Part shown: in pieces, positions 1 through 50,151 of the stretch
How positions within the stretch are numbered: position 1 is the first letter of the stretch
How the letters are laid out: every line of letters starts with the position of its first letter
DNA from: Limosilactobacillus avistercoris
GTDB taxonomy: Bacteria; Bacillota; Bacilli; Lactobacillales; Lactobacillaceae
Direction of reading: 5' to 3'
Assembly: GCF_014836425.1 (NCBI RefSeq)
Contig: NZ_JACSQW010000013.1
Location: forward strand, 1 to 50,151
DNA: 50,151 nt
The notes under the pieces: model-generated
The model's input: only the letters and a program-made list of their open reading frames with translations
Database searches by the model: none
What the model was told of the DNA's origin: nothing
Made by a program: the position numbers and the translations under genes

Positions 1-15
1 AGTGAGTATACAAAA

Positions 16-59
16 AATGCAGGAAAACCGACAATTTTAAACCGCCGATTTCCTACATT
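16..59 (-). repeat. Imperfect inverted repeat at a gene break; possible IS end or terminator
   Basis: The arms 16-32 and 44-59 are near-complementary (AATGCAGGAAA against TTTCCTACATT, plus a GTCGG/GCCG inner part). On the minus strand the hairpin is followed by a run of six T (12-17). It begins just where the YfhO-like reading frame at 53-304 loses family resemblance. It could be the outer end of an insertion sequence lying to the left of the window, or an intrinsic terminator. No transposase is visible, so the IS reading is inference. Confidence 0.35.
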
Positions 60-304
60 TTACAGCCGCCCTCTACAAAATTAGCATTACCAACTTTACT
101 AAAAGTATCTGTAGCAATATAAGTAAGGAATTGTCCCCTTTTCAAATTCAAATAGATTTGTTGTACTCGTGCTGAATGATAGCTCCAATCAGAATGAACT
201 CCTAATTGACCAGCTTTTAGAAATGGAATAATCATTATTAAAGTAAATATCATTATCCCAACTATAGCTAAAATTTGTTCAGTCTTCTTCTCTTTTAATC
301 TCAT
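53..304 (-). pseudogene. N-terminal fragment of a YfhO-like membrane glycosyltransferase
   Basis: This 83-residue frame has one N-terminal membrane segment (about residues 11-31), then the first extracytoplasmic loop (HSDWSYHSARVQQIYLNLK). That loop matches the equivalent loops of the two YfhO-like proteins further along (GDGIFHVQRILEIRN and YDGMVHLGRFEQIYESLK). After residue 78 (GNANF) the similarity stops and the frame closes within nine codons, so only about the first seventh of a 550-600 residue GT-C type protein remains. YfhO-type proteins are linked to glycosylation of lipoteichoic acid in Bacillus and Listeria. It starts 17 bases after the prfC stop with an AAGG ribosome site. Probably cut by an insertion to the left; the window edge hides the rest. 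Confidence 0.6.
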
Positions 305-321
305 TGTTCAACCTTGATTTT

Positions 322-1899
322 TTACAACTTACTTGTCAACTTCACATCCGGATACTTCTGCTTAAACCAGTTCTCCGCAAATTGGTTTTCAAACAAGAAT
401 AATGGTTGATCATGAATATCTTTAACCAAGATATTCCGTGATGAAGACATCTTTTCGTCAAGTTGATCGGGATCAATCCAGCGAGCTGTCTTATTACCCA
501 TTGGTTCCATCACCACTTCAGAGTTATATTCATTTTGCATCCGGAATTTGAAGACTTCAAACTGCAGTTGACCAACGGCACCAAGAATGTAATCACCTGA
601 AGTATACGAACGGAATAACTGAACTGCCCCTTCCTGAACTAACTGGTTAATCCCCTTATGGAAGGACTTTTGCTTCATCACGTTCTTTGCCGTTACTCGC
701 ATAAATAATTCAGGAGTAAATTGTGGAAGCTTCTCAAACTTAATATCTTTTTTGCCAGTATAGATCGAGTCACCAATTTGGAAGTTACCGGTATCATAAA
801 GGCCAATGATATCTCCCGCTACGGCATTTTCAACGTTTTCCCGGGTATCTGCCATAAATTCAGTCACGTTAGACAAACGAATTGGCTTCTTAGTTCGCTC
901 AAGAGTAACATCCATCCCCCGATCAAATTCTCCAGAACAAATCCGTACAAAGGCAATTCGATCACGGTGACGGGGGTTCATATTTGCCTGAATCTTAAAG
1001 ACAAAGCCAGAAAATTCAGGATCAAGTGGTTTAACATCCCCATCATTCTCTGTATGGTGGGCACTTGGCGCTGGAGCAAACTTGAGATAGGTTTCCAAGA
1101 AAGTTTGTACCCCAAAGTTAGTCAATGCTGAACCAAAGAAGACTGGAGTTTGGTCACCAGCAGCGATCTTTTCTCGGTCAAGTTGGTTTCCGGCAACATC
1201 AACTAGTTCCATTCCATCAAGAGCATCTTGCCATTCGCCATCGCCCTCAAGCGGGTTATCTCCCTTAACATTGCCATCTTCATCAAGTGGCAAGTAAGGA
1301 TTTTCCGGATCTTCAGGGTGCGTTAAAGCTACCCGTCGATTAAAGCGATCATAAATCCCCTTAAATTGCCGTCCAGAACCGATTGGCCAGTTAATTGGGT
1401 AGGTTTCGATTCCTAAAGTCTCTTCAACCTCGTTTAACAAGTCCAATGGATCACGGGCATCCCGGTCAAACTTATTCATAAAGGTGAAAATTGGAATTCC
1501 TCGCATCTTACAAATTTGGAAAAGCTTCTTTGTTTGTGGCTCAATCCCCTTAGCAGAGTCGATAACCATCACTGCAGAGTCAACTGCCATTAAAGTCCGA
1601 TAAGTATCTTCAGAAAAGTCTTCGTGCCCTGGAGTATCAAGGATATTAATTCGCTTTCCTTGGAAATCAAACTGCATAACAGATGAAGTAACGGAAATTC
1701 CCCGCTTCTTTTCGATTTCCATCCAGTCAGACTTAGCAAAATTACCAGTCTTCCGGGCTTTAACAGTTCCCGCTTCACGAACAACCCCACCAAAAAGTAA
1801 GAGTTGTTCAGTAATTGTCGTTTTACCCGCGTCCGGGTGTGAAATAATGGCGAATGTCCGCCGCTTATTAACTGCTTCAGCAAGTTGTTTTGGTGACAT
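322..1899 (-). CDS. prfC: Peptide chain release factor 3
   Basis: RF3 is a ribosomal GTPase that recycles RF1/RF2 after termination. The 525-residue length is normal for the family. The GTPase signatures are visible: P-loop HPDAGKTT at residues 21-28, switch [10 protein letters not shown] at 88-95 and NKFD at 142-145. These are followed by the EF-Tu-like beta-barrel and the RF3-specific C-terminal domain. The start is chosen at [10 protein letters not shown], with AGGAAA seven bases upstream. It sits between YfhO-like genes but is a core housekeeping gene, so the surface-polymer region appears to have grown around it. Identification is secure. Confidence 0.97.
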
Positions 1900-1983
1900 T
1901 TTATTTTCCTTTCATTAAATAATTTATTTTGCGCAATAACTATATTAGTTTAATATATTCTGAATTGACTTACAACAATCACA

Positions 1984-2020
1984 AAAGCAAAAAGCACAAC
2001 CTCAGTTGGATACCGAAGTT
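1984..2020 (-). terminator. Intrinsic terminator after the choline/YfhO operon
   Basis: On the minus strand an 8-pair stem (AACTTCGG with CTGAGGTT, including G-U pairs) is followed by GTGCTTTTTGCTTTT. It lies about 80 bases past the stop at 2101 and ends the operon that starts at 10553. Confidence 0.6.
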
Positions 2021-2100
2021 ATACCTTAAGTCTTAGTAGTTTAATTTTATCTTACACTTCAAATTTCATATCTACTATTTTTTATAATTATTACCAAAAA

Positions 2101-3783
2101 TCAATATTTCTTGTAGGGAATCCTAATTACATTAATTACTCTTGTAAAGACATAAGCATATACTATAACATTGGCAATAACTGTTATACAGAAAATAGAA
2201 ATAGTTAATAGGCTAGGATTGGATTCAACTTTTAATTTTGAGTTTCCTTCATGAACTAATAGTAAAAATCTTCTATTAGAAAGATTCCTCACTCTCTTAC
2301 CATTTATAAAAATCTTATAATTTATTTTCTTATAAAACGCTAAATTTAGCTTAGATTTCTTTGTCTGCTTGGCTGATAATTTAAAAATTGTGGAATTATA
2401 ATTTGACTTTTTCCATTGTAATTTAGTATTGCTGTCTCCTAATTTATATATTTTGCCTATTTGTGAATCACTACTTTGCGTTCCTCTTCCCGGAAGATAG
2501 TCTTCAAACGATATAATGGGAGAATTATATACATTTCTATTGAAACTATTATTACTTAAAGTAAAATCAATACCGGATCTATCACTATACAATTCAGGTT
2601 GACGGTTTGTTTCTAAGTTAATAATTCCTATAGCTGCAAATATAACTAAGAATATATTCATACTGAAATATATTGTTTTAGAAGTAACACTATTTATATT
2701 CTTTGCACACAAAATAAATGCCAAGAGCACACTCAATACAAAAAAAAATAAAATTCTTCCTTGAAATTGGATAAAGCCAAAATACCTTATTAATTCTTCT
2801 TTATTATTTAACCTATTAACTGGGAAAATAACTAATACGTAAACCACTACTGAGAAAATAACTAATGATCGTAAGTATGGAATTTTCTTCCTAAATGCTT
2901 GAACTATCACCCAAACAAAAATCAATATTGTTATTATCCCAACATTCCAAGTTGTTGATAACATTGTGATAATTAATTTAAACATTGCTCCAAACGCTAA
3001 GCCCTGTTCAACATTAACTAAACTCTTATATGGCATCACAATAGAATTAAATAACCTTATATGCAAAAAGCTATAAATTGAATACATTGATAAAATTATA
3101 GAAAAAATGCTGTCACAGCTATCCATCTTATTTGCCTTCGCTCTATTTTTTTGATAATCATTAAATAAATAGTAACAATTACAACCAAAAAAGATGTTAA
3201 CGCTAAAGAAATAAAATGACTATTTGCAATTCCACTCATTCCAATTGCAAGTAAAAGTATTCCCTTCCTTTTATTATTTTTTAAAATACATAAGTAACCT
3301 GCAACAGCAAGTGGAAGGAATGCATATGCAAGTACCTCTCCAAATGCCATTCTTGCATATAGTAAAATCAAGTGATAAGAGTTAAATATATATATACAAG
3401 AAGCTGAGAAATTCACTAGTTTATTAGAAGATATCTTACTTGCTAATAAGTACATATTTAAACAAGTTACAAGATTAATAAAGAAAAAGCCTAACAAAAA
3501 GCTTACAACAATATTATGAAATAAGAATCTAGGAAAAATAAAAATGATACTAGTTAACCATGGATAACAGCTCATTAATGCATTTAAATTATGTCCTGGT
3601 CCAATAAAGGAAATTTCACTAGGTACTTTCCCTACTTTTAATGATTCATATATCTGTTCAAATCTTCCTAAATGTACCATTCCATCATATATGACCATTT
3701 ACAGCAATTAGGGAACAAATAAATGCCATCATGCATAACCCTAAAAAGGTTAATATATTATATTTACTATTTTCTAAGTTCAT
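2101..3783 (-). pseudogene. Frameshifted YfhO-like multi-spanning membrane protein
   Basis: Three reading-frame pieces join into one protein of about 560 residues. It starts at MNLENSKYNILTFLG (ATG at 3783, AGGTGA ribosome site). The frame is lost near 3686-3693 (VNGHI then YDGMVHLGRF) and again at a run of six T on the minus strand (3102-3107; VTAFF then SIILSMYS). In each case adding one base restores a continuous hydrophobic protein with a C-terminal extracytoplasmic domain and a final membrane segment. The architecture matches the YfhO/GT-C proteins implicated in teichoic acid glycosylation. It is the last gene of the operon. The breaks may be true decay, phase-variable slippage at the T run, or sequencing errors. 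Confidence 0.7.
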
Positions 3784-3794
3784 TTATTAATCAC

Positions 3795-4889
3795 CTATAT
3801 TTTTGTACATTTCTCTAAAAAATTGCTTACTATTCTAGTAATTGAATTGAGCAAATTATTAAAGATGATTCTTCTAGTCATAATATCAATTAAAACGGTA
3901 ATTATAAACACAATAGACGTACAGAGTAATCCAAATAAGAAATATTGAGTACCTGATCCCGCATACAAATTCGATGAAAAAATATTTTGCCAAATGAATG
4001 GCCTAACAAACGAGTCCTCATGAATCAAATAAACACCGAACATTGAACCAGCAATGTAATTGATTATCCTACTATTAAAATGGCTGTTCTTAAAATAAGA
4101 AAATATAAATATAGACGTAAGTAGAACAAGAGGGCTATTTACATCAAATAAGTCAGCAATTCCATTAAAAAGCTTCTCATTAATTGCTAAAGTTGACAAA
4201 AGTATTGCTATCAATACGCATATTATCGCACCAATCATTGTATAGCCTTTGGAATTTAAAATCTTTCCACTATATTTTCTAATATAAGCACTGACAAAGT
4301 ATATTAAAAAGAAATACGTAGTTGGCGTATATCCAAAACTGTCAACAAATGTATCAGGCTTATCATCAAATATTTGTAGGCCAATTGAAAGAAACGACCA
4401 CAATAAAATCAATCCAATTATTAGTAATAATAATTTTTGTCTGGTTAAGTTTCTTATGATGATGTTCAAAAACGGCATTGCAAAAAGCATTACAATATAC
4501 GAATACACAAACCAATATCCACTTGGCAAGGGAAATGGCAGCAATACTCTAACTACACTATCAGTTCCCCATATTCCGGTTGGATCAAATAGCTTAAATA
4601 CCAAATATAATCCAAAACTATAAAATGCTGTAGTAATGATCAAATTTATTGGACGTCTAAAATTAAACTGCTTTTCACATAAAAAGTATGCTCCAATCAT
4701 AACAAAAAGTACTACGCCTAGTTTTCCAAAATAATGAAGGAACAAGTTAACTTTAATTGCACCTGAGTATTTAGGATTGTAAGGATTCCAATCAAAAGTT
4801 CCTTTTAATGCATAGTGATGAAGTACGATCGCAAACATACTTAATATTCTGAGCAATTCAATACTCGAATTACGACTTTTTGCTTTCAA
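3795..4889 (-). CDS. Acyltransferase family 3 membrane protein
   Basis: A 364-residue protein with about ten hydrophobic segments. The family-3 acyltransferase signature is at the N terminus: RNSSIELLRILSMFAIVLHH, where the histidine pair near residues 23-24 is the likely catalytic site. Such proteins move acetyl or other acyl groups onto extracellular glycans or wall polymers; there is no extra SGNH domain. The start is a TTG at 4889 with AGGAGAG five bases upstream, immediately after the stop of the YfhO-like gene. Its place in an operon of choline activation and YfhO proteins suggests it modifies the same surface polymer. The exact acyl donor and target cannot be read from sequence. Confidence 0.85.
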   Translation of the reverse strand: MKAKSRNSSIELLRILSMFAIVLHHYALKGTFDWNPYNPKYSGAIKVNLFLHYFGKLGVVLFVMIGAYFLCEKQFNFRRPINLIITTAFYSFGLYLVFKLFDPTGIWGTDSVVRVLLPFPLPSGYWFVYSYIVMLFAMPFLNIIIRNLTRQKLLLLIIGLILLWSFLSIGLQIFDDKPDTFVDSFGYTPTTYFFLIYFVSAYIRKYSGKILNSKGYTMIGAIICVLIAILLSTLAINEKLFNGIADLFDVNSPLVLLTSIFIFSYFKNSHFNSRIINYIAGSMFGVYLIHEDSFVRPFIWQNIFSSNLYAGSGTQYFLFGLLCTSIVFIITVLIDIMTRRIIFNNLLNSITRIVSNFLEKCTKI

Positions 4890-6596
4890 TTATTCTCTCC
4901 TGTAACTTCTAATAACTGGTATTAACATAAATAATATTGATATAAACGAAATAATAAGGAGGATCTTATATACCCTAGGCATTATAAATCGTATATCTAT
5001 TTTCATAGAATTCATCTTAATATCTGCATTATTAATTACCATATTCCCTTGTTTATTAACCTTATATTGCACTTTTTTATTATTCAAAGCAATATGATAA
5101 TCTAAGCTTCGATAACCCAAAATAGGTAATTCAATATTTACCCCTTTTTGTCTTTTTATGTTTTTTACATAAAAACTTAGATTTTGCTCACCTATCTTTT
5201 CTACAAAGTCATATGATTTATTTTCTACTTTAATCTTTTGATTCCATATTTGATCCAATCTAGATGGCAATAATTCGTATTTTCTATTCTTTACATTCTC
5301 TACCTTAGGAAAGTAGTCTGGATGTTCTCCCATAGCCATAATAGTCTTTTTTTGCTCTGAAGCTATAGGAGTAGTGGCCATTATCTGTGCAATAACATCA
5401 TTATTTAACCTTAAAACTTGACCACTTATTAAATAAGACTGTGCAGAAATACTCAAAATTACTGATAAAAGTGCCAAAATATGACTAATTTTAATTCCAA
5501 TAAATTGCTGATAGTCCTTAAAATTATCAGCAAACATAATAATTGGAATTACTGAAAGCCATATTCCAAACCGCCACGGAGTATACTGTAAATTGTTAAT
5601 TAATGGAACATGATTAAATGCTTTCCATGGAAAAATCTTTAAACAAAGGATAAACATGTATCCTTCTAGGATCGACAATCTAATTAATTTACTTTTCATA
5701 TTCGAATTAAAAAAGCAATATACAACTATTAATAGTACCAATGCAGCGATAGATAGTTGTTCCCGCGACCACCATGAAATAAAATTTAGCATTTTCGGTA
5801 AAGTGGCGGCTTTTATATGTCCCTTACCAAAAGGTTCTAATATACCCGAACTAGATATTTTCAAAACACGATATATAATTGGGGACATCCCAACTAAGAC
5901 TAACGGAAAGCTTAAGAAAGCATTAACAAAAAAAGATATACTAATTTTCTTTTGAAAAATCCGAAATAAAACAACACTTCCTAAAAGAAAGCCATATACT
6001 ATTAAACTAAGTAAATGTGAAAATCCTATAAGAATAATACAGAGTGAGAACTTACAAATTAAGGTAATGTCAATTTTCTTTGAACCTAATAGTTCTTTAC
6101 TAACAAAGAAAATTGGAAAGACAAAAATATTTATTATTGCAGCACTAGGTTGAATTTCATTTAAGAATTGATACAAAGTATATCCTGAAAAGGTGTAGAT
6201 CGTAGCAAGGTAAAATGACATTTCAATATTATTTGTCCTGATACTCAAGCAAAGCCAAGTAACAATTAATGTAAGGAAAAATATCAAGAAACTAATCGCT
6301 ACAACTTGATGTTGTGGAGATAAGAAAATAGTTATGAGTACCAAAGGCCATAGGGTAATGTCTGGATACATCCCATTAACTGCTTGTCCTATTTCAAAAA
6401 AGGTAGAAAAATTTACCCAACTAGGCATCTGTAAGTGTAAAAAAGCATTACGAATTTCAAGAATACGCTGAACATGAAAGATCCCGTCGCCAAATAACTT
6501 TACCCCTCCATTAAATTGACATTCAGCTGAATATATATAAAACATCATTAAAACTATAAGCAACGTCCCAATTCTTATTTGTCTTGTTTTTCCCAT
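4890..6596 (-). CDS. YfhO-like GT-C membrane protein
   Basis: About 568 residues with a dozen hydrophobic segments, an acidic first outer loop (KLFGDGIFHVQRILE) typical of GT-C glycosyltransferases, and a C-terminal extracytoplasmic beta-rich part before a last membrane helix. YfhO relatives add sugars from lipid-linked donors to lipoteichoic acid outside the membrane. I chose the ATG at 6596 (MGKTRQIRIG), which has AGGGAAG six bases upstream. An ATG at 6614, overlapping the transporter stop, is also possible and would add six residues. It is co-transcribed with the BCCT transporter before it and the acyltransferase after it. The sugar and the acceptor are unknown. Confidence 0.75.
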   Translation of the reverse strand: MGKTRQIRIGTLLIVLMMFYIYSAECQFNGGVKLFGDGIFHVQRILEIRNAFLHLQMPSWVNFSTFFEIGQAVNGMYPDITLWPLVLITIFLSPQHQVVAISFLIFFLTLIVTWLCLSIRTNNIEMSFYLATIYTFSGYTLYQFLNEIQPSAAIINIFVFPIFFVSKELLGSKKIDITLICKFSLCIILIGFSHLLSLIVYGFLLGSVVLFRIFQKKISISFFVNAFLSFPLVLVGMSPIIYRVLKISSSGILEPFGKGHIKAATLPKMLNFISWWSREQLSIAALVLLIVVYCFFNSNMKSKLIRLSILEGYMFILCLKIFPWKAFNHVPLINNLQYTPWRFGIWLSVIPIIMFADNFKDYQQFIGIKISHILALLSVILSISAQSYLISGQVLRLNNDVIAQIMATTPIASEQKKTIMAMGEHPDYFPKVENVKNRKYELLPSRLDQIWNQKIKVENKSYDFVEKIGEQNLSFYVKNIKRQKGVNIELPILGYRSLDYHIALNNKKVQYKVNKQGNMVINNADIKMNSMKIDIRFIMPRVYKILLIISFISILFMLIPVIRSYRRE

Positions 6597-6606
6597 GTTT
6601 TCTTCC

Positions 6607-8097
6607 CTAAGCATGATTCCTACTCTCCCTATAAAACCCAACCACAATCATAATCATCACAATCATTGTTGGTAGTGCTGCAATAATTGCTACCGATTGA
6701 ATATTATCCATATTACTATTACTGATTAATAGCGCCATTGGTAATACCATGAATATCACCGCCCAAAAGCCTCGAATTGCTTTACTAGGTTCTTCCTCAA
6801 TTGCCAGCTGTTTATACGAATATTTAGAGATAACCATAGTAATGGAATCAAACACTGTCGAATACAAGCCAATCATTGCTAAAGCCAAAAGAACCAAGGC
6901 AATGCGATACTGGGGCAAAGTTTCCATTAGCTTAATAGCTACTTGGGAGTAGTTTTGACCATCTGATATTAATTGGGTAGCGTTGATTAACCCTTTAACT
7001 TGCCGCGACATCCCAAAACTACTTAACACAATGAAAGCACAAAAGGTTCCACCTAGTCCCCAAACATAACCGCGTAAAATGACATCCTTAATTGTCCGTC
7101 CCCGACTAATACTACCAATAAAAAATGGCGTGGCCACACACCAAACAATCCAATATGACCAGTAGTAGATTGTCCAGTTTTGGGTAAAACTATGGCTATG
7201 AGTTGTCGTCGCCATCCCAATGAAATTTTGGGTTAAATTACCTACTGCCTGGACACCGGCATCGACAATGTAACTAAAAGAACCGCTGAAAAGTAAAACA
7301 TAGAGTAATAAACCAATAAAGAAGACATAACAAATCGTACTTAACCGCGAAATTGCTTTCATTCCAATTACTGAAGCAATCAAATAAATTGAAACAACCA
7401 CGCAAATTAAAATAATCGATAGTTGTTTGACCTGATGGATCCTAAAAAGGACACCAACCGTTTGTGACAATAAAGGCATCGACATCGAGAAAGTTGTCGC
7501 TGTTCCTGCGATCAAAGCAAAGATCGCAATCAGATCAATCAATTTTCCCGCTATGCCATCAGTATATTTACCCAGTAATGGTCGACAGGCTTCTGAAAAT
7601 TTCTGTCGTTTGTTTTTGGTCACATATAGCATATAGGCAAATGCCACCGCCAACATTAAATAAAATGACCAGGCAATCGGGCCCCAATGAAATAACGAAT
7701 AAGTTAACGACCATTCCATCGTTGTCCCTTTTTGCTTGATAAACGGCTCACTGGAATACATTAACCATTCACATAAGGCGTAAAAGATAATATCAGCTGA
7801 CATGGTCGAAGTAAAAATCATGACTCCCCAGCAAAGGTTTGAATATTCAGATTTGTCTGTTGAATCACCGAGCTTGATTCGGCCAATCCTTGAAAAAGCA
7901 GCGTACAGCGTACTGATAAAAAAGAACAATCCCACCAAAATATAGAGAAACGATAATTGATTATTTAGGAATGACCGAATGCCTTCCAAAATGAGTTGTG
8001 AATTTTTGGGGAAGCGTTCTAATAAAAAACTCAGGCCAAAAACAACAATAATCGGAATAGTAACTAAGGACCAGTCAATTTGTTTATACTTTTTCAC
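6607..8097 (-). CDS. BCCT-family transporter, probably choline uptake
   Basis: A 496-residue protein with 12 predicted membrane helices. The BCCT signature spans residues 308-340 (WTIYYWSYWIVW, then PFFIGSISRGRTIK). BCCT carriers import choline, betaine or carnitine with ions. The glycine-rich motif usual in helix 3 is replaced by TSTMSADIIFYALCEW, so this is a divergent subgroup whose substrate cannot be read from motifs. Context argues for choline: the gene starts at a GTG four bases after the stop of a LicC-type gene and follows a choline kinase domain. The ribosome site (AGAGGA) lies inside the end of licC. It would take the place of LicB, the choline permease of classical lic1 operons. 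Confidence 0.85.
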   Translation of the reverse strand: MKKYKQIDWSLVTIPIIVVFGLSFLLERFPKNSQLILEGIRSFLNNQLSFLYILVGLFFFISTLYAAFSRIGRIKLGDSTDKSEYSNLCWGVMIFTSTMSADIIFYALCEWLMYSSEPFIKQKGTTMEWSLTYSLFHWGPIAWSFYLMLAVAFAYMLYVTKNKRQKFSEACRPLLGKYTDGIAGKLIDLIAIFALIAGTATTFSMSMPLLSQTVGVLFRIHQVKQLSIILICVVVSIYLIASVIGMKAISRLSTICYVFFIGLLLYVLLFSGSFSYIVDAGVQAVGNLTQNFIGMATTTHSHSFTQNWTIYYWSYWIVWCVATPFFIGSISRGRTIKDVILRGYVWGLGGTFCAFIVLSSFGMSRQVKGLINATQLISDGQNYSQVAIKLMETLPQYRIALVLLALAMIGLYSTVFDSITMVISKYSYKQLAIEEEPSKAIRGFWAVIFMVLPMALLISNSNMDNIQSVAIIAALPTMIVMIMIVVGFYRESRNHA

Positions 8098-8101
8098 GAT
8101 C

Positions 8102-8815
8102 CTATCCTCTCTTTGTCAGCCGCTGATCAACCTGTTTCAATTGGTCGACACTATCAATTTCGATAATATCATTAGCCGCAATTGGCATTACATATAACGA
8201 AAACTCATCAAAGTAATCAAACATAGCAATATCATCCCAGTAAATATCATAATGATGAGCATGTTCAAACTCTGCTTCTAAGTAGCCTTTCAGACGCAGA
8301 CTATCTTCCGCTTGCCATTTTGATAGGCTATATAAGCGCCAACCATGATCATTTCCTGAACGGTCGCATTGTAAGATCTTACCATTTTGATCGGGATGCA
8401 TAATCCATTCATCAGTAAACTGATCAATCTTTGCTCCAGCATATCCAGAATGGGTAAACTCCCTCTTTAATAATTTTGGATTCATTACTAACTGATCGCC
8501 ATCGAGGATTACCGTGTTTTTTAATTCATTACGAGCCACATACAATGATGAGATATTATTGTACTGGTTATAGTACGGATTATTAATCAGCTTCACACCT
8601 GGATACTTTTCTCCCAGATAATTAAATTGCTTGGCTAAATAACCGACAACAATTGAAATATCATAAATTCCATTTTGGTGCAGTCCTTCAATTACTGATT
8701 CGACCATTGGCTTCCCCGCAACCCTAATTAGCGGTTTAGGTGTTTTATAGGTTAACGGACGCATCCGGGTGCCTAAGCCCGCTGCCATAATAATTGCGTT
8801 TTCTATTTCTGCCAT
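8102..8815 (-). CDS. licC: LicC-like phosphocholine cytidylyltransferase
   Basis: A 237-residue single-domain nucleotidyltransferase. The N-terminal signature MAAGLGTRMRP...TPKPL (residues 10-29) is the nucleotide-binding loop of the LicC/MobA-like fold. An LDGDQ acidic motif near residues 104-108 should bind the metal. LicC enzymes make CDP-choline from CTP and phosphocholine, the activated donor for LicD. The gene starts one base after the stop of the upstream fusion gene (TAAGATG) and ends four bases before the transporter start, so the three are translationally coupled. A second cytidylyltransferase domain in the preceding gene raises the possibility that one of the two uses another alcohol phosphate, such as ethanolamine or glycerol. 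The activity class is firm; the substrate is inferred from context. Confidence 0.82.
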   Translation of the reverse strand: MAEIENAIIMAAGLGTRMRPLTYKTPKPLIRVAGKPMVESVIEGLHQNGIYDISIVVGYLAKQFNYLGEKYPGVKLINNPYYNQYNNISSLYVARNELKNTVILDGDQLVMNPKLLKREFTHSGYAGAKIDQFTDEWIMHPDQNGKILQCDRSGNDHGWRLYSLSKWQAEDSLRLKGYLEAEFEHAHHYDIYWDDIAMFDYFDEFSLYVMPIAANDIIEIDSVDQLKQVDQRLTKRG

Positions 8816-8816
8816 C

Positions 8817-10553
8817 TTATTTCCTTTCCAAGTACCGAAGCACCTTTTGACTGTACTCTTTTGCGTACCGATACTGAGCTAATGAGTATTCACCAAAGTC
8901 TAAGCCTAATGACTGCTTGTATTCGCACCAATTACTCCAAAGCAGACCACATATAGCAACATAAGCGTAAATCTTATATCGAATATCCTCACTAACCGGA
9001 TGTTCAAAATACAAGCCAATTAAGTAATCGATCTGCGATTGATCGTACATTGAGTAAATTGCAAACATGGCAATATCAACATGGGGATCCTGCATTCCAG
9101 CATATTCCCAATCAATTAAGAAAATATTCCCCTGTTGATCAAACACAAAATTATCGGCATTCGCGTCAATATGACATAACGTCCACTCTTTATCTAAGCT
9201 ATCCACATATTGCAAGAGCTTTTCTACTTGTTGCTTAACTTTACCGTAATCACGATAAGCAGAAGGAACACTGCGTAACTGCTCATACTTATTAATTTGA
9301 CCAGCTAAATCAAATTGATGATCAACTTTTAAGTTCTCCTGATGCATTTGTTTCAATAGGTGCATGCATTGTTGAACATCATCCCAACTATTAGGATCAC
9401 AATTTCGGGAGTTTTCAATAAACTCAGTTAGTTTATAGCCGTTCTGGGGATTTAAATACAAGGTCCGTTCTACATAAGGTAATCCTTTAATCCTTTGATA
9501 AACATCGTATTCTTGGTGACGATTAATTAATTGACCAGTTCCTGCTCCAGGGATCCGCATAATGTATCGTTTTCCCTGACAAGAAAAGATGAAGGAACGA
9601 TTAGTCATCCCTTTCTTCAAGACGTGGATCTGATTAATTGCTTCTCCAGGAACGTTTAGCGTCTGTTCAATTACATCAATTGCGTCATTTTTTAAATGGT
9701 TGGAATTACCATCAAGATCACGCAATTCTTCATAAGAGTTGATTTCGGCATACTCATGCTCATCAACCAAATTGGCATCAATCACCGAGCCATGAAAGTC
9801 TAGCGTTGATTCCCAAAACTGATTAAGCCCGTCACAAGATTCTACCCGTTCAATTAATCGTTGTTTTAATTGTTTTCCTAACTCATTATTCAGATATGCA
9901 AGGCCAACCATTCGATTACCATCTTGATTAACCGGCTTAATGTTTCCCCGATTGGTTACTTGCCAGTTTGAATCCGAATTAGTTTGTCGACTAAACATAT
10001 ACCATGCTTGATCTTCAAGTTCTGAAAACGGATTGTTCTTAAACCAAAGATCACACGGGACAATATAACTATTTTCTAAATAATCCTTGGCCAGATACAA
10101 TGAATACAGGTTATTCCATTCACCATATTTAGTATTAACTATTAATTCAATCCCATATTGATCGATCAAGTATTCATAATGTTCTTTCATAAAGCCAACA
10201 ACAATTTTAATCCGCTTGATCCCTTTAGCTTGAAGCTGCTTGATCAGGCGCTCAATTAATGGTTCTCCATTAATTTCTAGCAATCCTTTAGGCTCCTCAG
10301 TATTAATGGGAACCATCCGCATCCCAAAGCCAGCAGCTAAAATGACTGCCTGTTGAGGATAGTGATTTTTAATGTACTTTTTTCCCTTAATCGTTAGAGA
10401 TAGTTCTTCATTAAAGAGATTATTCTGCTTTAATTGATCTAATAATTGATTAACCTTGCCTAAAGAGATATTCAGCTGACTTGCCAAGTCTCTTTGAGTT
10501 ATTTGAGGCTTTTTTAATTTTAATTTGAATAAATCTAGTAATTGCTTGTTCAT
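8817..10553 (-). CDS. Winged-helix / cytidylyltransferase / choline kinase fusion
   Basis: Three domains in 578 residues. Residues 1-66 form a winged helix-turn-helix (TQRDLASQLNISLGKVNQLL). Residues 68-290 are a LicC-type nucleotidyltransferase (ILAAGFGMRM...EEPKGLL). Residues 300-578 are a LicA/aminoglycoside-phosphotransferase fold kinase with catalytic HIDANADN (461-468) and metal-binding IDWEYAG (480-486). One polypeptide could therefore phosphorylate choline, convert it to CDP-choline and sense or regulate. It is the first gene of its operon, behind a good extended -10 promoter, with AAGGATA upstream of the ATG. The DNA-binding domain suggests autoregulation or control of the divergent gene; that is inference. 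Single-domain LicA is about 290 residues, so the fusion is unusual beside a separate licC. Confidence 0.85.
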   Translation of the reverse strand: MNKQLLDLFKLKLKKPQITQRDLASQLNISLGKVNQLLDQLKQNNLFNEELSLTIKGKKYIKNHYPQQAVILAAGFGMRMVPINTEEPKGLLEINGEPLIERLIKQLQAKGIKRIKIVVGFMKEHYEYLIDQYGIELIVNTKYGEWNNLYSLYLAKDYLENSYIVPCDLWFKNNPFSELEDQAWYMFSRQTNSDSNWQVTNRGNIKPVNQDGNRMVGLAYLNNELGKQLKQRLIERVESCDGLNQFWESTLDFHGSVIDANLVDEHEYAEINSYEELRDLDGNSNHLKNDAIDVIEQTLNVPGEAINQIHVLKKGMTNRSFIFSCQGKRYIMRIPGAGTGQLINRHQEYDVYQRIKGLPYVERTLYLNPQNGYKLTEFIENSRNCDPNSWDDVQQCMHLLKQMHQENLKVDHQFDLAGQINKYEQLRSVPSAYRDYGKVKQQVEKLLQYVDSLDKEWTLCHIDANADNFVFDQQGNIFLIDWEYAGMQDPHVDIAMFAIYSMYDQSQIDYLIGLYFEHPVSEDIRYKIYAYVAICGLLWSNWCEYKQSLGLDFGEYSLAQYRYAKEYSQKVLRYLERK

Positions 10554-10588
10554 ATATTCTATCCTTTTATATAAAATTGAACAAAATT

Positions 10589-10617
10589 ATTTTACCACTA
10601 CTAATAACTATCCACAA
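10589..10617 (-). promoter_or_regulatory. Promoter of the choline-activation operon
   Basis: On the minus strand TTGTGG and TAAAAT are separated by 17 bases, and TGG directly precedes the -10 box (extended -10). It lies 36 bases upstream of the fusion gene start at 10553. Confidence 0.65.
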
Positions 10618-10628
10618 TCATTGCTAAA

Positions 10629-10640
10629 AGTAAATTTACT
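10629..10640. promoter_or_regulatory. 12-bp perfect palindrome between divergent promoters
   Basis: AGTAAATTTACT is a perfect palindrome. It lies between the two divergent promoters and overlaps the -35 box of the plus-strand one. It could be an operator, for instance for the winged-helix domain encoded by the adjacent gene; this is inference, since short AT-rich palindromes also occur by chance. Confidence 0.35.
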
Positions 10641-10663
10641 GTTCTTTATGTCTGGTGTATAGT
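10635..10663 (+). promoter_or_regulatory. Promoter of the lone GT4 gene
   Basis: TTTACT and TATAGT are separated by 17 bases, about 35 bases upstream of the ATG at 10698, which has a GGAAGGAAAG ribosome site. Confidence 0.5.
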
Positions 10664-10697
10664 TAAATCATTAAAACGTCATGGAAGGAAAGTACCA

Positions 10698-11735
10698 ATG
10701 ATTAAATTTGTTGCATCTCACCTCTCTGGAAATGGTGGGACTGAAACCGTGTTAGTCCCAGTACTCAATCATTTTGCTAAAAGTAACTCTGTCGAACTAG
10801 TTATTTTCGGAACTCCCGATAATGATTATTGGTTAAGTAAGTTAAATTCTAATGTAAAAGTTAAAACGATAAATTATTCAGGTAAATTTTCGGAGCTACT
10901 CTCTTTCACACAAGAAGCTTTTTCTATTAAGAAAAATGACCTTCTTATTTCACTTAGCCCATCATTTATTAAACTTTCTTCACTACTTCGGAAAGCGAAG
11001 TTATCAAATTTTAAAATAATTTCCTGGATTCACTTTTCTCTAGTTGATCAAGATCTTTTCAATCCGCATGACATCACATATGCAGACTATCATTTAGCAA
11101 TCAGTAATAAAATTAAGAAACAATTAGTAAGTTTAGGAGTGTCAGAAAAAAATGTCGCGGTGATTTATAATCCTATCAAGCAAGAACATATTTGGCACTC
11201 CCAGCAACATAATGGGGTTAATATTGCCTATATTGGTCGTATCTCTTTTAAGGGCCAAAAAAATCTGAAAGAACTTTTTGACGGTTTGAAAAATTCTTCT
11301 AATACTAGCCTATTCATTATTGGTAATGGTTCAAAAGAAGAAGTAGCAAAATGTAAGAACTATATCGACAAAAATCAAATTACTTCAAAAGTTACTTGGG
11401 CTGGCTGGCAAAAAGATCCGTGGCATTATCTTGAAGATAAGAACATCGATGGAACAATTTTAACTTCCAACTTTGAAGGTTTACCAATGGTTTTCTTAGA
11501 GTCAATTTCTCGTGGTATACCAGTTATTTCTAGTCAATTTGACGGTTACGACGATGTTGTTAAAGACGGGATTAATGGTTTTTCCTATGAACCAGGCAAT
11601 ATTGATAAACTCACTAAAATAATTAGTAAAATTAAAGATATTAAAGACAAAAAGAAAACTCAAAATAGTATTAATGAATTCTATAATGATAATTATTTCG
11701 CTAAACTAGATGATATTATTAAGAAAATATATTAA
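10698..11735 (+). CDS. GT4-family glycosyltransferase
   Basis: A 345-residue cytoplasmic glycosyltransferase of the GT-B fold. The C-terminal donor-binding region is clear: SNFEGLPMVFLESISRGIPV near residues 254-273, where the Glu-x7-Glu spacing binds the nucleotide sugar. The N-terminal half begins with a Gly-rich loop (SHLSGNGGTETV). It probably adds one sugar to a lipid-linked wall glycan. It is the only plus-strand gene in the decoration region, has its own promoter, is divergent from the choline operon and ends in a shared terminator with the operon-2 GT4 gene. The sugar specificity cannot be stated. Confidence 0.85.
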   Translation: MIKFVASHLSGNGGTETVLVPVLNHFAKSNSVELVIFGTPDNDYWLSKLNSNVKVKTINYSGKFSELLSFTQEAFSIKKNDLLISLSPSFIKLSSLLRKAKLSNFKIISWIHFSLVDQDLFNPHDITYADYHLAISNKIKKQLVSLGVSEKNVAVIYNPIKQEHIWHSQQHNGVNIAYIGRISFKGQKNLKELFDGLKNSSNTSLFIIGNGSKEEVAKCKNYIDKNQITSKVTWAGWQKDPWHYLEDKNIDGTILTSNFEGLPMVFLESISRGIPVISSQFDGYDDVVKDGINGFSYEPGNIDKLTKIISKIKDIKDKKKTQNSINEFYNDNYFAKLDDIIKKIY

Positions 11736-11774
11736 AAAGTTGATGTAACGGAACTTTTCCTTACATCAACTTTT
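11735..11774. terminator. Bidirectional terminator between convergent glycosyltransferase genes
   Basis: A perfect 14-bp stem (AAAAGTTGATGTAA with TTACATCAACTTTT) and a 12-base loop. A-runs and T-runs flank both sides, so it can serve both genes. Its right arm includes the last codons of the minus-strand gene. Confidence 0.85.
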
Positions 11775-12864
11775 CTATATCTTCAGCTTGACGATCAACA
11801 CTAAATTTCTCCAGATTACTATCGAGATAATCACGGTTCTTATCCTGGCTTAATGAACCTTCCAACTCACTAGCCCATTTAGCAACGTCCAACCCATGCA
11901 TCTTCTTAATATTACTTGTCGCGAATATGTCCTCAACATTAGTATCCGAAGCTAAAATTTGCAGATTACTAATTTGTGATTCTAAAGCTACTAACGATAA
12001 TCCTTCATACATACTTGGAAAAAGCAAGGCATCCATTGCTGAGTACCAACGATTAACATCAGCAATAAAATCGTATTGAATAACACTATCTCTAATTCCT
12101 AGTAACTGAATTTTTTCATTAATTTGCTCTTTTAATGGTCCCTTTCCCAGCATCAAAAATACACTATTCGGATTTGACTTGTGATAATCTGCAAATACTT
12201 CTAATGCAAAAAGCGGATTTTTGCGGTCTTGAAGGACTCCAACAAAGCCGACTAATTTTGTCTGAGTATCAATATTTAACTTATTCCGAATGTCTTCTCT
12301 GTTCTCCATTGAAAAAGAGAATTTAGGGATGTCAATTCCGTTAATACTAATAAATACATCATTGTCTTCATTAAACATCCATCTTGCCGCTTCCTTTGAG
12401 GTAGCAATTTTTTGATCAGAGTATTTATTAAATACTTTTTTTCCATGATTATTAACTGCCACTAAAGTTTTCATCAATAATCTGTTAGAAAACTCATGAC
12501 TAAAATAAGAATTATGCGAATGGCACACTACTTTTTTTACTTTTCCATACCGTTTAGCATAAATTACGGGAAGATAATTCCAAGAAGACGAATAATTAAA
12601 GTAAACAATGTCATAGTGATGCTCTTTAAAGAAAGCTTTCCACCATTCCCAGTGTTCAATTGGGTTCTTGGTAACCGGGATAACTCGCTCAAACTGCCAT
12701 CCCAACTTTTCACATTTTTTGTCAGTTAAATTTTCAGGATCAGTTCCGTAACCTACGGCATCAATTTTATATTTTATAGGATCAAATCGACTAAACACGT
12801 TAAAAATAACCTGCGTTAAACCACTACCACTAATAAAATCCCCAACAACCAGAACTCTTTTCAT
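11761..12864 (-). CDS. GT4-family glycosyltransferase (EpsF-like)
   Basis: A 367-residue GT-B fold protein. The N-terminal loop GDFISGSGLTQV and the C-terminal PSMYEGLSLVALESQ motif (near residues 277-291) are typical of EpsF-like GT4 enzymes of exopolysaccharide clusters. It is the third and last gene of the licD operon, 19 bases downstream of the GT14 gene, so its product probably helps build or branch the glycan that LicD decorates. The donor sugar is unknown. The stop codon lies inside the shared terminator. Confidence 0.85.
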   Translation of the reverse strand: MKRVLVVGDFISGSGLTQVIFNVFSRFDPIKYKIDAVGYGTDPENLTDKKCEKLGWQFERVIPVTKNPIEHWEWWKAFFKEHHYDIVYFNYSSSWNYLPVIYAKRYGKVKKVVCHSHNSYFSHEFSNRLLMKTLVAVNNHGKKVFNKYSDQKIATSKEAARWMFNEDNDVFISINGIDIPKFSFSMENREDIRNKLNIDTQTKLVGFVGVLQDRKNPLFALEVFADYHKSNPNSVFLMLGKGPLKEQINEKIQLLGIRDSVIQYDFIADVNRWYSAMDALLFPSMYEGLSLVALESQISNLQILASDTNVEDIFATSNIKKMHGLDVAKWASELEGSLSQDKNRDYLDSNLEKFSVDRQAEDIEKLM

Positions 12865-12883
12865 TTTTAACCTCCCACAAACT

Positions 12884-13741
12884 TTAAGGTAATAATTGTC
12901 TTAGTTTATCTGAATAAGGACTCTCGAATTTTCTACCAAACATTGCATTACTTTTCTTAATTGCTTCATAGTCTCGCTCGTCCAAAATTGCAGGAAAGCT
13001 ATTATGAATATGCTCCCACTTAATAAACCGATGGTAATCATACTGCAATCGTGATTTAAATTGTGGAGTATTACAAATAATTGTCTGTACCCAGAATTCA
13101 TCAGAGAAACTCCCGGTTTTTAACATCTTACGGAAATTTTCATGGTTATCAAAATAATCCAGACAATATTCGACCGCATCACGCGGTAAATCACACCAAT
13201 TAGCTCCTGTATAGATTTCAAGATCGATTCCTAATTTTTTTAACTTATTTACTCTCAATAAGCTTTGAACCCAGGTGCTTAAACGATTGTAGACTTTACC
13301 AAACAAAGAGTGACGATCTATTTTATCGTAATTATAGTAAAACTTTTGCCAATTAAGGGCATTGTCACGTCCCTTTTTTACGTCAGCTTTATAATACCGT
13401 AAATAGATATTATTATTTTCCTCATAAAAATTCTTAATCTCTTCAACTGGCTTCAAAGGCCAATCTTGTCCAGAAATCAAGTGGACATAATCAATTTCTG
13501 TATCTTGCATTGCCCGATGCATTAATTCAACTGCAACTTGCCCAATTGACCAACTTCCCCAATTAACACTAATTTTTGAAAAATAATCCACACCTAATTG
13601 TTGAAGCTTCTGTTTTTGCGCTTCTGAAACTGGTGTTTTCTTGTCAAAATGAATAATTACTTTAAATGTTGGTCTAAGTTTTTTGGATAATTCAATAACC
13701 TGATCAATATCTTTATGAGCGATAATTAGTACTGCTTGCAT
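12884..13741 (-). CDS. GT14-type (core-2 branching) glycosyltransferase
   Basis: A 285-residue protein that starts with the Branch/GT14 pattern MQAVLIIAHKD. It has the family's IHFDKK near residue 31 and HLISGQDWPL near residue 87, followed by an aromatic-rich region. Bacterial members are annotated as beta-1,6-N-acetylglucosaminyltransferase-like and usually lie in surface polysaccharide loci. It is the middle gene between licD (18 bases upstream) and a GT4 gene. A plausible role is to add a branch sugar that then receives phosphocholine, but neither donor nor acceptor can be read from sequence. Confidence 0.8.
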   Translation of the reverse strand: MQAVLIIAHKDIDQVIELSKKLRPTFKVIIHFDKKTPVSEAQKQKLQQLGVDYFSKISVNWGSWSIGQVAVELMHRAMQDTEIDYVHLISGQDWPLKPVEEIKNFYEENNNIYLRYYKADVKKGRDNALNWQKFYYNYDKIDRHSLFGKVYNRLSTWVQSLLRVNKLKKLGIDLEIYTGANWCDLPRDAVEYCLDYFDNHENFRKMLKTGSFSDEFWVQTIICNTPQFKSRLQYDYHRFIKWEHIHNSFPAILDERDYEAIKKSNAMFGRKFESPYSDKLRQLLP

Positions 13742-13759
13742 GATTTACCTTCCATTATC

Positions 13760-14566
13760 TTATCTAAGCCATGCTTGTAGGTTATGGTTAACTTGTTTAC
13801 TTTTTGGTGGAATTTCCATGTAATCATTACCATAAAGTTCAGTTAAATATCTATCCCAACAAGCAAAGGTATCGAATGTGTAATCCTCAAAGGTAACCTT
13901 ATTGGATTTAAAATATTCTTCGACAGTTAAAATTTCTTTACCATAATCTCCCCAAAGGACATCACCAATTAGCCCCGTCTTATGGTAATCATAGCTCTGG
14001 GAAAGCTTTGATAATTGATTATTTGCTCTTTTAAGCCCATATAATTTAGCAAGTGGGATCAATGGTGTCTTAAGGACTTTCTTAGCAAAACTTCGCCCCT
14101 GCCCTGGTTTGGCAAAGCTTAACATTAAAATCTCACGGATAGTTGATATCTTCTTGTAAAGTTGCTTTTGTTGTTTTTCATCATCTGGTAACCCATCCAT
14201 TGGGAAAACATCAATCCATAAATAGTCAGCCACATCATTACCAAATTGTTGACTCATCTTTGTCCGTAAATCAATGACTTTAATATATGGGTAGTTCGAA
14301 TCACCAAACTGAAAATCAATCACCTTATAATATTTATGGAATACTGGATTTTTCTTTGCAATACTTACTAACCGATTGTAGCTTTCACGGTCCATGCACA
14401 CATCAATGTCATCATCCCAAGGAATAAAGCCATGGTGACGGACCGCACCTAATAATGTCCCCGCACATAAGTACATTATTAAATCATTTTGCTTACAAAA
14501 TTGATCAAAATTAACCAAGATATCTAGTAAATATTGTTTAACTTCTTTTCGTGTTAATTGTTTCAT
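13760..14566 (-). CDS. licD: LicD-family phosphotransferase (phosphocholine transfer)
   Basis: A 268-residue protein with the LicD signature at residues 36-55: GTLLGAVRHHGFIPWDDDID, whose acidic cluster binds metal and nucleotide. LicD enzymes move phosphocholine, or in some cases other alditol phosphates, from a CDP donor onto a glycan sugar. It is the first gene of operon 2, behind a strong promoter at 14601-14629, with AGGA before the ATG. Two glycosyltransferase genes follow closely. Together with the LicA and LicC domains and the BCCT transporter 3-6 kb away it completes a lic1-type set. Substrate identity rests on this context. Family assignment is firm. Confidence 0.9.
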   Translation of the reverse strand: MKQLTRKEVKQYLLDILVNFDQFCKQNDLIMYLCAGTLLGAVRHHGFIPWDDDIDVCMDRESYNRLVSIAKKNPVFHKYYKVIDFQFGDSNYPYIKVIDLRTKMSQQFGNDVADYLWIDVFPMDGLPDDEKQQKQLYKKISTIREILMLSFAKPGQGRSFAKKVLKTPLIPLAKLYGLKRANNQLSKLSQSYDYHKTGLIGDVLWGDYGKEILTVEEYFKSNKVTFEDYTFDTFACWDRYLTELYGNDYMEIPPKSKQVNHNLQAWLR

Positions 14567-14600
14567 ATTATTCCTGCTTTATTTTTAATCTAACCTAGTA

Positions 14601-14629
14601 ATTATAAGCTATTCCCATTATTGTTACAA
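14601..14629 (-). promoter_or_regulatory. licD: Promoter of the licD operon
   Basis: On the minus strand TTGTAA and a perfect TATAAT are separated by 17 bases, 34 bases upstream of the licD ATG. Confidence 0.7.
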
Positions 14630-14633
14630 TTTA

Positions 14634-14673
14634 CAAAAATAAGAGATTCCTATCAGCTTGATAAGAATCTCTT
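14634..14673 (-). terminator. Terminator of the C39-like surface protein gene
   Basis: A 15-pair stem (14641-14655 with 14659-14673, one mismatch in DNA that becomes a G-U pair) is followed on the minus strand by TTATTTTTGT. It lies directly after the stop at 14680 and before the licD promoter. Confidence 0.8.
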
Positions 14674-14679
14674 AACGAA

Positions 14680-16791
14680 TTAATCAACTGTAATTGCTTG
14701 TCCCGCATATTCACGAGCAAATTGAGCGGTTGTGATCCAACCTTTTGCACCATAATCATATGCATTCCAACCAAATGAACCTTGATTAGCGTAATTGTAA
14801 CAAGGATCAAAGATCCGGAACCAACCATTTTGATAACCAACAATTACCTTACAGTGGTTTCTTGCCCAGTAAGTATTTTCATATCTGGAGTAACCATAAT
14901 ATTCAACTGGATGACCTGAATTAATGATATTAATAATATCCTGAACACTGCTTCCTGAAATGTTCCGAACTGAAGAATCAAAGTGATGAGCAAGATCTAC
15001 TAAAGAATCTGGTTGAATAACTAGTCTAAAACCAGCACCTGTATAAATGTTACCTGATTGACGTGGTTGTAATAAGTTCAATGCATATCCCATATTAATA
15101 TATTCCTTAGGACTTAATAGCATTGCTAATGAATAAACTGAACATCCCTCAGCAACTGGAAATTGACTATACCATTGTGGGAACCATAAACGACCACTAT
15201 TATCAGCATGGTATGTCCAGCCATTAACATTTACCCAGCGATTTTGGTATAAATTAGCATTAACCGGATCAAAGTAATACTCAATCCCATTGATAATATG
15301 ATATCCAGTATCAGCCCAAGCATTAACTAAATCAAAGAAATACCAACTACCATTGATTAGATGCCAATTAGTCCAAGCAAAGGCATTAACATTATCAAAG
15401 TAATACCAAGCATTATTAATCTTTTGCCAACCAGTTAAGGCATTAGCATTGTTATTATCAAAGTAGTACCAGAAACCTGCCGCTGACTTATACCAGCCAG
15501 TGTGTGCCCAAGCGTTTGTTGGATCGAGGTAGTACCAGAAGCCTGCTTGAGTCTTAAACCAACCAGTATCCGCTGAAGCATTAGTATTATTAAAGTGATA
15601 CCACTTATTATTAAGCTTTTGCCAACCAAGAAGGCTTGCTCCATCATTGTTGAAGTAGTACCAAAAACCTGCCGGTGACTTGAACCAACCAATAGAAGCT
15701 GTTCCATCATTGTTGAAATGATACCAAGAACCATTTAGTTTTTGCCAGCTATTAAAGGCAAAGCTGTTTGCACTTCGATTGTAATAATAGACATGACCAG
15801 CGATTTGATTTAACCCATCATTAAGAGTAGTAGTATCAATCACTCCAGTTAATGGATTGAACTTATAGGTGTGACCATTCACCGTAAGTTCAGTTTGCCG
15901 AATACCGGTACTTGGATCGTAATACTTTAATAGCTTAGTATTAGCATCAACTAACATTCCCTTTAATTGATGCCCAGATGCGGGATCGAAGTAATAGTAA
16001 TTACCACTAATTAAAGTATCACCGGTTGCCATTTGCGCATTTTCTGGTTTGAAGTAATAAGTGTTACCATCAAGGTTTTGCCAACCAAGATATGCACTAC
16101 CATCACCTTTGAAACTATACCAATGACCGTCAACATACTGCCAACCAGTCTTCATTGCACCAAGTGTTCCATCTGCCTTACCATTCAGGTAATAGAAATT
16201 ATTGTTAATCTTCTGAATACCACTTTCTAGAACTGCGGTTTCTGGATTCATATAATACCAATTACCATGAAGATAGTTCCAGCCAGTATATGCACTACCA
16301 TCGCCTTTAAAGCCATACCAGTTACCATCAACATACTGCCAACCAGTCTTCATTGCACCATACGTACCATCATGTTGTTCGTTTAGGTAGTAGGTTTTAT
16401 TATTAATCTTTTGAATTCCAGTTTCCATCTTGGCGTTATCTGGATTCATGTAGTACCAGTTATTATCAATGTTTTGCCAATCTTTATTTTGATTACCATT
16501 ATTAAAGTGGTACCAATCATTGCCAGTGGTTTGCCAACCATTTGCATTTTGGCCACTAGTATTCTTCCAAGTACCATTTTGATTCGTATAACCGTTAATG
16601 TTAGTAGTTATATTTGAATCATTAGACTTGTCATTATTACCTAAAAAGTACTCGTTTTGAGTCGAGGTGACGTCAGTATTATCGGAAGCAGATGCTTGGT
16701 TCAAATTAGCTGAAACTGCAAATGATAACACAGCAACCGCTGCAGTAACCCAAAGCTTTCCTGATTTATAAAGCTTAAAATGTTTTTTCAT
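14680..16791 (-). CDS. Secreted C39-like cysteine peptidase with choline/glucan-binding repeats
   Basis: 703 residues. The N terminus is a KxYKxGKxW signal peptide (KLYKSGKLW, then a hydrophobic stretch to about residue 35). Residues 60-540 carry about twenty repeats of the CW-binding type (pattern GWxxxxxxWYYFDxxNAxAxT), as in choline-binding and glucan-binding proteins. Residues 547-703 form a peptidase C39-like domain with candidate Cys550 (AEGCSVYSLAML), His646 (RNHCKVIVGY) and Asp662 (FDP). Domain members are thought to cleave peptides, possibly in the wall; the substrate is unknown. It is transcribed away from the GH25 gene and has its own terminator. The repeats could hold it to phosphocholine on the wall polymer, or to alpha-glucan. 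Confidence 0.85.
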   Translation of the reverse strand: MKKHFKLYKSGKLWVTAAVAVLSFAVSANLNQASASDNTDVTSTQNEYFLGNNDKSNDSNITTNINGYTNQNGTWKNTSGQNANGWQTTGNDWYHFNNGNQNKDWQNIDNNWYYMNPDNAKMETGIQKINNKTYYLNEQHDGTYGAMKTGWQYVDGNWYGFKGDGSAYTGWNYLHGNWYYMNPETAVLESGIQKINNNFYYLNGKADGTLGAMKTGWQYVDGHWYSFKGDGSAYLGWQNLDGNTYYFKPENAQMATGDTLISGNYYYFDPASGHQLKGMLVDANTKLLKYYDPSTGIRQTELTVNGHTYKFNPLTGVIDTTTLNDGLNQIAGHVYYYNRSANSFAFNSWQKLNGSWYHFNNDGTASIGWFKSPAGFWYYFNNDGASLLGWQKLNNKWYHFNNTNASADTGWFKTQAGFWYYLDPTNAWAHTGWYKSAAGFWYYFDNNNANALTGWQKINNAWYYFDNVNAFAWTNWHLINGSWYFFDLVNAWADTGYHIINGIEYYFDPVNANLYQNRWVNVNGWTYHADNSGRLWFPQWYSQFPVAEGCSVYSLAMLLSPKEYINMGYALNLLQPRQSGNIYTGAGFRLVIQPDSLVDLAHHFDSSVRNISGSSVQDIINIINSGHPVEYYGYSRYENTYWARNHCKVIVGYQNGWFRIFDPCYNYANQGSFGWNAYDYGAKGWITTAQFAREYAGQAITVD

Positions 16792-16973
16792 AATTACCTT
16801 CCCAAATAAAAATAATTTAACACTAGTAATATATCACTATTTTTTATTTCTTCCTACACGTTAATCATAAAAAAATTACAATTTGTTAACAGATCTTAAT
16901 ATTATTGAAATTAAACAATTAGTATTAGGAATTATAATAGTTATCGTTATATAAATTTTTTAGGAGGATTATA

Positions 16974-19085
16974 GTGACTCAGAAGAACCATATCTATCTT
17001 GCTTCAACATTAACATTATTATCTTTATCAACCTCGTTATATTTAAATTCTAAAAACGTTCAAGCTGATACTAATCAGGTACAGACCGAACAAGTAAATT
17101 CAAATGACAATTTAAGTGCTAATTCCGCTTCAACACAAAGTCAAAGCGCCCCTTCAGCAAGTACTTTTGCTACTAGTTCTAATAATGTAGCTAGTGAAAG
17201 CACTGCTGAATCAACGCAATCATTAAGTATTAACAGTCAAAATTCGGCTGCTCCTGCAACTGCATATACGACCGTAAAGGCAGCTGCACAAACTGCTTAT
17301 GATGGCACACCAGTAATCAATATTGGTGACGCTAACTACCCTCGAGTAGATGCTGTTGATATTAGTGGTTATCAAGCTAGTATGACTCCTAATAATTTTG
17401 TTACCTTAAAAAATCTCGGAGTTAAAACAGCAATTGTTAAGGTTACTGAAGGAACCTACTATATTAATCGATATGCTGGTCAACAAATTAATTATGCTAA
17501 AAATGCTGGCTTAAATGTTCAAGTGTATCACTATGCCAAATTTGGCAGCCAGGGTGCTGCTATCAATGAGGCTAACTATTTAGCAAATGAAATGGAAGCC
17601 TTAGGACTAGATAAAAACACCTTAATTTATGCTGACATGGAAGATACAACTACCAAATATTACGGAGTTGCTAATCATTTAAATGCTTTCTGGAATCAAT
17701 TAAATAATCGTGGCTTTACTAACCACGCAGTCTATGCCTCAACTTCTTATGATCAAACTTATAATGTTAGTTCAACAGTCGGGAAAAACCGTACTTGGAT
17801 TGCCCAATACCTTTATTCACCATCTTCAGCTAACCTAAGGAACCAGAACTATGGAGCATGGCAGTTTAACGCCCATGGGCGCATCCCTGGATATAATGGT
17901 GACTTAGATATTTCGATCGATTATCAAGGGTTAGTAGCTAACTCAGGTGAATGGTCTAACAATAATGGAAAATGGTCATATTCAATTAATGGCAATAATG
18001 TTACTGGCTGGCAACGAATAAATAATAACTGGTACTACTTCAATCAAGATGGCACCGCGCAAACTGGCTGGTATCAATCAGGTGCTGGCAACTGGTATTA
18101 CTTTGACTATACTAATGCCTGGGCTTTGACTGGTTGGCAATATATTAATAATAATTGGTATTACTTTGATTACAGTAATGCATGGGCTGACAAGGGCTGG
18201 CAGAACATCAATAATAATTGGTATTACTTCGATCTAACAAATGCTTGGGCGCTGCGTGGTTGGCAAACAATTAACGGTAATCGTTATTACTTTGACCCTA
18301 GTAACGTTTGGGCACTCAAAGGATTTCAATATTTAGACAATGCTTGGTATTATTTTGATGATAGTAATGCCTGGTTGAGTCATGGTTGGCGCTACAATGG
18401 TGGACAATGGTATTACTTAAGTCCAAGTACTGGTCAATTAGAAAGTGGTCTTCAAACAATTAACGGCAAAGTTTACTATCTTCAGCCAAACCACAATGGC
18501 TACTTTGGTGCAATGCAGACTGGCTGGTTTAACTTGAACAGTCACTGGTACTTCTTTAATAATGGTGGTGATGCTGCTACCGGATGGTTTAAATCTCCAG
18601 CTGGCTGGTGGTACTACTTTGATGATAATGGTCAAGCACGTACTGGTTGGCAAACCATCAATGGACATCAATATTACTTTGATCCTACCAATGCTTCTAA
18701 TTATAGAGGTTGGTACCGTCATAATAATAGTTGGTACTACTTTGACACTGCTAATGCCTGGGCAGTTACTGGATGGTTTAAATCACCAGGTGGCTGGTGG
18801 TACTATTTTGACAATGATGGTCGTGCACGAACTGGCTGGCAAACCATTAATAATCACAAATATTACTTTGATCTAACTAATGCAAGTGCTTATACAAACT
18901 GGCAAAAATTAGATGGTAAATGGTACTACTTCGATCCAAATAACGCTTGGACCCTAACAGGTTGGCAAAATATTAATGGACATCGGTATTACTTTGATAA
19001 CGATGGGCATGCTGTAACTGGCTACCAATATATTGATGGTAAACTTTATCATTTTGATCAGGATAATGCATGGCTATTAGATTAA
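16974..19085 (+). CDS. Secreted GH25 muramidase with choline/glucan-binding repeats
   Basis: 703 residues. It has an ordinary signal peptide (to about residue 31, VQA-DT), a Ser/Thr/Asn-rich linker to about 110, and a GH25 lysozyme domain at about 124-317 with DAVDIS (Asp126/Asp129), catalytic-type DMED (221-224) and the AWQF strand. About eighteen CW-binding repeats follow to the C terminus (GWQxINxxWYYFDxxNAWA). GH25 enzymes cut the MurNAc-GlcNAc bond of peptidoglycan. The layout, hydrolase followed by C-terminal repeats, resembles pneumococcal choline-binding lysozymes such as LytC or phage Cpl-1. The start is a GTG with a perfect AGGAGG six bases upstream. Unlike its two neighbours it lacks the KxYKxGKxW motif. 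Confidence 0.92.
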   Translation: MTQKNHIYLASTLTLLSLSTSLYLNSKNVQADTNQVQTEQVNSNDNLSANSASTQSQSAPSASTFATSSNNVASESTAESTQSLSINSQNSAAPATAYTTVKAAAQTAYDGTPVINIGDANYPRVDAVDISGYQASMTPNNFVTLKNLGVKTAIVKVTEGTYYINRYAGQQINYAKNAGLNVQVYHYAKFGSQGAAINEANYLANEMEALGLDKNTLIYADMEDTTTKYYGVANHLNAFWNQLNNRGFTNHAVYASTSYDQTYNVSSTVGKNRTWIAQYLYSPSSANLRNQNYGAWQFNAHGRIPGYNGDLDISIDYQGLVANSGEWSNNNGKWSYSINGNNVTGWQRINNNWYYFNQDGTAQTGWYQSGAGNWYYFDYTNAWALTGWQYINNNWYYFDYSNAWADKGWQNINNNWYYFDLTNAWALRGWQTINGNRYYFDPSNVWALKGFQYLDNAWYYFDDSNAWLSHGWRYNGGQWYYLSPSTGQLESGLQTINGKVYYLQPNHNGYFGAMQTGWFNLNSHWYFFNNGGDAATGWFKSPAGWWYYFDDNGQARTGWQTINGHQYYFDPTNASNYRGWYRHNNSWYYFDTANAWAVTGWFKSPGGWWYYFDNDGRARTGWQTINNHKYYFDLTNASAYTNWQKLDGKWYYFDPNNAWTLTGWQNINGHRYYFDNDGHAVTGYQYIDGKLYHFDQDNAWLLD

Positions 19086-19102
19086 CTAACAATATAGCAA
19101 AT

Positions 19103-19144
19103 AAAAAGCTTAGAGTTTGAGTAAAATCAAATCCTAAGCTTTTT
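19103..19144 (+). terminator. Terminator of the GH25 gene
   Basis: An 11-pair outer stem (AAAAAGCTTAG with CTAAGCTTTTT) plus an inner GTTTGA/TCAAAT helix. The run of T at 19140-19144 follows on the plus strand. Confidence 0.8.
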
Positions 19145-19166
19145 ATTATGAATGCCTATACAAGAT

Positions 19167-19208
19167 AAACAAAAAACCGATAATTAGCTTTCTCGCTAAC
19201 TATCAGTT
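19167..19208 (-). terminator. Terminator of the M23 gene
   Basis: A 14-pair stem (19175-19188 with 19195-19208; the two DNA mismatches become G-U pairs on the minus strand) is followed by TTTTGTTT. Confidence 0.75.
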
Positions 19209-19241
19209 CGTTATACCTAATCAAATATCAGATTAATTAAA

Positions 19242-20879
19242 TTATAGTCCTTCACGAATAATTTTCTGAGGATCTAACCAAGTCCCGTTATTAATAAATG
19301 AACTAGCTAAAGCACGGTTAAAATTGTGATCTCGGGTAATACCAATGTGGACGTGTGAAGTATCACGAATACCAATAACATCCCCAGTACTGATCTGTTG
19401 TCCCTCATGAACGAGAATATTATTCTTGCTGGAGAATGCCTCTTGATAAACAACTAGATATTTACCAGTATCAACTACGGCATACCAACTTAATCCGGAA
19501 CCATATCCGACAATCTTAACAGTACCACCGTGAATAGCATGTACTTCTCTACCTGGATGATCAATTGAACCAAAGTCTAAGCCATCATGAAAACCATTTA
19601 ATCGGAATTCACCACCGGCATGAACACCAAATAATTGTCCGCCACCAAAGTAACCTTCACCATCTTGAGGGAATGGCCAATCCCAACCATCAGCCCAAGA
19701 GCCATTAGAATTAAAGGTATAAGTCTTGCCATTAATCTCTTGAGTACCAGTTAACATCCAAGCATTAGTTGGATCCATGTAATACCATTTACCATTGATT
19801 TTTTGCCAACCGGTATCCGCCCAGGCGTTATCCCAATTAAAATGGTACCAATGATTATTGATGTACTGCCAATCTCGTAAACCACTAGCATTATTCCAAT
19901 CAAAATAATACCAACGACCATCTATACTTTGCCAACCACGTAAACCACTAGCACTATTTTGGTTAAAGTAGTACCAGAAGCCTGCTGCTGACTTATACCA
20001 ACCAGTATGGGCCCAAGCATTTTCTGGATCTAAATAGTACCAAAAACCCGCTGGTGTTTTAAACCAACCGGTATCTGCAGAAGAATTAACTTCATCAAAA
20101 TGGTACCATTTGTTATTAATTTTCTGCCAACCCTTTGCACCATTGGCACTATTTTGATCGAAGTAATACCAAAAACCTGCTGCCGACTTGTACCAGCCTG
20201 TATGAGCCCAAGCATTTTCTGGATCTAAATAGTACCAAAAACTTGCAGCACTTTGATACCAACCGGTATCAGCAGATGCATTAACCTCATCAAAGTGATA
20301 CCACTTATTGTTGATATTTTGCCAGCCGGTCCGTGATTGACCATCATTATCAAAGTAATACCACCAACCAGCCGGTGATTCAAACCAACCTGTTTGTGCA
20401 GTTCCATCTTCTTTAATATAATGCCAATTATCATTTACTTTTTGCCAACCAGTATTTTTTACATCTGATTGAGCAGAAATATCACTAGCCTGATTATTTA
20501 AATCAGCTGCATCGATATTATTAGAGCTTTGAGAACTAGCATTTACTTGATTAGTTGTATTCACTACAACCTTACTTTGAGCAAATGAGGTTTCAGTATT
20601 GATATTTTGATTTTTTTGGGTTGCAGCAGCTTGAGCACTTGCAACTGAGGCACTAGCAGAATTGCTATTTTCATTATTAGCAATAGTCAAAGTTGTACTT
20701 TGAGAAGCATTACTTTCTGCTGTGGTTTGAGTTTGCGTAGTTTGGATCTGATTATTAGTCGTATCAGCATGAACATGCTTTACTTGTGTTCCAGCAATAA
20801 AACCGATCGAAACAATCGCTGCTGTAATCCATTGCTTTCCTGACTTGTAAAGTTTAAATCTTTTCTTGCGACTATTCAA
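19242..20879 (-). CDS. Secreted M23 peptidase-like protein with choline/glucan-binding repeats
   Basis: 545 residues. A KxYKxGKxW signal peptide (KLYKSGKQW) ends near residue 39, followed by a Ser/Gln/Asn/Ala-rich linker to about 140. About twelve CW-binding repeats follow (140-400), then an M23 (LytM/lysostaphin-like) domain at about 414-545. Zn ligands are present: His431 and Asp435 (HDGLD) and His511 of HVH (509-511). The usual Tyr-x-His-Leu catalytic His is replaced by YQEAF (478-482), so activity may be altered. The start is a TTG at 20879; AGGAGG lies 11 bases upstream, and an in-frame stop excludes an earlier start. It is third of three adjacent repeat proteins with different hydrolase domains. 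Confidence 0.87.
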   Translation of the reverse strand: MNSRKKRFKLYKSGKQWITAAIVSIGFIAGTQVKHVHADTTNNQIQTTQTQTTAESNASQSTTLTIANNENSNSASASVASAQAAATQKNQNINTETSFAQSKVVVNTTNQVNASSQSSNNIDAADLNNQASDISAQSDVKNTGWQKVNDNWHYIKEDGTAQTGWFESPAGWWYYFDNDGQSRTGWQNINNKWYHFDEVNASADTGWYQSAASFWYYLDPENAWAHTGWYKSAAGFWYYFDQNSANGAKGWQKINNKWYHFDEVNSSADTGWFKTPAGFWYYLDPENAWAHTGWYKSAAGFWYYFNQNSASGLRGWQSIDGRWYYFDWNNASGLRDWQYINNHWYHFNWDNAWADTGWQKINGKWYYMDPTNAWMLTGTQEINGKTYTFNSNGSWADGWDWPFPQDGEGYFGGGQLFGVHAGGEFRLNGFHDGLDFGSIDHPGREVHAIHGGTVKIVGYGSGLSWYAVVDTGKYLVVYQEAFSSKNNILVHEGQQISTGDVIGIRDTSHVHIGITRDHNFNRALASSFINNGTWLDPQKIIREGL

Positions 20880-20922
20880 AACGTTTTAATCCTCCTAAAA
20901 GTGGGACGAAATCTATTTTTTA

Positions 20923-20952
20923 AATTAATTTTTAAACATAACACTTTGTCAA
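20923..20952 (-). promoter_or_regulatory. Possible promoter of the M23 gene
   Basis: On the minus strand a consensus TTGACA (20947-20952) is followed after 18 bases by a weak TTAATT. It is the only consensus -35 box upstream of the TTG start. Confidence 0.35.
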
Positions 20953-21014
20953 GTATAAAAGATAAAATTCATGCTCGCAACTTCTCAATAAAATTGTTAG
21001 GTTTTTGTCATATA

Positions 21015-22436
21015 TTAATTCTTACCGATAATATTTTTTGCTTGGCTCAAAATTTTAGCATGAAGGATAAACAGGCCAGATAAGTAAATTGCTATTCCGA
21101 CGGCAACTTCCAATGCTAAATTTGCAATTGTCATTTGGATAGTATTACTGATTCGATTGACAATTATAAACATTACTAACCCGCTAACTGCATATTTCCA
21201 AACTTCTCCAAACATCTTACGTCGGCTAATTGTCTTTCTAATCATTGCTAGCTGAGAAGCAGTAACCAAGAATTCTGAACCAACTGTTGCCAAAGTTGCC
21301 CCGTTAGCTCCCCAAAACGGAATTAGAACCAGATTAAACGCAACATTACTTACTGCTCCAATAGTTACTGAAGTCGTAAATTCTTTTACCCGATTAACTG
21401 GCATTAAGTATTGGGTACCAGTAACATTACTCCAGGCAATTAATACAATTACCGGTGATTCAAGGAACATAATCTGTCCAGCCATTTGAAAGCCACTTCC
21501 CAAAAACCAAGGCGCAAATTGTTTTGATATTGCCATTAAGCCGAACATCATTGGAATTGAAATAGATGAAACAAATTCAAAAGAAGAGTATAGGCTATTT
21601 CTTACACCCTTAATATCACCCTTAGCATACTTATTAGCAACATGCGGTAACATTACTGTCCCAGTTGCGGTAACAATAGCTAAAACAAATTTAACGATTT
21701 TATCTGACTGACCAAAATTACCCAATGCTGCTTGAGAATCCATATGTCCTAGCATTAGTCGATTTAATACAAGATAAACCTGAGTAGTAATTGTTGGAAT
21801 AAACAGTAATAATGATGGGTAAAAGTGCTTAAATGGATGCCACTCACTAATTTTTACCCAAATAATATTGCCTTTTAAGTAAGGCCATAAAGTCAAATTA
21901 CCAATAACTTGAGCCCCACCCAAAATTAAAATATATTTTGCTAAATCAGCTGTAGTTTTTATAAATGTAAAAATTAAAATTACCGATGCTAATTTCACCA
22001 GTGCATTTCTCACTACTGTAATTTTAAAATTCTCTAGTCCCATAAAATACCATGAAACATCTAAGCCAGTCGCAACAATCCATAGCCCTTGCATGAGAAA
22101 ATAATATTTAAAAGTCGTACTAAAAAGAAAAACAGCAGCTAAATATGCAATAAGGGATAAAGAAACGGTCAATAATTGTAACGCTTCAACTCCCCAAAAA
22201 GTTCGCGAACGTTCATATAAGTCATCACGATGGTAGGCCACTTCTCGATTACCATAAAGAGTAATTCCCATTTGCCCCATAAGGTAAAAGAAAGTTACCC
22301 ATGCATTAGTGTATTCGTTAATCCCAACATCATGTGCACCCAAGACACGAGAAATATAAGGAACAGTGATCAATGGAATGATCATATTCAGAATTTGATA
22401 TCCCGCATTATACAAATAGTTCTTGATAACTTTCAT
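21015..22436 (-). CDS. wzx: Polysaccharide flippase, Wzx type
   Basis: A 473-residue protein with 12-14 hydrophobic segments and the MATE/Wzx N-terminal pattern (NAGYQILNMIIPLITVPYISRVLG). It moves undecaprenyl-linked repeat units across the membrane for polymerisation by Wzy. It starts six bases after the glf stop, so the two are an operon, separated from the rest of the polysaccharide cluster by a convergent lipoprotein gene. No terminator is obvious before the M23 promoter. Family call is firm; the polymer it exports is inferred to contain galactofuranose from the linked glf. Confidence 0.9.
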   Translation of the reverse strand: MKVIKNYLYNAGYQILNMIIPLITVPYISRVLGAHDVGINEYTNAWVTFFYLMGQMGITLYGNREVAYHRDDLYERSRTFWGVEALQLLTVSLSLIAYLAAVFLFSTTFKYYFLMQGLWIVATGLDVSWYFMGLENFKITVVRNALVKLASVILIFTFIKTTADLAKYILILGGAQVIGNLTLWPYLKGNIIWVKISEWHPFKHFYPSLLLFIPTITTQVYLVLNRLMLGHMDSQAALGNFGQSDKIVKFVLAIVTATGTVMLPHVANKYAKGDIKGVRNSLYSSFEFVSSISIPMMFGLMAISKQFAPWFLGSGFQMAGQIMFLESPVIVLIAWSNVTGTQYLMPVNRVKEFTTSVTIGAVSNVAFNLVLIPFWGANGATLATVGSEFLVTASQLAMIRKTISRRKMFGEVWKYAVSGLVMFIIVNRISNTIQMTIANLALEVAVGIAIYLSGLFILHAKILSQAKNIIGKN

Positions 22437-22442
22437 TGCTAA

Positions 22443-23561
22443 TTATTTAAACTCCTTATCTACGGCAACTAAGGCTGCATGGAGAACTTGATCCATGTTG
22501 TAATAACGATATTGACCTAATCGACCACCAAAGATAACATTCTTTGCTTCCTTATCAGCTAATTGAACATACTTCTTATAAAGCTCATTATTTTGCTGAT
22601 TATTAATTGGGTAGTATGGTTCATCCCCACGGTGCCAATCTGCTGGATATTCACGAGTAATAATCGTCTTATCCTTATCACCCTTACCAAATTCAAAATG
22701 CTTATGTTCAATAATCCGGGTATATGGTGTTTCAGCATCCGTATAATTAATTACTGCATTTCCTTGGTAATTTCCAGTATTCTTTTCCTCAGTTTCAAAG
22801 CGAAGACTCCGGTATTGGAGTTCGCCCAACTGATAATTAAAGAATTGATCGATCATTCCAGTGAAAACGATCTTAGGATAATTAGCTAAATAATCATCCT
22901 TTTTATCAAAGAAGTCAACTCCAGTTTCAACATCAATCAATTCGTTATCAAGCATTTTTTCTACAATTTGCGTGTAACCACCAATTGGAATTCCTTGATA
23001 AAGATCATTGAAGTAGTTGTTATCGTAAGTTAAGCGAACAGGTAAACGTCGAATAATGAAGGCTGGCAATTCTGTTGCTTTCTGTCCCCATTGTTTTTCG
23101 GTATATCCCTTAATGAGCTTCTCATAAATATCACGGCCAATGAGAGAAATTGCTTGCTCCTCAAGATTTTGCGGTTCTTTCCCTGCCATTTCCTGCCGTT
23201 GTTCATTAATCTTTGCCATTGCTTCATCTGGAGTCCGTACTCCCCACATCTCACTAAATGTATTCATGTTAAATGGCAAGTTATACATTTTACCCTTGTA
23301 ATTTGCTACCGGGCTATTCGTATAACGATTAAATTCCGCAAATTGGTTAATGTAATTCCAAATTTCTTTATTTGAAGTATGGAAAATGTGAGCACCATAT
23401 TGGTGAACTTGGATTCCGTCAACTTCCTTAGTATAAATATTCCCGGCAATGTGATCTCGCTTTTCAATTACCTTAACCTTTTTCCCACGTTTAGCTGCTT
23501 CGTAAGCAAAGGTAGCACCAAACAAACCGGCACCAACTATAAGGTAGTCATACTTCGTCAT
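22443..23561 (-). CDS. glf: UDP-galactopyranose mutase
   Basis: A 372-residue flavoenzyme of normal length. The FAD dinucleotide loop is at residues 7-18 (VGAGLFGATFAY), with the family motifs HQYGAHIFHTSN and, near the end, GGRLGQYRYYNMDQ. It converts UDP-galactopyranose to UDP-galactofuranose in the cytoplasm. The product supplies galactofuranosyltransferases; a likely one is encoded at 24251-25267. Glf and Wzx form a two-gene unit. Recognition is secure. Confidence 0.96.
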   Translation of the reverse strand: MTKYDYLIVGAGLFGATFAYEAAKRGKKVKVIEKRDHIAGNIYTKEVDGIQVHQYGAHIFHTSNKEIWNYINQFAEFNRYTNSPVANYKGKMYNLPFNMNTFSEMWGVRTPDEAMAKINEQRQEMAGKEPQNLEEQAISLIGRDIYEKLIKGYTEKQWGQKATELPAFIIRRLPVRLTYDNNYFNDLYQGIPIGGYTQIVEKMLDNELIDVETGVDFFDKKDDYLANYPKIVFTGMIDQFFNYQLGELQYRSLRFETEEKNTGNYQGNAVINYTDAETPYTRIIEHKHFEFGKGDKDKTIITREYPADWHRGDEPYYPINNQQNNELYKKYVQLADKEAKNVIFGGRLGQYRYYNMDQVLHAALVAVDKEFK

Positions 23562-23670
23562 AAATACTCATCCTTCCCCAGTATCGTTAATTATTTATTG
23601 ATGAAAATTTTAGTTAATGTTAAAATCACCTTGTTTGAGTTTATTCACCTAGTAATAAACTTCCTGCAAA

Positions 23671-23679
23671 TGCTATAAT
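23671..23679 (+). promoter_or_regulatory. Extended -10 promoter of the lipoprotein gene
   Basis: TGCTATAAT is a consensus extended -10 element, about 65 bases upstream of the ATG at 23744. No good -35 box is seen, which is usual for extended -10 promoters. Confidence 0.5.
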
Positions 23680-23743
23680 TATACTATTAAATACTTATCA
23701 AGTATAGTTGATTTAAACCTTTCAATATAGGAGAGATACTTAT

Positions 23744-24211
23744 ATGAAAAAATTCAGTCGTTTATTTTTCCCTGGAATGCTAGTTATTCTTTTAACCTTT
23801 GGTCTAGCAGGATGTGGTTCACAAAAGAACAATAAAGATTCTGCATCTTCTTCTCACTCAAAAACAGAGAAAGTCGTTAAGAAGAATAAAAAGGCAACAA
23901 AGAGTAATAATAACAATAGTGCTTCTACTAACAAAACAAATAAGAACAGCAATACTAATTCTTCTAGTAGTAAGAATAGTGTGGCATCTTCACATTCAAG
24001 TTCTTCAGCTGTGAACAACAATAGTAACACTAATAGTCAGAAGCAATTAGGATTAAATGATGTTGCGGTTTGGACTGATCAATATGGAGTTACTCACCAT
24101 GTTGATAGTGATGGAATGGACCGCCAAACAATTTCTGGTAGTTCACAAACAAAATATCAGGATTGGTCAGGAAGCCTTCCAAGCAATGCTCAAATTGTTC
24201 ATCAAAATTAA
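23744..24211 (+). CDS. Small lipoprotein with Ser/Asn/Lys-rich linker
   Basis: 155 residues. A lipoprotein signal ends at lipobox LAGC (Cys25 would be lipidated). Residues 26-100 are low-complexity Ser, Asn, Lys and Thr, probably a flexible wall-spanning linker. Residues 103-155 form a compact C-terminal part (LGLNDVAVWTDQYGVTHHVD). I do not recognise this domain. It has its own extended -10 promoter, an AGGAGAG ribosome site and a terminator, and lies convergent to the polysaccharide operon between glf and the galactofuranosyltransferase gene. A role at the cell surface is inferred from lipidation only. Confidence 0.8.
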   Translation: MKKFSRLFFPGMLVILLTFGLAGCGSQKNNKDSASSSHSKTEKVVKKNKKATKSNNNNSASTNKTNKNSNTNSSSSKNSVASSHSSSSAVNNNSNTNSQKQLGLNDVAVWTDQYGVTHHVDSDGMDRQTISGSSQTKYQDWSGSLPSNAQIVHQN

Positions 24212-24215
24212 TAAC

Positions 24216-24252
24216 AAAAAAACTCTGGATTCTTAATAGTCCAGAGTTTTTT
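24216..24252. terminator. Bidirectional terminator, lipoprotein gene / polysaccharide operon
   Basis: A stem of 13 pairs (AAAAAACTCTGGA with TCCAGAGTTTTTT) with A- and T-runs on both sides. It closes two convergent transcripts and touches the stop codon of the minus-strand gene. Confidence 0.88.
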
Positions 24253-25267
24253 ACTGTGTAATTATTTCTATTTTTTCTACAGCTTTTTTTATAAATTCAC
24301 CTTTTCTAAGACTTTTAGCTATCTTAATAGTATTCATTTTCATTTCTGAATATTGTTCTTCAGTAATATTTTCTAAAATACCATCAAGAGTTTCTAAACT
24401 ACTTACAGCAACCCCTAATTTATTTTTTAGAATAAAATTAGCTAAAGCTGCCTCTTTCCAAATGATTACCGGTTGTCCACTACTTAAATAGAGAGAAACT
24501 TTATGAGGATTATTGTAACGCATGTAGTTACCGAATTTTCCACCGCATGTATCAAGCTCGTCACCATCCCATACTAAGCCAAAATTTTGTGTCAATTTTT
24601 TAGGTAATTCATCAGGACTTAATTGCCCTTGGTAGGAAACACCCTCTAAATATTGTTTACTTGGATTAGAACCAAAGATTTCCATTCTACTCTTTTCTAA
24701 GTCAATTTTATTAAGGAACTTAGATTTAGCTAAATTTCCAGCAAAACAAATAGTTTTATCATAACCTGAAGCTTGATTAATTTCCTGAGGATTATCATAG
24801 TCAAAAATACCCAATTCAACCATTGGAACGGTAACACCATTTTCTTGAAGCCACTGCTTCATCTTAGAATTATGCACAATTAATCCATCAGTTGCATTAA
24901 AGAGTGCCCGCTCTCCTTGCCAATATTCAGAATCATTTTGAAAAAGTCGTAGTGATTCAACATCATGAATAATAAAGAAAAGGCGTTTTGACTTTAAACG
25001 CATTCTCTTTATCAATTTTTTCATCACATAACTCGAATAAGTCGGATATTGAAAGAAGAGTTCATCAAATTTATCTACACGATTAAACAAGTGCGGAATT
25101 GTCCAGTACGCTGACTTTAATTTATCTAGTTTAGATTTATTGTTTAATTGCTGATGAATTATTTCAAAACCATTTTGAGATAAAAAATAATCTACATCTC
25201 TTTTAGCTTTTGGCCCCGCATCATTGCCATCCCCATAATCAGCAACCGTAAAAACTATTTTTTTCAT
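24251..25267 (-). CDS. Putative galactofuranosyltransferase
   Basis: A 338-residue cytoplasmic protein whose layout matches the Firmicutes family annotated as beta-1,6-galactofuranosyltransferase: MKKIVFTVADYGDGNDAGPK at the start, a central FFIIHDVESLR motif and GNYMRYNNPHKVSLYLSSG in the donor-binding half. The family uses UDP-galactofuranose, and the mutase gene glf lies 0.7 kb away, which supports the call. It is the last gene of the six-gene polysaccharide operon. Specificity and linkage are inferred. Confidence 0.72.
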   Translation of the reverse strand: MKKIVFTVADYGDGNDAGPKAKRDVDYFLSQNGFEIIHQQLNNKSKLDKLKSAYWTIPHLFNRVDKFDELFFQYPTYSSYVMKKLIKRMRLKSKRLFFIIHDVESLRLFQNDSEYWQGERALFNATDGLIVHNSKMKQWLQENGVTVPMVELGIFDYDNPQEINQASGYDKTICFAGNLAKSKFLNKIDLEKSRMEIFGSNPSKQYLEGVSYQGQLSPDELPKKLTQNFGLVWDGDELDTCGGKFGNYMRYNNPHKVSLYLSSGQPVIIWKEAALANFILKNKLGVAVSSLETLDGILENITEEQYSEMKMNTIKIAKSLRKGEFIKKAVEKIEIITQ

Positions 25268-25273
25268 TTCAAC

Positions 25274-25918
25274 CTACTCTTTATGCCCAAAATTTTTAAC
25301 AGTAAAAATTATAAATTCAATAATTAACCCTAATAGGGCTCCTAAAGCAAAACCAACAATAACATGTTTTTTCGTACTAGGAGTGGTCCTACTATCAGTG
25401 TTATTAACGGTTGCTTTCTGTAAAAGAGTAACTTTACCAGATCCTGGTTGTAAACGTGGCAATTCCTCTTTCATTGCTTTAGCAGCTGCGTTAACAATCT
25501 TTACAGACGCTTCTCTAGTTGATGTTTTGGCTTTTAACTCCATTACTAATGATTGCTGAGAAACTTTAGCTTCAAGTGCTTCCTTAATATCATCAGTTGA
25601 ATATTTTTTCTTCATTGACTTTGATAAATTTTTTCGTGCAGCTTGAGCAATAGTACCATTTTCAGCAATATCTTTATAAGTCGGCATCATATTATTATCT
25701 TCCCCAACTACCGATATATTAGTTCCGTTAGGCATTGATCGTAATTCATGAGGAACATTATGAGCAATTACAATTTGGCGACTAGCAGTGTAGATAGTTG
25801 ATTTTTTTCTTTTAGCATCTACTCCCATTACACAGGCTCCAAAGACAGCAAAAATAAGAATAATTATAACTGGCTTACCATATCGTTTTACTAAAGTATT
25901 AAAAGTGACGTTATTCAT
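25274..25918 (-). CDS. wzz: Chain-length determinant (Wzz/YveK type)
   Basis: 214 residues with one membrane helix near 14-30, an extracytoplasmic central region (about 35-180) and a second helix near 186-206, the usual Wzz topology. The pre-helix TTPSTKKH segment before the second helix is typical. It regulates polymer length, normally with a BY-kinase; no kinase or phosphatase partner is encoded in the window. It overlaps the end of the upstream wzy gene by eight bases, so the two are translationally coupled. Confidence 0.85.
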   Translation of the reverse strand: MNNVTFNTLVKRYGKPVIIILIFAVFGACVMGVDAKRKKSTIYTASRQIVIAHNVPHELRSMPNGTNISVVGEDNNMMPTYKDIAENGTIAQAARKNLSKSMKKKYSTDDIKEALEAKVSQQSLVMELKAKTSTREASVKIVNAAAKAMKEELPRLQPGSGKVTLLQKATVNNTDSRTTPSTKKHVIVGFALGALLGLIIEFIIFTVKNFGHKE

Positions 25919-27113
25919 TTTTATCCTCCGATATTAACTTTTTTGAGAAATAACAGTTTGCAAAAAATGCAATTAGAAATGGATTATATCCAAAGTCTAA
26001 CAAGCGTTGCTCTACTATCGCACTAATAGTAACTACAACTATAATACTTGCTAAGGCAAAATCAGCTTTTTGAATTGAATGATAGGATATCAAAGTTATA
26101 AGAAGAACAATTACCAGAGTAACAATTATTCCGTAAATAACAAATAGCCGTATAAATGCTGAATCAACATAGAAATAATTAGCACCTTCAGCAGCTGCAT
26201 TTTTTATTCCACCAACAGCACCAAGTCCATTTTCATGAATATGCTGTCCCAACAAGGAAAATCCATATTTATTTATAGCTTCATGACTATAATATAAGCG
26301 ACCAGATAATAAACTATTCATTCTTTCAAACAAATGTTGGCTTGGGGTATATAAGTATGAAAGAAAAACAGTAATATAAGCCGCTAATACTGGAAATGTC
26401 CAGTAAAAAATTGCAATTGTCCTCGAAACCATAAATCCTTTTTTTGCTCGTTGACCAATCATCATTATTGGAATAACTAAAATCAATGCATATGCATTTA
26501 ATCGAGCATCACAAAATTTAATAAGAAAAATTGCTAGCAAAACAAATACTATGTAGCTTTTCCATGAGAGCTGCTTAAAGTAAAGATAGCAATACGCTAA
26601 CACTAAATACAATACATGAGCGGCAAAATCAGTCGGATAAATAATTCCGAATGCTCTCCTTATAGTATCAATGTCCCGATGAAAAATTAGATTTTTTGTT
26701 AAACCAATTAAGGAAGTAAAAAAGATAAAGGAAAGGAGAATTGTTCCTAATACGAGGTATAAATAAATAATCTTCTTAAATTCTACATTTCTCGCCCCAA
26801 GAACAAAGATTCCCATCGGAAAAAGAATAAATTCACCTGATGTTCGCCAAGTAATAAACAAAAGACTAAAAACTAAAAGGTTTATAATTACCTTCTTTGT
26901 GGTATTTGAATCAAAAAAGATAATCTTAAACAAAACAATCGCTAATGGTAAAAAAGCAATCTGATGTAAAAGATTACCTGGAAAATAAGCAGTATACGTC
27001 GAAGTTTGAAGGAAAGCAATTACAAAATAAAATGCAAATGCTATTTCATAAAGTACCTGACCATTCAATTCAAGATTAATCAACCGTTGATATTTGGATG
27101 ATAAATATTGCAC
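25911..27113 (-). CDS. wzy: Polysaccharide polymerase, Wzy type
   Basis: A 400-residue integral membrane protein with about ten helices and a large outer loop (about residues 250-310) containing ERMNSLLSGRLYYSHEAI, resembling the polymerase loop of O-antigen/EPS polymerases. Sequence conservation in this family is low, so the call rests on topology and on the position between a GT2 gene and wzz. The start is a GTG with AAGGAAAG upstream. It would join lipid-linked repeat units exported by Wzx. Confidence 0.78.
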   Translation of the reverse strand: MQYLSSKYQRLINLELNGQVLYEIAFAFYFVIAFLQTSTYTAYFPGNLLHQIAFLPLAIVLFKIIFFDSNTTKKVIINLLVFSLLFITWRTSGEFILFPMGIFVLGARNVEFKKIIYLYLVLGTILLSFIFFTSLIGLTKNLIFHRDIDTIRRAFGIIYPTDFAAHVLYLVLAYCYLYFKQLSWKSYIVFVLLAIFLIKFCDARLNAYALILVIPIMMIGQRAKKGFMVSRTIAIFYWTFPVLAAYITVFLSYLYTPSQHLFERMNSLLSGRLYYSHEAINKYGFSLLGQHIHENGLGAVGGIKNAAAEGANYFYVDSAFIRLFVIYGIIVTLVIVLLITLISYHSIQKADFALASIIVVVTISAIVEQRLLDFGYNPFLIAFFANCYFSKKLISEDKNE

Positions 27114-27129
27114 CTTTCCTTATTCCTCC

Positions 27130-28059
27130 CTACTTTTTCTCTTTCACGATATAGATTGGTCGTTGTTTTGTTTGCATATAGATCTTTCCAATATACCTAC
27201 CAACAATTCCAAGGCAGAATAGCTGTACACCACCAATAAATAACATAATACATACAAGGGACGCCCAGCCAAATGCACTGCCATCTGGCGAAACAAGATG
27301 GCGAATTATTACAATGATAATACCAATTACAGCAATAAAAGCTGATACACCACCAATCCAAGTAGCAATTGACAGTGGTGCCTCGGAGAAATCGGTTATA
27401 CCATCAACTGCATACTTAAACAATTTCCATGTTGACCAGTCAGTAGTTCCAGCAACTCGCTGAACATTCTTATAAGGAAGGTACTTAGTTTTAAAGCCAA
27501 CCCAGTTAAAAATCCCCTTTGAGAAACGGTTATATTCTTTTAAAGATAAGACGGCATTAACCATTTGGCGAGTCATCATTCGATAATCACGAGCACCATT
27601 AACAATCTTAGTATCGGAAATCTTGTTAATAACATCGTAGAATTTATCACTAAGGAATGATTTAACTTTCGCTTCACCAGTACGATCTGTCCGTCGCATA
27701 CCAACACAATCATATTCTCCTGTAGAGATATACTTATACATTATTGGTAAATATTCAGGAGGATCTTGTAAATCGACATCCATTACAACAACATAATCCC
27801 CTGTTGTTGCTTCTAGTCCAGCATATAATCCTGCTTCTTTTCCAAAATTTCTAGAAAAAGAAACATAATGAACCTTATCTGGAGCTTGCTCATGTAATTT
27901 TCGCAATTCTTCCAGAGTCCCATCAGATGAACCATCATTAACAAACCAGTATTCAACCTCTACTGGCATTTTATTCATAATTTTTTCTACAGCTGGATAA
28001 AATAATGGAATAGATTCTTCTTCGTTATAACAAGGTACAACGATTGATAATTTAGGCAA
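27130..28059 (-). CDS. GT2 glycosyltransferase with two C-terminal helices (GtrB/DPM-like)
   Basis: 309 residues. The GT-A domain has PCYNEEESIP at residues 9-18, NDGSSDGT near 40 and the DVDLQDPP metal motif near 95. Two C-terminal membrane helices lie at about 230-252 and 268-290. This is the layout of GtrB, which loads a sugar onto undecaprenyl phosphate in the cytoplasm. A GtrA-family gene lies at 36234 but in another operon. The start is TTG with AAGGAGG nine bases upstream. In this cluster it may provide a lipid-linked side-chain sugar for GT-C enzymes such as the YfhO-like proteins; inference. Confidence 0.88.
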   Translation of the reverse strand: MPKLSIVVPCYNEEESIPLFYPAVEKIMNKMPVEVEYWFVNDGSSDGTLEELRKLHEQAPDKVHYVSFSRNFGKEAGLYAGLEATTGDYVVVMDVDLQDPPEYLPIMYKYISTGEYDCVGMRRTDRTGEAKVKSFLSDKFYDVINKISDTKIVNGARDYRMMTRQMVNAVLSLKEYNRFSKGIFNWVGFKTKYLPYKNVQRVAGTTDWSTWKLFKYAVDGITDFSEAPLSIATWIGGVSAFIAVIGIIIVIIRHLVSPDGSAFGWASLVCIMLFIGGVQLFCLGIVGRYIGKIYMQTKQRPIYIVKEKK

Positions 28060-28074
28060 TTAAACCTGCCTCCT

Positions 28075-28836
28075 TTAAGCGTGACCCGTAATCTTACGTA
28101 AAATAAACTTTCCACCCTTTTTAAACCAGTTAGTATGTTCCATAAAGACATACTTAACTTCAACGGTAGAGAATTCAGGATGAACCTCTAGCCAAGTATC
28201 AAGAAGAAGTTCACTTAGGAAGCCGTAGACCCGCTGTTCGTACGCTGAGTAAGATGATATATCCACCCGAGATTCAACATCAGCAAGAACATCAAACATC
28301 CATGTACAATACTCATCCAGCGGTTTGCGTTTCATAATAAACATATTAAACATGTGAGCCCATGTTCGCTTCATGACCTTTTCAAATGCAGGTACGTACT
28401 CAGGATAATTTTGGTGGATCACCTGACGCATTACCTCAAATGGTTCATGCTCATGAGCGTGGAGGTAGTGAGATTCATTTGTCTCGATATAGTAACGTCG
28501 TTTAGGTGGCAAGATAATATCATGATCCTTAAGCAAGTCAGCCACTTGTTCACTTGACAATACCTCATCCAGTGATTTTTGGTGGTTAAGACTTAGGTAA
28601 CGACGATAGTGAACTAAGCCCATTGCATCAACGTCTAAGTTCTTCCATCCCCAGTAAATCGCTGTTAATTCATTATAGTAAGGGTTCTTCGCTGAAATAT
28701 TGTCTCCCGTATTATCACCCTGGAAAGTATGGTTAACATCAGGATGAATCTCTTTACCAACAAAGACTGGTAAATACAATGGGTCTTTGGGCATTGCATA
28801 ATTCTTATGAGCAGCAACTAATACTTTTGTCTTCAC
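28075..28836 (-). CDS. DUF4422-type glycosyltransferase
   Basis: About 253 residues, opening with KVLVAAHKNYAMP and containing NELTAIYWGWKN and VHYRRYLS, which mark the DUF4422 family of capsule and exopolysaccharide clusters. I chose a GTG at 28836 because AAGGAG lies six bases upstream. An ATG at 28860 would lie inside the preceding gene without a ribosome site. It is the second gene of the operon, probably adding the second sugar to the priming unit. The sugar is unknown. Confidence 0.83.
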   Translation of the reverse strand: MKTKVLVAAHKNYAMPKDPLYLPVFVGKEIHPDVNHTFQGDNTGDNISAKNPYYNELTAIYWGWKNLDVDAMGLVHYRRYLSLNHQKSLDEVLSSEQVADLLKDHDIILPPKRRYYIETNESHYLHAHEHEPFEVMRQVIHQNYPEYVPAFEKVMKRTWAHMFNMFIMKRKPLDEYCTWMFDVLADVESRVDISSYSAYEQRVYGFLSELLLDTWLEVHPEFSTVEVKYVFMEHTNWFKKGGKFILRKITGHA

Positions 28837-28846
28837 GATTTTCTCC

Positions 28847-29500
28847 TTAATAAGCTGCATTTGGCTTAATCATGACTTTAACAGTCTCAAACATAATCTT
28901 TAAATCAAGCCAAACAGAGCGTTCATTAATATAAGTTAAATCAAGTTCAACCATCTGGTCAAAACTCAAGGCATTTCGACCACCAACTTGCCACATCCCA
29001 GTAGCACCCGGTTTAACCATTAGGCGCTGGCGATCATAATCAGTATATTCTTTCACTTCATATGGTAGAGGTGGGCGCGGACCAACAATACTCATTGAAC
29101 CACCAACCACATTTAAGAGTTGTGGAAGTTCATCCAAACTATACTTCCGGATAAACTTCCCTACCTTCGTAATCCGTGGATCATCCTTCATCTTGAACAT
29201 TGCACCCTTAATTTCATTCTGGGCCCGAAGCTTTTCCAAAAGTTCATCCGCATTAGTCACCATTGAGCGAAACTTAAACATCCGAAATGGCTTTCCATGT
29301 TCGCCAATCCGCGTTTGAGTATAAAAAACGGGACCTTTCGGATCATTTATTTTAATTGCAATCGCGATGATTAAGAAAACTGGACTAAGGATCACCACCG
29401 CCACTGAAGATGCCACAACATCAAAGAGCCGTTTGGTAAATCGGTAACCATACTGATGGTGTAGTTTTCTTTCATCAATATGTAGTTTCTTTTCTGTCAT
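28847..29500 (-). CDS. Priming undecaprenyl-phosphate sugar phosphotransferase
   Basis: 217 residues. A membrane re-entrant helix lies at about 29-52. The cytoplasmic domain carries the monotopic phosphoglycosyltransferase motifs: KFRSMV, the DDPRITKVG box, LDELPQ with the catalytic Asp-Glu pair, and VGPRPPLP. It starts repeat-unit synthesis by moving a sugar phosphate to undecaprenyl phosphate. The start MTEKKLHIDE (29500) is preferred over an upstream ATG at 29554; the ribosome site AGAGAAAG is modest. It is the first gene of the polysaccharide operon, directly behind a good promoter. Confidence 0.92.
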   Translation of the reverse strand: MTEKKLHIDERKLHHQYGYRFTKRLFDVVASSVAVVILSPVFLIIAIAIKINDPKGPVFYTQTRIGEHGKPFRMFKFRSMVTNADELLEKLRAQNEIKGAMFKMKDDPRITKVGKFIRKYSLDELPQLLNVVGGSMSIVGPRPPLPYEVKEYTDYDRQRLMVKPGATGMWQVGGRNALSFDQMVELDLTYINERSVWLDLKIMFETVKVMIKPNAAY

Positions 29501-29552
29501 TATACTTTCTCTTTTAATTTTTTTATTTGTAACTTTTCTACGTATCTTACAC

Positions 29553-29581
29553 ATTTTACCAGTATTTTACCAGTCTGAAAA
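29553..29581 (-). promoter_or_regulatory. Promoter of the polysaccharide operon with a tandem repeat
   Basis: On the minus strand TTTTCA and TAAAAT are 17 bases apart, with TGG giving an extended -10. The sequence ACTGGTAAAAT occurs twice in tandem, so two extended -10-like boxes lie 11 bases apart. It sits about 55 bases upstream of the priming transferase start. Confidence 0.55.
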
Positions 29582-29587
29582 GGCTTC

Positions 29588-30379
29588 TCACAATTCATGG
29601 TTGTCTAACCACTCTTGAACTGCGTCTAAATCAAAGCCCTTTCGGTACATTGCCTGTTTAAACTTTATCTCTCGTTCACGGCCATCGTACCGCCGATAAC
29701 GACGCCAAAGTTTCTCAGCTTGGCGTTCCAGTAATTCCTCTTGTTGTTCAAAATCTTCTTGCGGTTCTACTTGCTCTTTAATTTGATCATAAATTGAACT
29801 TGGATACCCTTTGGTTATTAATCCCTGGCGAACCTTTTGCTCCTGACGACGGGTCGGTTGCGAACGATAACGGCGAAACAGTTTTTTCGCTAGTTTGGTT
29901 GCATTTTCAAGTTGGCGTTCAGGAGTAAATTGGGCTAGTGCATCATCAATATCATTTTCCCCAATCTTTTTTATTCGGAGCCTTTGTCTAATATTTTCCG
30001 GTCCCTTGAGGTCGGTATTCATTTCCGTCCGCACATAACTAGCAGCGTACTCATGATCATCAAGTAATTTCTGATCACGGAGTTTTTGTAAAACTGGATC
30101 AATAAATTCTTCAGGTGTTTCGAGCTCCCGAAGTTTCTTGATAACATCACTTTCCGTCCGTAACTGATGGGACAAGTAATCGAGCATTCGAGAATAAGCA
30201 CGAGCAATCTGGTTGGCGGTCGTAATCTGGGCTTCGAGTTCCTTATCAATCTCCATTCCCTTCATCAACCGAAATTGAATTAGGACACTCTCTGCTACAG
30301 GAAAGGTATACTTACCATCAAGATAAACGTTATACCTTCCTTGACGCTTCTGTGCCTCAATCTTAGTGATTTTTGCCAT
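29588..30379 (-). CDS. recX: Regulatory protein RecX
   Basis: 263 residues, rich in Arg, Lys, Glu and Gln, with the three-helix RecX repeats (for example DYLSHQLRTESDVIKKLRE and DDHEYAASYVRTE). RecX binds RecA filaments and limits their activity in the cytoplasm. Gram-positive members are commonly about 260-270 residues, as here. The ATG at 30379 is chosen with GAAGGG nine bases upstream; a TTG two codons earlier is possible. It is transcribed in the same direction as the polysaccharide operon, whose promoter starts right at its 3' end. Confidence 0.93.
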   Translation of the reverse strand: MAKITKIEAQKRQGRYNVYLDGKYTFPVAESVLIQFRLMKGMEIDKELEAQITTANQIARAYSRMLDYLSHQLRTESDVIKKLRELETPEEFIDPVLQKLRDQKLLDDHEYAASYVRTEMNTDLKGPENIRQRLRIKKIGENDIDDALAQFTPERQLENATKLAKKLFRRYRSQPTRRQEQKVRQGLITKGYPSSIYDQIKEQVEPQEDFEQQEELLERQAEKLWRRYRRYDGREREIKFKQAMYRKGFDLDAVQEWLDNHEL

Positions 30380-30479
30380 TTTCAAAATCCCTTCTTTACA
30401 AATACATTTCTCGTTCGTTGTTATAGGTGTAAGAAGTGGCCGCTACTTATTAAAAATTAAACCTAAAGGAGAATTCATT

Positions 30480-30692
30480 ATGAGCATGACTCGGAAGTTC
30501 AAAGCCGCTAAAATTCAGTTAACGTTGGTTGGAGAAAAGCACCCTAAAGGAGTAAAGCACATCCTTAACAACGTTACCGAAACCGTTAGTGAAGAACAAT
30601 TTACCCTTCTCAGCTCAGCTATGGAAGCCTTAACCGGAGAAAAGCTAACTAATGCGGACGTGATTGGAACTCAATCAATCGTAATGGACTAA
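30480..30692 (+). CDS. DUF1659-family small protein
   Basis: 70 residues (MSMTRKFKAAKIQLTLVG...), matching the DUF1659 family of short Firmicutes proteins of unknown function. It starts at the ATG at 30480 with AAAGGAG nine bases before it; longer in-frame extension upstream overlaps recX control sequence and is unlikely. It is followed 25 bases later by a DUF2922 gene, a pairing common in lactobacilli and bacilli. Both are likely cytoplasmic; nothing more can be said of the role. Confidence 0.82.
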   Translation: MSMTRKFKAAKIQLTLVGEKHPKGVKHILNNVTETVSEEQFTLLSSAMEALTGEKLTNADVIGTQSIVMD

Positions 30693-30717
30693 TAGTTTAG
30701 AAAGGAAGTTTTAATTT

Positions 30718-30960
30718 ATGAAAACTCTCAATTTAATGTTTAAGGGTAGTCTTGGCAAGAAGCATTTACTAAAGTTGAGCTATGCTAATGACCAATTAAA
30801 CGCTGAAACCGTTCGTCAAGCAATGAACCAGCTTTCAAACACCCACCTGTTCTTTAAGAACGATGAAGATATTTACGCAACCCCAGTTTCTGCAAAGTAT
30901 GTTGATACAATCCCAACTGTCCTTTTCAATGACGAAAAGGAGGCTCCTGTCGCTGAATAA
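30718..30960 (+). CDS. DUF2922-family small protein
   Basis: 80 residues (MKTLNLMFKGSLGKKHLLKL...) matching DUF2922. It has an AAAGGAAG ribosome site and forms a two-gene operon with the DUF1659 gene, ending at a strong terminator. No signal peptide or membrane segment. Function unknown. Confidence 0.8.
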   Translation: MKTLNLMFKGSLGKKHLLKLSYANDQLNAETVRQAMNQLSNTHLFFKNDEDIYATPVSAKYVDTIPTVLFNDEKEAPVAE

Positions 30961-30989
30961 CTAATCATTCCATCTTAATAATCCTTAAC

Positions 30990-31030
30990 GAGGCCGGAAA
31001 ATAAATATTTTCCGATCTCTTTTATTTTTT
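30990..31030 (+). terminator. Terminator of the DUF1659-DUF2922 pair
   Basis: A stem formed by GAGGCCGGAAAATA and TATTTTCCGATCTC, with a small mismatch, followed by TTTTATTTTTT on the plus strand. The T-run overlaps the stop region of the convergent yihY gene. Confidence 0.8.
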
Positions 31031-31936
31031 AACAATTCGTTTTCGAGCATCATCATGCTCAGTTTTAATGAGCTGCCAGAAATGCTCTTTTTCAACTAAT
31101 TCGCCATCATGAGCTTCTTGAAATGCCGCATTAATTGCCGCCCCCATCATGATGAGGTAACCAGAAAAGTCAAGCCAAACCATCATTGCAATAAAAGCAC
31201 CAATCGTCTTATAACCAATTACACCATGACTAAACAGGATAGTATATAAGCCAAATAATTTAGAGAGCCATAGCCAAAAGATTGAAACCAGAAACGCCCC
31301 AACCGCAGCAAAACGTAACCTAACCTTAGCATTAGGAACAAAATAATAGAGCATCGTCAGAGCAATGAAAATGACCGCAAAAGTGATCGGCCACTTCAAA
31401 CTACTAAACAGGTAGATGTAACGACGGTTAAAGTGGAGGAATGGTTGAAGCCATTTGAGGAATTGTTCACCGACCCCATACAGGAAAACAATCACAAAGA
31501 TAATGATCACAACAACAATCATCCAAATAAACGAGATTACCCGATTACTGATTGGATTTTGGTTTTCCGCAATTCCATAGGCATGATTAACACTTCTTTG
31601 AAAAGCAGCGATCCCTTGACTCGTCGACCAAAGTGCAATCAAGGCCCCAGTAGTCAAGACCCCACCACTTCCTTGCTGAAGGAAATCCAGAACTAATGGC
31701 CGAATAAAACTATACACTGTTGCTGGAACCAATGTCTGAAGGTAAGTCAATACAGTATTCGCGTCAATCCCAATCATTGGTAGTAAGTTTCCAATTACCA
31801 ATAAAGCCGGAAAGATTGAAAGTAATGTATAGTACGCGAGTGTCGCTGCCGAGCTTGAGAGTTGGGCTAAGGTAAAATGCTTAACCAACATTGCAATTAG
31901 ATTCTTTAATTTTACCTTATTTTCCTTCCTAATCAT
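31022..31936 (-). CDS. yihY: YihY/BrkB-family inner membrane protein
   Basis: 304 residues with six hydrophobic segments and the family pattern SSAATLAYYTLLSIFPALL near residues 29-47. The later GAFIAMMVWLDFSGYLIMMGA is also typical. The family was once called ribonuclease BN in error; the real role is unclear, perhaps transport. The ATG at 31936 is chosen because GAGGAG lies seven bases upstream; an ATG five codons earlier has no ribosome site. Confidence 0.88.
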   Translation of the reverse strand: MIRKENKVKLKNLIAMLVKHFTLAQLSSSAATLAYYTLLSIFPALLVIGNLLPMIGIDANTVLTYLQTLVPATVYSFIRPLVLDFLQQGSGGVLTTGALIALWSTSQGIAAFQRSVNHAYGIAENQNPISNRVISFIWMIVVVIIIFVIVFLYGVGEQFLKWLQPFLHFNRRYIYLFSSLKWPITFAVIFIALTMLYYFVPNAKVRLRFAAVGAFLVSIFWLWLSKLFGLYTILFSHGVIGYKTIGAFIAMMVWLDFSGYLIMMGAAINAAFQEAHDGELVEKEHFWQLIKTEHDDARKRIVKK

Positions 31937-32019
31937 TAGCCAACTCCTCATAGTAATACCCGTTCATTATACATTATTTTGAATTGCGTGAAAAAAGAAA
32001 GTCAGCAGTAAGAGCTTAC

Positions 32020-32376
32020 CTAGCTGTTTAAAATTTCTTCATGAATCATTAATGCACGAGCCCAATCTTGAGGACTGGCAACTTCTCCACTAAATTCAGC
32101 TTTTCGTTTATGGATACTAAATGTAAAAATTTGGAGCGGGTTAATAAAACCTTCTACTTGTTTTGTATGTAATGGAATAAAGAAATCTCTTAAGCAATTA
32201 TTATAAGCATGTGTAATCGGCATCACCATTACTAAGCCAGTAACTCTACTATAATTAGATGAACTCATCACAATCGCTGGATGCCTTCCGCAAATTTCTT
32301 CACCAACGGATAGTTCAAAATTAATCCAAATTATATCTTGCTTTTGGGGAATATAGTTATTATTGTGGTAGCTCAT
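32020..32376 (-). CDS. mazF: MazF/PemK-type toxin
   Basis: 118 residues with the PemK/MazF layout: QKQDIIWINF at the N terminus, then EEICGRHPAIVMS (binding loop with conserved Arg and Pro), and VMVMPITH. MazF toxins are ribosome-independent mRNA endoribonucleases. The gene overlaps the upstream antitoxin gene by 17 bases, the usual coupled order. An imperfect hairpin with a T-rich tail (about 31983-32024) may end the transcript. Confidence 0.85.
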   Translation of the reverse strand: MSYHNNNYIPQKQDIIWINFELSVGEEICGRHPAIVMSSSNYSRVTGLVMVMPITHAYNNCLRDFFIPLHTKQVEGFINPLQIFTFSIHKRKAEFSGEVASPQDWARALMIHEEILNS

Positions 32377-32593
32377 CTTCTTTTACCCCACCATTAACAA
32401 ATCTTGTATCATCACCATCATAAAGATGATTCTCTACAAATTTGCTATCCTTAAACGGATTTTTTCGTTTAGGCATGTATACAATTGCACCATTCCGATC
32501 CTGATATACCTCATATTCGCTACTACGGTTTTTAATTGATTTTGGAACAGTAAGGACATCCGACGTACCAACTCGTCTCATTTTAATTGTCAT
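32360..32593 (-). CDS. mazE: MazE-type antitoxin (AbrB-like)
   Basis: 77 residues. The N-terminal part (MTIKMRRVGTSDVLTVPKSI) is a swapped-hairpin AbrB/MazE DNA-binding domain. The acidic C-terminal half (HLYDGDDTRFVNGG) would wrap the toxin. AAGGAGGGG precedes the ATG. The promoter has TATATA arms flanking AAA that could be its operator. Confidence 0.82.
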   Translation of the reverse strand: MTIKMRRVGTSDVLTVPKSIKNRSSEYEVYQDRNGAIVYMPKRKNPFKDSKFVENHLYDGDDTRFVNGGVKEDELPQ

Positions 32594-32618
32594 TGTTTTC
32601 CCCTCCTTGAATATATAT

Positions 32619-32646
32619 TTTATATACGTAATAACACTTCCTACAA
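32619..32646 (-). promoter_or_regulatory. mazEF promoter with possible operator
   Basis: On the minus strand TTGTAG and TATAAA are 16 bases apart, about 26 bases before mazE. The -10 region lies in an inverted TATATA-AAA-TATATA stretch, a plausible self-repression site. Confidence 0.5.
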
Positions 32647-32692
32647 TTAATTTTGAAGGGGGATAAATAATCCTCCATAAATTTAAAACGGA

Positions 32693-32737
32693 AAAAAGCG
32701 GAAAAGTTTCGAAGCAACTCGAATTTTTCCGCTTTTT
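32693..32737. terminator. Terminator of the amino acid permease gene
   Basis: A long stem (AAAAAGCGGAAAA with TTTTTCCGCTTTTT, plus an inner TTCGA/TCGAA helix) with T-runs on both strands. It lies after the permease stop at 32777. Confidence 0.85.
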
Positions 32738-32776
32738 ATAATTTTAATATTGAGATTTCTAAGAAACCAGTTCTTC

Positions 32777-34282
32777 TTAATCCTTGATATGGTGCTTCTT
32801 TGAAGAAACATTGTAGAAGATCCAAGCAACAAGGGCAAAGAAGACTGGACCAGCAATTGTCCAGAATGCTGTTTGCCAATCCTTATCAAGCATTGGTTGG
32901 ATGAACGTAAACAGGATCCCGACAATTAGGATAATTTCAACAAACCATACCAAGACATCTGTCCAGAAACGATTCTTAAAGACTTCAAATGGCCGTTCGA
33001 TATCCTTCTTCCGCTTAAAGAATGGGAAGGCACCAACCAAGAAGAGGTATGGGAAACAAGTAGAAACGTTAGCCATATCAGTCAAGATGGTGTAGAACTG
33101 TTGAGCTGCAGAACCACCGAAGGCAACTAAGAAGATAATGATGGAAACAACAGTAACCTGTAACCACATTGCATTAGCAGGCATCCCCGCCTTGTTCAAC
33201 TTAGTCAACTTCTTTGGCCATAATTCAGGGTTAGAACCAAGAATAAAGGCCTTAATTGGTGAGTACATCAAAACAAATAGTGCACCTAAGAATCCAAGTG
33301 CCTGAGCAAAAGCAACGATCCGGGTCATGACAGCACCCCAAACAACAGCAGTTGCGTGAGGAAGGCCAAATGCTAGGCCTAACTTAACCCCTAAAATATT
33401 GAAGAGAACGTAAGTAGCATTCCCAAGGTTAGTAGTGCTCTTAGCAAAATCATGGTTATAGTTGGCAAACCAGCCAGCCATCAAAATCATCAAAACATAG
33501 GCGCCAATAGTAAAAATTGATGCAATAATCAAACCACGAGGAAAAGTCTTTTCAGGGTTCTTCATACTATCGGTAACTGATCCAAGTGACTCCATCCCAC
33601 CATAAGCAAAGATAGCGTAAACAACGAATGAAATAATTGCAATTGGTGTTTGGAATTGTGGGTTTGGTGATAATACAAAATCCTTAGCGCTGTGAATTGG
33701 TTGGGCTAAGGCACCCTTATTTGCAATCAAAACGATAAATGCTGCAATAACATAGATAATGTTAACAATAACAGTAAAGATCCCACCAAGAGACCCAACC
33801 TTGGCAATTGCAGTCATCCCACGAGAACTAAAGTATGTACATGCAATCATCAAGATAATTCCGAGAACCCCAATGACTTCAGTTGAATTCAATCCCATGA
33901 AATGCCATTGTTGAGTGGTATCCTTACCAAAGATCAAAGCTGAAAAAGTAATCCAAATCCGAGAAGCGGTGGAAACCATCCAGACAATCCATGATGCTAG
34001 CCAAACGAAAGTTCCGATAAATGCTAATTTTTCACCAATTGATCCAGCAAGCCAAGAATAAATACCACCCTTAGCATCCTTAAAGGCTGAACCATATTCG
34101 GCCATCATTAAGCCACACGGGAAGAAGAAACAAATCCCCGCTAAGGCATACCAGATAATACTCCCATAGCTCATTTGTAAGTACGCGTTTGAAACATTAC
34201 CAAAACCAAAGATGGCGGTAATAATCATCGTGACCAAGCCAAAGGTAGTAATCATTTTTTTATTACTACTCTGCTCATCCAA
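32777..34282 (-). CDS. APC-superfamily amino acid permease (YjeM/GadC-like)
   Basis: 501 residues with 12 membrane helices and the APC helix-1 pattern (TFGLVTMIITAIFGFGNVSNA). It is closest in pattern to the YjeM and glutamate/GABA antiporter group of lactobacilli. It imports or exchanges an amino acid across the cell membrane; the substrate is not decidable. The start is TTG at 34282, with GGAGG eight bases upstream. Monocistronic, with its own terminator. No T-box leader is visible upstream. Confidence 0.88.
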   Translation of the reverse strand: MDEQSSNKKMITTFGLVTMIITAIFGFGNVSNAYLQMSYGSIIWYALAGICFFFPCGLMMAEYGSAFKDAKGGIYSWLAGSIGEKLAFIGTFVWLASWIVWMVSTASRIWITFSALIFGKDTTQQWHFMGLNSTEVIGVLGIILMIACTYFSSRGMTAIAKVGSLGGIFTVIVNIIYVIAAFIVLIANKGALAQPIHSAKDFVLSPNPQFQTPIAIISFVVYAIFAYGGMESLGSVTDSMKNPEKTFPRGLIIASIFTIGAYVLMILMAGWFANYNHDFAKSTTNLGNATYVLFNILGVKLGLAFGLPHATAVVWGAVMTRIVAFAQALGFLGALFVLMYSPIKAFILGSNPELWPKKLTKLNKAGMPANAMWLQVTVVSIIIFLVAFGGSAAQQFYTILTDMANVSTCFPYLFLVGAFPFFKRKKDIERPFEVFKNRFWTDVLVWFVEIILIVGILFTFIQPMLDKDWQTAFWTIAGPVFFALVAWIFYNVSSKKHHIKD

Positions 34283-34569
34283 AATAAAAACCTCCAAAAT
34301 ATAGGAAAAGATTCTTAAATAAAAATAAGAATTTATTTAATATTTTAAGTATATCCCTATTTGATAAAAATAAAAGACCTTTTGCAAAAATTCTTATTAT
34401 TTTCTAATATTATTTATGCAATATTTAATAATTATTCACGCATAAAATTCACAATTGAAGTAAATATACTCTACTATACGTATATTTATAAATTTGACCT
34501 CAGGAATTTATGAGTCATTTCTTTGAACAGAGTCTACTAAATACTTATTTTTTCTTTCTCATAATCAAT
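34283..34569. other. AT-rich intergenic region without a gene
   Basis: No coding frame or RNA gene is recognised. It must hold the permease promoter. A short inverted repeat (ATTCTTA ... TAAGAAT, about 34311-34332) lies just upstream of the permease start and may be regulatory. Confidence 0.4.
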
Positions 34570-34613
34570 AAAAAGGCAGACCACTAAATTTTCTTTAGTG
34601 AATCTGCCCTTTT
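34570..34613 (-). terminator. Terminator downstream of map
   Basis: A two-part stem (GGCAGA/TCTGCC and CACTAAA/TTTAGTG) with TTTTTATTG following on the minus strand. It lies about 200 bases past the map stop, after the structured repeat, so that repeat would be in the map 3' untranslated RNA. Confidence 0.7.
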
Positions 34614-34677
34614 GCATATTAATATATGAAGACCACTTATTTAACTTTGGTGGTTACTTAATTTTATTATGGCCTGA

Positions 34678-34811
34678 GTCAACAAACTAGGCAATAAAGT
34701 CGAAACGTGTTCGCCCTAACCTTCCTCAAGCTAACGACCTCTATCTCTGACGACAAGTCGTCATTCAGTGGAGAAATCGTTAGCCACCGGAAGGTTTTAA
34801 TAGGCTCACAC
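34678..34811 (-). ncRNA. Structured RNA repeat, copy A (3' end of map)
   Basis: A nested set of helices: ACAC/GTGT (34808-34811 with 34707-34710), a GA/GA internal loop, GCC/GGC, AACCTTCC/GGAAGGTT (34718-34725 with 34789-34796), GCTAACGA/TCGTTAGC (34730-34737 with 34777-34784) and a terminal GACGAC/GTCGTC hairpin (34749-34762). The same architecture with different paired bases occurs at 42274-42398. It begins five bases past the map stop. It may belong to one of the described Lactobacillales RNA motifs; I cannot check. Function unknown. Confidence 0.6.
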
Positions 34812-34815
34812 TCTT

Positions 34816-35670
34816 TTACTCATAATGTCCAGCTATATCCTTAGCGATCTTGCTGTAGTGATCAAGGTACTTAGCATAGTTGTCATCATAAATGTACTTA
34901 GCATCAGCTTCGGGATCTTGAGAGGTTAAAATCTTAGGACCCTTATCCGTAACGACAAGTGTATGTTCATATTGACAAGACCAACCACCATCGGCAGTCT
35001 TAGCTAGCCAACCACTTGGGTCACTAGTATCAGCTTCCCAAGTACCGGTGTTAATCATTGGTTCAACAGTGATTGTCATACCGTTCTTCAGACGAAGACC
35101 TTGGCCGTGTTCACCATAATGAGGAACCATTGGATCTTCGTGCATCGTTGGTTGAATTCCGTGACCAACAAATTCCCGAACATCCCCATAACTGTTCTCA
35201 TCTTCGGTATAGTGTTGAATAACAGCACCAATATCACCGATCCGGTGACCAGCAACACATTGATCGATTCCCATAAATAATGACTTCTTGGTAACATCCA
35301 TCAACTTTTGAATTTCAGGCTTAACATTACCAATCCCATAACTCCAGCAGGAATCACTAAAGAAGCCATCAACACTGACAACTGTATCAATCTTAGCTAA
35401 ATCCCCGTCCTTAAAAATTAATTTCTTCCGTGGGAAACCGTGACAAATCTCATCATTGAGGCTGACGCAGGTTGCATACTTATAACCCTCAAAGCCAATT
35501 TGTTCAGCTTTAGCACCGGCAGCTTTAAAGTACTTCCGAGCGAAGTCTTCAACTTCCCAACTTGAGATCCCGGGCTTAATAAATTGCCGGATTCCGATGT
35601 GCATAGCAGCAAGTGCGGCACCGGCCTTTTCCATCGCTTCAATTTCGCGTGGTGATTTTAATGTAATCAT
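34816..35670 (-). CDS. map: Methionine aminopeptidase, type I
   Basis: 284 residues. The pita-bread fold motifs are clear: KIDTVVSVDGFFSDSCW with two metal-binding Asp, GHGIQPTMHEDPMVPHYG with metal His, ITVEPMI with metal Glu, and QYEHTLVVTDKG with the last Glu. It removes the initiator methionine from new proteins. The C-terminal tail of about 30 residues beyond the core is a known feature of lactobacillus proteins. GAAGGGG precedes the ATG. Its 3' end carries structured repeat copy A. Confidence 0.96.
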   Translation of the reverse strand: MITLKSPREIEAMEKAGAALAAMHIGIRQFIKPGISSWEVEDFARKYFKAAGAKAEQIGFEGYKYATCVSLNDEICHGFPRKKLIFKDGDLAKIDTVVSVDGFFSDSCWSYGIGNVKPEIQKLMDVTKKSLFMGIDQCVAGHRIGDIGAVIQHYTEDENSYGDVREFVGHGIQPTMHEDPMVPHYGEHGQGLRLKNGMTITVEPMINTGTWEADTSDPSGWLAKTADGGWSCQYEHTLVVTDKGPKILTSQDPEADAKYIYDDNYAKYLDHYSKIAKDIAGHYE

Positions 35671-35740
35671 TAAATTGTCCCCTTCATTAATTTTATACGT
35701 AAACTAGTATAACACTTGTCACCAAAGAAGTTGTAAACCA

Positions 35741-35749
35741 TGCTATACT
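35741..35749 (+). promoter_or_regulatory. Extended -10 promoter of the flavodoxin operon
   Basis: TGCTATACT is an extended -10 element 36 bases before the flavodoxin ATG. The GGGGGAA ribosome site follows. Confidence 0.5.
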
Positions 35750-35784
35750 ATGAAGCGTAATTTATTTTAAACGGGGGAATAAAA

Positions 35785-36234
35785 ATGCCTAAAGCACTTG
35801 TTGTCTACGCTACTATTACCGGTAACAACGAAGACGTTGCCGACATTATTACTGAATCATTTGAAGATCAAGGTGTTGAAGTCGACGAAACTGAAATCAC
35901 AATGGCAGACGTTGAAGATTTTAAGGACGTCGATATTTGTGTTGTTTGTCCTTATACCTATGATGAGGGTGCCCTTCCAGATGAAGGACTAGACTTCTAT
36001 GATGACCTTCAAGAGGCTGACTTATCTGGCAAAGTTTATGGGGTCGCTGGCTCAGGTGATACATACTACGCTGATGACTATTGTAAGGCTGTTGACCTTT
36101 TTGGCGATGCTTTTGAAAAGGCTCATGCTACAAAGGGTGCCGATAATGTCCACATTAACTTATCACCTGACGAAGATGATATTAAAACTCTCGATGAATT
36201 TGTCGCAAAGCTAATTAAAAAGGCAGCTAAATAA
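35785..36234 (+). CDS. Flavodoxin
   Basis: 149 residues, strongly acidic. The FMN phosphate loop (VVYATITGNNEDVAD, residues 6-20) and the later GSGDTYYADDYCKA loop match short-chain flavodoxins. It carries electrons between redox enzymes in the cytoplasm. Its stop overlaps the GtrA start by one base (TAATG), so the two genes are coupled although their functions look unrelated. Confidence 0.93.
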   Translation: MPKALVVYATITGNNEDVADIITESFEDQGVEVDETEITMADVEDFKDVDICVVCPYTYDEGALPDEGLDFYDDLQEADLSGKVYGVAGSGDTYYADDYCKAVDLFGDAFEKAHATKGADNVHINLSPDEDDIKTLDEFVAKLIKKAAK

Positions 36235-36671
36235 TGATTAAACAACTCTGGAGTAAGTATAAGTCAATTATCGCCTACCTGTTCTGGGGCGTTGTTACCA
36301 CTGTTATTAACTTAGCTGTCTTCCAAATTTTAAGTCCTGGCCTTCACTGGAACGTCGAAGTGGCCACAGTACTTGCTTGGTTTGCTTCAGTTTTAGTGGC
36401 CTACTTTACTAATAAAGTCTGGGTTTTCGGCTCACATTACACGACGGTTAGTGATTTTGTGGTGGAAATTCTCCGCTTCTTCTTCTATCGTGGATTAACC
36501 TTAGTGATTGATATGGTAATCACCTATGTCGGGATCCAAGTCTTAAAGTTTGATACACCATTTCAACAATTCATTGTTAAGTTTATTGATAATGTTATTG
36601 TCGTAATTGCAAATTATATCTTCTCAAAATGGCTAATCTTCAAGGATAACCGTGGAATTGAAGACAAATAA
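36234..36671 (+). CDS. GtrA-family membrane protein
   Basis: 145 residues with four membrane helices and the GtrA pattern (YLFWGVVTTVINLAVFQIL; YFTNKVWVFGS). GtrA proteins are thought to flip undecaprenyl-phosphate sugars for GT-C enzymes. A GtrB-type partner is encoded at 27130-28059 and YfhO-type GT-C proteins at 2101-6596, so the three components could work together; this is inference. Co-translated with flavodoxin and ended by the hairpin at 36677-36717. Confidence 0.87.
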   Translation: MIKQLWSKYKSIIAYLFWGVVTTVINLAVFQILSPGLHWNVEVATVLAWFASVLVAYFTNKVWVFGSHYTTVSDFVVEILRFFFYRGLTLVIDMVITYVGIQVLKFDTPFQQFIVKFIDNVIVVIANYIFSKWLIFKDNRGIEDK

Positions 36672-36676
36672 ATATT

Positions 36677-36717
36677 AGCAGTCTTGATCAGTGATTGATG
36701 AAGGCTGTTATTTTTTC
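36677..36717 (+). terminator. Terminator of the flavodoxin-gtrA operon
   Basis: Stem CAGTCTT/AAGGCTG with one G-U pair, followed by TTATTTTTTC. Confidence 0.65.
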
Positions 36718-36719
36718 TT

Positions 36720-37068
36720 GGTCGCTTTTCATAATGCCAAAGCAACTAAATTTCATGATAATATGGGGTTGGAAGGATTTCTCAAATTAATGAAAAAACA
36801 AATTGATCCAAGTGATCAGCTTGTTATGCAAATTCAATCAGAAATGAAACGAATCCGTGAAGATCCACTAAGGAGGCATGGCTTTATGAAGTATGAACTC
36901 GATTTGATGGATGCACGAAGAGAAGGTCGTCTAGAAGGAAAAGAAGAAGGAGCGATCGAAGCATTAGTTCAGTTAGGATTTGAAACTGAACAAATTGCTA
37001 CTAAACTTACCAAAATGTATAACATAAGTCATGATGAAGCTTTAAAATTAATCCAAAAAGTTAAATAA
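36720..37068 (+). pseudogene. C-terminal remnant of an Rpn/PD-(D/E)XK transposase-type nuclease
   Basis: About 115 residues. FHNAKATKFHDNMGLEGF, KRIREDPLRRHGFMKYE and the charged tail ARREGRLEGKEEGAIEA are the C-terminal region of Rpn family recombination-promoting nucleases (about 280-300 residues when complete). The catalytic N-terminal half is missing. An ATG at 36691 keeps the frame open, but that part lies in the gtrA terminator and looks non-coding. A decayed mobile-type gene; unlikely to be active. Confidence 0.7.
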
Positions 37069-37072
37069 AACC

Positions 37073-37119
37073 AAATAGAGCTCCAAAGCTCGGTAAGGCC
37101 GAACTCTGGGGCTCTATTT
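37073..37119. terminator. Bidirectional terminator before wecB 3' end
   Basis: A long stem (AAATAGAGCTCC... with ...GGGGCTCTATTT, a few mismatches) and A/T runs on both sides. It includes the wecB stop codon. Confidence 0.75.
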
Positions 37120-38241
37120 ATTACTTAAATACTCTTCGATAATATCCAAAATCCGTTCACTGGCATGACCATCCCCAAACGGGTTCTCGGCCTGATCCAT
37201 TTTCTTATAGGCTTTATGGTCATTAAGCAGACTAAAGACAGCCTGTTGGATACTTGTTGGATCCGTACCAACAATTTTAACAGCACCTACATCGACTGCT
37301 TCTTGACGTTCAGTCTTTTCTCGCAATAGCAAGACAGGCTTATGAATTGCCGGTGCCTCTTCTTGGATGCTACCTGAATCAGTTACAATAAAATCACACC
37401 GGGCAGCAATGTTTAAGAAATCACCATGGTTTAGTGGCTTAATTAGGTGAATTCGTTCCTTACTTCCCAAGACCTCATCTGCCAGGCTCATTACTTCACT
37501 ATTCGGATAAACCGGATAAATTAGTTCAACATCCCTATTGGTTTCAACAATATCCTTCATCGTATGAAAGACCCGTTCCATGGGAGCACCAATACTCTCC
37601 GGACGTTGCATTGTCAAAATAATAATCCGATGATCACCCGGGATCTTTCCCAGAATTTCACTATGAAAATCTGTGCTTAACCGTTCTTTAACTGAATCAA
37701 TTACTGGATTACCGGTAACATAAATTTGTTGTGCCGGATGATGTTCACTTAAAAGGTTATCCCGAGCACGTGTGGTTGGAGCAAAGTAAAGATCAGCTAG
37801 ATTGTCGGTTATCCGTCGGTGAATCTCATCCGGAAATGGCAGGTACTTATCATAAGTCCGTAACCCCGCTTCAACATGCCCCAAAGGAAAGTGGTTATAA
37901 AAACTAACTAGGCTTGCTGCTAAACTAGTTACGCCATCCCCAACCACCAGAAACATGTCTGGCTGTCCGGCATTAATGACGTTATTTAAGTTATGAATTA
38001 ACTGACTCAATTGCTCAGCATAATTAGTGTTTTTAAGCCCAGACAGATCTAAGTCAAAATCTGGCGTTAATTTTAAATAATCCATTGTTTGCTGAAGGAG
38101 TGGCCGCTGTTGTTGTGCGGCAATCACAATTGATGGCTTCCAAGTATTTGGATCCTGCTTCATCTGCTCGATGATTGGTGCAAGCTTTATTGCTTCAGCT
38201 CGGGTTCCAAATAAAAACATAATTTTAAATGGCTTTTGCAC
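37114..38241 (-). CDS. wecB: UDP-N-acetylglucosamine 2-epimerase (non-hydrolysing)
   Basis: 375 residues of the GT-B-like epimerase fold. N-terminal FLFGTRAEAIKLAPII, central VEAGLRTYDKYLPFPDEIHR and C-terminal VTDSGSIQEEAP are diagnostic. It interconverts UDP-GlcNAc and UDP-ManNAc; ManNAc is needed for teichoic acid linkage units. The start is GTG at 38241 with AAGGAG eight bases upstream. A 14-bp palindrome lies 74 bases upstream. Confidence 0.95.
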   Translation of the reverse strand: MQKPFKIMFLFGTRAEAIKLAPIIEQMKQDPNTWKPSIVIAAQQQRPLLQQTMDYLKLTPDFDLDLSGLKNTNYAEQLSQLIHNLNNVINAGQPDMFLVVGDGVTSLAASLVSFYNHFPLGHVEAGLRTYDKYLPFPDEIHRRITDNLADLYFAPTTRARDNLLSEHHPAQQIYVTGNPVIDSVKERLSTDFHSEILGKIPGDHRIIILTMQRPESIGAPMERVFHTMKDIVETNRDVELIYPVYPNSEVMSLADEVLGSKERIHLIKPLNHGDFLNIAARCDFIVTDSGSIQEEAPAIHKPVLLLREKTERQEAVDVGAVKIVGTDPTSIQQAVFSLLNDHKAYKKMDQAENPFGDGHASERILDIIEEYLSNK

Positions 38242-38314
38242 AGTGACAACTCCTTTTTTTAAATACTATTTTAATTGTACAACAATTTAATAATATTTTT
38301 AAAAAGCAAAATTT

Positions 38315-38328
38315 ATTTCCCGGGAAAT
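38315..38328. promoter_or_regulatory. Perfect 14-bp palindrome upstream of wecB
   Basis: ATTTCCCGGGAAAT lies between the XRE gene stop and the wecB start. Similar sites occur at 48375-48386 and 48923-48940 near other regulatory genes, so it may be an operator. Confidence 0.4.
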
Positions 38329-38334
38329 GAATCT

Positions 38335-38970
38335 TTACCTGTTTTTATTACCCAACTTAGGATCTTGTTTCCACATATACTTCTGCAAAATATTTTGGAT
38401 TCCTACTAAAATAAGCCACGGTGAGGAGAAGTAACGTTCTGGCATCCCCTGATGGACAAAATAAACCCCAATAATCATGTCAAGAACAATTAGAAAATAG
38501 ATCACCTTTGCCAGCAACGATAATCTTTGTCCAGGACGTTGTTTTCCCTTATAATACATCCGCTGACTCATGCCGAGGAAAAAGGGTGTAATAAACTGCT
38601 CATAAATAATCGCAATTACAATGACAACCGTTATCACATTCCATGCAATCTGACCTTCCCTACTTGTTGGAACATCAACGAAACAGCCAAGTCCAAGGAT
38701 AATCCAAATAAAGCCAGATAATACGCTAAATGCGTTAAATGCCTTTCCCTGTTCTAAATAATTTTTCAAATTCTGGTCCTCCTTTAAGAGAGAATCAATT
38801 GAAATTTGGTAAACATCACTAACTTTTACTAGCTTATTTAAATCGGGATAGGTCTTGCCATGCTCCCAATTAGAAATAGCTTGTCGGGTTACAAAAAGCC
38901 TTTTTGCTACCTTCGCCTGTGTTAGCTTTAACTTCTGACGTCGTTCTTTAATTCGTTCTCCAAATTCCAT
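38335..38970 (-). CDS. XRE-family regulator with membrane helices
   Basis: 211 residues. The N-terminal helix-turn-helix (LTQAKVAKRLFVTRQAISNW, residues 17-36) is followed by a long C-terminal part with three to four hydrophobic helices (about 84-100, 107-128, 158-175, 185-200). Such membrane-tethered XRE proteins are common in lactobacilli; signals are unknown. AAGGAG precedes the ATG. It is followed by wecB in the same direction, with 93 bases between them. Confidence 0.85.
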   Translation of the reverse strand: MEFGERIKERRQKLKLTQAKVAKRLFVTRQAISNWEHGKTYPDLNKLVKVSDVYQISIDSLLKEDQNLKNYLEQGKAFNAFSVLSGFIWIILGLGCFVDVPTSREGQIAWNVITVVIVIAIIYEQFITPFFLGMSQRMYYKGKQRPGQRLSLLAKVIYFLIVLDMIIGVYFVHQGMPERYFSSPWLILVGIQNILQKYMWKQDPKLGNKNR

Positions 38971-39052
38971 CTGCTTCTCCTTGTTCTTGAGGATAAGTAT
39001 ATTAAATGCTAATAAATAATCCTAGCAATAGCCTATTGCACCGTTGATATAT

Positions 39053-39097
39053 AAAGAAAAATAAGACCGAGAAAAGCAAATTGTTTTTCTCAGTCTT
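39053..39097 (-). terminator. Terminator downstream of tRNA-Arg
   Basis: Stem AAGACTGAGAAAA / TTTTCTCGGTCTT on the minus strand, followed by ATTTTTCTTT. Confidence 0.75.
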
Positions 39098-39139
39098 AAA
39101 CTATTTAATAGTTTTCACTAAAAATCTAAGTACGAAATA

Positions 39140-39212
39140 TGGTCCCATCCGGAATCGAACCGGAATCGGCCGCTTAGGAGGCGGATGTACTATCCAGTTA
39201 TACTATAGGACC
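39140..39212 (-). tRNA. tRNA-Arg (anticodon CCT)
   Basis: The 73-base cloverleaf folds fully on the minus strand: acceptor GGTCCTA/TGGGACC, D stem GTAT/GTAC, anticodon stem around loop CTCCTAA (anticodon CCT, reads AGG), and T stem TCCGG/CCGGA with loop TTCGATT. The discriminator is A; no CCA is encoded. A terminator follows. Confidence 0.95.
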
Positions 39213-39289
39213 AGACAAAGAGTATTATCGCATTTACGATTGAACTCGTAAAGAAGATTTTACTCTTTTTTTGTTAATTATTTAACTGT

Positions 39290-40600
39290 TTATTTTGCGC
39301 CCTCACTCTTACGACGGTGCTTTAGACGAATCCCCTTATTTTTCCGGTTCTTCTTATGTGGCTTTTTCTTTGGCTTCCTTGGTTTACCAAGAGTATGGTG
39401 AACACTCTTTTCCACACTCGTCTGATCGCTCCATTGCTCTTGTTGCAATTGACGACTATTCTGCCGACGTAATGAAACAGATTTTTGACCCTTTTGTGGC
39501 TTTTGATCTGTAATCTGATCGTTATTAATGTAAAGGTGTTCCAAGTTGTAATCAGTGTCTTTAAGAAGCTTTTTCAAATCACGGATATCGTGATCGTCCC
39601 CAAGGTTAATTACTAATCCCGGTTCACCCTGACGACCGGTTCGTCCAACACGGTGAACATAAGTATTAGTCTCGGTTGGCAAATCAAAGTTAATCACTGC
39701 TGGGAGTTTAGGAATATCGATCCCTCGAGCAGCAACATCCGTCGTTAATAATAACTTAATTTGCCGTTTCCGGAACATTCGCATTGCCTTTTCCCGCTGT
39801 GTTTGTTTTTGTCGACCACCTAACGTCCCAATTGACATATGTTCATGGCGAAGACGGCTAGCAGCATAATGGAGTGTCCGCGTACTATTAAAGAATACCA
39901 AACCACGAAAGTCCTTAATACTGGTCAAGTGACGAAGGACCGCCGTCTTTTGGGCATTAGTCCGGGCGTCAATATAACCATGACGAACAGTTCCTCGAGT
40001 ATGATCCTTAGAGGTAACGTCAAGGGTTAAAATATCACGGCCGAACATGACTGAAAGTTGTTTAAATACCGGTGACTTAGTAGCAGAGAAAAACGCTAAT
40101 TGGGCACTCAATGGTGTAGCTCGTTCGATATCTTCAACTACTGCTAAGGTATCATCCCGTAATAAATCATCAGCTTCGTCAATTACCATTGTCTGCAAGT
40201 GACCAAGCTTTAGGTGACGGTTATCTAACATATGAAGAACCCGTCCAGGTGTCCCCACAACAACATCGGGATGTTTACGTAGCTTCATTACTTGGCGACG
40301 AAGGTTTGCACCACCTGTTAGAGCTAATACCTTAACGCCAATGATATTCCCCCATTCGCGCATTACCCTTGTCGTCTGCATTGCCAATTCTTGTGACGGT
40401 GCAAGAACTAATAATTGAGTCCCCGCGCCAGGCATAATTTTAGGCAAAAGTGGTAAAGTAAATGCTAGTGTCTTCCCAGAACCAGTAGGCGCAATTCCGA
40501 GAATCGACTTATCCTCTGCCAAGGGCTTAGCAACAGCTTCCTGAATTTCAGTAGGTTGTTTAAATTGCTGGCTAAATTTTTCTTGAAATTGTTCGATCAA
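39290..40600 (-). CDS. DEAD-box RNA helicase
   Basis: 436 residues. Motifs in order: Q-motif region PTEIQ, motif I APTGSGKT (37-44), motif II IDEADD near 140, motif III FFSATKS, and motif VI HRVGRTGRQG. The C-terminal tail is very basic (KPRKPKKKPHKKNRKNKG) and probably binds RNA. Resembles CshB/RhlE-type helicases of cold adaptation and ribosome assembly. The start is a TTG at 40600 with GGGGAT upstream; no ATG is available nearby. It follows the Gfo/Idh/MocA gene by 14 bases, so they may be co-transcribed. Confidence 0.92.
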   Translation of the reverse strand: MIEQFQEKFSQQFKQPTEIQEAVAKPLAEDKSILGIAPTGSGKTLAFTLPLLPKIMPGAGTQLLVLAPSQELAMQTTRVMREWGNIIGVKVLALTGGANLRRQVMKLRKHPDVVVGTPGRVLHMLDNRHLKLGHLQTMVIDEADDLLRDDTLAVVEDIERATPLSAQLAFFSATKSPVFKQLSVMFGRDILTLDVTSKDHTRGTVRHGYIDARTNAQKTAVLRHLTSIKDFRGLVFFNSTRTLHYAASRLRHEHMSIGTLGGRQKQTQREKAMRMFRKRQIKLLLTTDVAARGIDIPKLPAVINFDLPTETNTYVHRVGRTGRQGEPGLVINLGDDHDIRDLKKLLKDTDYNLEHLYINNDQITDQKPQKGQKSVSLRRQNSRQLQQEQWSDQTSVEKSVHHTLGKPRKPKKKPHKKNRKNKGIRLKHRRKSEGAK

Positions 40601-40614
40601 ATGTTATCCCCATC

Positions 40615-41634
40615 CTATTCTTGATCTTTATCTGCCGGAAATTCTAATTGTGCTGATTGACGAAGTGAGTACATTACGGAGTTAACAGTTTCGGAAAGAT
40701 CCATCCATCCCTTGTACTTCTTCATCTGTTCTTCATTGTCTGGATCATTAAATAAGTCTGCAAAATCATTCATTTCATCCGTCATTGAATTCTTTTCAAC
40801 CGGTGCATCAAGTTGGTGAGCCTTTTTATCAGAATCGTAGTAAGTTACCTTTTGAGTTTCAAAAATACTATCGAAAACAAGAGTATCCTTAAGACCGTAA
40901 ACTTCAGATGGCAAGTATGAATTAGCAGTCTTCCCAAAGTTCAATGTAACACTGAACTTATCGTAGTTCAAAATAGCAACACCCTTAGCGTCAATGCCGG
41001 TCTTGCAAATGGTTGGGTAGTAAACAACTGACTGTGGTTGGCCAAACATTGTAACGGCTCCATAAACAGCGTAAACACCAAGATCCATCAAAGCACCACC
41101 AGCGTACTTCAAGGTAAAAATGTTTGGATAAGGCTTATCCCCCGCAAGGACCTTATCATAGCGGGAAGAATACTTCATTACAGTAATCGTTGCCCCTTGA
41201 ACGTAGTGTTCCTTCATTTCATCAACTTTCTTCAAAGCTTCCCGATATAGTGCTGTGTGAATATGACGAGCTGCTTCAACTAAACGAGCCTTCGGGTGAG
41301 CTGCAAGTAATGATTGGATGCCAGAAAATTCACTTGGGTTTACAAATGCTGGCTTTTCAACGATCACGAACTTATCATTTTCAATTGCCATCCGTGCTTG
41401 TTGGTAATGCAAACTGTTCGGTGAAGCGATGTATACAACGTCGAAGTCACCGTCTTCAAAGAATTTTTCAAGATCATCATAGAATTCTGTAGCACCATAT
41501 GGCTGGCCGAATTCCTTAGCCCGGTCCATTGTCCGTGAATAAACTGCGGTCAATTTATATTTACCGGTAGTTTTAGCTGCGTCCAGCATTTGGTCTGTAA
41601 TAATATGAGTTCCAATAATTCCTAACTTAAGCAT
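40615..41634 (-). CDS. Gfo/Idh/MocA-family oxidoreductase
   Basis: 339 residues with an N-terminal Rossmann loop (LGIIGTHIITDQM), YIASPNSLHYQQA and the EKP motif (VEKPAFVNP) where Lys is catalytic in the family. These enzymes oxidise or reduce sugar-like substrates with NAD(P). The glycine-rich loop is diverged (GTHIIT rather than GxGxxG). The ATG at 41634 is chosen with GGGAG nine bases upstream. The substrate is unknown. Confidence 0.87.
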   Translation of the reverse strand: MLKLGIIGTHIITDQMLDAAKTTGKYKLTAVYSRTMDRAKEFGQPYGATEFYDDLEKFFEDGDFDVVYIASPNSLHYQQARMAIENDKFVIVEKPAFVNPSEFSGIQSLLAAHPKARLVEAARHIHTALYREALKKVDEMKEHYVQGATITVMKYSSRYDKVLAGDKPYPNIFTLKYAGGALMDLGVYAVYGAVTMFGQPQSVVYYPTICKTGIDAKGVAILNYDKFSVTLNFGKTANSYLPSEVYGLKDTLVFDSIFETQKVTYYDSDKKAHQLDAPVEKNSMTDEMNDFADLFNDPDNEEQMKKYKGWMDLSETVNSVMYSLRQSAQLEFPADKDQE

Positions 41635-41789
41635 TTGAGCCAACTCCCTTATCAGATATTTAACTTGTTACATTTATCATACCAATTATTGTCTGTTTTT
41701 AACAGAAATGAAATCTTTCGATCATATAAATATGTGTATAATGTTCTTGTAGAAATGACTTATCACATAATTGAGGAGATTGATGGAAT

Positions 41790-42152
41790 ATGAAAAAAAA
41801 GGGAATGTTACTTTTCGGCGCGGGACTAATGGCTGGACTCTCCAGTACTTTAGGGTTCAGTCACGCGAAGAAAAGTAGCACGACGACTGCGTTACCAATA
41901 TTTTATGCCGGTACTTGGCGATACTATGATCAGGAACGCAATCGGTCCCATAAAATCACCATCTCTCCGGAACTAAAACTTGGGATTGATAATCAAGAAA
42001 TTCCCGCAACGGTTCAATTAGTCCGTGAAGATAAATTAGTTTACCTCGATAAATTCGGTTACCACATCACTATTCAAGCTAACGACCAGCGGCCCGTATC
42101 TTTAATCGATGAGGCTGACGATCAGGTCTATGCAATTCAACCACTTAAGTAA
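41790..42152 (+). CDS. DUF4828-type small secreted or membrane-anchored protein
   Basis: 120 residues. An N-terminal hydrophobic segment (residues 5-24) is followed by a compact domain with [21 protein letters not shown] and [10 protein letters not shown], which I recognise as the DUF4828 family of lactobacilli. Function unknown. Its own terminator follows at once. Confidence 0.72.
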
Positions 42153-42177
42153 GCTGCAATGATTGTGGCTTTTTTTG
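42152..42177 (+). terminator. Terminator of the DUF4828 gene
   Basis: Stem AGCTGCA/TGTGGCT (with G-U pairs) followed by seven T. Confidence 0.7.
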
Positions 42178-42190
42178 ATCCAATTATTTT

Positions 42191-42262
42191 CTCAACAACA
42201 TGGCTAAAACGTGCTCAGCCGAGACTTCCTCAAGCTAACAACCTTCCCTTCCGACGATAAAA
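42191..42262 (-). ncRNA. Structured RNA repeat, truncated copy B
   Basis: Matches the outer 3' half of copies A and C (as minus-strand RNA): the conserved tail AACATGGCTAAAACGTGCTC on the plus strand, then TTCCTCAAGCTAAC. The partner half is missing, so the helices cannot close. Probably a decayed copy lying in tandem with copy C. Confidence 0.5.
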
Positions 42263-42273
42263 CAGTAACTATT

Positions 42274-42398
42274 CTCGACAACATGGCTAAAATGCGCTCG
42301 CCAGAAGCTTGCTAGAGTTAGCAACCTCCTTCCTAGGCACAAGTCGCCTTCGTCAGGAGAAATTGCTAACTTTCCGCAAGCTTTTTGCTGGCTCGCAC
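42274..42398 (-). ncRNA. Structured RNA repeat, copy C (3' end of LOG gene)
   Basis: Helices: GTGC/GCGC (G-U pair only in minus-strand RNA), a GA/GA internal loop, GCCAG/CTGGC (42300-42304 with 42388-42392), AAGCTTGC/GCAAGCTT (42305-42312 with 42376-42383), GTTAGCAA/TTGCTAAC (42317-42324 with 42363-42370), and an apical GGC/GCC hairpin (42336-42348). Compared with copy A the paired bases change together. It starts one base past the LOG stop. Confidence 0.6.
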
Positions 42399-42399
42399 T

Positions 42400-42972
42400 C
42401 TACTTTTCATACGTCCTATGTCTTGGTGCTGTGTAGTGTTCCATAAATTGAAGGATTCGATTAAAATCATCACCAAAGTACATGCTATCAAGGTAAATCT
42501 TTTCAAGAAAGCCTTCTTGACTCATGTGCTCGAACGCTTCTTTTAGTGGTGAATAAAAGTCATCTTGATTATAAAAAGCAACAGGCTTAGGATTTTCGCC
42601 GATTGTAATCCACGAGGCCGCTTGGCTAATTTCTTCAAGTGTTCCAATACCACCAGGCAGGGCTAACATGCCATCAGCCATTGCCATCATTTTTTCTTTT
42701 CGGTGATCCATATCAGGAACAATTTTAAGATCTTGAATTTTCGAGTAAGCAGCACCACGACTGGCAAGGGTTTCGGTAATAATTCCGTGAACAGTTCCCC
42801 CGTTATCAAGAACACCGTCAGCAACCGCACCCATTAGGCCAAACTGTCCACCACCATAGACTAATTCAATTTGGTGAGCTGCCATCCATTCTCCTAATTC
42901 CTGCGCCTTTTTTAAATATTTCCCGTCATTGCCATTTCGGGCTCCGCAATATACAGCTAACGATTTAATCAT
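42400..42972 (-). CDS. LOG-family protein (cytokinin riboside 5'-monophosphate phosphoribohydrolase-like)
   Basis: 190 residues with the TIGR00730/LOG motifs: YGGGQFGLMGA, MDHRKEKM and the PGGxGTxxE signature (LPGGIGTLEE). Family members cleave nucleoside monophosphates to base and ribose phosphate; the role in lactobacilli is unclear. The ATG at 42972 is chosen with AAGGAGGG seven bases before it; the gene overlaps the end of the dehydrogenase gene by eight bases. Confidence 0.9.
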   Translation of the reverse strand: MIKSLAVYCGARNGNDGKYLKKAQELGEWMAAHQIELVYGGGQFGLMGAVADGVLDNGGTVHGIITETLASRGAAYSKIQDLKIVPDMDHRKEKMMAMADGMLALPGGIGTLEEISQAASWITIGENPKPVAFYNQDDFYSPLKEAFEHMSQEGFLEKIYLDSMYFGDDFNRILQFMEHYTAPRHRTYEK

Positions 42973-43894
42973 TTGTTTTCCCTCCTTGTTGTAGGATCGT
43001 AAGTTGTTGTTGGATTGCATTAGCAGCAGTTTTAACAGCCGCTTCTTCCACTGGATAAAGATTTAATAATAATGGGTGCCCTTGGCCGTTACGATTAAGC
43101 AATGTCGGAAAACTAACGTATCCTGAATATCGAGGCTGGTAGATTGCTACTGAAGCGCTCAGTTCACCATTACCTAAAATTGTAGAAATCATTTGAAGGA
43201 TCCATGTCACAACAGCACTGGCATTGTAACCAAGTCCCTTAAACGTGTACCAATTATCAAGGTCGGCAGTAATCCTTAATTGATTTTGGTCAAGGTGATG
43301 ACCATTAATGCTCTTATCTAGATCCTGACCATTAACGGTAACTGTAGACCAGGCAAAGATCTTCTCGCCGTTATGTTGACCATAAACAAAGCCACTAACA
43401 TTTTGGGATGACAATTCCGCAGCCTTTGCAACTGCCTGACGCATTCGAGCTGTATCAATTGTGGTCCCGATGCCAATTACCTGCTTAGTTGGTAAAGCTA
43501 GTTGTTGTTGCAGGTAGGCGGTAATTGCTTCATTGGGATCACTAATGTTCAGAACAATCCCATCAAACCCACTTTGTTTTACCTGCGGAGCAATTTCACG
43601 AACTGCTTTTCCGTTTCGAGTAAGTTCCGCCATTTGTTGTTTTTCTAGAAGGCTACTATCCCCAAACGCGGTTACAAGGATATCCGCATTTTTTAGGGCT
43701 GCGTAGTCCTGAAGAATAATTTCAGTTCTCGTGCTTAATGCAGTTTGGGCATTTTCCAAATCAGCCTTTAATCCAACAACTAATTCATCATTCTGATCAA
43801 TCAAAACCAATTGATCTACCTTATCAGTTGCAACAAGGTCATGAGCCAATAAACGCCCAATATGACCTAACCCAATAATTCCAATCTTTCTCAT
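42965..43894 (-). CDS. L-2-hydroxyacid (lactate / hydroxyisocaproate) dehydrogenase-like
   Basis: 309 residues of the LDH/MDH superfamily. NAD loop GLGHIG at 8-13; DTAR with Asp148 and Arg150; catalytic His174 in YGQHNGEK. The usual substrate-site SNP motif reads SDP (118-120), and HGD reads HNG, so it is not a standard lactate dehydrogenase. It best fits the L-2-hydroxyisocaproate dehydrogenase-like branch. The start MRKIGIIG (43894) has GGGGAT upstream; longer starts run into the terminator at 43911-43947. Confidence 0.83.
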   Translation of the reverse strand: MRKIGIIGLGHIGRLLAHDLVATDKVDQLVLIDQNDELVVGLKADLENAQTALSTRTEIILQDYAALKNADILVTAFGDSSLLEKQQMAELTRNGKAVREIAPQVKQSGFDGIVLNISDPNEAITAYLQQQLALPTKQVIGIGTTIDTARMRQAVAKAAELSSQNVSGFVYGQHNGEKIFAWSTVTVNGQDLDKSINGHHLDQNQLRITADLDNWYTFKGLGYNASAVVTWILQMISTILGNGELSASVAIYQPRYSGYVSFPTLLNRNGQGHPLLLNLYPVEEAAVKTAANAIQQQLTILQQGGKTND

Positions 43895-43910
43895 TATCTT
43901 ATCCCCGATC

Positions 43911-43947
43911 AAAAATGGAGCATCACAAAATATCATTGTGAGGCTCC
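43911..43947 (-). terminator. Terminator of the glutamate-cysteine ligase gene
   Basis: Stem GGAGC-TCACAA / TTGTGA-GCTCC with TTTTT on the minus side and ATTTTTT on the plus side. It lies between the ligase stop and the dehydrogenase start. Confidence 0.8.
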
Positions 43948-43970
43948 GTTATTTTTTAGTATTCGCTCTA

Positions 43971-45494
43971 TTATTCTTCCTGAAATTTAGCTGCTTCAGG
44001 AAATGTATCTAAGATGTACTTACGTGGGCCGTCAGGAAATTCAAATTCGCCTTGCGCTTCATAAGTCTCATCGTGGTCGCCAACAGTTAACGTTACTCCA
44101 TCATCACTGAAGGAAACATTAACCCCTAATTCAATTGCAGCTTTGATTAAACGTTGTGTATCATCCGAATACTTTTCACTAATTGCTTGAAGGGGATGAG
44201 CCATGTTCATGTTAGCAGTAAAACGATCATTAGCTAGCTTTAAACCAAATGAAAGAAGATTACCATTTTCAATTTGGTCCGCTAATTGACCACTAATTGT
44301 TAAGGCTGGATCATCTACCCGCCGTTGAACAAACTTAAGAGCAAGACGGTATTCCCGTGGTGCATTAAATTCATCAACTAAGTCCTGCAATTCAGCAATA
44401 ATCTTAATTGCCGCCTCATGCATTTCTGGCGTTTGTTCCTTTGGCTTTTGTAAAGCGACCTCATTATTAAGCTTCCGCGCCGCCGCTAATTTTTCTGGTA
44501 AATTATCCGGAAGTGGCTTGATTAAGGTATTAATCATTAATAACTCAAGGAAATTAATGGTATCATCACTCACCCCAGTCCGGGAAAGTGGATCTAGGTC
44601 AAAGGAACGAAACTCAAGGTAGTTAATTCCCTTTGTTAACATCCCTTGTAAGTCACCAACATCCTGATTATGACGACGACAACGGACAGGACCAAAGAAT
44701 TCTTTGATACTGTAATATGTCCCGTTATCAATGAATTCCTGCAGCTTAGCAAAGTGCTCTTCTAATGAATTATAACCAACTTGTTCATTAGGAAGGTTAT
44801 CATCACCATAATCACTGCACCGCAAACTCCGAACTGGTAATTCAAGGTGTTCAGGGATGTGCATATCCTCTGAAACCGGACTTGCTCCATAAAGGTAAGT
44901 GAACAACCATTGGTAAATGACAAAGGCTTGTGCCATCTTGAAGTAAAGGTGATTTTGAAAATCAATAAGTGAACTATATTCGTCCTTATAGAATTGGTCA
45001 TATAAGGTCTTTACTAATCCTTTATTTAAACTGAAGTTAACGTGAACATCACCCAGTAGCTCCTGGGTAATTCCATATTTCTTACCTAAGTAATCATGAT
45101 TAGCTTGATCCCAAGTCTTCGTATTATCCGTCATTAGGTAATCTAAATCATGGTTATATACAGGCGCTGGAGCCATACTAAGTGGCCATAAACGTTCATC
45201 CTCATGAAGTTGACCAACCATAATTTGCTCGAGCATCTTCAATTGAAGAACAGCATTCTTACTCCCAACAACTGGTGACGTCTCGAAATCAATCATATTG
45301 TCAGTAAAGCCAGAATTTAAATATAAGTTATGGCGACGGGAACGAAGAGCTTCCGGATATGGGTAACGACTGGCGCGCCCATTAGTTAGTACCCGGTGTT
45401 TCTTTGCTTCCAACCCAAATTCTGATGCGAATAGCTTTGCGTTCAATTCGGGCTTGCTCAATGCTTGACGAATTGCATCATATCGATCAGCCAT
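43971..45494 (-). CDS. gshA: Glutamate-cysteine ligase
   Basis: 507 residues. It matches the GshA half of the GshAB enzymes of Firmicutes (N-terminal LRSRRHNLYLNSGFTDNMID; central GINYLEFRSFDLDPLS, with metal-binding Glu). The ATP-grasp glutathione synthetase half of the fused GshAB type is absent, so it would make gamma-glutamylcysteine only. GAGGTGAT precedes the ATG. An inverted repeat ACTTTG-aaca-CAAAGT (45535-45550) lies upstream and may be an operator. Confidence 0.9.
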   Translation of the reverse strand: MADRYDAIRQALSKPELNAKLFASEFGLEAKKHRVLTNGRASRYPYPEALRSRRHNLYLNSGFTDNMIDFETSPVVGSKNAVLQLKMLEQIMVGQLHEDERLWPLSMAPAPVYNHDLDYLMTDNTKTWDQANHDYLGKKYGITQELLGDVHVNFSLNKGLVKTLYDQFYKDEYSSLIDFQNHLYFKMAQAFVIYQWLFTYLYGASPVSEDMHIPEHLELPVRSLRCSDYGDDNLPNEQVGYNSLEEHFAKLQEFIDNGTYYSIKEFFGPVRCRRHNQDVGDLQGMLTKGINYLEFRSFDLDPLSRTGVSDDTINFLELLMINTLIKPLPDNLPEKLAAARKLNNEVALQKPKEQTPEMHEAAIKIIAELQDLVDEFNAPREYRLALKFVQRRVDDPALTISGQLADQIENGNLLSFGLKLANDRFTANMNMAHPLQAISEKYSDDTQRLIKAAIELGVNVSFSDDGVTLTVGDHDETYEAQGEFEFPDGPRKYILDTFPEAAKFQEE

Positions 45495-45631
45495 TCAAGA
45501 TCACCTCATTTCTCATATACCATTACACAATAACACTTTGAACACAAAGTTAGCAACCTCAAAAGTAAAGTGATAAGTGCTTAAACTAGCTATTTATGAC
45601 GTCTCACTAATCCATTGATAGCTAGGTAGCA

Positions 45632-46300
45632 TTATCTGGTAATGTAATTTAATAGCTTAAACATTACTTGTTTATTTTCTGCTGGAACATCATGCTCAAT
45701 AATTTCAGCAGTTGTCTGGTGAAGATCATTATCCTTAAGCGGATATTCACTATCATTAATTGCAATTTCACGCACGTTGTCCTTCATTGGCTCAAAATGG
45801 AATTGAAGACCAATCACATTATCGTGGTAAAGGAAACCCTGATTTTCGTTCAAATCGCTACTAAAAAGCAACTTAGCATCATCAGGAATCTCAAACATAT
45901 CCTGATGCCAGTGCAAAGCAGTTAACTTATCTGGGATCCCCGGAATTGCATCGTTTTGCCGATAAACTGGAGCCCAGCCAACTTCCTTGTGTGGCGCTTG
46001 AGTAACCTGGTAGCCCAACGCCTTAACTATTTGTTGTGCACCCAAACAAGCACCAAAAATTGGCTTACGCTCATCAAGCGTTTTCTTAATTAATTCACGT
46101 TCTTGTTCTAGCCAAGGGAAGTCATCATTAGGGCTCATTGGACCACCGAGAATAACTAACATATCGGTCTCATCCACGGTTGGCAAGTTACCAAATTGAT
46201 CCGGGTGGTAAACATACATTTCGTTATTATTAGCATGGATCCAATCCCGAATTGATCCAGGCCCTTCATTTGAAGTGTGTTGTAAAATATTAACTCTCAT
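45632..46300 (-). CDS. Class I glutamine amidotransferase-like protein
   Basis: 222 residues with a full Cys-His-Glu triad: Cys85 in FGACLGAQQ, His168 and Glu170 in LQFHFEP, plus the oxyanion loop LGGPMSPND (51-59). Proteins of this GMP-synthase-like kind act alone as hydrolases or amidotransferases with unknown acceptors. AGGAG precedes the ATG by nine bases. Monocistronic; an inverted repeat (45586-45625) may mark the 3' end. Confidence 0.88.
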   Translation of the reverse strand: MRVNILQHTSNEGPGSIRDWIHANNNEMYVYHPDQFGNLPTVDETDMLVILGGPMSPNDDFPWLEQERELIKKTLDERKPIFGACLGAQQIVKALGYQVTQAPHKEVGWAPVYRQNDAIPGIPDKLTALHWHQDMFEIPDDAKLLFSSDLNENQGFLYHDNVIGLQFHFEPMKDNVREIAINDSEYPLKDNDLHQTTAEIIEHDVPAENKQVMFKLLNYITR

Positions 46301-46434
46301 TAATCAATACTCCTATACTTTATTTACTCCCCAATAAATATTATCATTGATAAATTTTAATGTTATTAGGGCTAGGTGTCAATAAAAGCGCATTCAAATA
46401 GTCAATTATCAATTATTTGATATTTCCTGAGAAA

Positions 46435-46923
46435 TTAGTCGTTAATGATTCGAGTATTAATTTTATTACATTCTAGGAATTTTAGTAAGTCGGTAGTTCT
46501 TAAAATAATTGTCTGGGTATTATCGTTCGGGTGGACACCAATTAAATCGTTATCCACAAGGACTTGACGGGAAACAATCAATTTTACTTGCTTATCTTGA
46601 TCATTAAGGAGGTTAAATGGGGAAACGCTTCCCGGTTCTATCCCTAGAATTTGCTTCAACTCAATTAGTGAAACAAACGATAGCCGGGATGTTCCAACTG
46701 CCTGCCGAAATGTTTTTTCAACGAACTGATTATTTTCCAAAAGGACATATAAAAAATAGCTTTTCCGGTTATGGGTACGTAAGAAAAGGTTCTTTGTCCG
46801 GGCAAACGAATACTTTTCTACATACCGATCTGCTTCAGCGCTAGTAAAAACTACTGGGTGGTGGATAACTTCATAATTAATCTTGGCTTTGTCTAATAAC
46901 TGGTAAATTTGTTGTGGGTTCAT
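46435..46923 (-). CDS. YbaK/ProX-type aminoacyl-tRNA deacylase
   Basis: 162 residues of the YbaK/PrdX family (HHPVVFTSAEADRYV; KNLFLRTHNRKSYFLYVLL; lysine in KTFRQAVG; GSVSPFNLLND). Such proteins clear Ala or Cys from tRNA-Pro. Free-standing PrdX/ProXp-Ala-like by length. AGGAAGAG precedes the ATG. The following 67-residue gene is 10 bases upstream in the same direction. Confidence 0.9.
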   Translation of the reverse strand: MNPQQIYQLLDKAKINYEVIHHPVVFTSAEADRYVEKYSFARTKNLFLRTHNRKSYFLYVLLENNQFVEKTFRQAVGTSRLSFVSLIELKQILGIEPGSVSPFNLLNDQDKQVKLIVSRQVLVDNDLIGVHPNDNTQTIILRTTDLLKFLECNKINTRIIND

Positions 46924-46933
46924 AATTCTCTTC

Positions 46934-47137
46934 CTATATTTTGTGAAAGTTAACTTGCTGGTACTTCATTGAAATCTTTTGCACCTCAAACCCGTATTCC
47001 GACAATTCCTTCTTATAATGAAGAAAAGAGTGATCTAAAGGTACCCCAGCAATACGACCAATTTCAGCAAATGTAAGGCTAAAATCTTCGTCATAGTTAT
47101 CTTGAATGTACTGCCATAGTTGATTGTATTTACTCAT
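46934..47137 (-). CDS. Small conserved protein (DUF7662-like)
   Basis: 67 residues (SKYNQLWQYIQDN ... SFLHYKKELSEYGFEVQKIS). The pattern of a short LWxYI helix, a middle helix and a closing strand with K-I-S recalls the DUF7662 family of small, possibly nucleic-acid-associated proteins. I am not certain of the name. It lies 10 bases before the YbaK-type gene and is likely co-transcribed. Confidence 0.6.
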   Translation of the reverse strand: MSKYNQLWQYIQDNYDEDFSLTFAEIGRIAGVPLDHSFLHYKKELSEYGFEVQKISMKYQQVNFHKI

Positions 47138-47230
47138 TTTTCTTTCTTTTGGTTACCTATCTCCTACTACCATATGGTTTAATTTATCATTTCAAATATT
47201 AGACATCAATACTAGCGGTTAATTCCATAA

Positions 47231-47275
47231 ATAAGAAAAGCCTAGCGCATTTTCAAGATTAGAATGCACTAGGCT
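47231..47275 (-). terminator. Terminator of the Fe-S protein gene
   Basis: Stem AGCCTAGTGCATT / AATGCGCTAGGCT on the minus strand, followed by TTTTCTTATTT. Confidence 0.8.
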
Positions 47276-47289
47276 CTATTTAATAAACT

Positions 47290-47685
47290 TTAGCAATCAT
47301 GGGTTCCAGTATATTCACCCTTTAATGGTTCACTAATATCAACTACTTCAACATTATCAGTAAGGATCTTAGTTGGGCTAACTAATGGCATCGTAAAATG
47401 TTTTGGATCGAAGCGTAACTCCATCTGATTTTCAAATTGAATGTTTGCGTAAGGCTCACTCTTGATATAAATATCACCAATATTTGAACTAACCTTTTCG
47501 TCAAAATCAGGTAAGTCGACATCCTTATTAACGAAAATTAAACGGTAATTAGCGTCAAGATTACAATTGCCGATCGCTGAAAATGGGCCAACACCATCAT
47601 CAAAATCTAACACCACTTGTTTATCAGGACTAAGGTACTTTTTAATCCGTTCTAATGCAGCGTCAGTAACAGTTAATGTCTTCAT
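47290..47685 (-). CDS. HesB-like iron-sulfur cluster biosynthesis family protein
   Basis: 131 residues (KTLTVTDAALERIKKYL ...), matching the HesB/IscA-like fold proteins annotated in lactobacilli as iron-sulfur cluster biosynthesis. The three conserved cysteines of true A-type carriers are not all present (single Cys in GNCN and one at the C terminus), so cluster transfer is doubtful. The ATG at 47685 has AGGGGGA upstream. Confidence 0.75.
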   Translation of the reverse strand: MKTLTVTDAALERIKKYLSPDKQVVLDFDDGVGPFSAIGNCNLDANYRLIFVNKDVDLPDFDEKVSSNIGDIYIKSEPYANIQFENQMELRFDPKHFTMPLVSPTKILTDNVEVVDISEPLKGEYTGTHDC

Positions 47686-47762
47686 AAGCAAGTCCCCCTA
47701 ACCTTTTGATATTTACATTTTACTCAATTATTAAGAAAAATAAAGAAATTAGCTTATGAAAA

Positions 47763-48271
47763 TTACTTACTTGCCTGATTCTTATCAATCCGATTAACTG
47801 TTAATGGATACTTTGCATCTAATTTTGGATTAAGTTTCCACAGTTCAAGCCACTTTTTTAATGGACTAAATAACATCCAGCCACCAATCCAAAGAATTCC
47901 GACAATCGAAGAAGCAGCATCATTGTGAATTAACGGGAAGCAGCATCCCCAAAGCATCATTACAATAATGTAGCAAGTATTGTAAATCCGCTTAAAGTTC
48001 TTAAATTCTTCATGACGTTGGTACAATTGTGATTGAAGTTGTGCATCTGCAGACTGAATTTTTCCTGTTGCTTAGCTGAATCCGTCCGCGGGAAAAGATC
48101 ACCAACTTCAACTCCTAACGCTCCTGCTACTAGGTTAAGGGTTGAGATACTAGCATCTTCTCCGGCTTCTAACCGTTGAATTGTCCGCACCGATACTTTG
48201 GCCTTTTCAGCTAGTTGTTCTTGCGAAAGGTGTTTTGTCAACCGCAGCGCTTTGATATTATTTTTTATCAT
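47763..48271 (-). pseudogene. Frameshifted XRE regulator with membrane segment
   Basis: The N-terminal piece has an XRE helix-turn-helix (LSQEQLAEKAKVSVRTIQRL). The C-terminal piece (RIYNTCYIIVMMLWGCCF... then ILWIGGWMLF) has two membrane helices. Adding one A to the five-A run of the minus strand (48059-48063) joins them as QQEKIQSADAQLQSQLYQRH, about 168 residues. Either a one-base deletion broke the gene or the read has an error. A palindrome at 48375-48386 lies upstream of its start. Confidence 0.75.
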
Positions 48272-48374
48272 TTCTGATACCCCCTTACTTTATTTATAGG
48301 ATATCAATTTCTACTCCTTTTAACCACGACATTTAGCCGACAGGAACCCGTCAATGAGACGACAGGAAATATTA

Positions 48375-48386
48375 TTCCCCGGGAAA
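48375..48386. promoter_or_regulatory. Near-palindrome upstream of the XRE gene
   Basis: TTCCCCGGGAAA differs by one base from the perfect palindrome upstream of wecB. Located about 105 bases upstream of the XRE start at 48271. Confidence 0.35.
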
Positions 48387-48407
48387 TGTTTTATTTAAAA
48401 AGATCAA

Positions 48408-48445
48408 AAAGAAGGATGGCTAATTTTTCTCAACCATCCCTCTTT
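48408..48445 (-). terminator. Terminator of the four-helix membrane protein gene
   Basis: Stem AAAGAGGGATGG / CCATCCTTCTTT on the minus strand, followed by TTGATC. Confidence 0.7.
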
Positions 48446-48458
48446 CAGAATATTTCAA

Positions 48459-48815
48459 TTATACGTTTTCACCAATCTTAACGTGCCAAATAAAGAAACC
48501 AATGCCAACAACAAGGCTAATTACCGCATATAGGAACATCCAATTATTGAAGAAGCCACCAGCAATCCCAATAATTCCACCAACAATTAACAAAATGAGG
48601 TTGGTAATATCACCGCCAAGGAAGGGATTATTTTCTTGGACAATATAAACTACCCCTGCGCCAATAAATAATCCAGATAAAATAATTTCTAAAGTAGCGT
48701 AGATGTAATTGGGACTGGTCCAAATTCCTAGAATACCATTTACAATTGCATCAACTAATAACCATGCAGCCAATACTAACAGCAAAATACCAACAACTAA
48801 TTTAGCAATTCTCAT
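48459..48815 (-). CDS. Four-helix membrane protein of unknown function
   Basis: 118 residues with four hydrophobic helices (about 4-27, 39-60, 70-89, 93-111) separated by short loops. No motif that I recognise; it resembles general small DUF-type membrane proteins. GAGAGGAGA precedes the ATG. A palindrome at 48923-48940 lies 108 bases upstream. Confidence 0.75.
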   Translation of the reverse strand: MRIAKLVVGILLLVLAAWLLVDAIVNGILGIWTSPNYIYATLEIILSGLFIGAGVVYIVQENNPFLGGDITNLILLIVGGIIGIAGGFFNNWMFLYAVISLVVGIGFFIWHVKIGENV

Positions 48816-48922
48816 TGTAGGTCTCCTCTCAAAACATAGCTACTTTTATTATTGAGTTGTTGGGCAAAAAACTCAAAGAATATTGCTTGGGAGGTTGGAA
48901 AATGTCGGCAAAATAAGTATTG

Positions 48923-48940
48923 ATATTTCCCCGGAAATAT
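48923..48940. promoter_or_regulatory. Palindrome upstream of the four-helix membrane gene
   Basis: ATATTTCC-CC-GGAAATAT has the same TTTCC/GGAAA half-sites as 38315-38328. It overlaps the stop of the MerR gene. Confidence 0.35.
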
Positions 48941-49661
48941 TACCGAGCAATTTCCAGGCAATATAATTTATGATGACAATTTGGACATTCTAATTTTCTA
49001 AATTTTGGTGTATGTGCTGAGAAAGTAAATCTGGCTAATGAAGGCGTAAACTTGGTACCACAGTTTGGACAGATATATTGTACTTGAGAGTAGTAATACT
49101 TAGTAAGAAAAGCGGAGAGGAATATCACTAATATCAACATAACTATAATGCTTAAAATCATTGCATCAAAATGATCAGCCCTTCCGAAGTAATATGCACT
49201 AGCTACTCCAACCAACTCAATTAGTATCAAACCAAAGCCAAAGAATAGTGTTCTACTTCTCAGTTTTGTTAATATTGCTTCTTTTTTCATAATCTGTGCA
49301 ATGTTAGTAAAATCATTTAAATTCATTTTTCGTGTAGTAACCGTTTGAACCAGCCGCTGTAATTGTTTCTGACGTTGCTTTAAAAGTAAAATTTCTTTTT
49401 CATTTTCGCTAATTTGTTTCCGGAATAGTAACTGTAGTGAATCAAAGGCACATTGATCATTAAATAAACTTTTAATCTGACTAATTGAAAAATCCAATTA
49501 ACCAGCTCTAATTTCTGAATCTGTTTTTCTTGATAGTAACGATAACCGTTCTTACCAATCGAATCCGGGGTTACCAAATTCTTTTCTTCATAAAAACAAA
49601 TTGCGCGCGGCGTCATATTTAATTTCTTTGCTACCTCACCAATAGAATATTTTTCTGACAC
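48940..49661 (-). pseudogene. Frameshifted MerR regulator with membrane helices and zinc ribbon
   Basis: The first piece has a MerR DNA-binding domain (YSIGEVAKKLNMTPRAICFYEEK). The second piece has the dimer coiled coil (RKQISENEKEILLLKQRQKQL), two membrane helices (about residues 83-103 and 112-132 of that piece) and a C-terminal zinc ribbon (CPNCGTKF ... CPNCHHKL). One added T near 49496-49499 restores KLELVNLDFSISQIK, giving about 240 residues. The GTG at 49661, eight bases after AGGAGG, is the likely start. Membrane-tethered MerR proteins with a zinc ribbon are unusual. Confidence 0.75.
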
Positions 49662-49784
49662 TGCCGTCACCTCCTGATTAAACAATACAGTTTCACGTAG
49701 GGTAAATGTCAAGATAAGAACAACAATTTGAAAAGTAAGAGCTACCTATAGTTATCGATAACTTGTCATATTAACGAAAAATTC

Positions 49785-49821
49785 AAAAGCGTGACTACTA
49801 AGAAACAATAATCACGCTTTT
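49785..49821. terminator. Bidirectional terminator hairpin
   Basis: Stem AAAAGCGTGA/TCACGCTTTT with A/T runs on both sides. It lies between the MerR gene and the small remnant at 49896. The rest of 49662-49895 holds nothing recognisable. Confidence 0.65.
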
Positions 49822-49895
49822 ATCTTACTCATTTTCTTCTTTTAATTTGCTCTTTTGTATTTTAATTTACTAATCCTAATAAAACTGCTGTGAAA

Positions 49896-50080
49896 TTAAG
49901 AAGCAACCGTGTAGCCTTCTTTAACTAAAATTTCGCTTACAATTTTAAACTGCTTTTCCGGCATTACAATTTCATATGTCGTTGAACCATCTTTGTTTTC
50001 CTATTTGCTACTTTAATTATTTTAGCTCTAAATTTTAGCAAACTATTAAAATGACCTGTTAACATAAATTGAACAATCAT
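49896..50080 (-). pseudogene. Short frameshifted gene next to the IS end
   Basis: Two frames join as a protein of about 61 residues: MIVQFMLTGHFNSLLKFRAK, then after one added A near 50000-50003, KENKDGSTTYEIVMPE and VSEILVKEGYTVAS. I do not recognise the family. The first ATG abuts the IS hairpin, so the 5' part may be truncated by the element. Confidence 0.45.
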
Positions 50081-50151
50081 AACCACCCGTAAAACGGGTG
50101 GTTTGTACAACGGCTATAAGCCGATCAGAAAAGCCAGCGTCTCAAGGCGCT
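50081..50151 (-). mobile_element. Right end of an IS200/IS605-type element (partial)
   Basis: Three hairpins in series: AACCACCCG/CGGGTGGTT (50081-50103), CGGC/GCCG (50111-50123) and AGCG/CGCT (50136-50151). Subterminal hairpins with such an ACCCGTTTTACGGGT loop are typical of IS605-family right ends in lactobacilli, where they also form the 3' part of the TnpB guide RNA. The transposase and tnpB would lie beyond the window, on the minus strand. The call is from recognition of the pattern. Confidence 0.6.

Follow-up and report, generated by a model that had tools for sequence, protein, structure and literature searches.

A lic and repeat-protein locus in Limosilactobacillus avistercoris

We analysed a stretch of 50,151 nucleotides (the window) from Limosilactobacillus avistercoris, a species whose near relatives are L. 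portuensis and L. vaginalis. A lic and repeat-protein locus occupies positions 2101-20879, and a Pfam scan extended the cluster to a priming glycosyltransferase gene ending at 29554 (Table 1). All parts named in a preliminary description, made from the sequence alone, are present where it placed them: the LicA motifs HIDANADN and IDWEYAG both lie in one 578-aa protein, LicC-type domains occur in the middle of this protein and in a separate protein, and the BCCT-family carrier and LicD were both recovered by Pfam. These genes are not the classical LicABCD set. BCCT replaces LicB (Pfam found no LicB-type permease in the locus), and the LicA domain shares one protein with an HTH and a LicC domain.

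Table 1 Features of the lic and repeat-protein locus and the adjoining polysaccharide cluster
Feature	Position	Strand	Evidence
Membrane acyltransferase adjoining lic genes	3795..4889	-	PF01757 2.7e-23
Large membrane protein	4890..6647	-	9 TM-like segments, no significant Pfam match
BCCT-family carrier, putative choline importer	6607..8097	-	PF02028 1.9e-113
Stand-alone LicC-type CTP:phosphocholine cytidylyltransferase	8102..8815	-	Best PDB match 1jyk 3.8e-43
HTH-LicC-LicA fusion (regulator-like, cytidylyltransferase and choline kinase domains), 578 aa	8817..10553	-	Pfam and PDB
GT4-type glycosyltransferase	10698..11735	+	PF00534 2.9e-27
GT4-type glycosyltransferase	11761..12864	-	PF00534 1.1e-19
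Core-2/I-branching type glycosyltransferase	12884..13741	-	PF02485 3e-18
LicD-family phosphotransferase, putative phosphocholine transferase	13760..14566	-	PF04991 1e-42, 147 bits, cut-off 22.6
Exported choline-binding-repeat protein, KxYKxGKxW signal, C39-like peptidase domain; repeats ~15292-16536	14680..16791	-	PF19127 5.8e-51, PF13529 2.1e-7, PF19258 1.7e-12
Exported GH25 lysozyme with choline-binding repeats; GH25 ~17355-17891, repeats ~18003-19082	16974..19085	+	PF01183 9.5e-33, PF19127 4.6e-67
Exported choline-binding-repeat protein, KxYKxGKxW signal, M23 peptidase; repeats ~19665-20453	19242..20879	-	
Wzx-type flippase	21015..22436	-	PF01943 1.4e-22
glf, UDP-galactopyranose mutase	22443..23561	-	PF03275 6.9e-87
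Glycosyltransferase-like protein (weak)	24251..25267	-	PF13439 E 0.0077, below cut-off
Wzz-like chain-length protein (weak)	25274..25918	-	PF02706 E 0.063, not significant; hydrophobic ends
Multi-pass membrane protein, resembling a Wzy polymerase only in topology and position	25911..27113	-	8 TM-like segments, no Pfam match
GT2 glycosyltransferase	27130..28059	-	PF00535 1.2e-30
DUF4422 protein	28075..28860	-	PF14393 7.3e-92
Priming bacterial sugar transferase	28847..29554	-	PF02397 3.5e-72

The fusion matched winged HTH (PF13412, 5e-6), NTP transferase (PF12804, 1e-12), Choline_kinase (5e-15) and APH (7e-16) domains in Pfam, and LicA (4r77, 4.5e-33) and LicC (1jyk, 7.9e-30) in the PDB. For both LicC-type domains, LicC 1jyk was the best nucleotidyltransferase match in the PDB. 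Catalysis in LicA involves T29, D176, N181, D194 and E196, and its aromatic choline pocket is formed by Y197, W251, W254 and Y268 (PMC4364537). All of these residues are conserved in the fusion, which with E89 brings the identical ligand or catalytic positions to 10 of 16; the remaining six differ (Q31, N32, K45, T96, V178 and E213), and the fusion has Y in place of E213, a residue directed at the choline ammonium. The BCCT carrier scored 391 bits against TIGR00842 (cut-off 408), and no betaine or choline equivalog in NCBIfam was reached. A scan of the window for phase-variation repeats, which does not report short tetranucleotide-type runs, found nine arrays, five of them in repeat proteins; the kinase fusion gene has one imperfect two-copy 19-base array, and the scan found none in the licC, licD or BCCT gene. 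Hereafter, a genome with the fusion (or, in a sample of 396 Lactobacillaceae genomes, a match to it) is called a writer, and the repeat proteins are called readers.

licD lies within a polysaccharide cluster

The surroundings of licD resemble a Wzx/Wzy-type polysaccharide cluster with glf; the DUF4422 protein in this cluster is presumably also a glycosyltransferase. The preliminary description had named teichoic acid as the polymer decorated in pneumococcus. A PDB search with the flippase at E up to 1 gave a single match, the teichoic acid flippase TacF (9xzn, 2.8e-22). We rejected the idea that this flippase marks choline in the manner of TacF, which slightly lowered our confidence in the full mechanism, because it has close relatives in non-writers: matches at E <= 1e-60 occur in 219 of the 396 family genomes, mostly non-writers, and three non-writer genomes encode relatives that are 78-79% identical. 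Since the flippase is common in non-writers and the cluster is Wzx/Wzy-like, teichoic acid is not supported as the polymer. Furthermore, Pfam recognised no teichoic acid backbone genes among the 30 window proteins scanned, although several of these match no Pfam family. Outside the cluster there is one Glyphos_transf gene, at G000:C34.

PF04991 also includes transferases of other phosphodiesters. The target of LicD might be something other than a polymer seen by the repeats, e.g., a glycolipid as for Mf1 of Mycoplasma fermentans, or the group transferred might be phosphoethanolamine instead of phosphocholine, with the repeats binding another part of the wall. The sole NCBIfam match of LicD is the glycolipid cholinephosphotransferase Mf1 (86 bits, below the cut-off of 225), an enzyme that also accepts CDP-ethanolamine (PMC11982090); LicD specificity is not readable from sequence, and the flippase is common in non-writers, so perhaps the polymer is as well. 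We nevertheless regard this reading as unlikely, because licD is embedded in the polysaccharide cluster, the aromatic LicA pocket is kept in the fusion, and reader genes directly adjoin licD both here and in G032.

Exported proteins next to licD carry repeats with choline-cage tryptophans

The three proteins described as secreted hydrolases are exported and all carry repeats, which belong to the Choline_bind_3/Choline_bind_1 families of Pfam. Assignment of the GH25 and M23 proteins as hydrolases is firm; that of the C39-like protein is only likely, because its sole support is a Pfam match of 2e-7. Each protein contains 10 units of the form W-x(5..8)-W-[YF]-[YHF], whereas 1000 residue shuffles per protein averaged 0.12-0.21 units and never gave more than 4. 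The pneumococcal choline-binding repeat has the consensus TGW..(K,Q)DNGSWYYLN (PMC4929436), and both tryptophans of the pneumococcal choline cage (W1 and W2) are present in 10 units per protein, as is the cage Tyr.

A fold search showed that the repeats share the solenoid fold of CbpF, CbpJ and LytA. In sequence and fold searches of the PDB, the repeats also matched those of clostridial toxins and glucansucrases, and because all three kinds match, the fold cannot decide the ligand; the search separates neither choline-type from glucan-type nor from toxin-type repeats, and it speaks for the families in its match list. The partners of the repeat module are GH25, M23, C39-like, NlpC/P60, Amidase_5, GH53 and GH70 domains, with W..WYY repeats elsewhere in this genome found on NlpC/P60, Amidase_5 and other enzymes. 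Judging by these fusions, the module looks like a general anchor. A prophage GH25 endolysin of the same genome has three W..WYY units; of its 28 viral-contig relatives, 1 has such units and 24 readable ones lack them. A search with the repeat region alone matched 146 phage records, none of them from a Lactobacillus phage.

Repeats follow the writer genes across genomes

The proposed survey across Limosilactobacillus bore out the expected association of the two gene sets, in statistics that ignore kinship between genomes. Among 50 genomes of the genus (8 writers and 42 non-writers), choline-cage-type repeats occurred in 7 of 8 writers vs 1 of 42 non-writers, and licD in 8 of 8 vs 2 of 42. The writers gave 54, 52, 113, 151, 61, 40, 8 and 2 matches to the pattern W-x6-WYY, and 41 of the non-writers gave 0-6 (a control pattern also reached 6). 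The exceptional non-writer, G042, has 36 matches and a contig that starts inside this same locus. Counts of Choline_bind_3 proved too blunt as a discriminator (44 of 50 genus genomes match, with up to 47 or 50 matches in the non-writers G004 and G042, respectively), whereas the W..W signature does separate the groups. A DNA pattern that requires G before W misses mucosae-type readers, and a second pattern finds those in G032.

In the family sample (17 writers among 396 genomes), all seven genomes with more than 10 pattern matches are writers. The other 10 writers do not exceed the pattern background; because this background reaches 10 matches, writers with few repeats are invisible in this sample. 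In some of these low-count writers there are W..W repeats to which the patterns respond poorly. Readers appear to be absent from the writer L. mucosae DSM 13345, where contig ends favour real absence over an assembly gap, and writer and reader are therefore separable.

This distribution bears on the ligand. The preliminary description had allowed that the repeats could bind alpha-glucan, and binding to this or another plain polysaccharide, with the phosphocholine pathway adjacent by accident, would fit several observations: the repeats of glucansucrases fall into the same Pfam families, two GH70 enzymes (in G022 and G041) carry W..WYY repeats, and glucansucrase structures are among the fold matches. 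However, GH70 is missing from four of the six repeat-richest writers (this genome, G013, G047 and G048). GH70 enzymes carry W..WYY repeats in 2 of 2 cases in writers and in 0 of 9 in eight non-writer genomes (contig ends truncate both G006 enzymes, and the G049 enzyme has an internal stop). W..WYY repeats also go with the writer genes, both in the genus and in the family sample, and peptidoglycan hydrolases and a phage endolysin bear them as fused modules. Where GH70 occurs, and which repeats it carries, disfavour alpha-glucan, and we consider an accidental neighbourhood improbable. Equally improbable is a reading in which phosphocholine serves mainly host mimicry while other means, such as catalytic domains or LTA, hold the repeat proteins. 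In its favour, phosphocholine display helps host interaction in other bacteria (PMC10434233), and L. mucosae DSM 13345 has retained a writer but no readers. Against it, readers are abundant in most genus writers (40-151 matches in 6 of 8) and scarce in non-writers, and this type of repeat is also found in the endolysin of the resident prophage.

The fusion module is widespread in gut Firmicutes

Of 376 related places in other genomes, 80 were kept as fusion loci. These hold a relative of LicC in 72 cases and of BCCT in 68, and the fusion/LicC/BCCT module is widespread in gut Firmicutes. The locus described here has the same three-gene core, and in it readers and licD are interleaved. Of the 80 writer loci, 27 encode a W..W repeat protein within 10 kb; none of 22 non-writer regions, chosen because they matched the repeat, GH70 or LicD, encodes such a protein. 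In another genus (G072, G108 and G138), a far-diverged kinase fusion is accompanied by a LicC, by repeat proteins and by relatives of the flippase, the priming transferase, glf and the DUF4422 protein described here. LicD was within reach in G072. For G108 and G138, the alignment with the window's fusion was limited to the kinase half (31% identity).

Discussion

Sequence evidence partly supports a phosphocholine write-and-read system, and it is probable that this locus writes phosphocholine on a surface polysaccharide, where the organism's own enzymes read it. The BCCT carrier would import choline, the kinase domain of the fusion would phosphorylate it and the LicC domains would produce CDP-choline. 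LicD would then move phosphocholine onto a lipid-linked sugar unit made by the neighbouring glycosyltransferases. In the least certain steps, the Wzx-type flippase may export this unit and a Wzy-like step may polymerise it. Finally, exported W..WYY enzymes (C39-like, GH25 and M23 here; NlpC/P60, Amidase_5 and others elsewhere) would dock on choline and act at the wall. The anchoring of hydrolases on a phosphocholine polymer, as first described, gains from co-occurrence and the cage tryptophans. The sequences themselves show gene content, family membership, conserved catalytic and cage residues, co-occurrence and co-location, and from these the substrates, the polymer, wall choline and choline binding by the repeats are predicted.

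Phosphocholine walls with choline-held enzymes are textbook knowledge for pneumococcus and its kin. Like the pneumococcal lic/teichoic acid system (LicABCD, TacF; LytA, Pce, CbpF, CbpJ), the locus combines a choline kinase, cytidylyltransferase and LicD with exported GH25 and other enzymes bearing W..WYY repeats, a flippase with TacF as its only PDB match and a GH25-plus-repeat phage lysin (cf. Cpl-1). Unlike that system, it fuses LicA to HTH and LicC domains beside a second LicC, uses a BCCT carrier and not LicB, places readers (several with KxYKxGKxW signals) inside the writer locus and has no recognised teichoic acid backbone genes in the cluster. Clostridium immunis, a gut Firmicute, makes a phosphocholine-modified exopolysaccharide, an EPS-type polymer; the review passage that describes it does not mention reader proteins (PMC12355684). 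The glucansucrases of Limosilactobacillus share the Pfam repeat superfamily and solenoid fold, but the W..WYY pair is missing from the GH70 repeats found in non-writers. CbpA of Ligilactobacillus salivarius REN is likewise a lactobacillus surface protein with choline-binding-type repeats and an M23 domain, whose choline anchoring was deduced from its motif (PMC5345100).

More tentatively, host- or diet-derived choline might be a general docking tag for extracellular enzymes (autolysins, GH70 glucansucrase and the GH53 galactanase-type enzyme of G041) on a phosphocholine-bearing Wzy-type polysaccharide. One interchangeable repeat module would mediate docking, choline supply would decide between retention on the cell and release, and phages would have had to adopt the module. 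We are somewhat doubtful of this broader scheme.

Our literature search found no demonstration of phosphocholine in a lactobacillus, and the accessible text of a 26-species survey (PMC10434233) has no word starting 'lactobac'. For dairy lactic acid bacteria, a test of choline kinase inhibitors on autolysis has been proposed (PMC5745463). If the whole wiring holds in lactobacilli, choline might act as a control on both autolysis and surface enzymes in these bacteria. The phosphocholine epitope is recognised by natural anti-phosphocholine antibodies, C-reactive protein and the PAF receptor, and harmless residents may then display it. A simple and testable rule, by which presence of the kinase fusion points to the wall-binding repeat type, helps to read many proteins loosely named 'glucan-binding' or 'choline-binding'. 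Choline write-and-read wiring, known mainly from pneumococcus, is now directly testable in a commensal.

The lic genes lie in a polysaccharide cluster

The source genome (1.80 Mb, 99.99% complete) carries the lic genes on contig C4, which is the window. These genes belong to a polysaccharide cluster, because they are flanked by a flippase, glf, transferases, Wzz- and polymerase-like proteins and a priming transferase. Positions 5167-18656 share 95% identity across 13.5 kb with a contig that bears the name Limosilactobacillus portuensis; with L. vaginalis the identity is 92% (8.7 kb in matched stretches). Overlapping frames at 2101-3126 and 3096-3698 (minus strand) look like a single large membrane protein split by a frame change; their similarity to DUF6541/PTPS_related is weak and non-significant, and no long nucleotide match to them was present in the L. 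vaginalis region compared.

Features of the phosphocholine locus and of the prophage endolysin of the same genome
Feature	Position	Strand	Remark
BCCT carrier	6607-8097	-	
LicC	8102-8815	-	
HTH-LicC-LicA fusion (licCA)	8817-10553	-	
Two glycosyltransferases, then branching-type transferase	between fusion and LicD		one of the two on +
LicD	13760-14566	-	PF04991
Three exported repeat proteins: C39-like, GH25, M23	past LicD		GH25 on +
Flippase, glf, more transferases, weak Wzz-like protein, polymerase-like membrane protein	beyond repeat proteins		
Priming sugar transferase	ends 29554		cluster's far gene
Prophage GH25 endolysin	L215:9102-10235 (C44)		three W..WYY units

The kinase domain of the fusion matched pneumococcal LicA in the PDB (4r77, 4.5e-33), and LicC (1jyk) was matched by both the nucleotidyltransferase domain of the fusion (7.9e-30) and the separate LicC (3.8e-43). 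Among LicA positions named in the accessible text of PMC4364537, 10 of the 16 checked are identical in the fusion, including D176 and all four choline-pocket aromatics; those that differ are the charge partner E213 (Y in the fusion), Q31, N32, K45 (R), T96 and V178. LicD is a clear member of its Pfam family, and its sole NCBIfam match, under the cut-off, is the cholinephosphotransferase Mf1 model. The N-terminal winged helix of the fusion scored 26 bits with a related model, that of an EPS-associated MarR-type regulator (cut-off 88, not reached); this domain may link choline use to transcription.

Writers and readers co-occur

We refer to genomes with the fusion as writers and to proteins with choline-binding-type W..WYY repeats as readers. 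Among 50 Limosilactobacillus genomes, the fusion was found as a strong match in eight and licD in ten, namely the eight writers, G015 and G038. G015 lacks the kinase fusion and its licD is in two pieces (L180, contig C28), which suggests decay following pathway loss. Whole-genome hits to the reader pattern W-x6-WYY numbered 54, 52, 113, 151, 61, 40, 8 and 2 in the writers, against 0-6 in 41 non-writers and 36 in the non-writer G042; a backward control pattern gave at most 6 per genome. At a cut-off of 8 hits, readers were present in 7/8 writers versus 1/42 non-writers (Fisher p 6e-7, kinship ignored). The G042 assembly reaches 86% completeness; since contig C14 of this genome begins at the equivalent of window position 16673, licD and the fusion would fall off the contig end. 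The eight hits in G032 agree with a count of eight units in a single protein encoded between licCA and licD. G026 (L. mucosae DSM 13345), the exception among writers, is without the ~3.2 kb that carries this reader gene in its relative G032 (L171:1-1256 versus L167), and the way its contigs end favors a genuine absence over an assembly gap.

Across the family, the fusion was matched at E <= 1e-30 in 17 of 396 genomes. More than 10 pattern hits were found in seven genomes (the source genome G000, G013, G047, G048, G072, G108 and G138), all within the 17 writers (p 7e-11, kinship ignored), and a stricter GW pattern returned the identical seven (at least 12 hits versus at most 4 elsewhere). Hits in the remaining 10 writers were not above background, although on reading, W..W repeat proteins adjoin the fusion in L. 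ruminis (G106) and G214. In G138, G072 and G108 (L209, L211 and L212), which are of another genus, a far-diverged kinase fusion, LicC and repeat proteins share one locus; the alignment to the fusion in G108 and G138 covers the kinase half only (31% identity). Relatives of the window's flippase, priming transferase, DUF4422 protein and glf are present at all three loci, and LicD is within reach at that of G072. Judged by gene content, these loci repeat the window's set of parts around another lineage of writer.

The fusion is widespread, occurring at 376 places in the genome collection. In the 80 loci kept for analysis, some truncated by contig ends, LicC (72/80) and BCCT (68/80) were neighbors. 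A protein with at least three W..W units lay within 10 kb in 27/80 writer loci (19/41 of those >20 kb) and in 0/22 non-writer regions, which had been selected for holding repeat, GH70 or LicD hits. In a fusion tree of 91 rows, built by a quick method and with 37 of its 86 inner branches left open, a single group of 16 (SH-aLRT 96) held the fusions of Limosilactobacillus and some of those of Lactobacillus; the fusions of L. ruminis and L. delbrueckii fell outside it and seven rows from five distant family members far outside. This scatter of family members over separate places suggests more than one gain within the family. A contig filed under Candidatus Avacholeplasma (L074), whose licCA locus matches the window at 83% identity across 4 kb, is probably a misbinned lactobacillus contig.

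The repeat module is found on diverse enzymes

Of the choline-cage tryptophan pair, a W1 preceded by G was present together with W2 in 395/613 scored repeats of writers and G042 (55 proteins) and in 0/60 of non-writers (9 proteins), counting proteins with at least four scored repeats in the fetched regions. The mucosae-type G026 and G032 gave 0/10, because W1 there lacks the preceding G or the proteins are of another kind.

On the question of glucan or choline as the ligand, GH70 glucansucrases were found in 10/50 genus genomes and were absent from the window's genome. Eight non-writers encode nine GH70 enzymes, two of them truncated at contig ends and a third with an internal stop, in which no W..WYY units occur; those of writers G022 and G041 carry 11 and 12. 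The latter two may share an ancestor, and hence represent one or two events. In G041, a GH53 enzyme bears the module as well. This enzyme adjoins the glucansucrase (L162:3406-7476 and 7467-11615), and both have KxYKxGKxW signals and choline-type repeats. In the window's genome, a second cluster on contig C6 (L152:6163-20000) encodes five or more repeat proteins. NlpC/P60, Amidase_5 and beta-lactamase-like domains occur among them, and two of the proteins, one truncated where the stretch ends, have no recognized domain beyond their repeats.

On contig C44, the GH25 endolysin lies in a prophage stretch together with tail genes and a holin. Over its catalytic half, the enzyme shares 83% identity with the L. 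fermentum phage LfeSau endolysin, and the match ends at the start of the repeats. Among 28 viral-contig relatives, one has repeats (94% over full length). None were seen in the 24 others that could be read, one of which ends early; the remaining three are two truncated sequences and one without a readable frame. The repeat module of this endolysin was probably swapped, since near relatives of its catalytic half end in a different C-terminus. This architecture parallels that of Cpl-1, a lysozyme of pneumococcal phage (27% match).

A model for phosphocholine display

The only PDB match of the flippase is the pneumococcal teichoic acid flippase TacF (9xzn, 2.8e-22). We rejected it as a sign of choline, because relatives at E <= 1e-60 occur in 219/396 family genomes and those of non-writers G027, G028 and G011 are 78-79% identical; this marks it as one of the family's ordinary Wzx-type flippases. 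A standard teichoic acid, the polymer that the preliminary description named for pneumococcus, is less likely here than a Wzx/Wzy-type polysaccharide: no teichoic acid backbone genes were recognized in the cluster, and a single Glyphos_transf gene is located elsewhere in the genome. Phosphocholine on EPS is reported for Clostridium immunis in the available portion of PMC12355684, and the part of PMC12681685 consulted notes a Lacticaseibacillus paracasei strain with licD, with no phosphocholine measurement there. Among the papers listed by searches of largely open-access literature, none was seen to describe phosphocholine on a lactobacillus.

In the most likely order of events, choline would be taken up through BCCT, its putative carrier, and converted to CDP-choline by the fusion and LicC; LicD would then transfer phosphocholine to lipid-linked sugar units, and the exported product would be where the repeat enzymes dock. 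An anchor would be expected to recur, as this module does, on enzymes that act on unrelated substrates.
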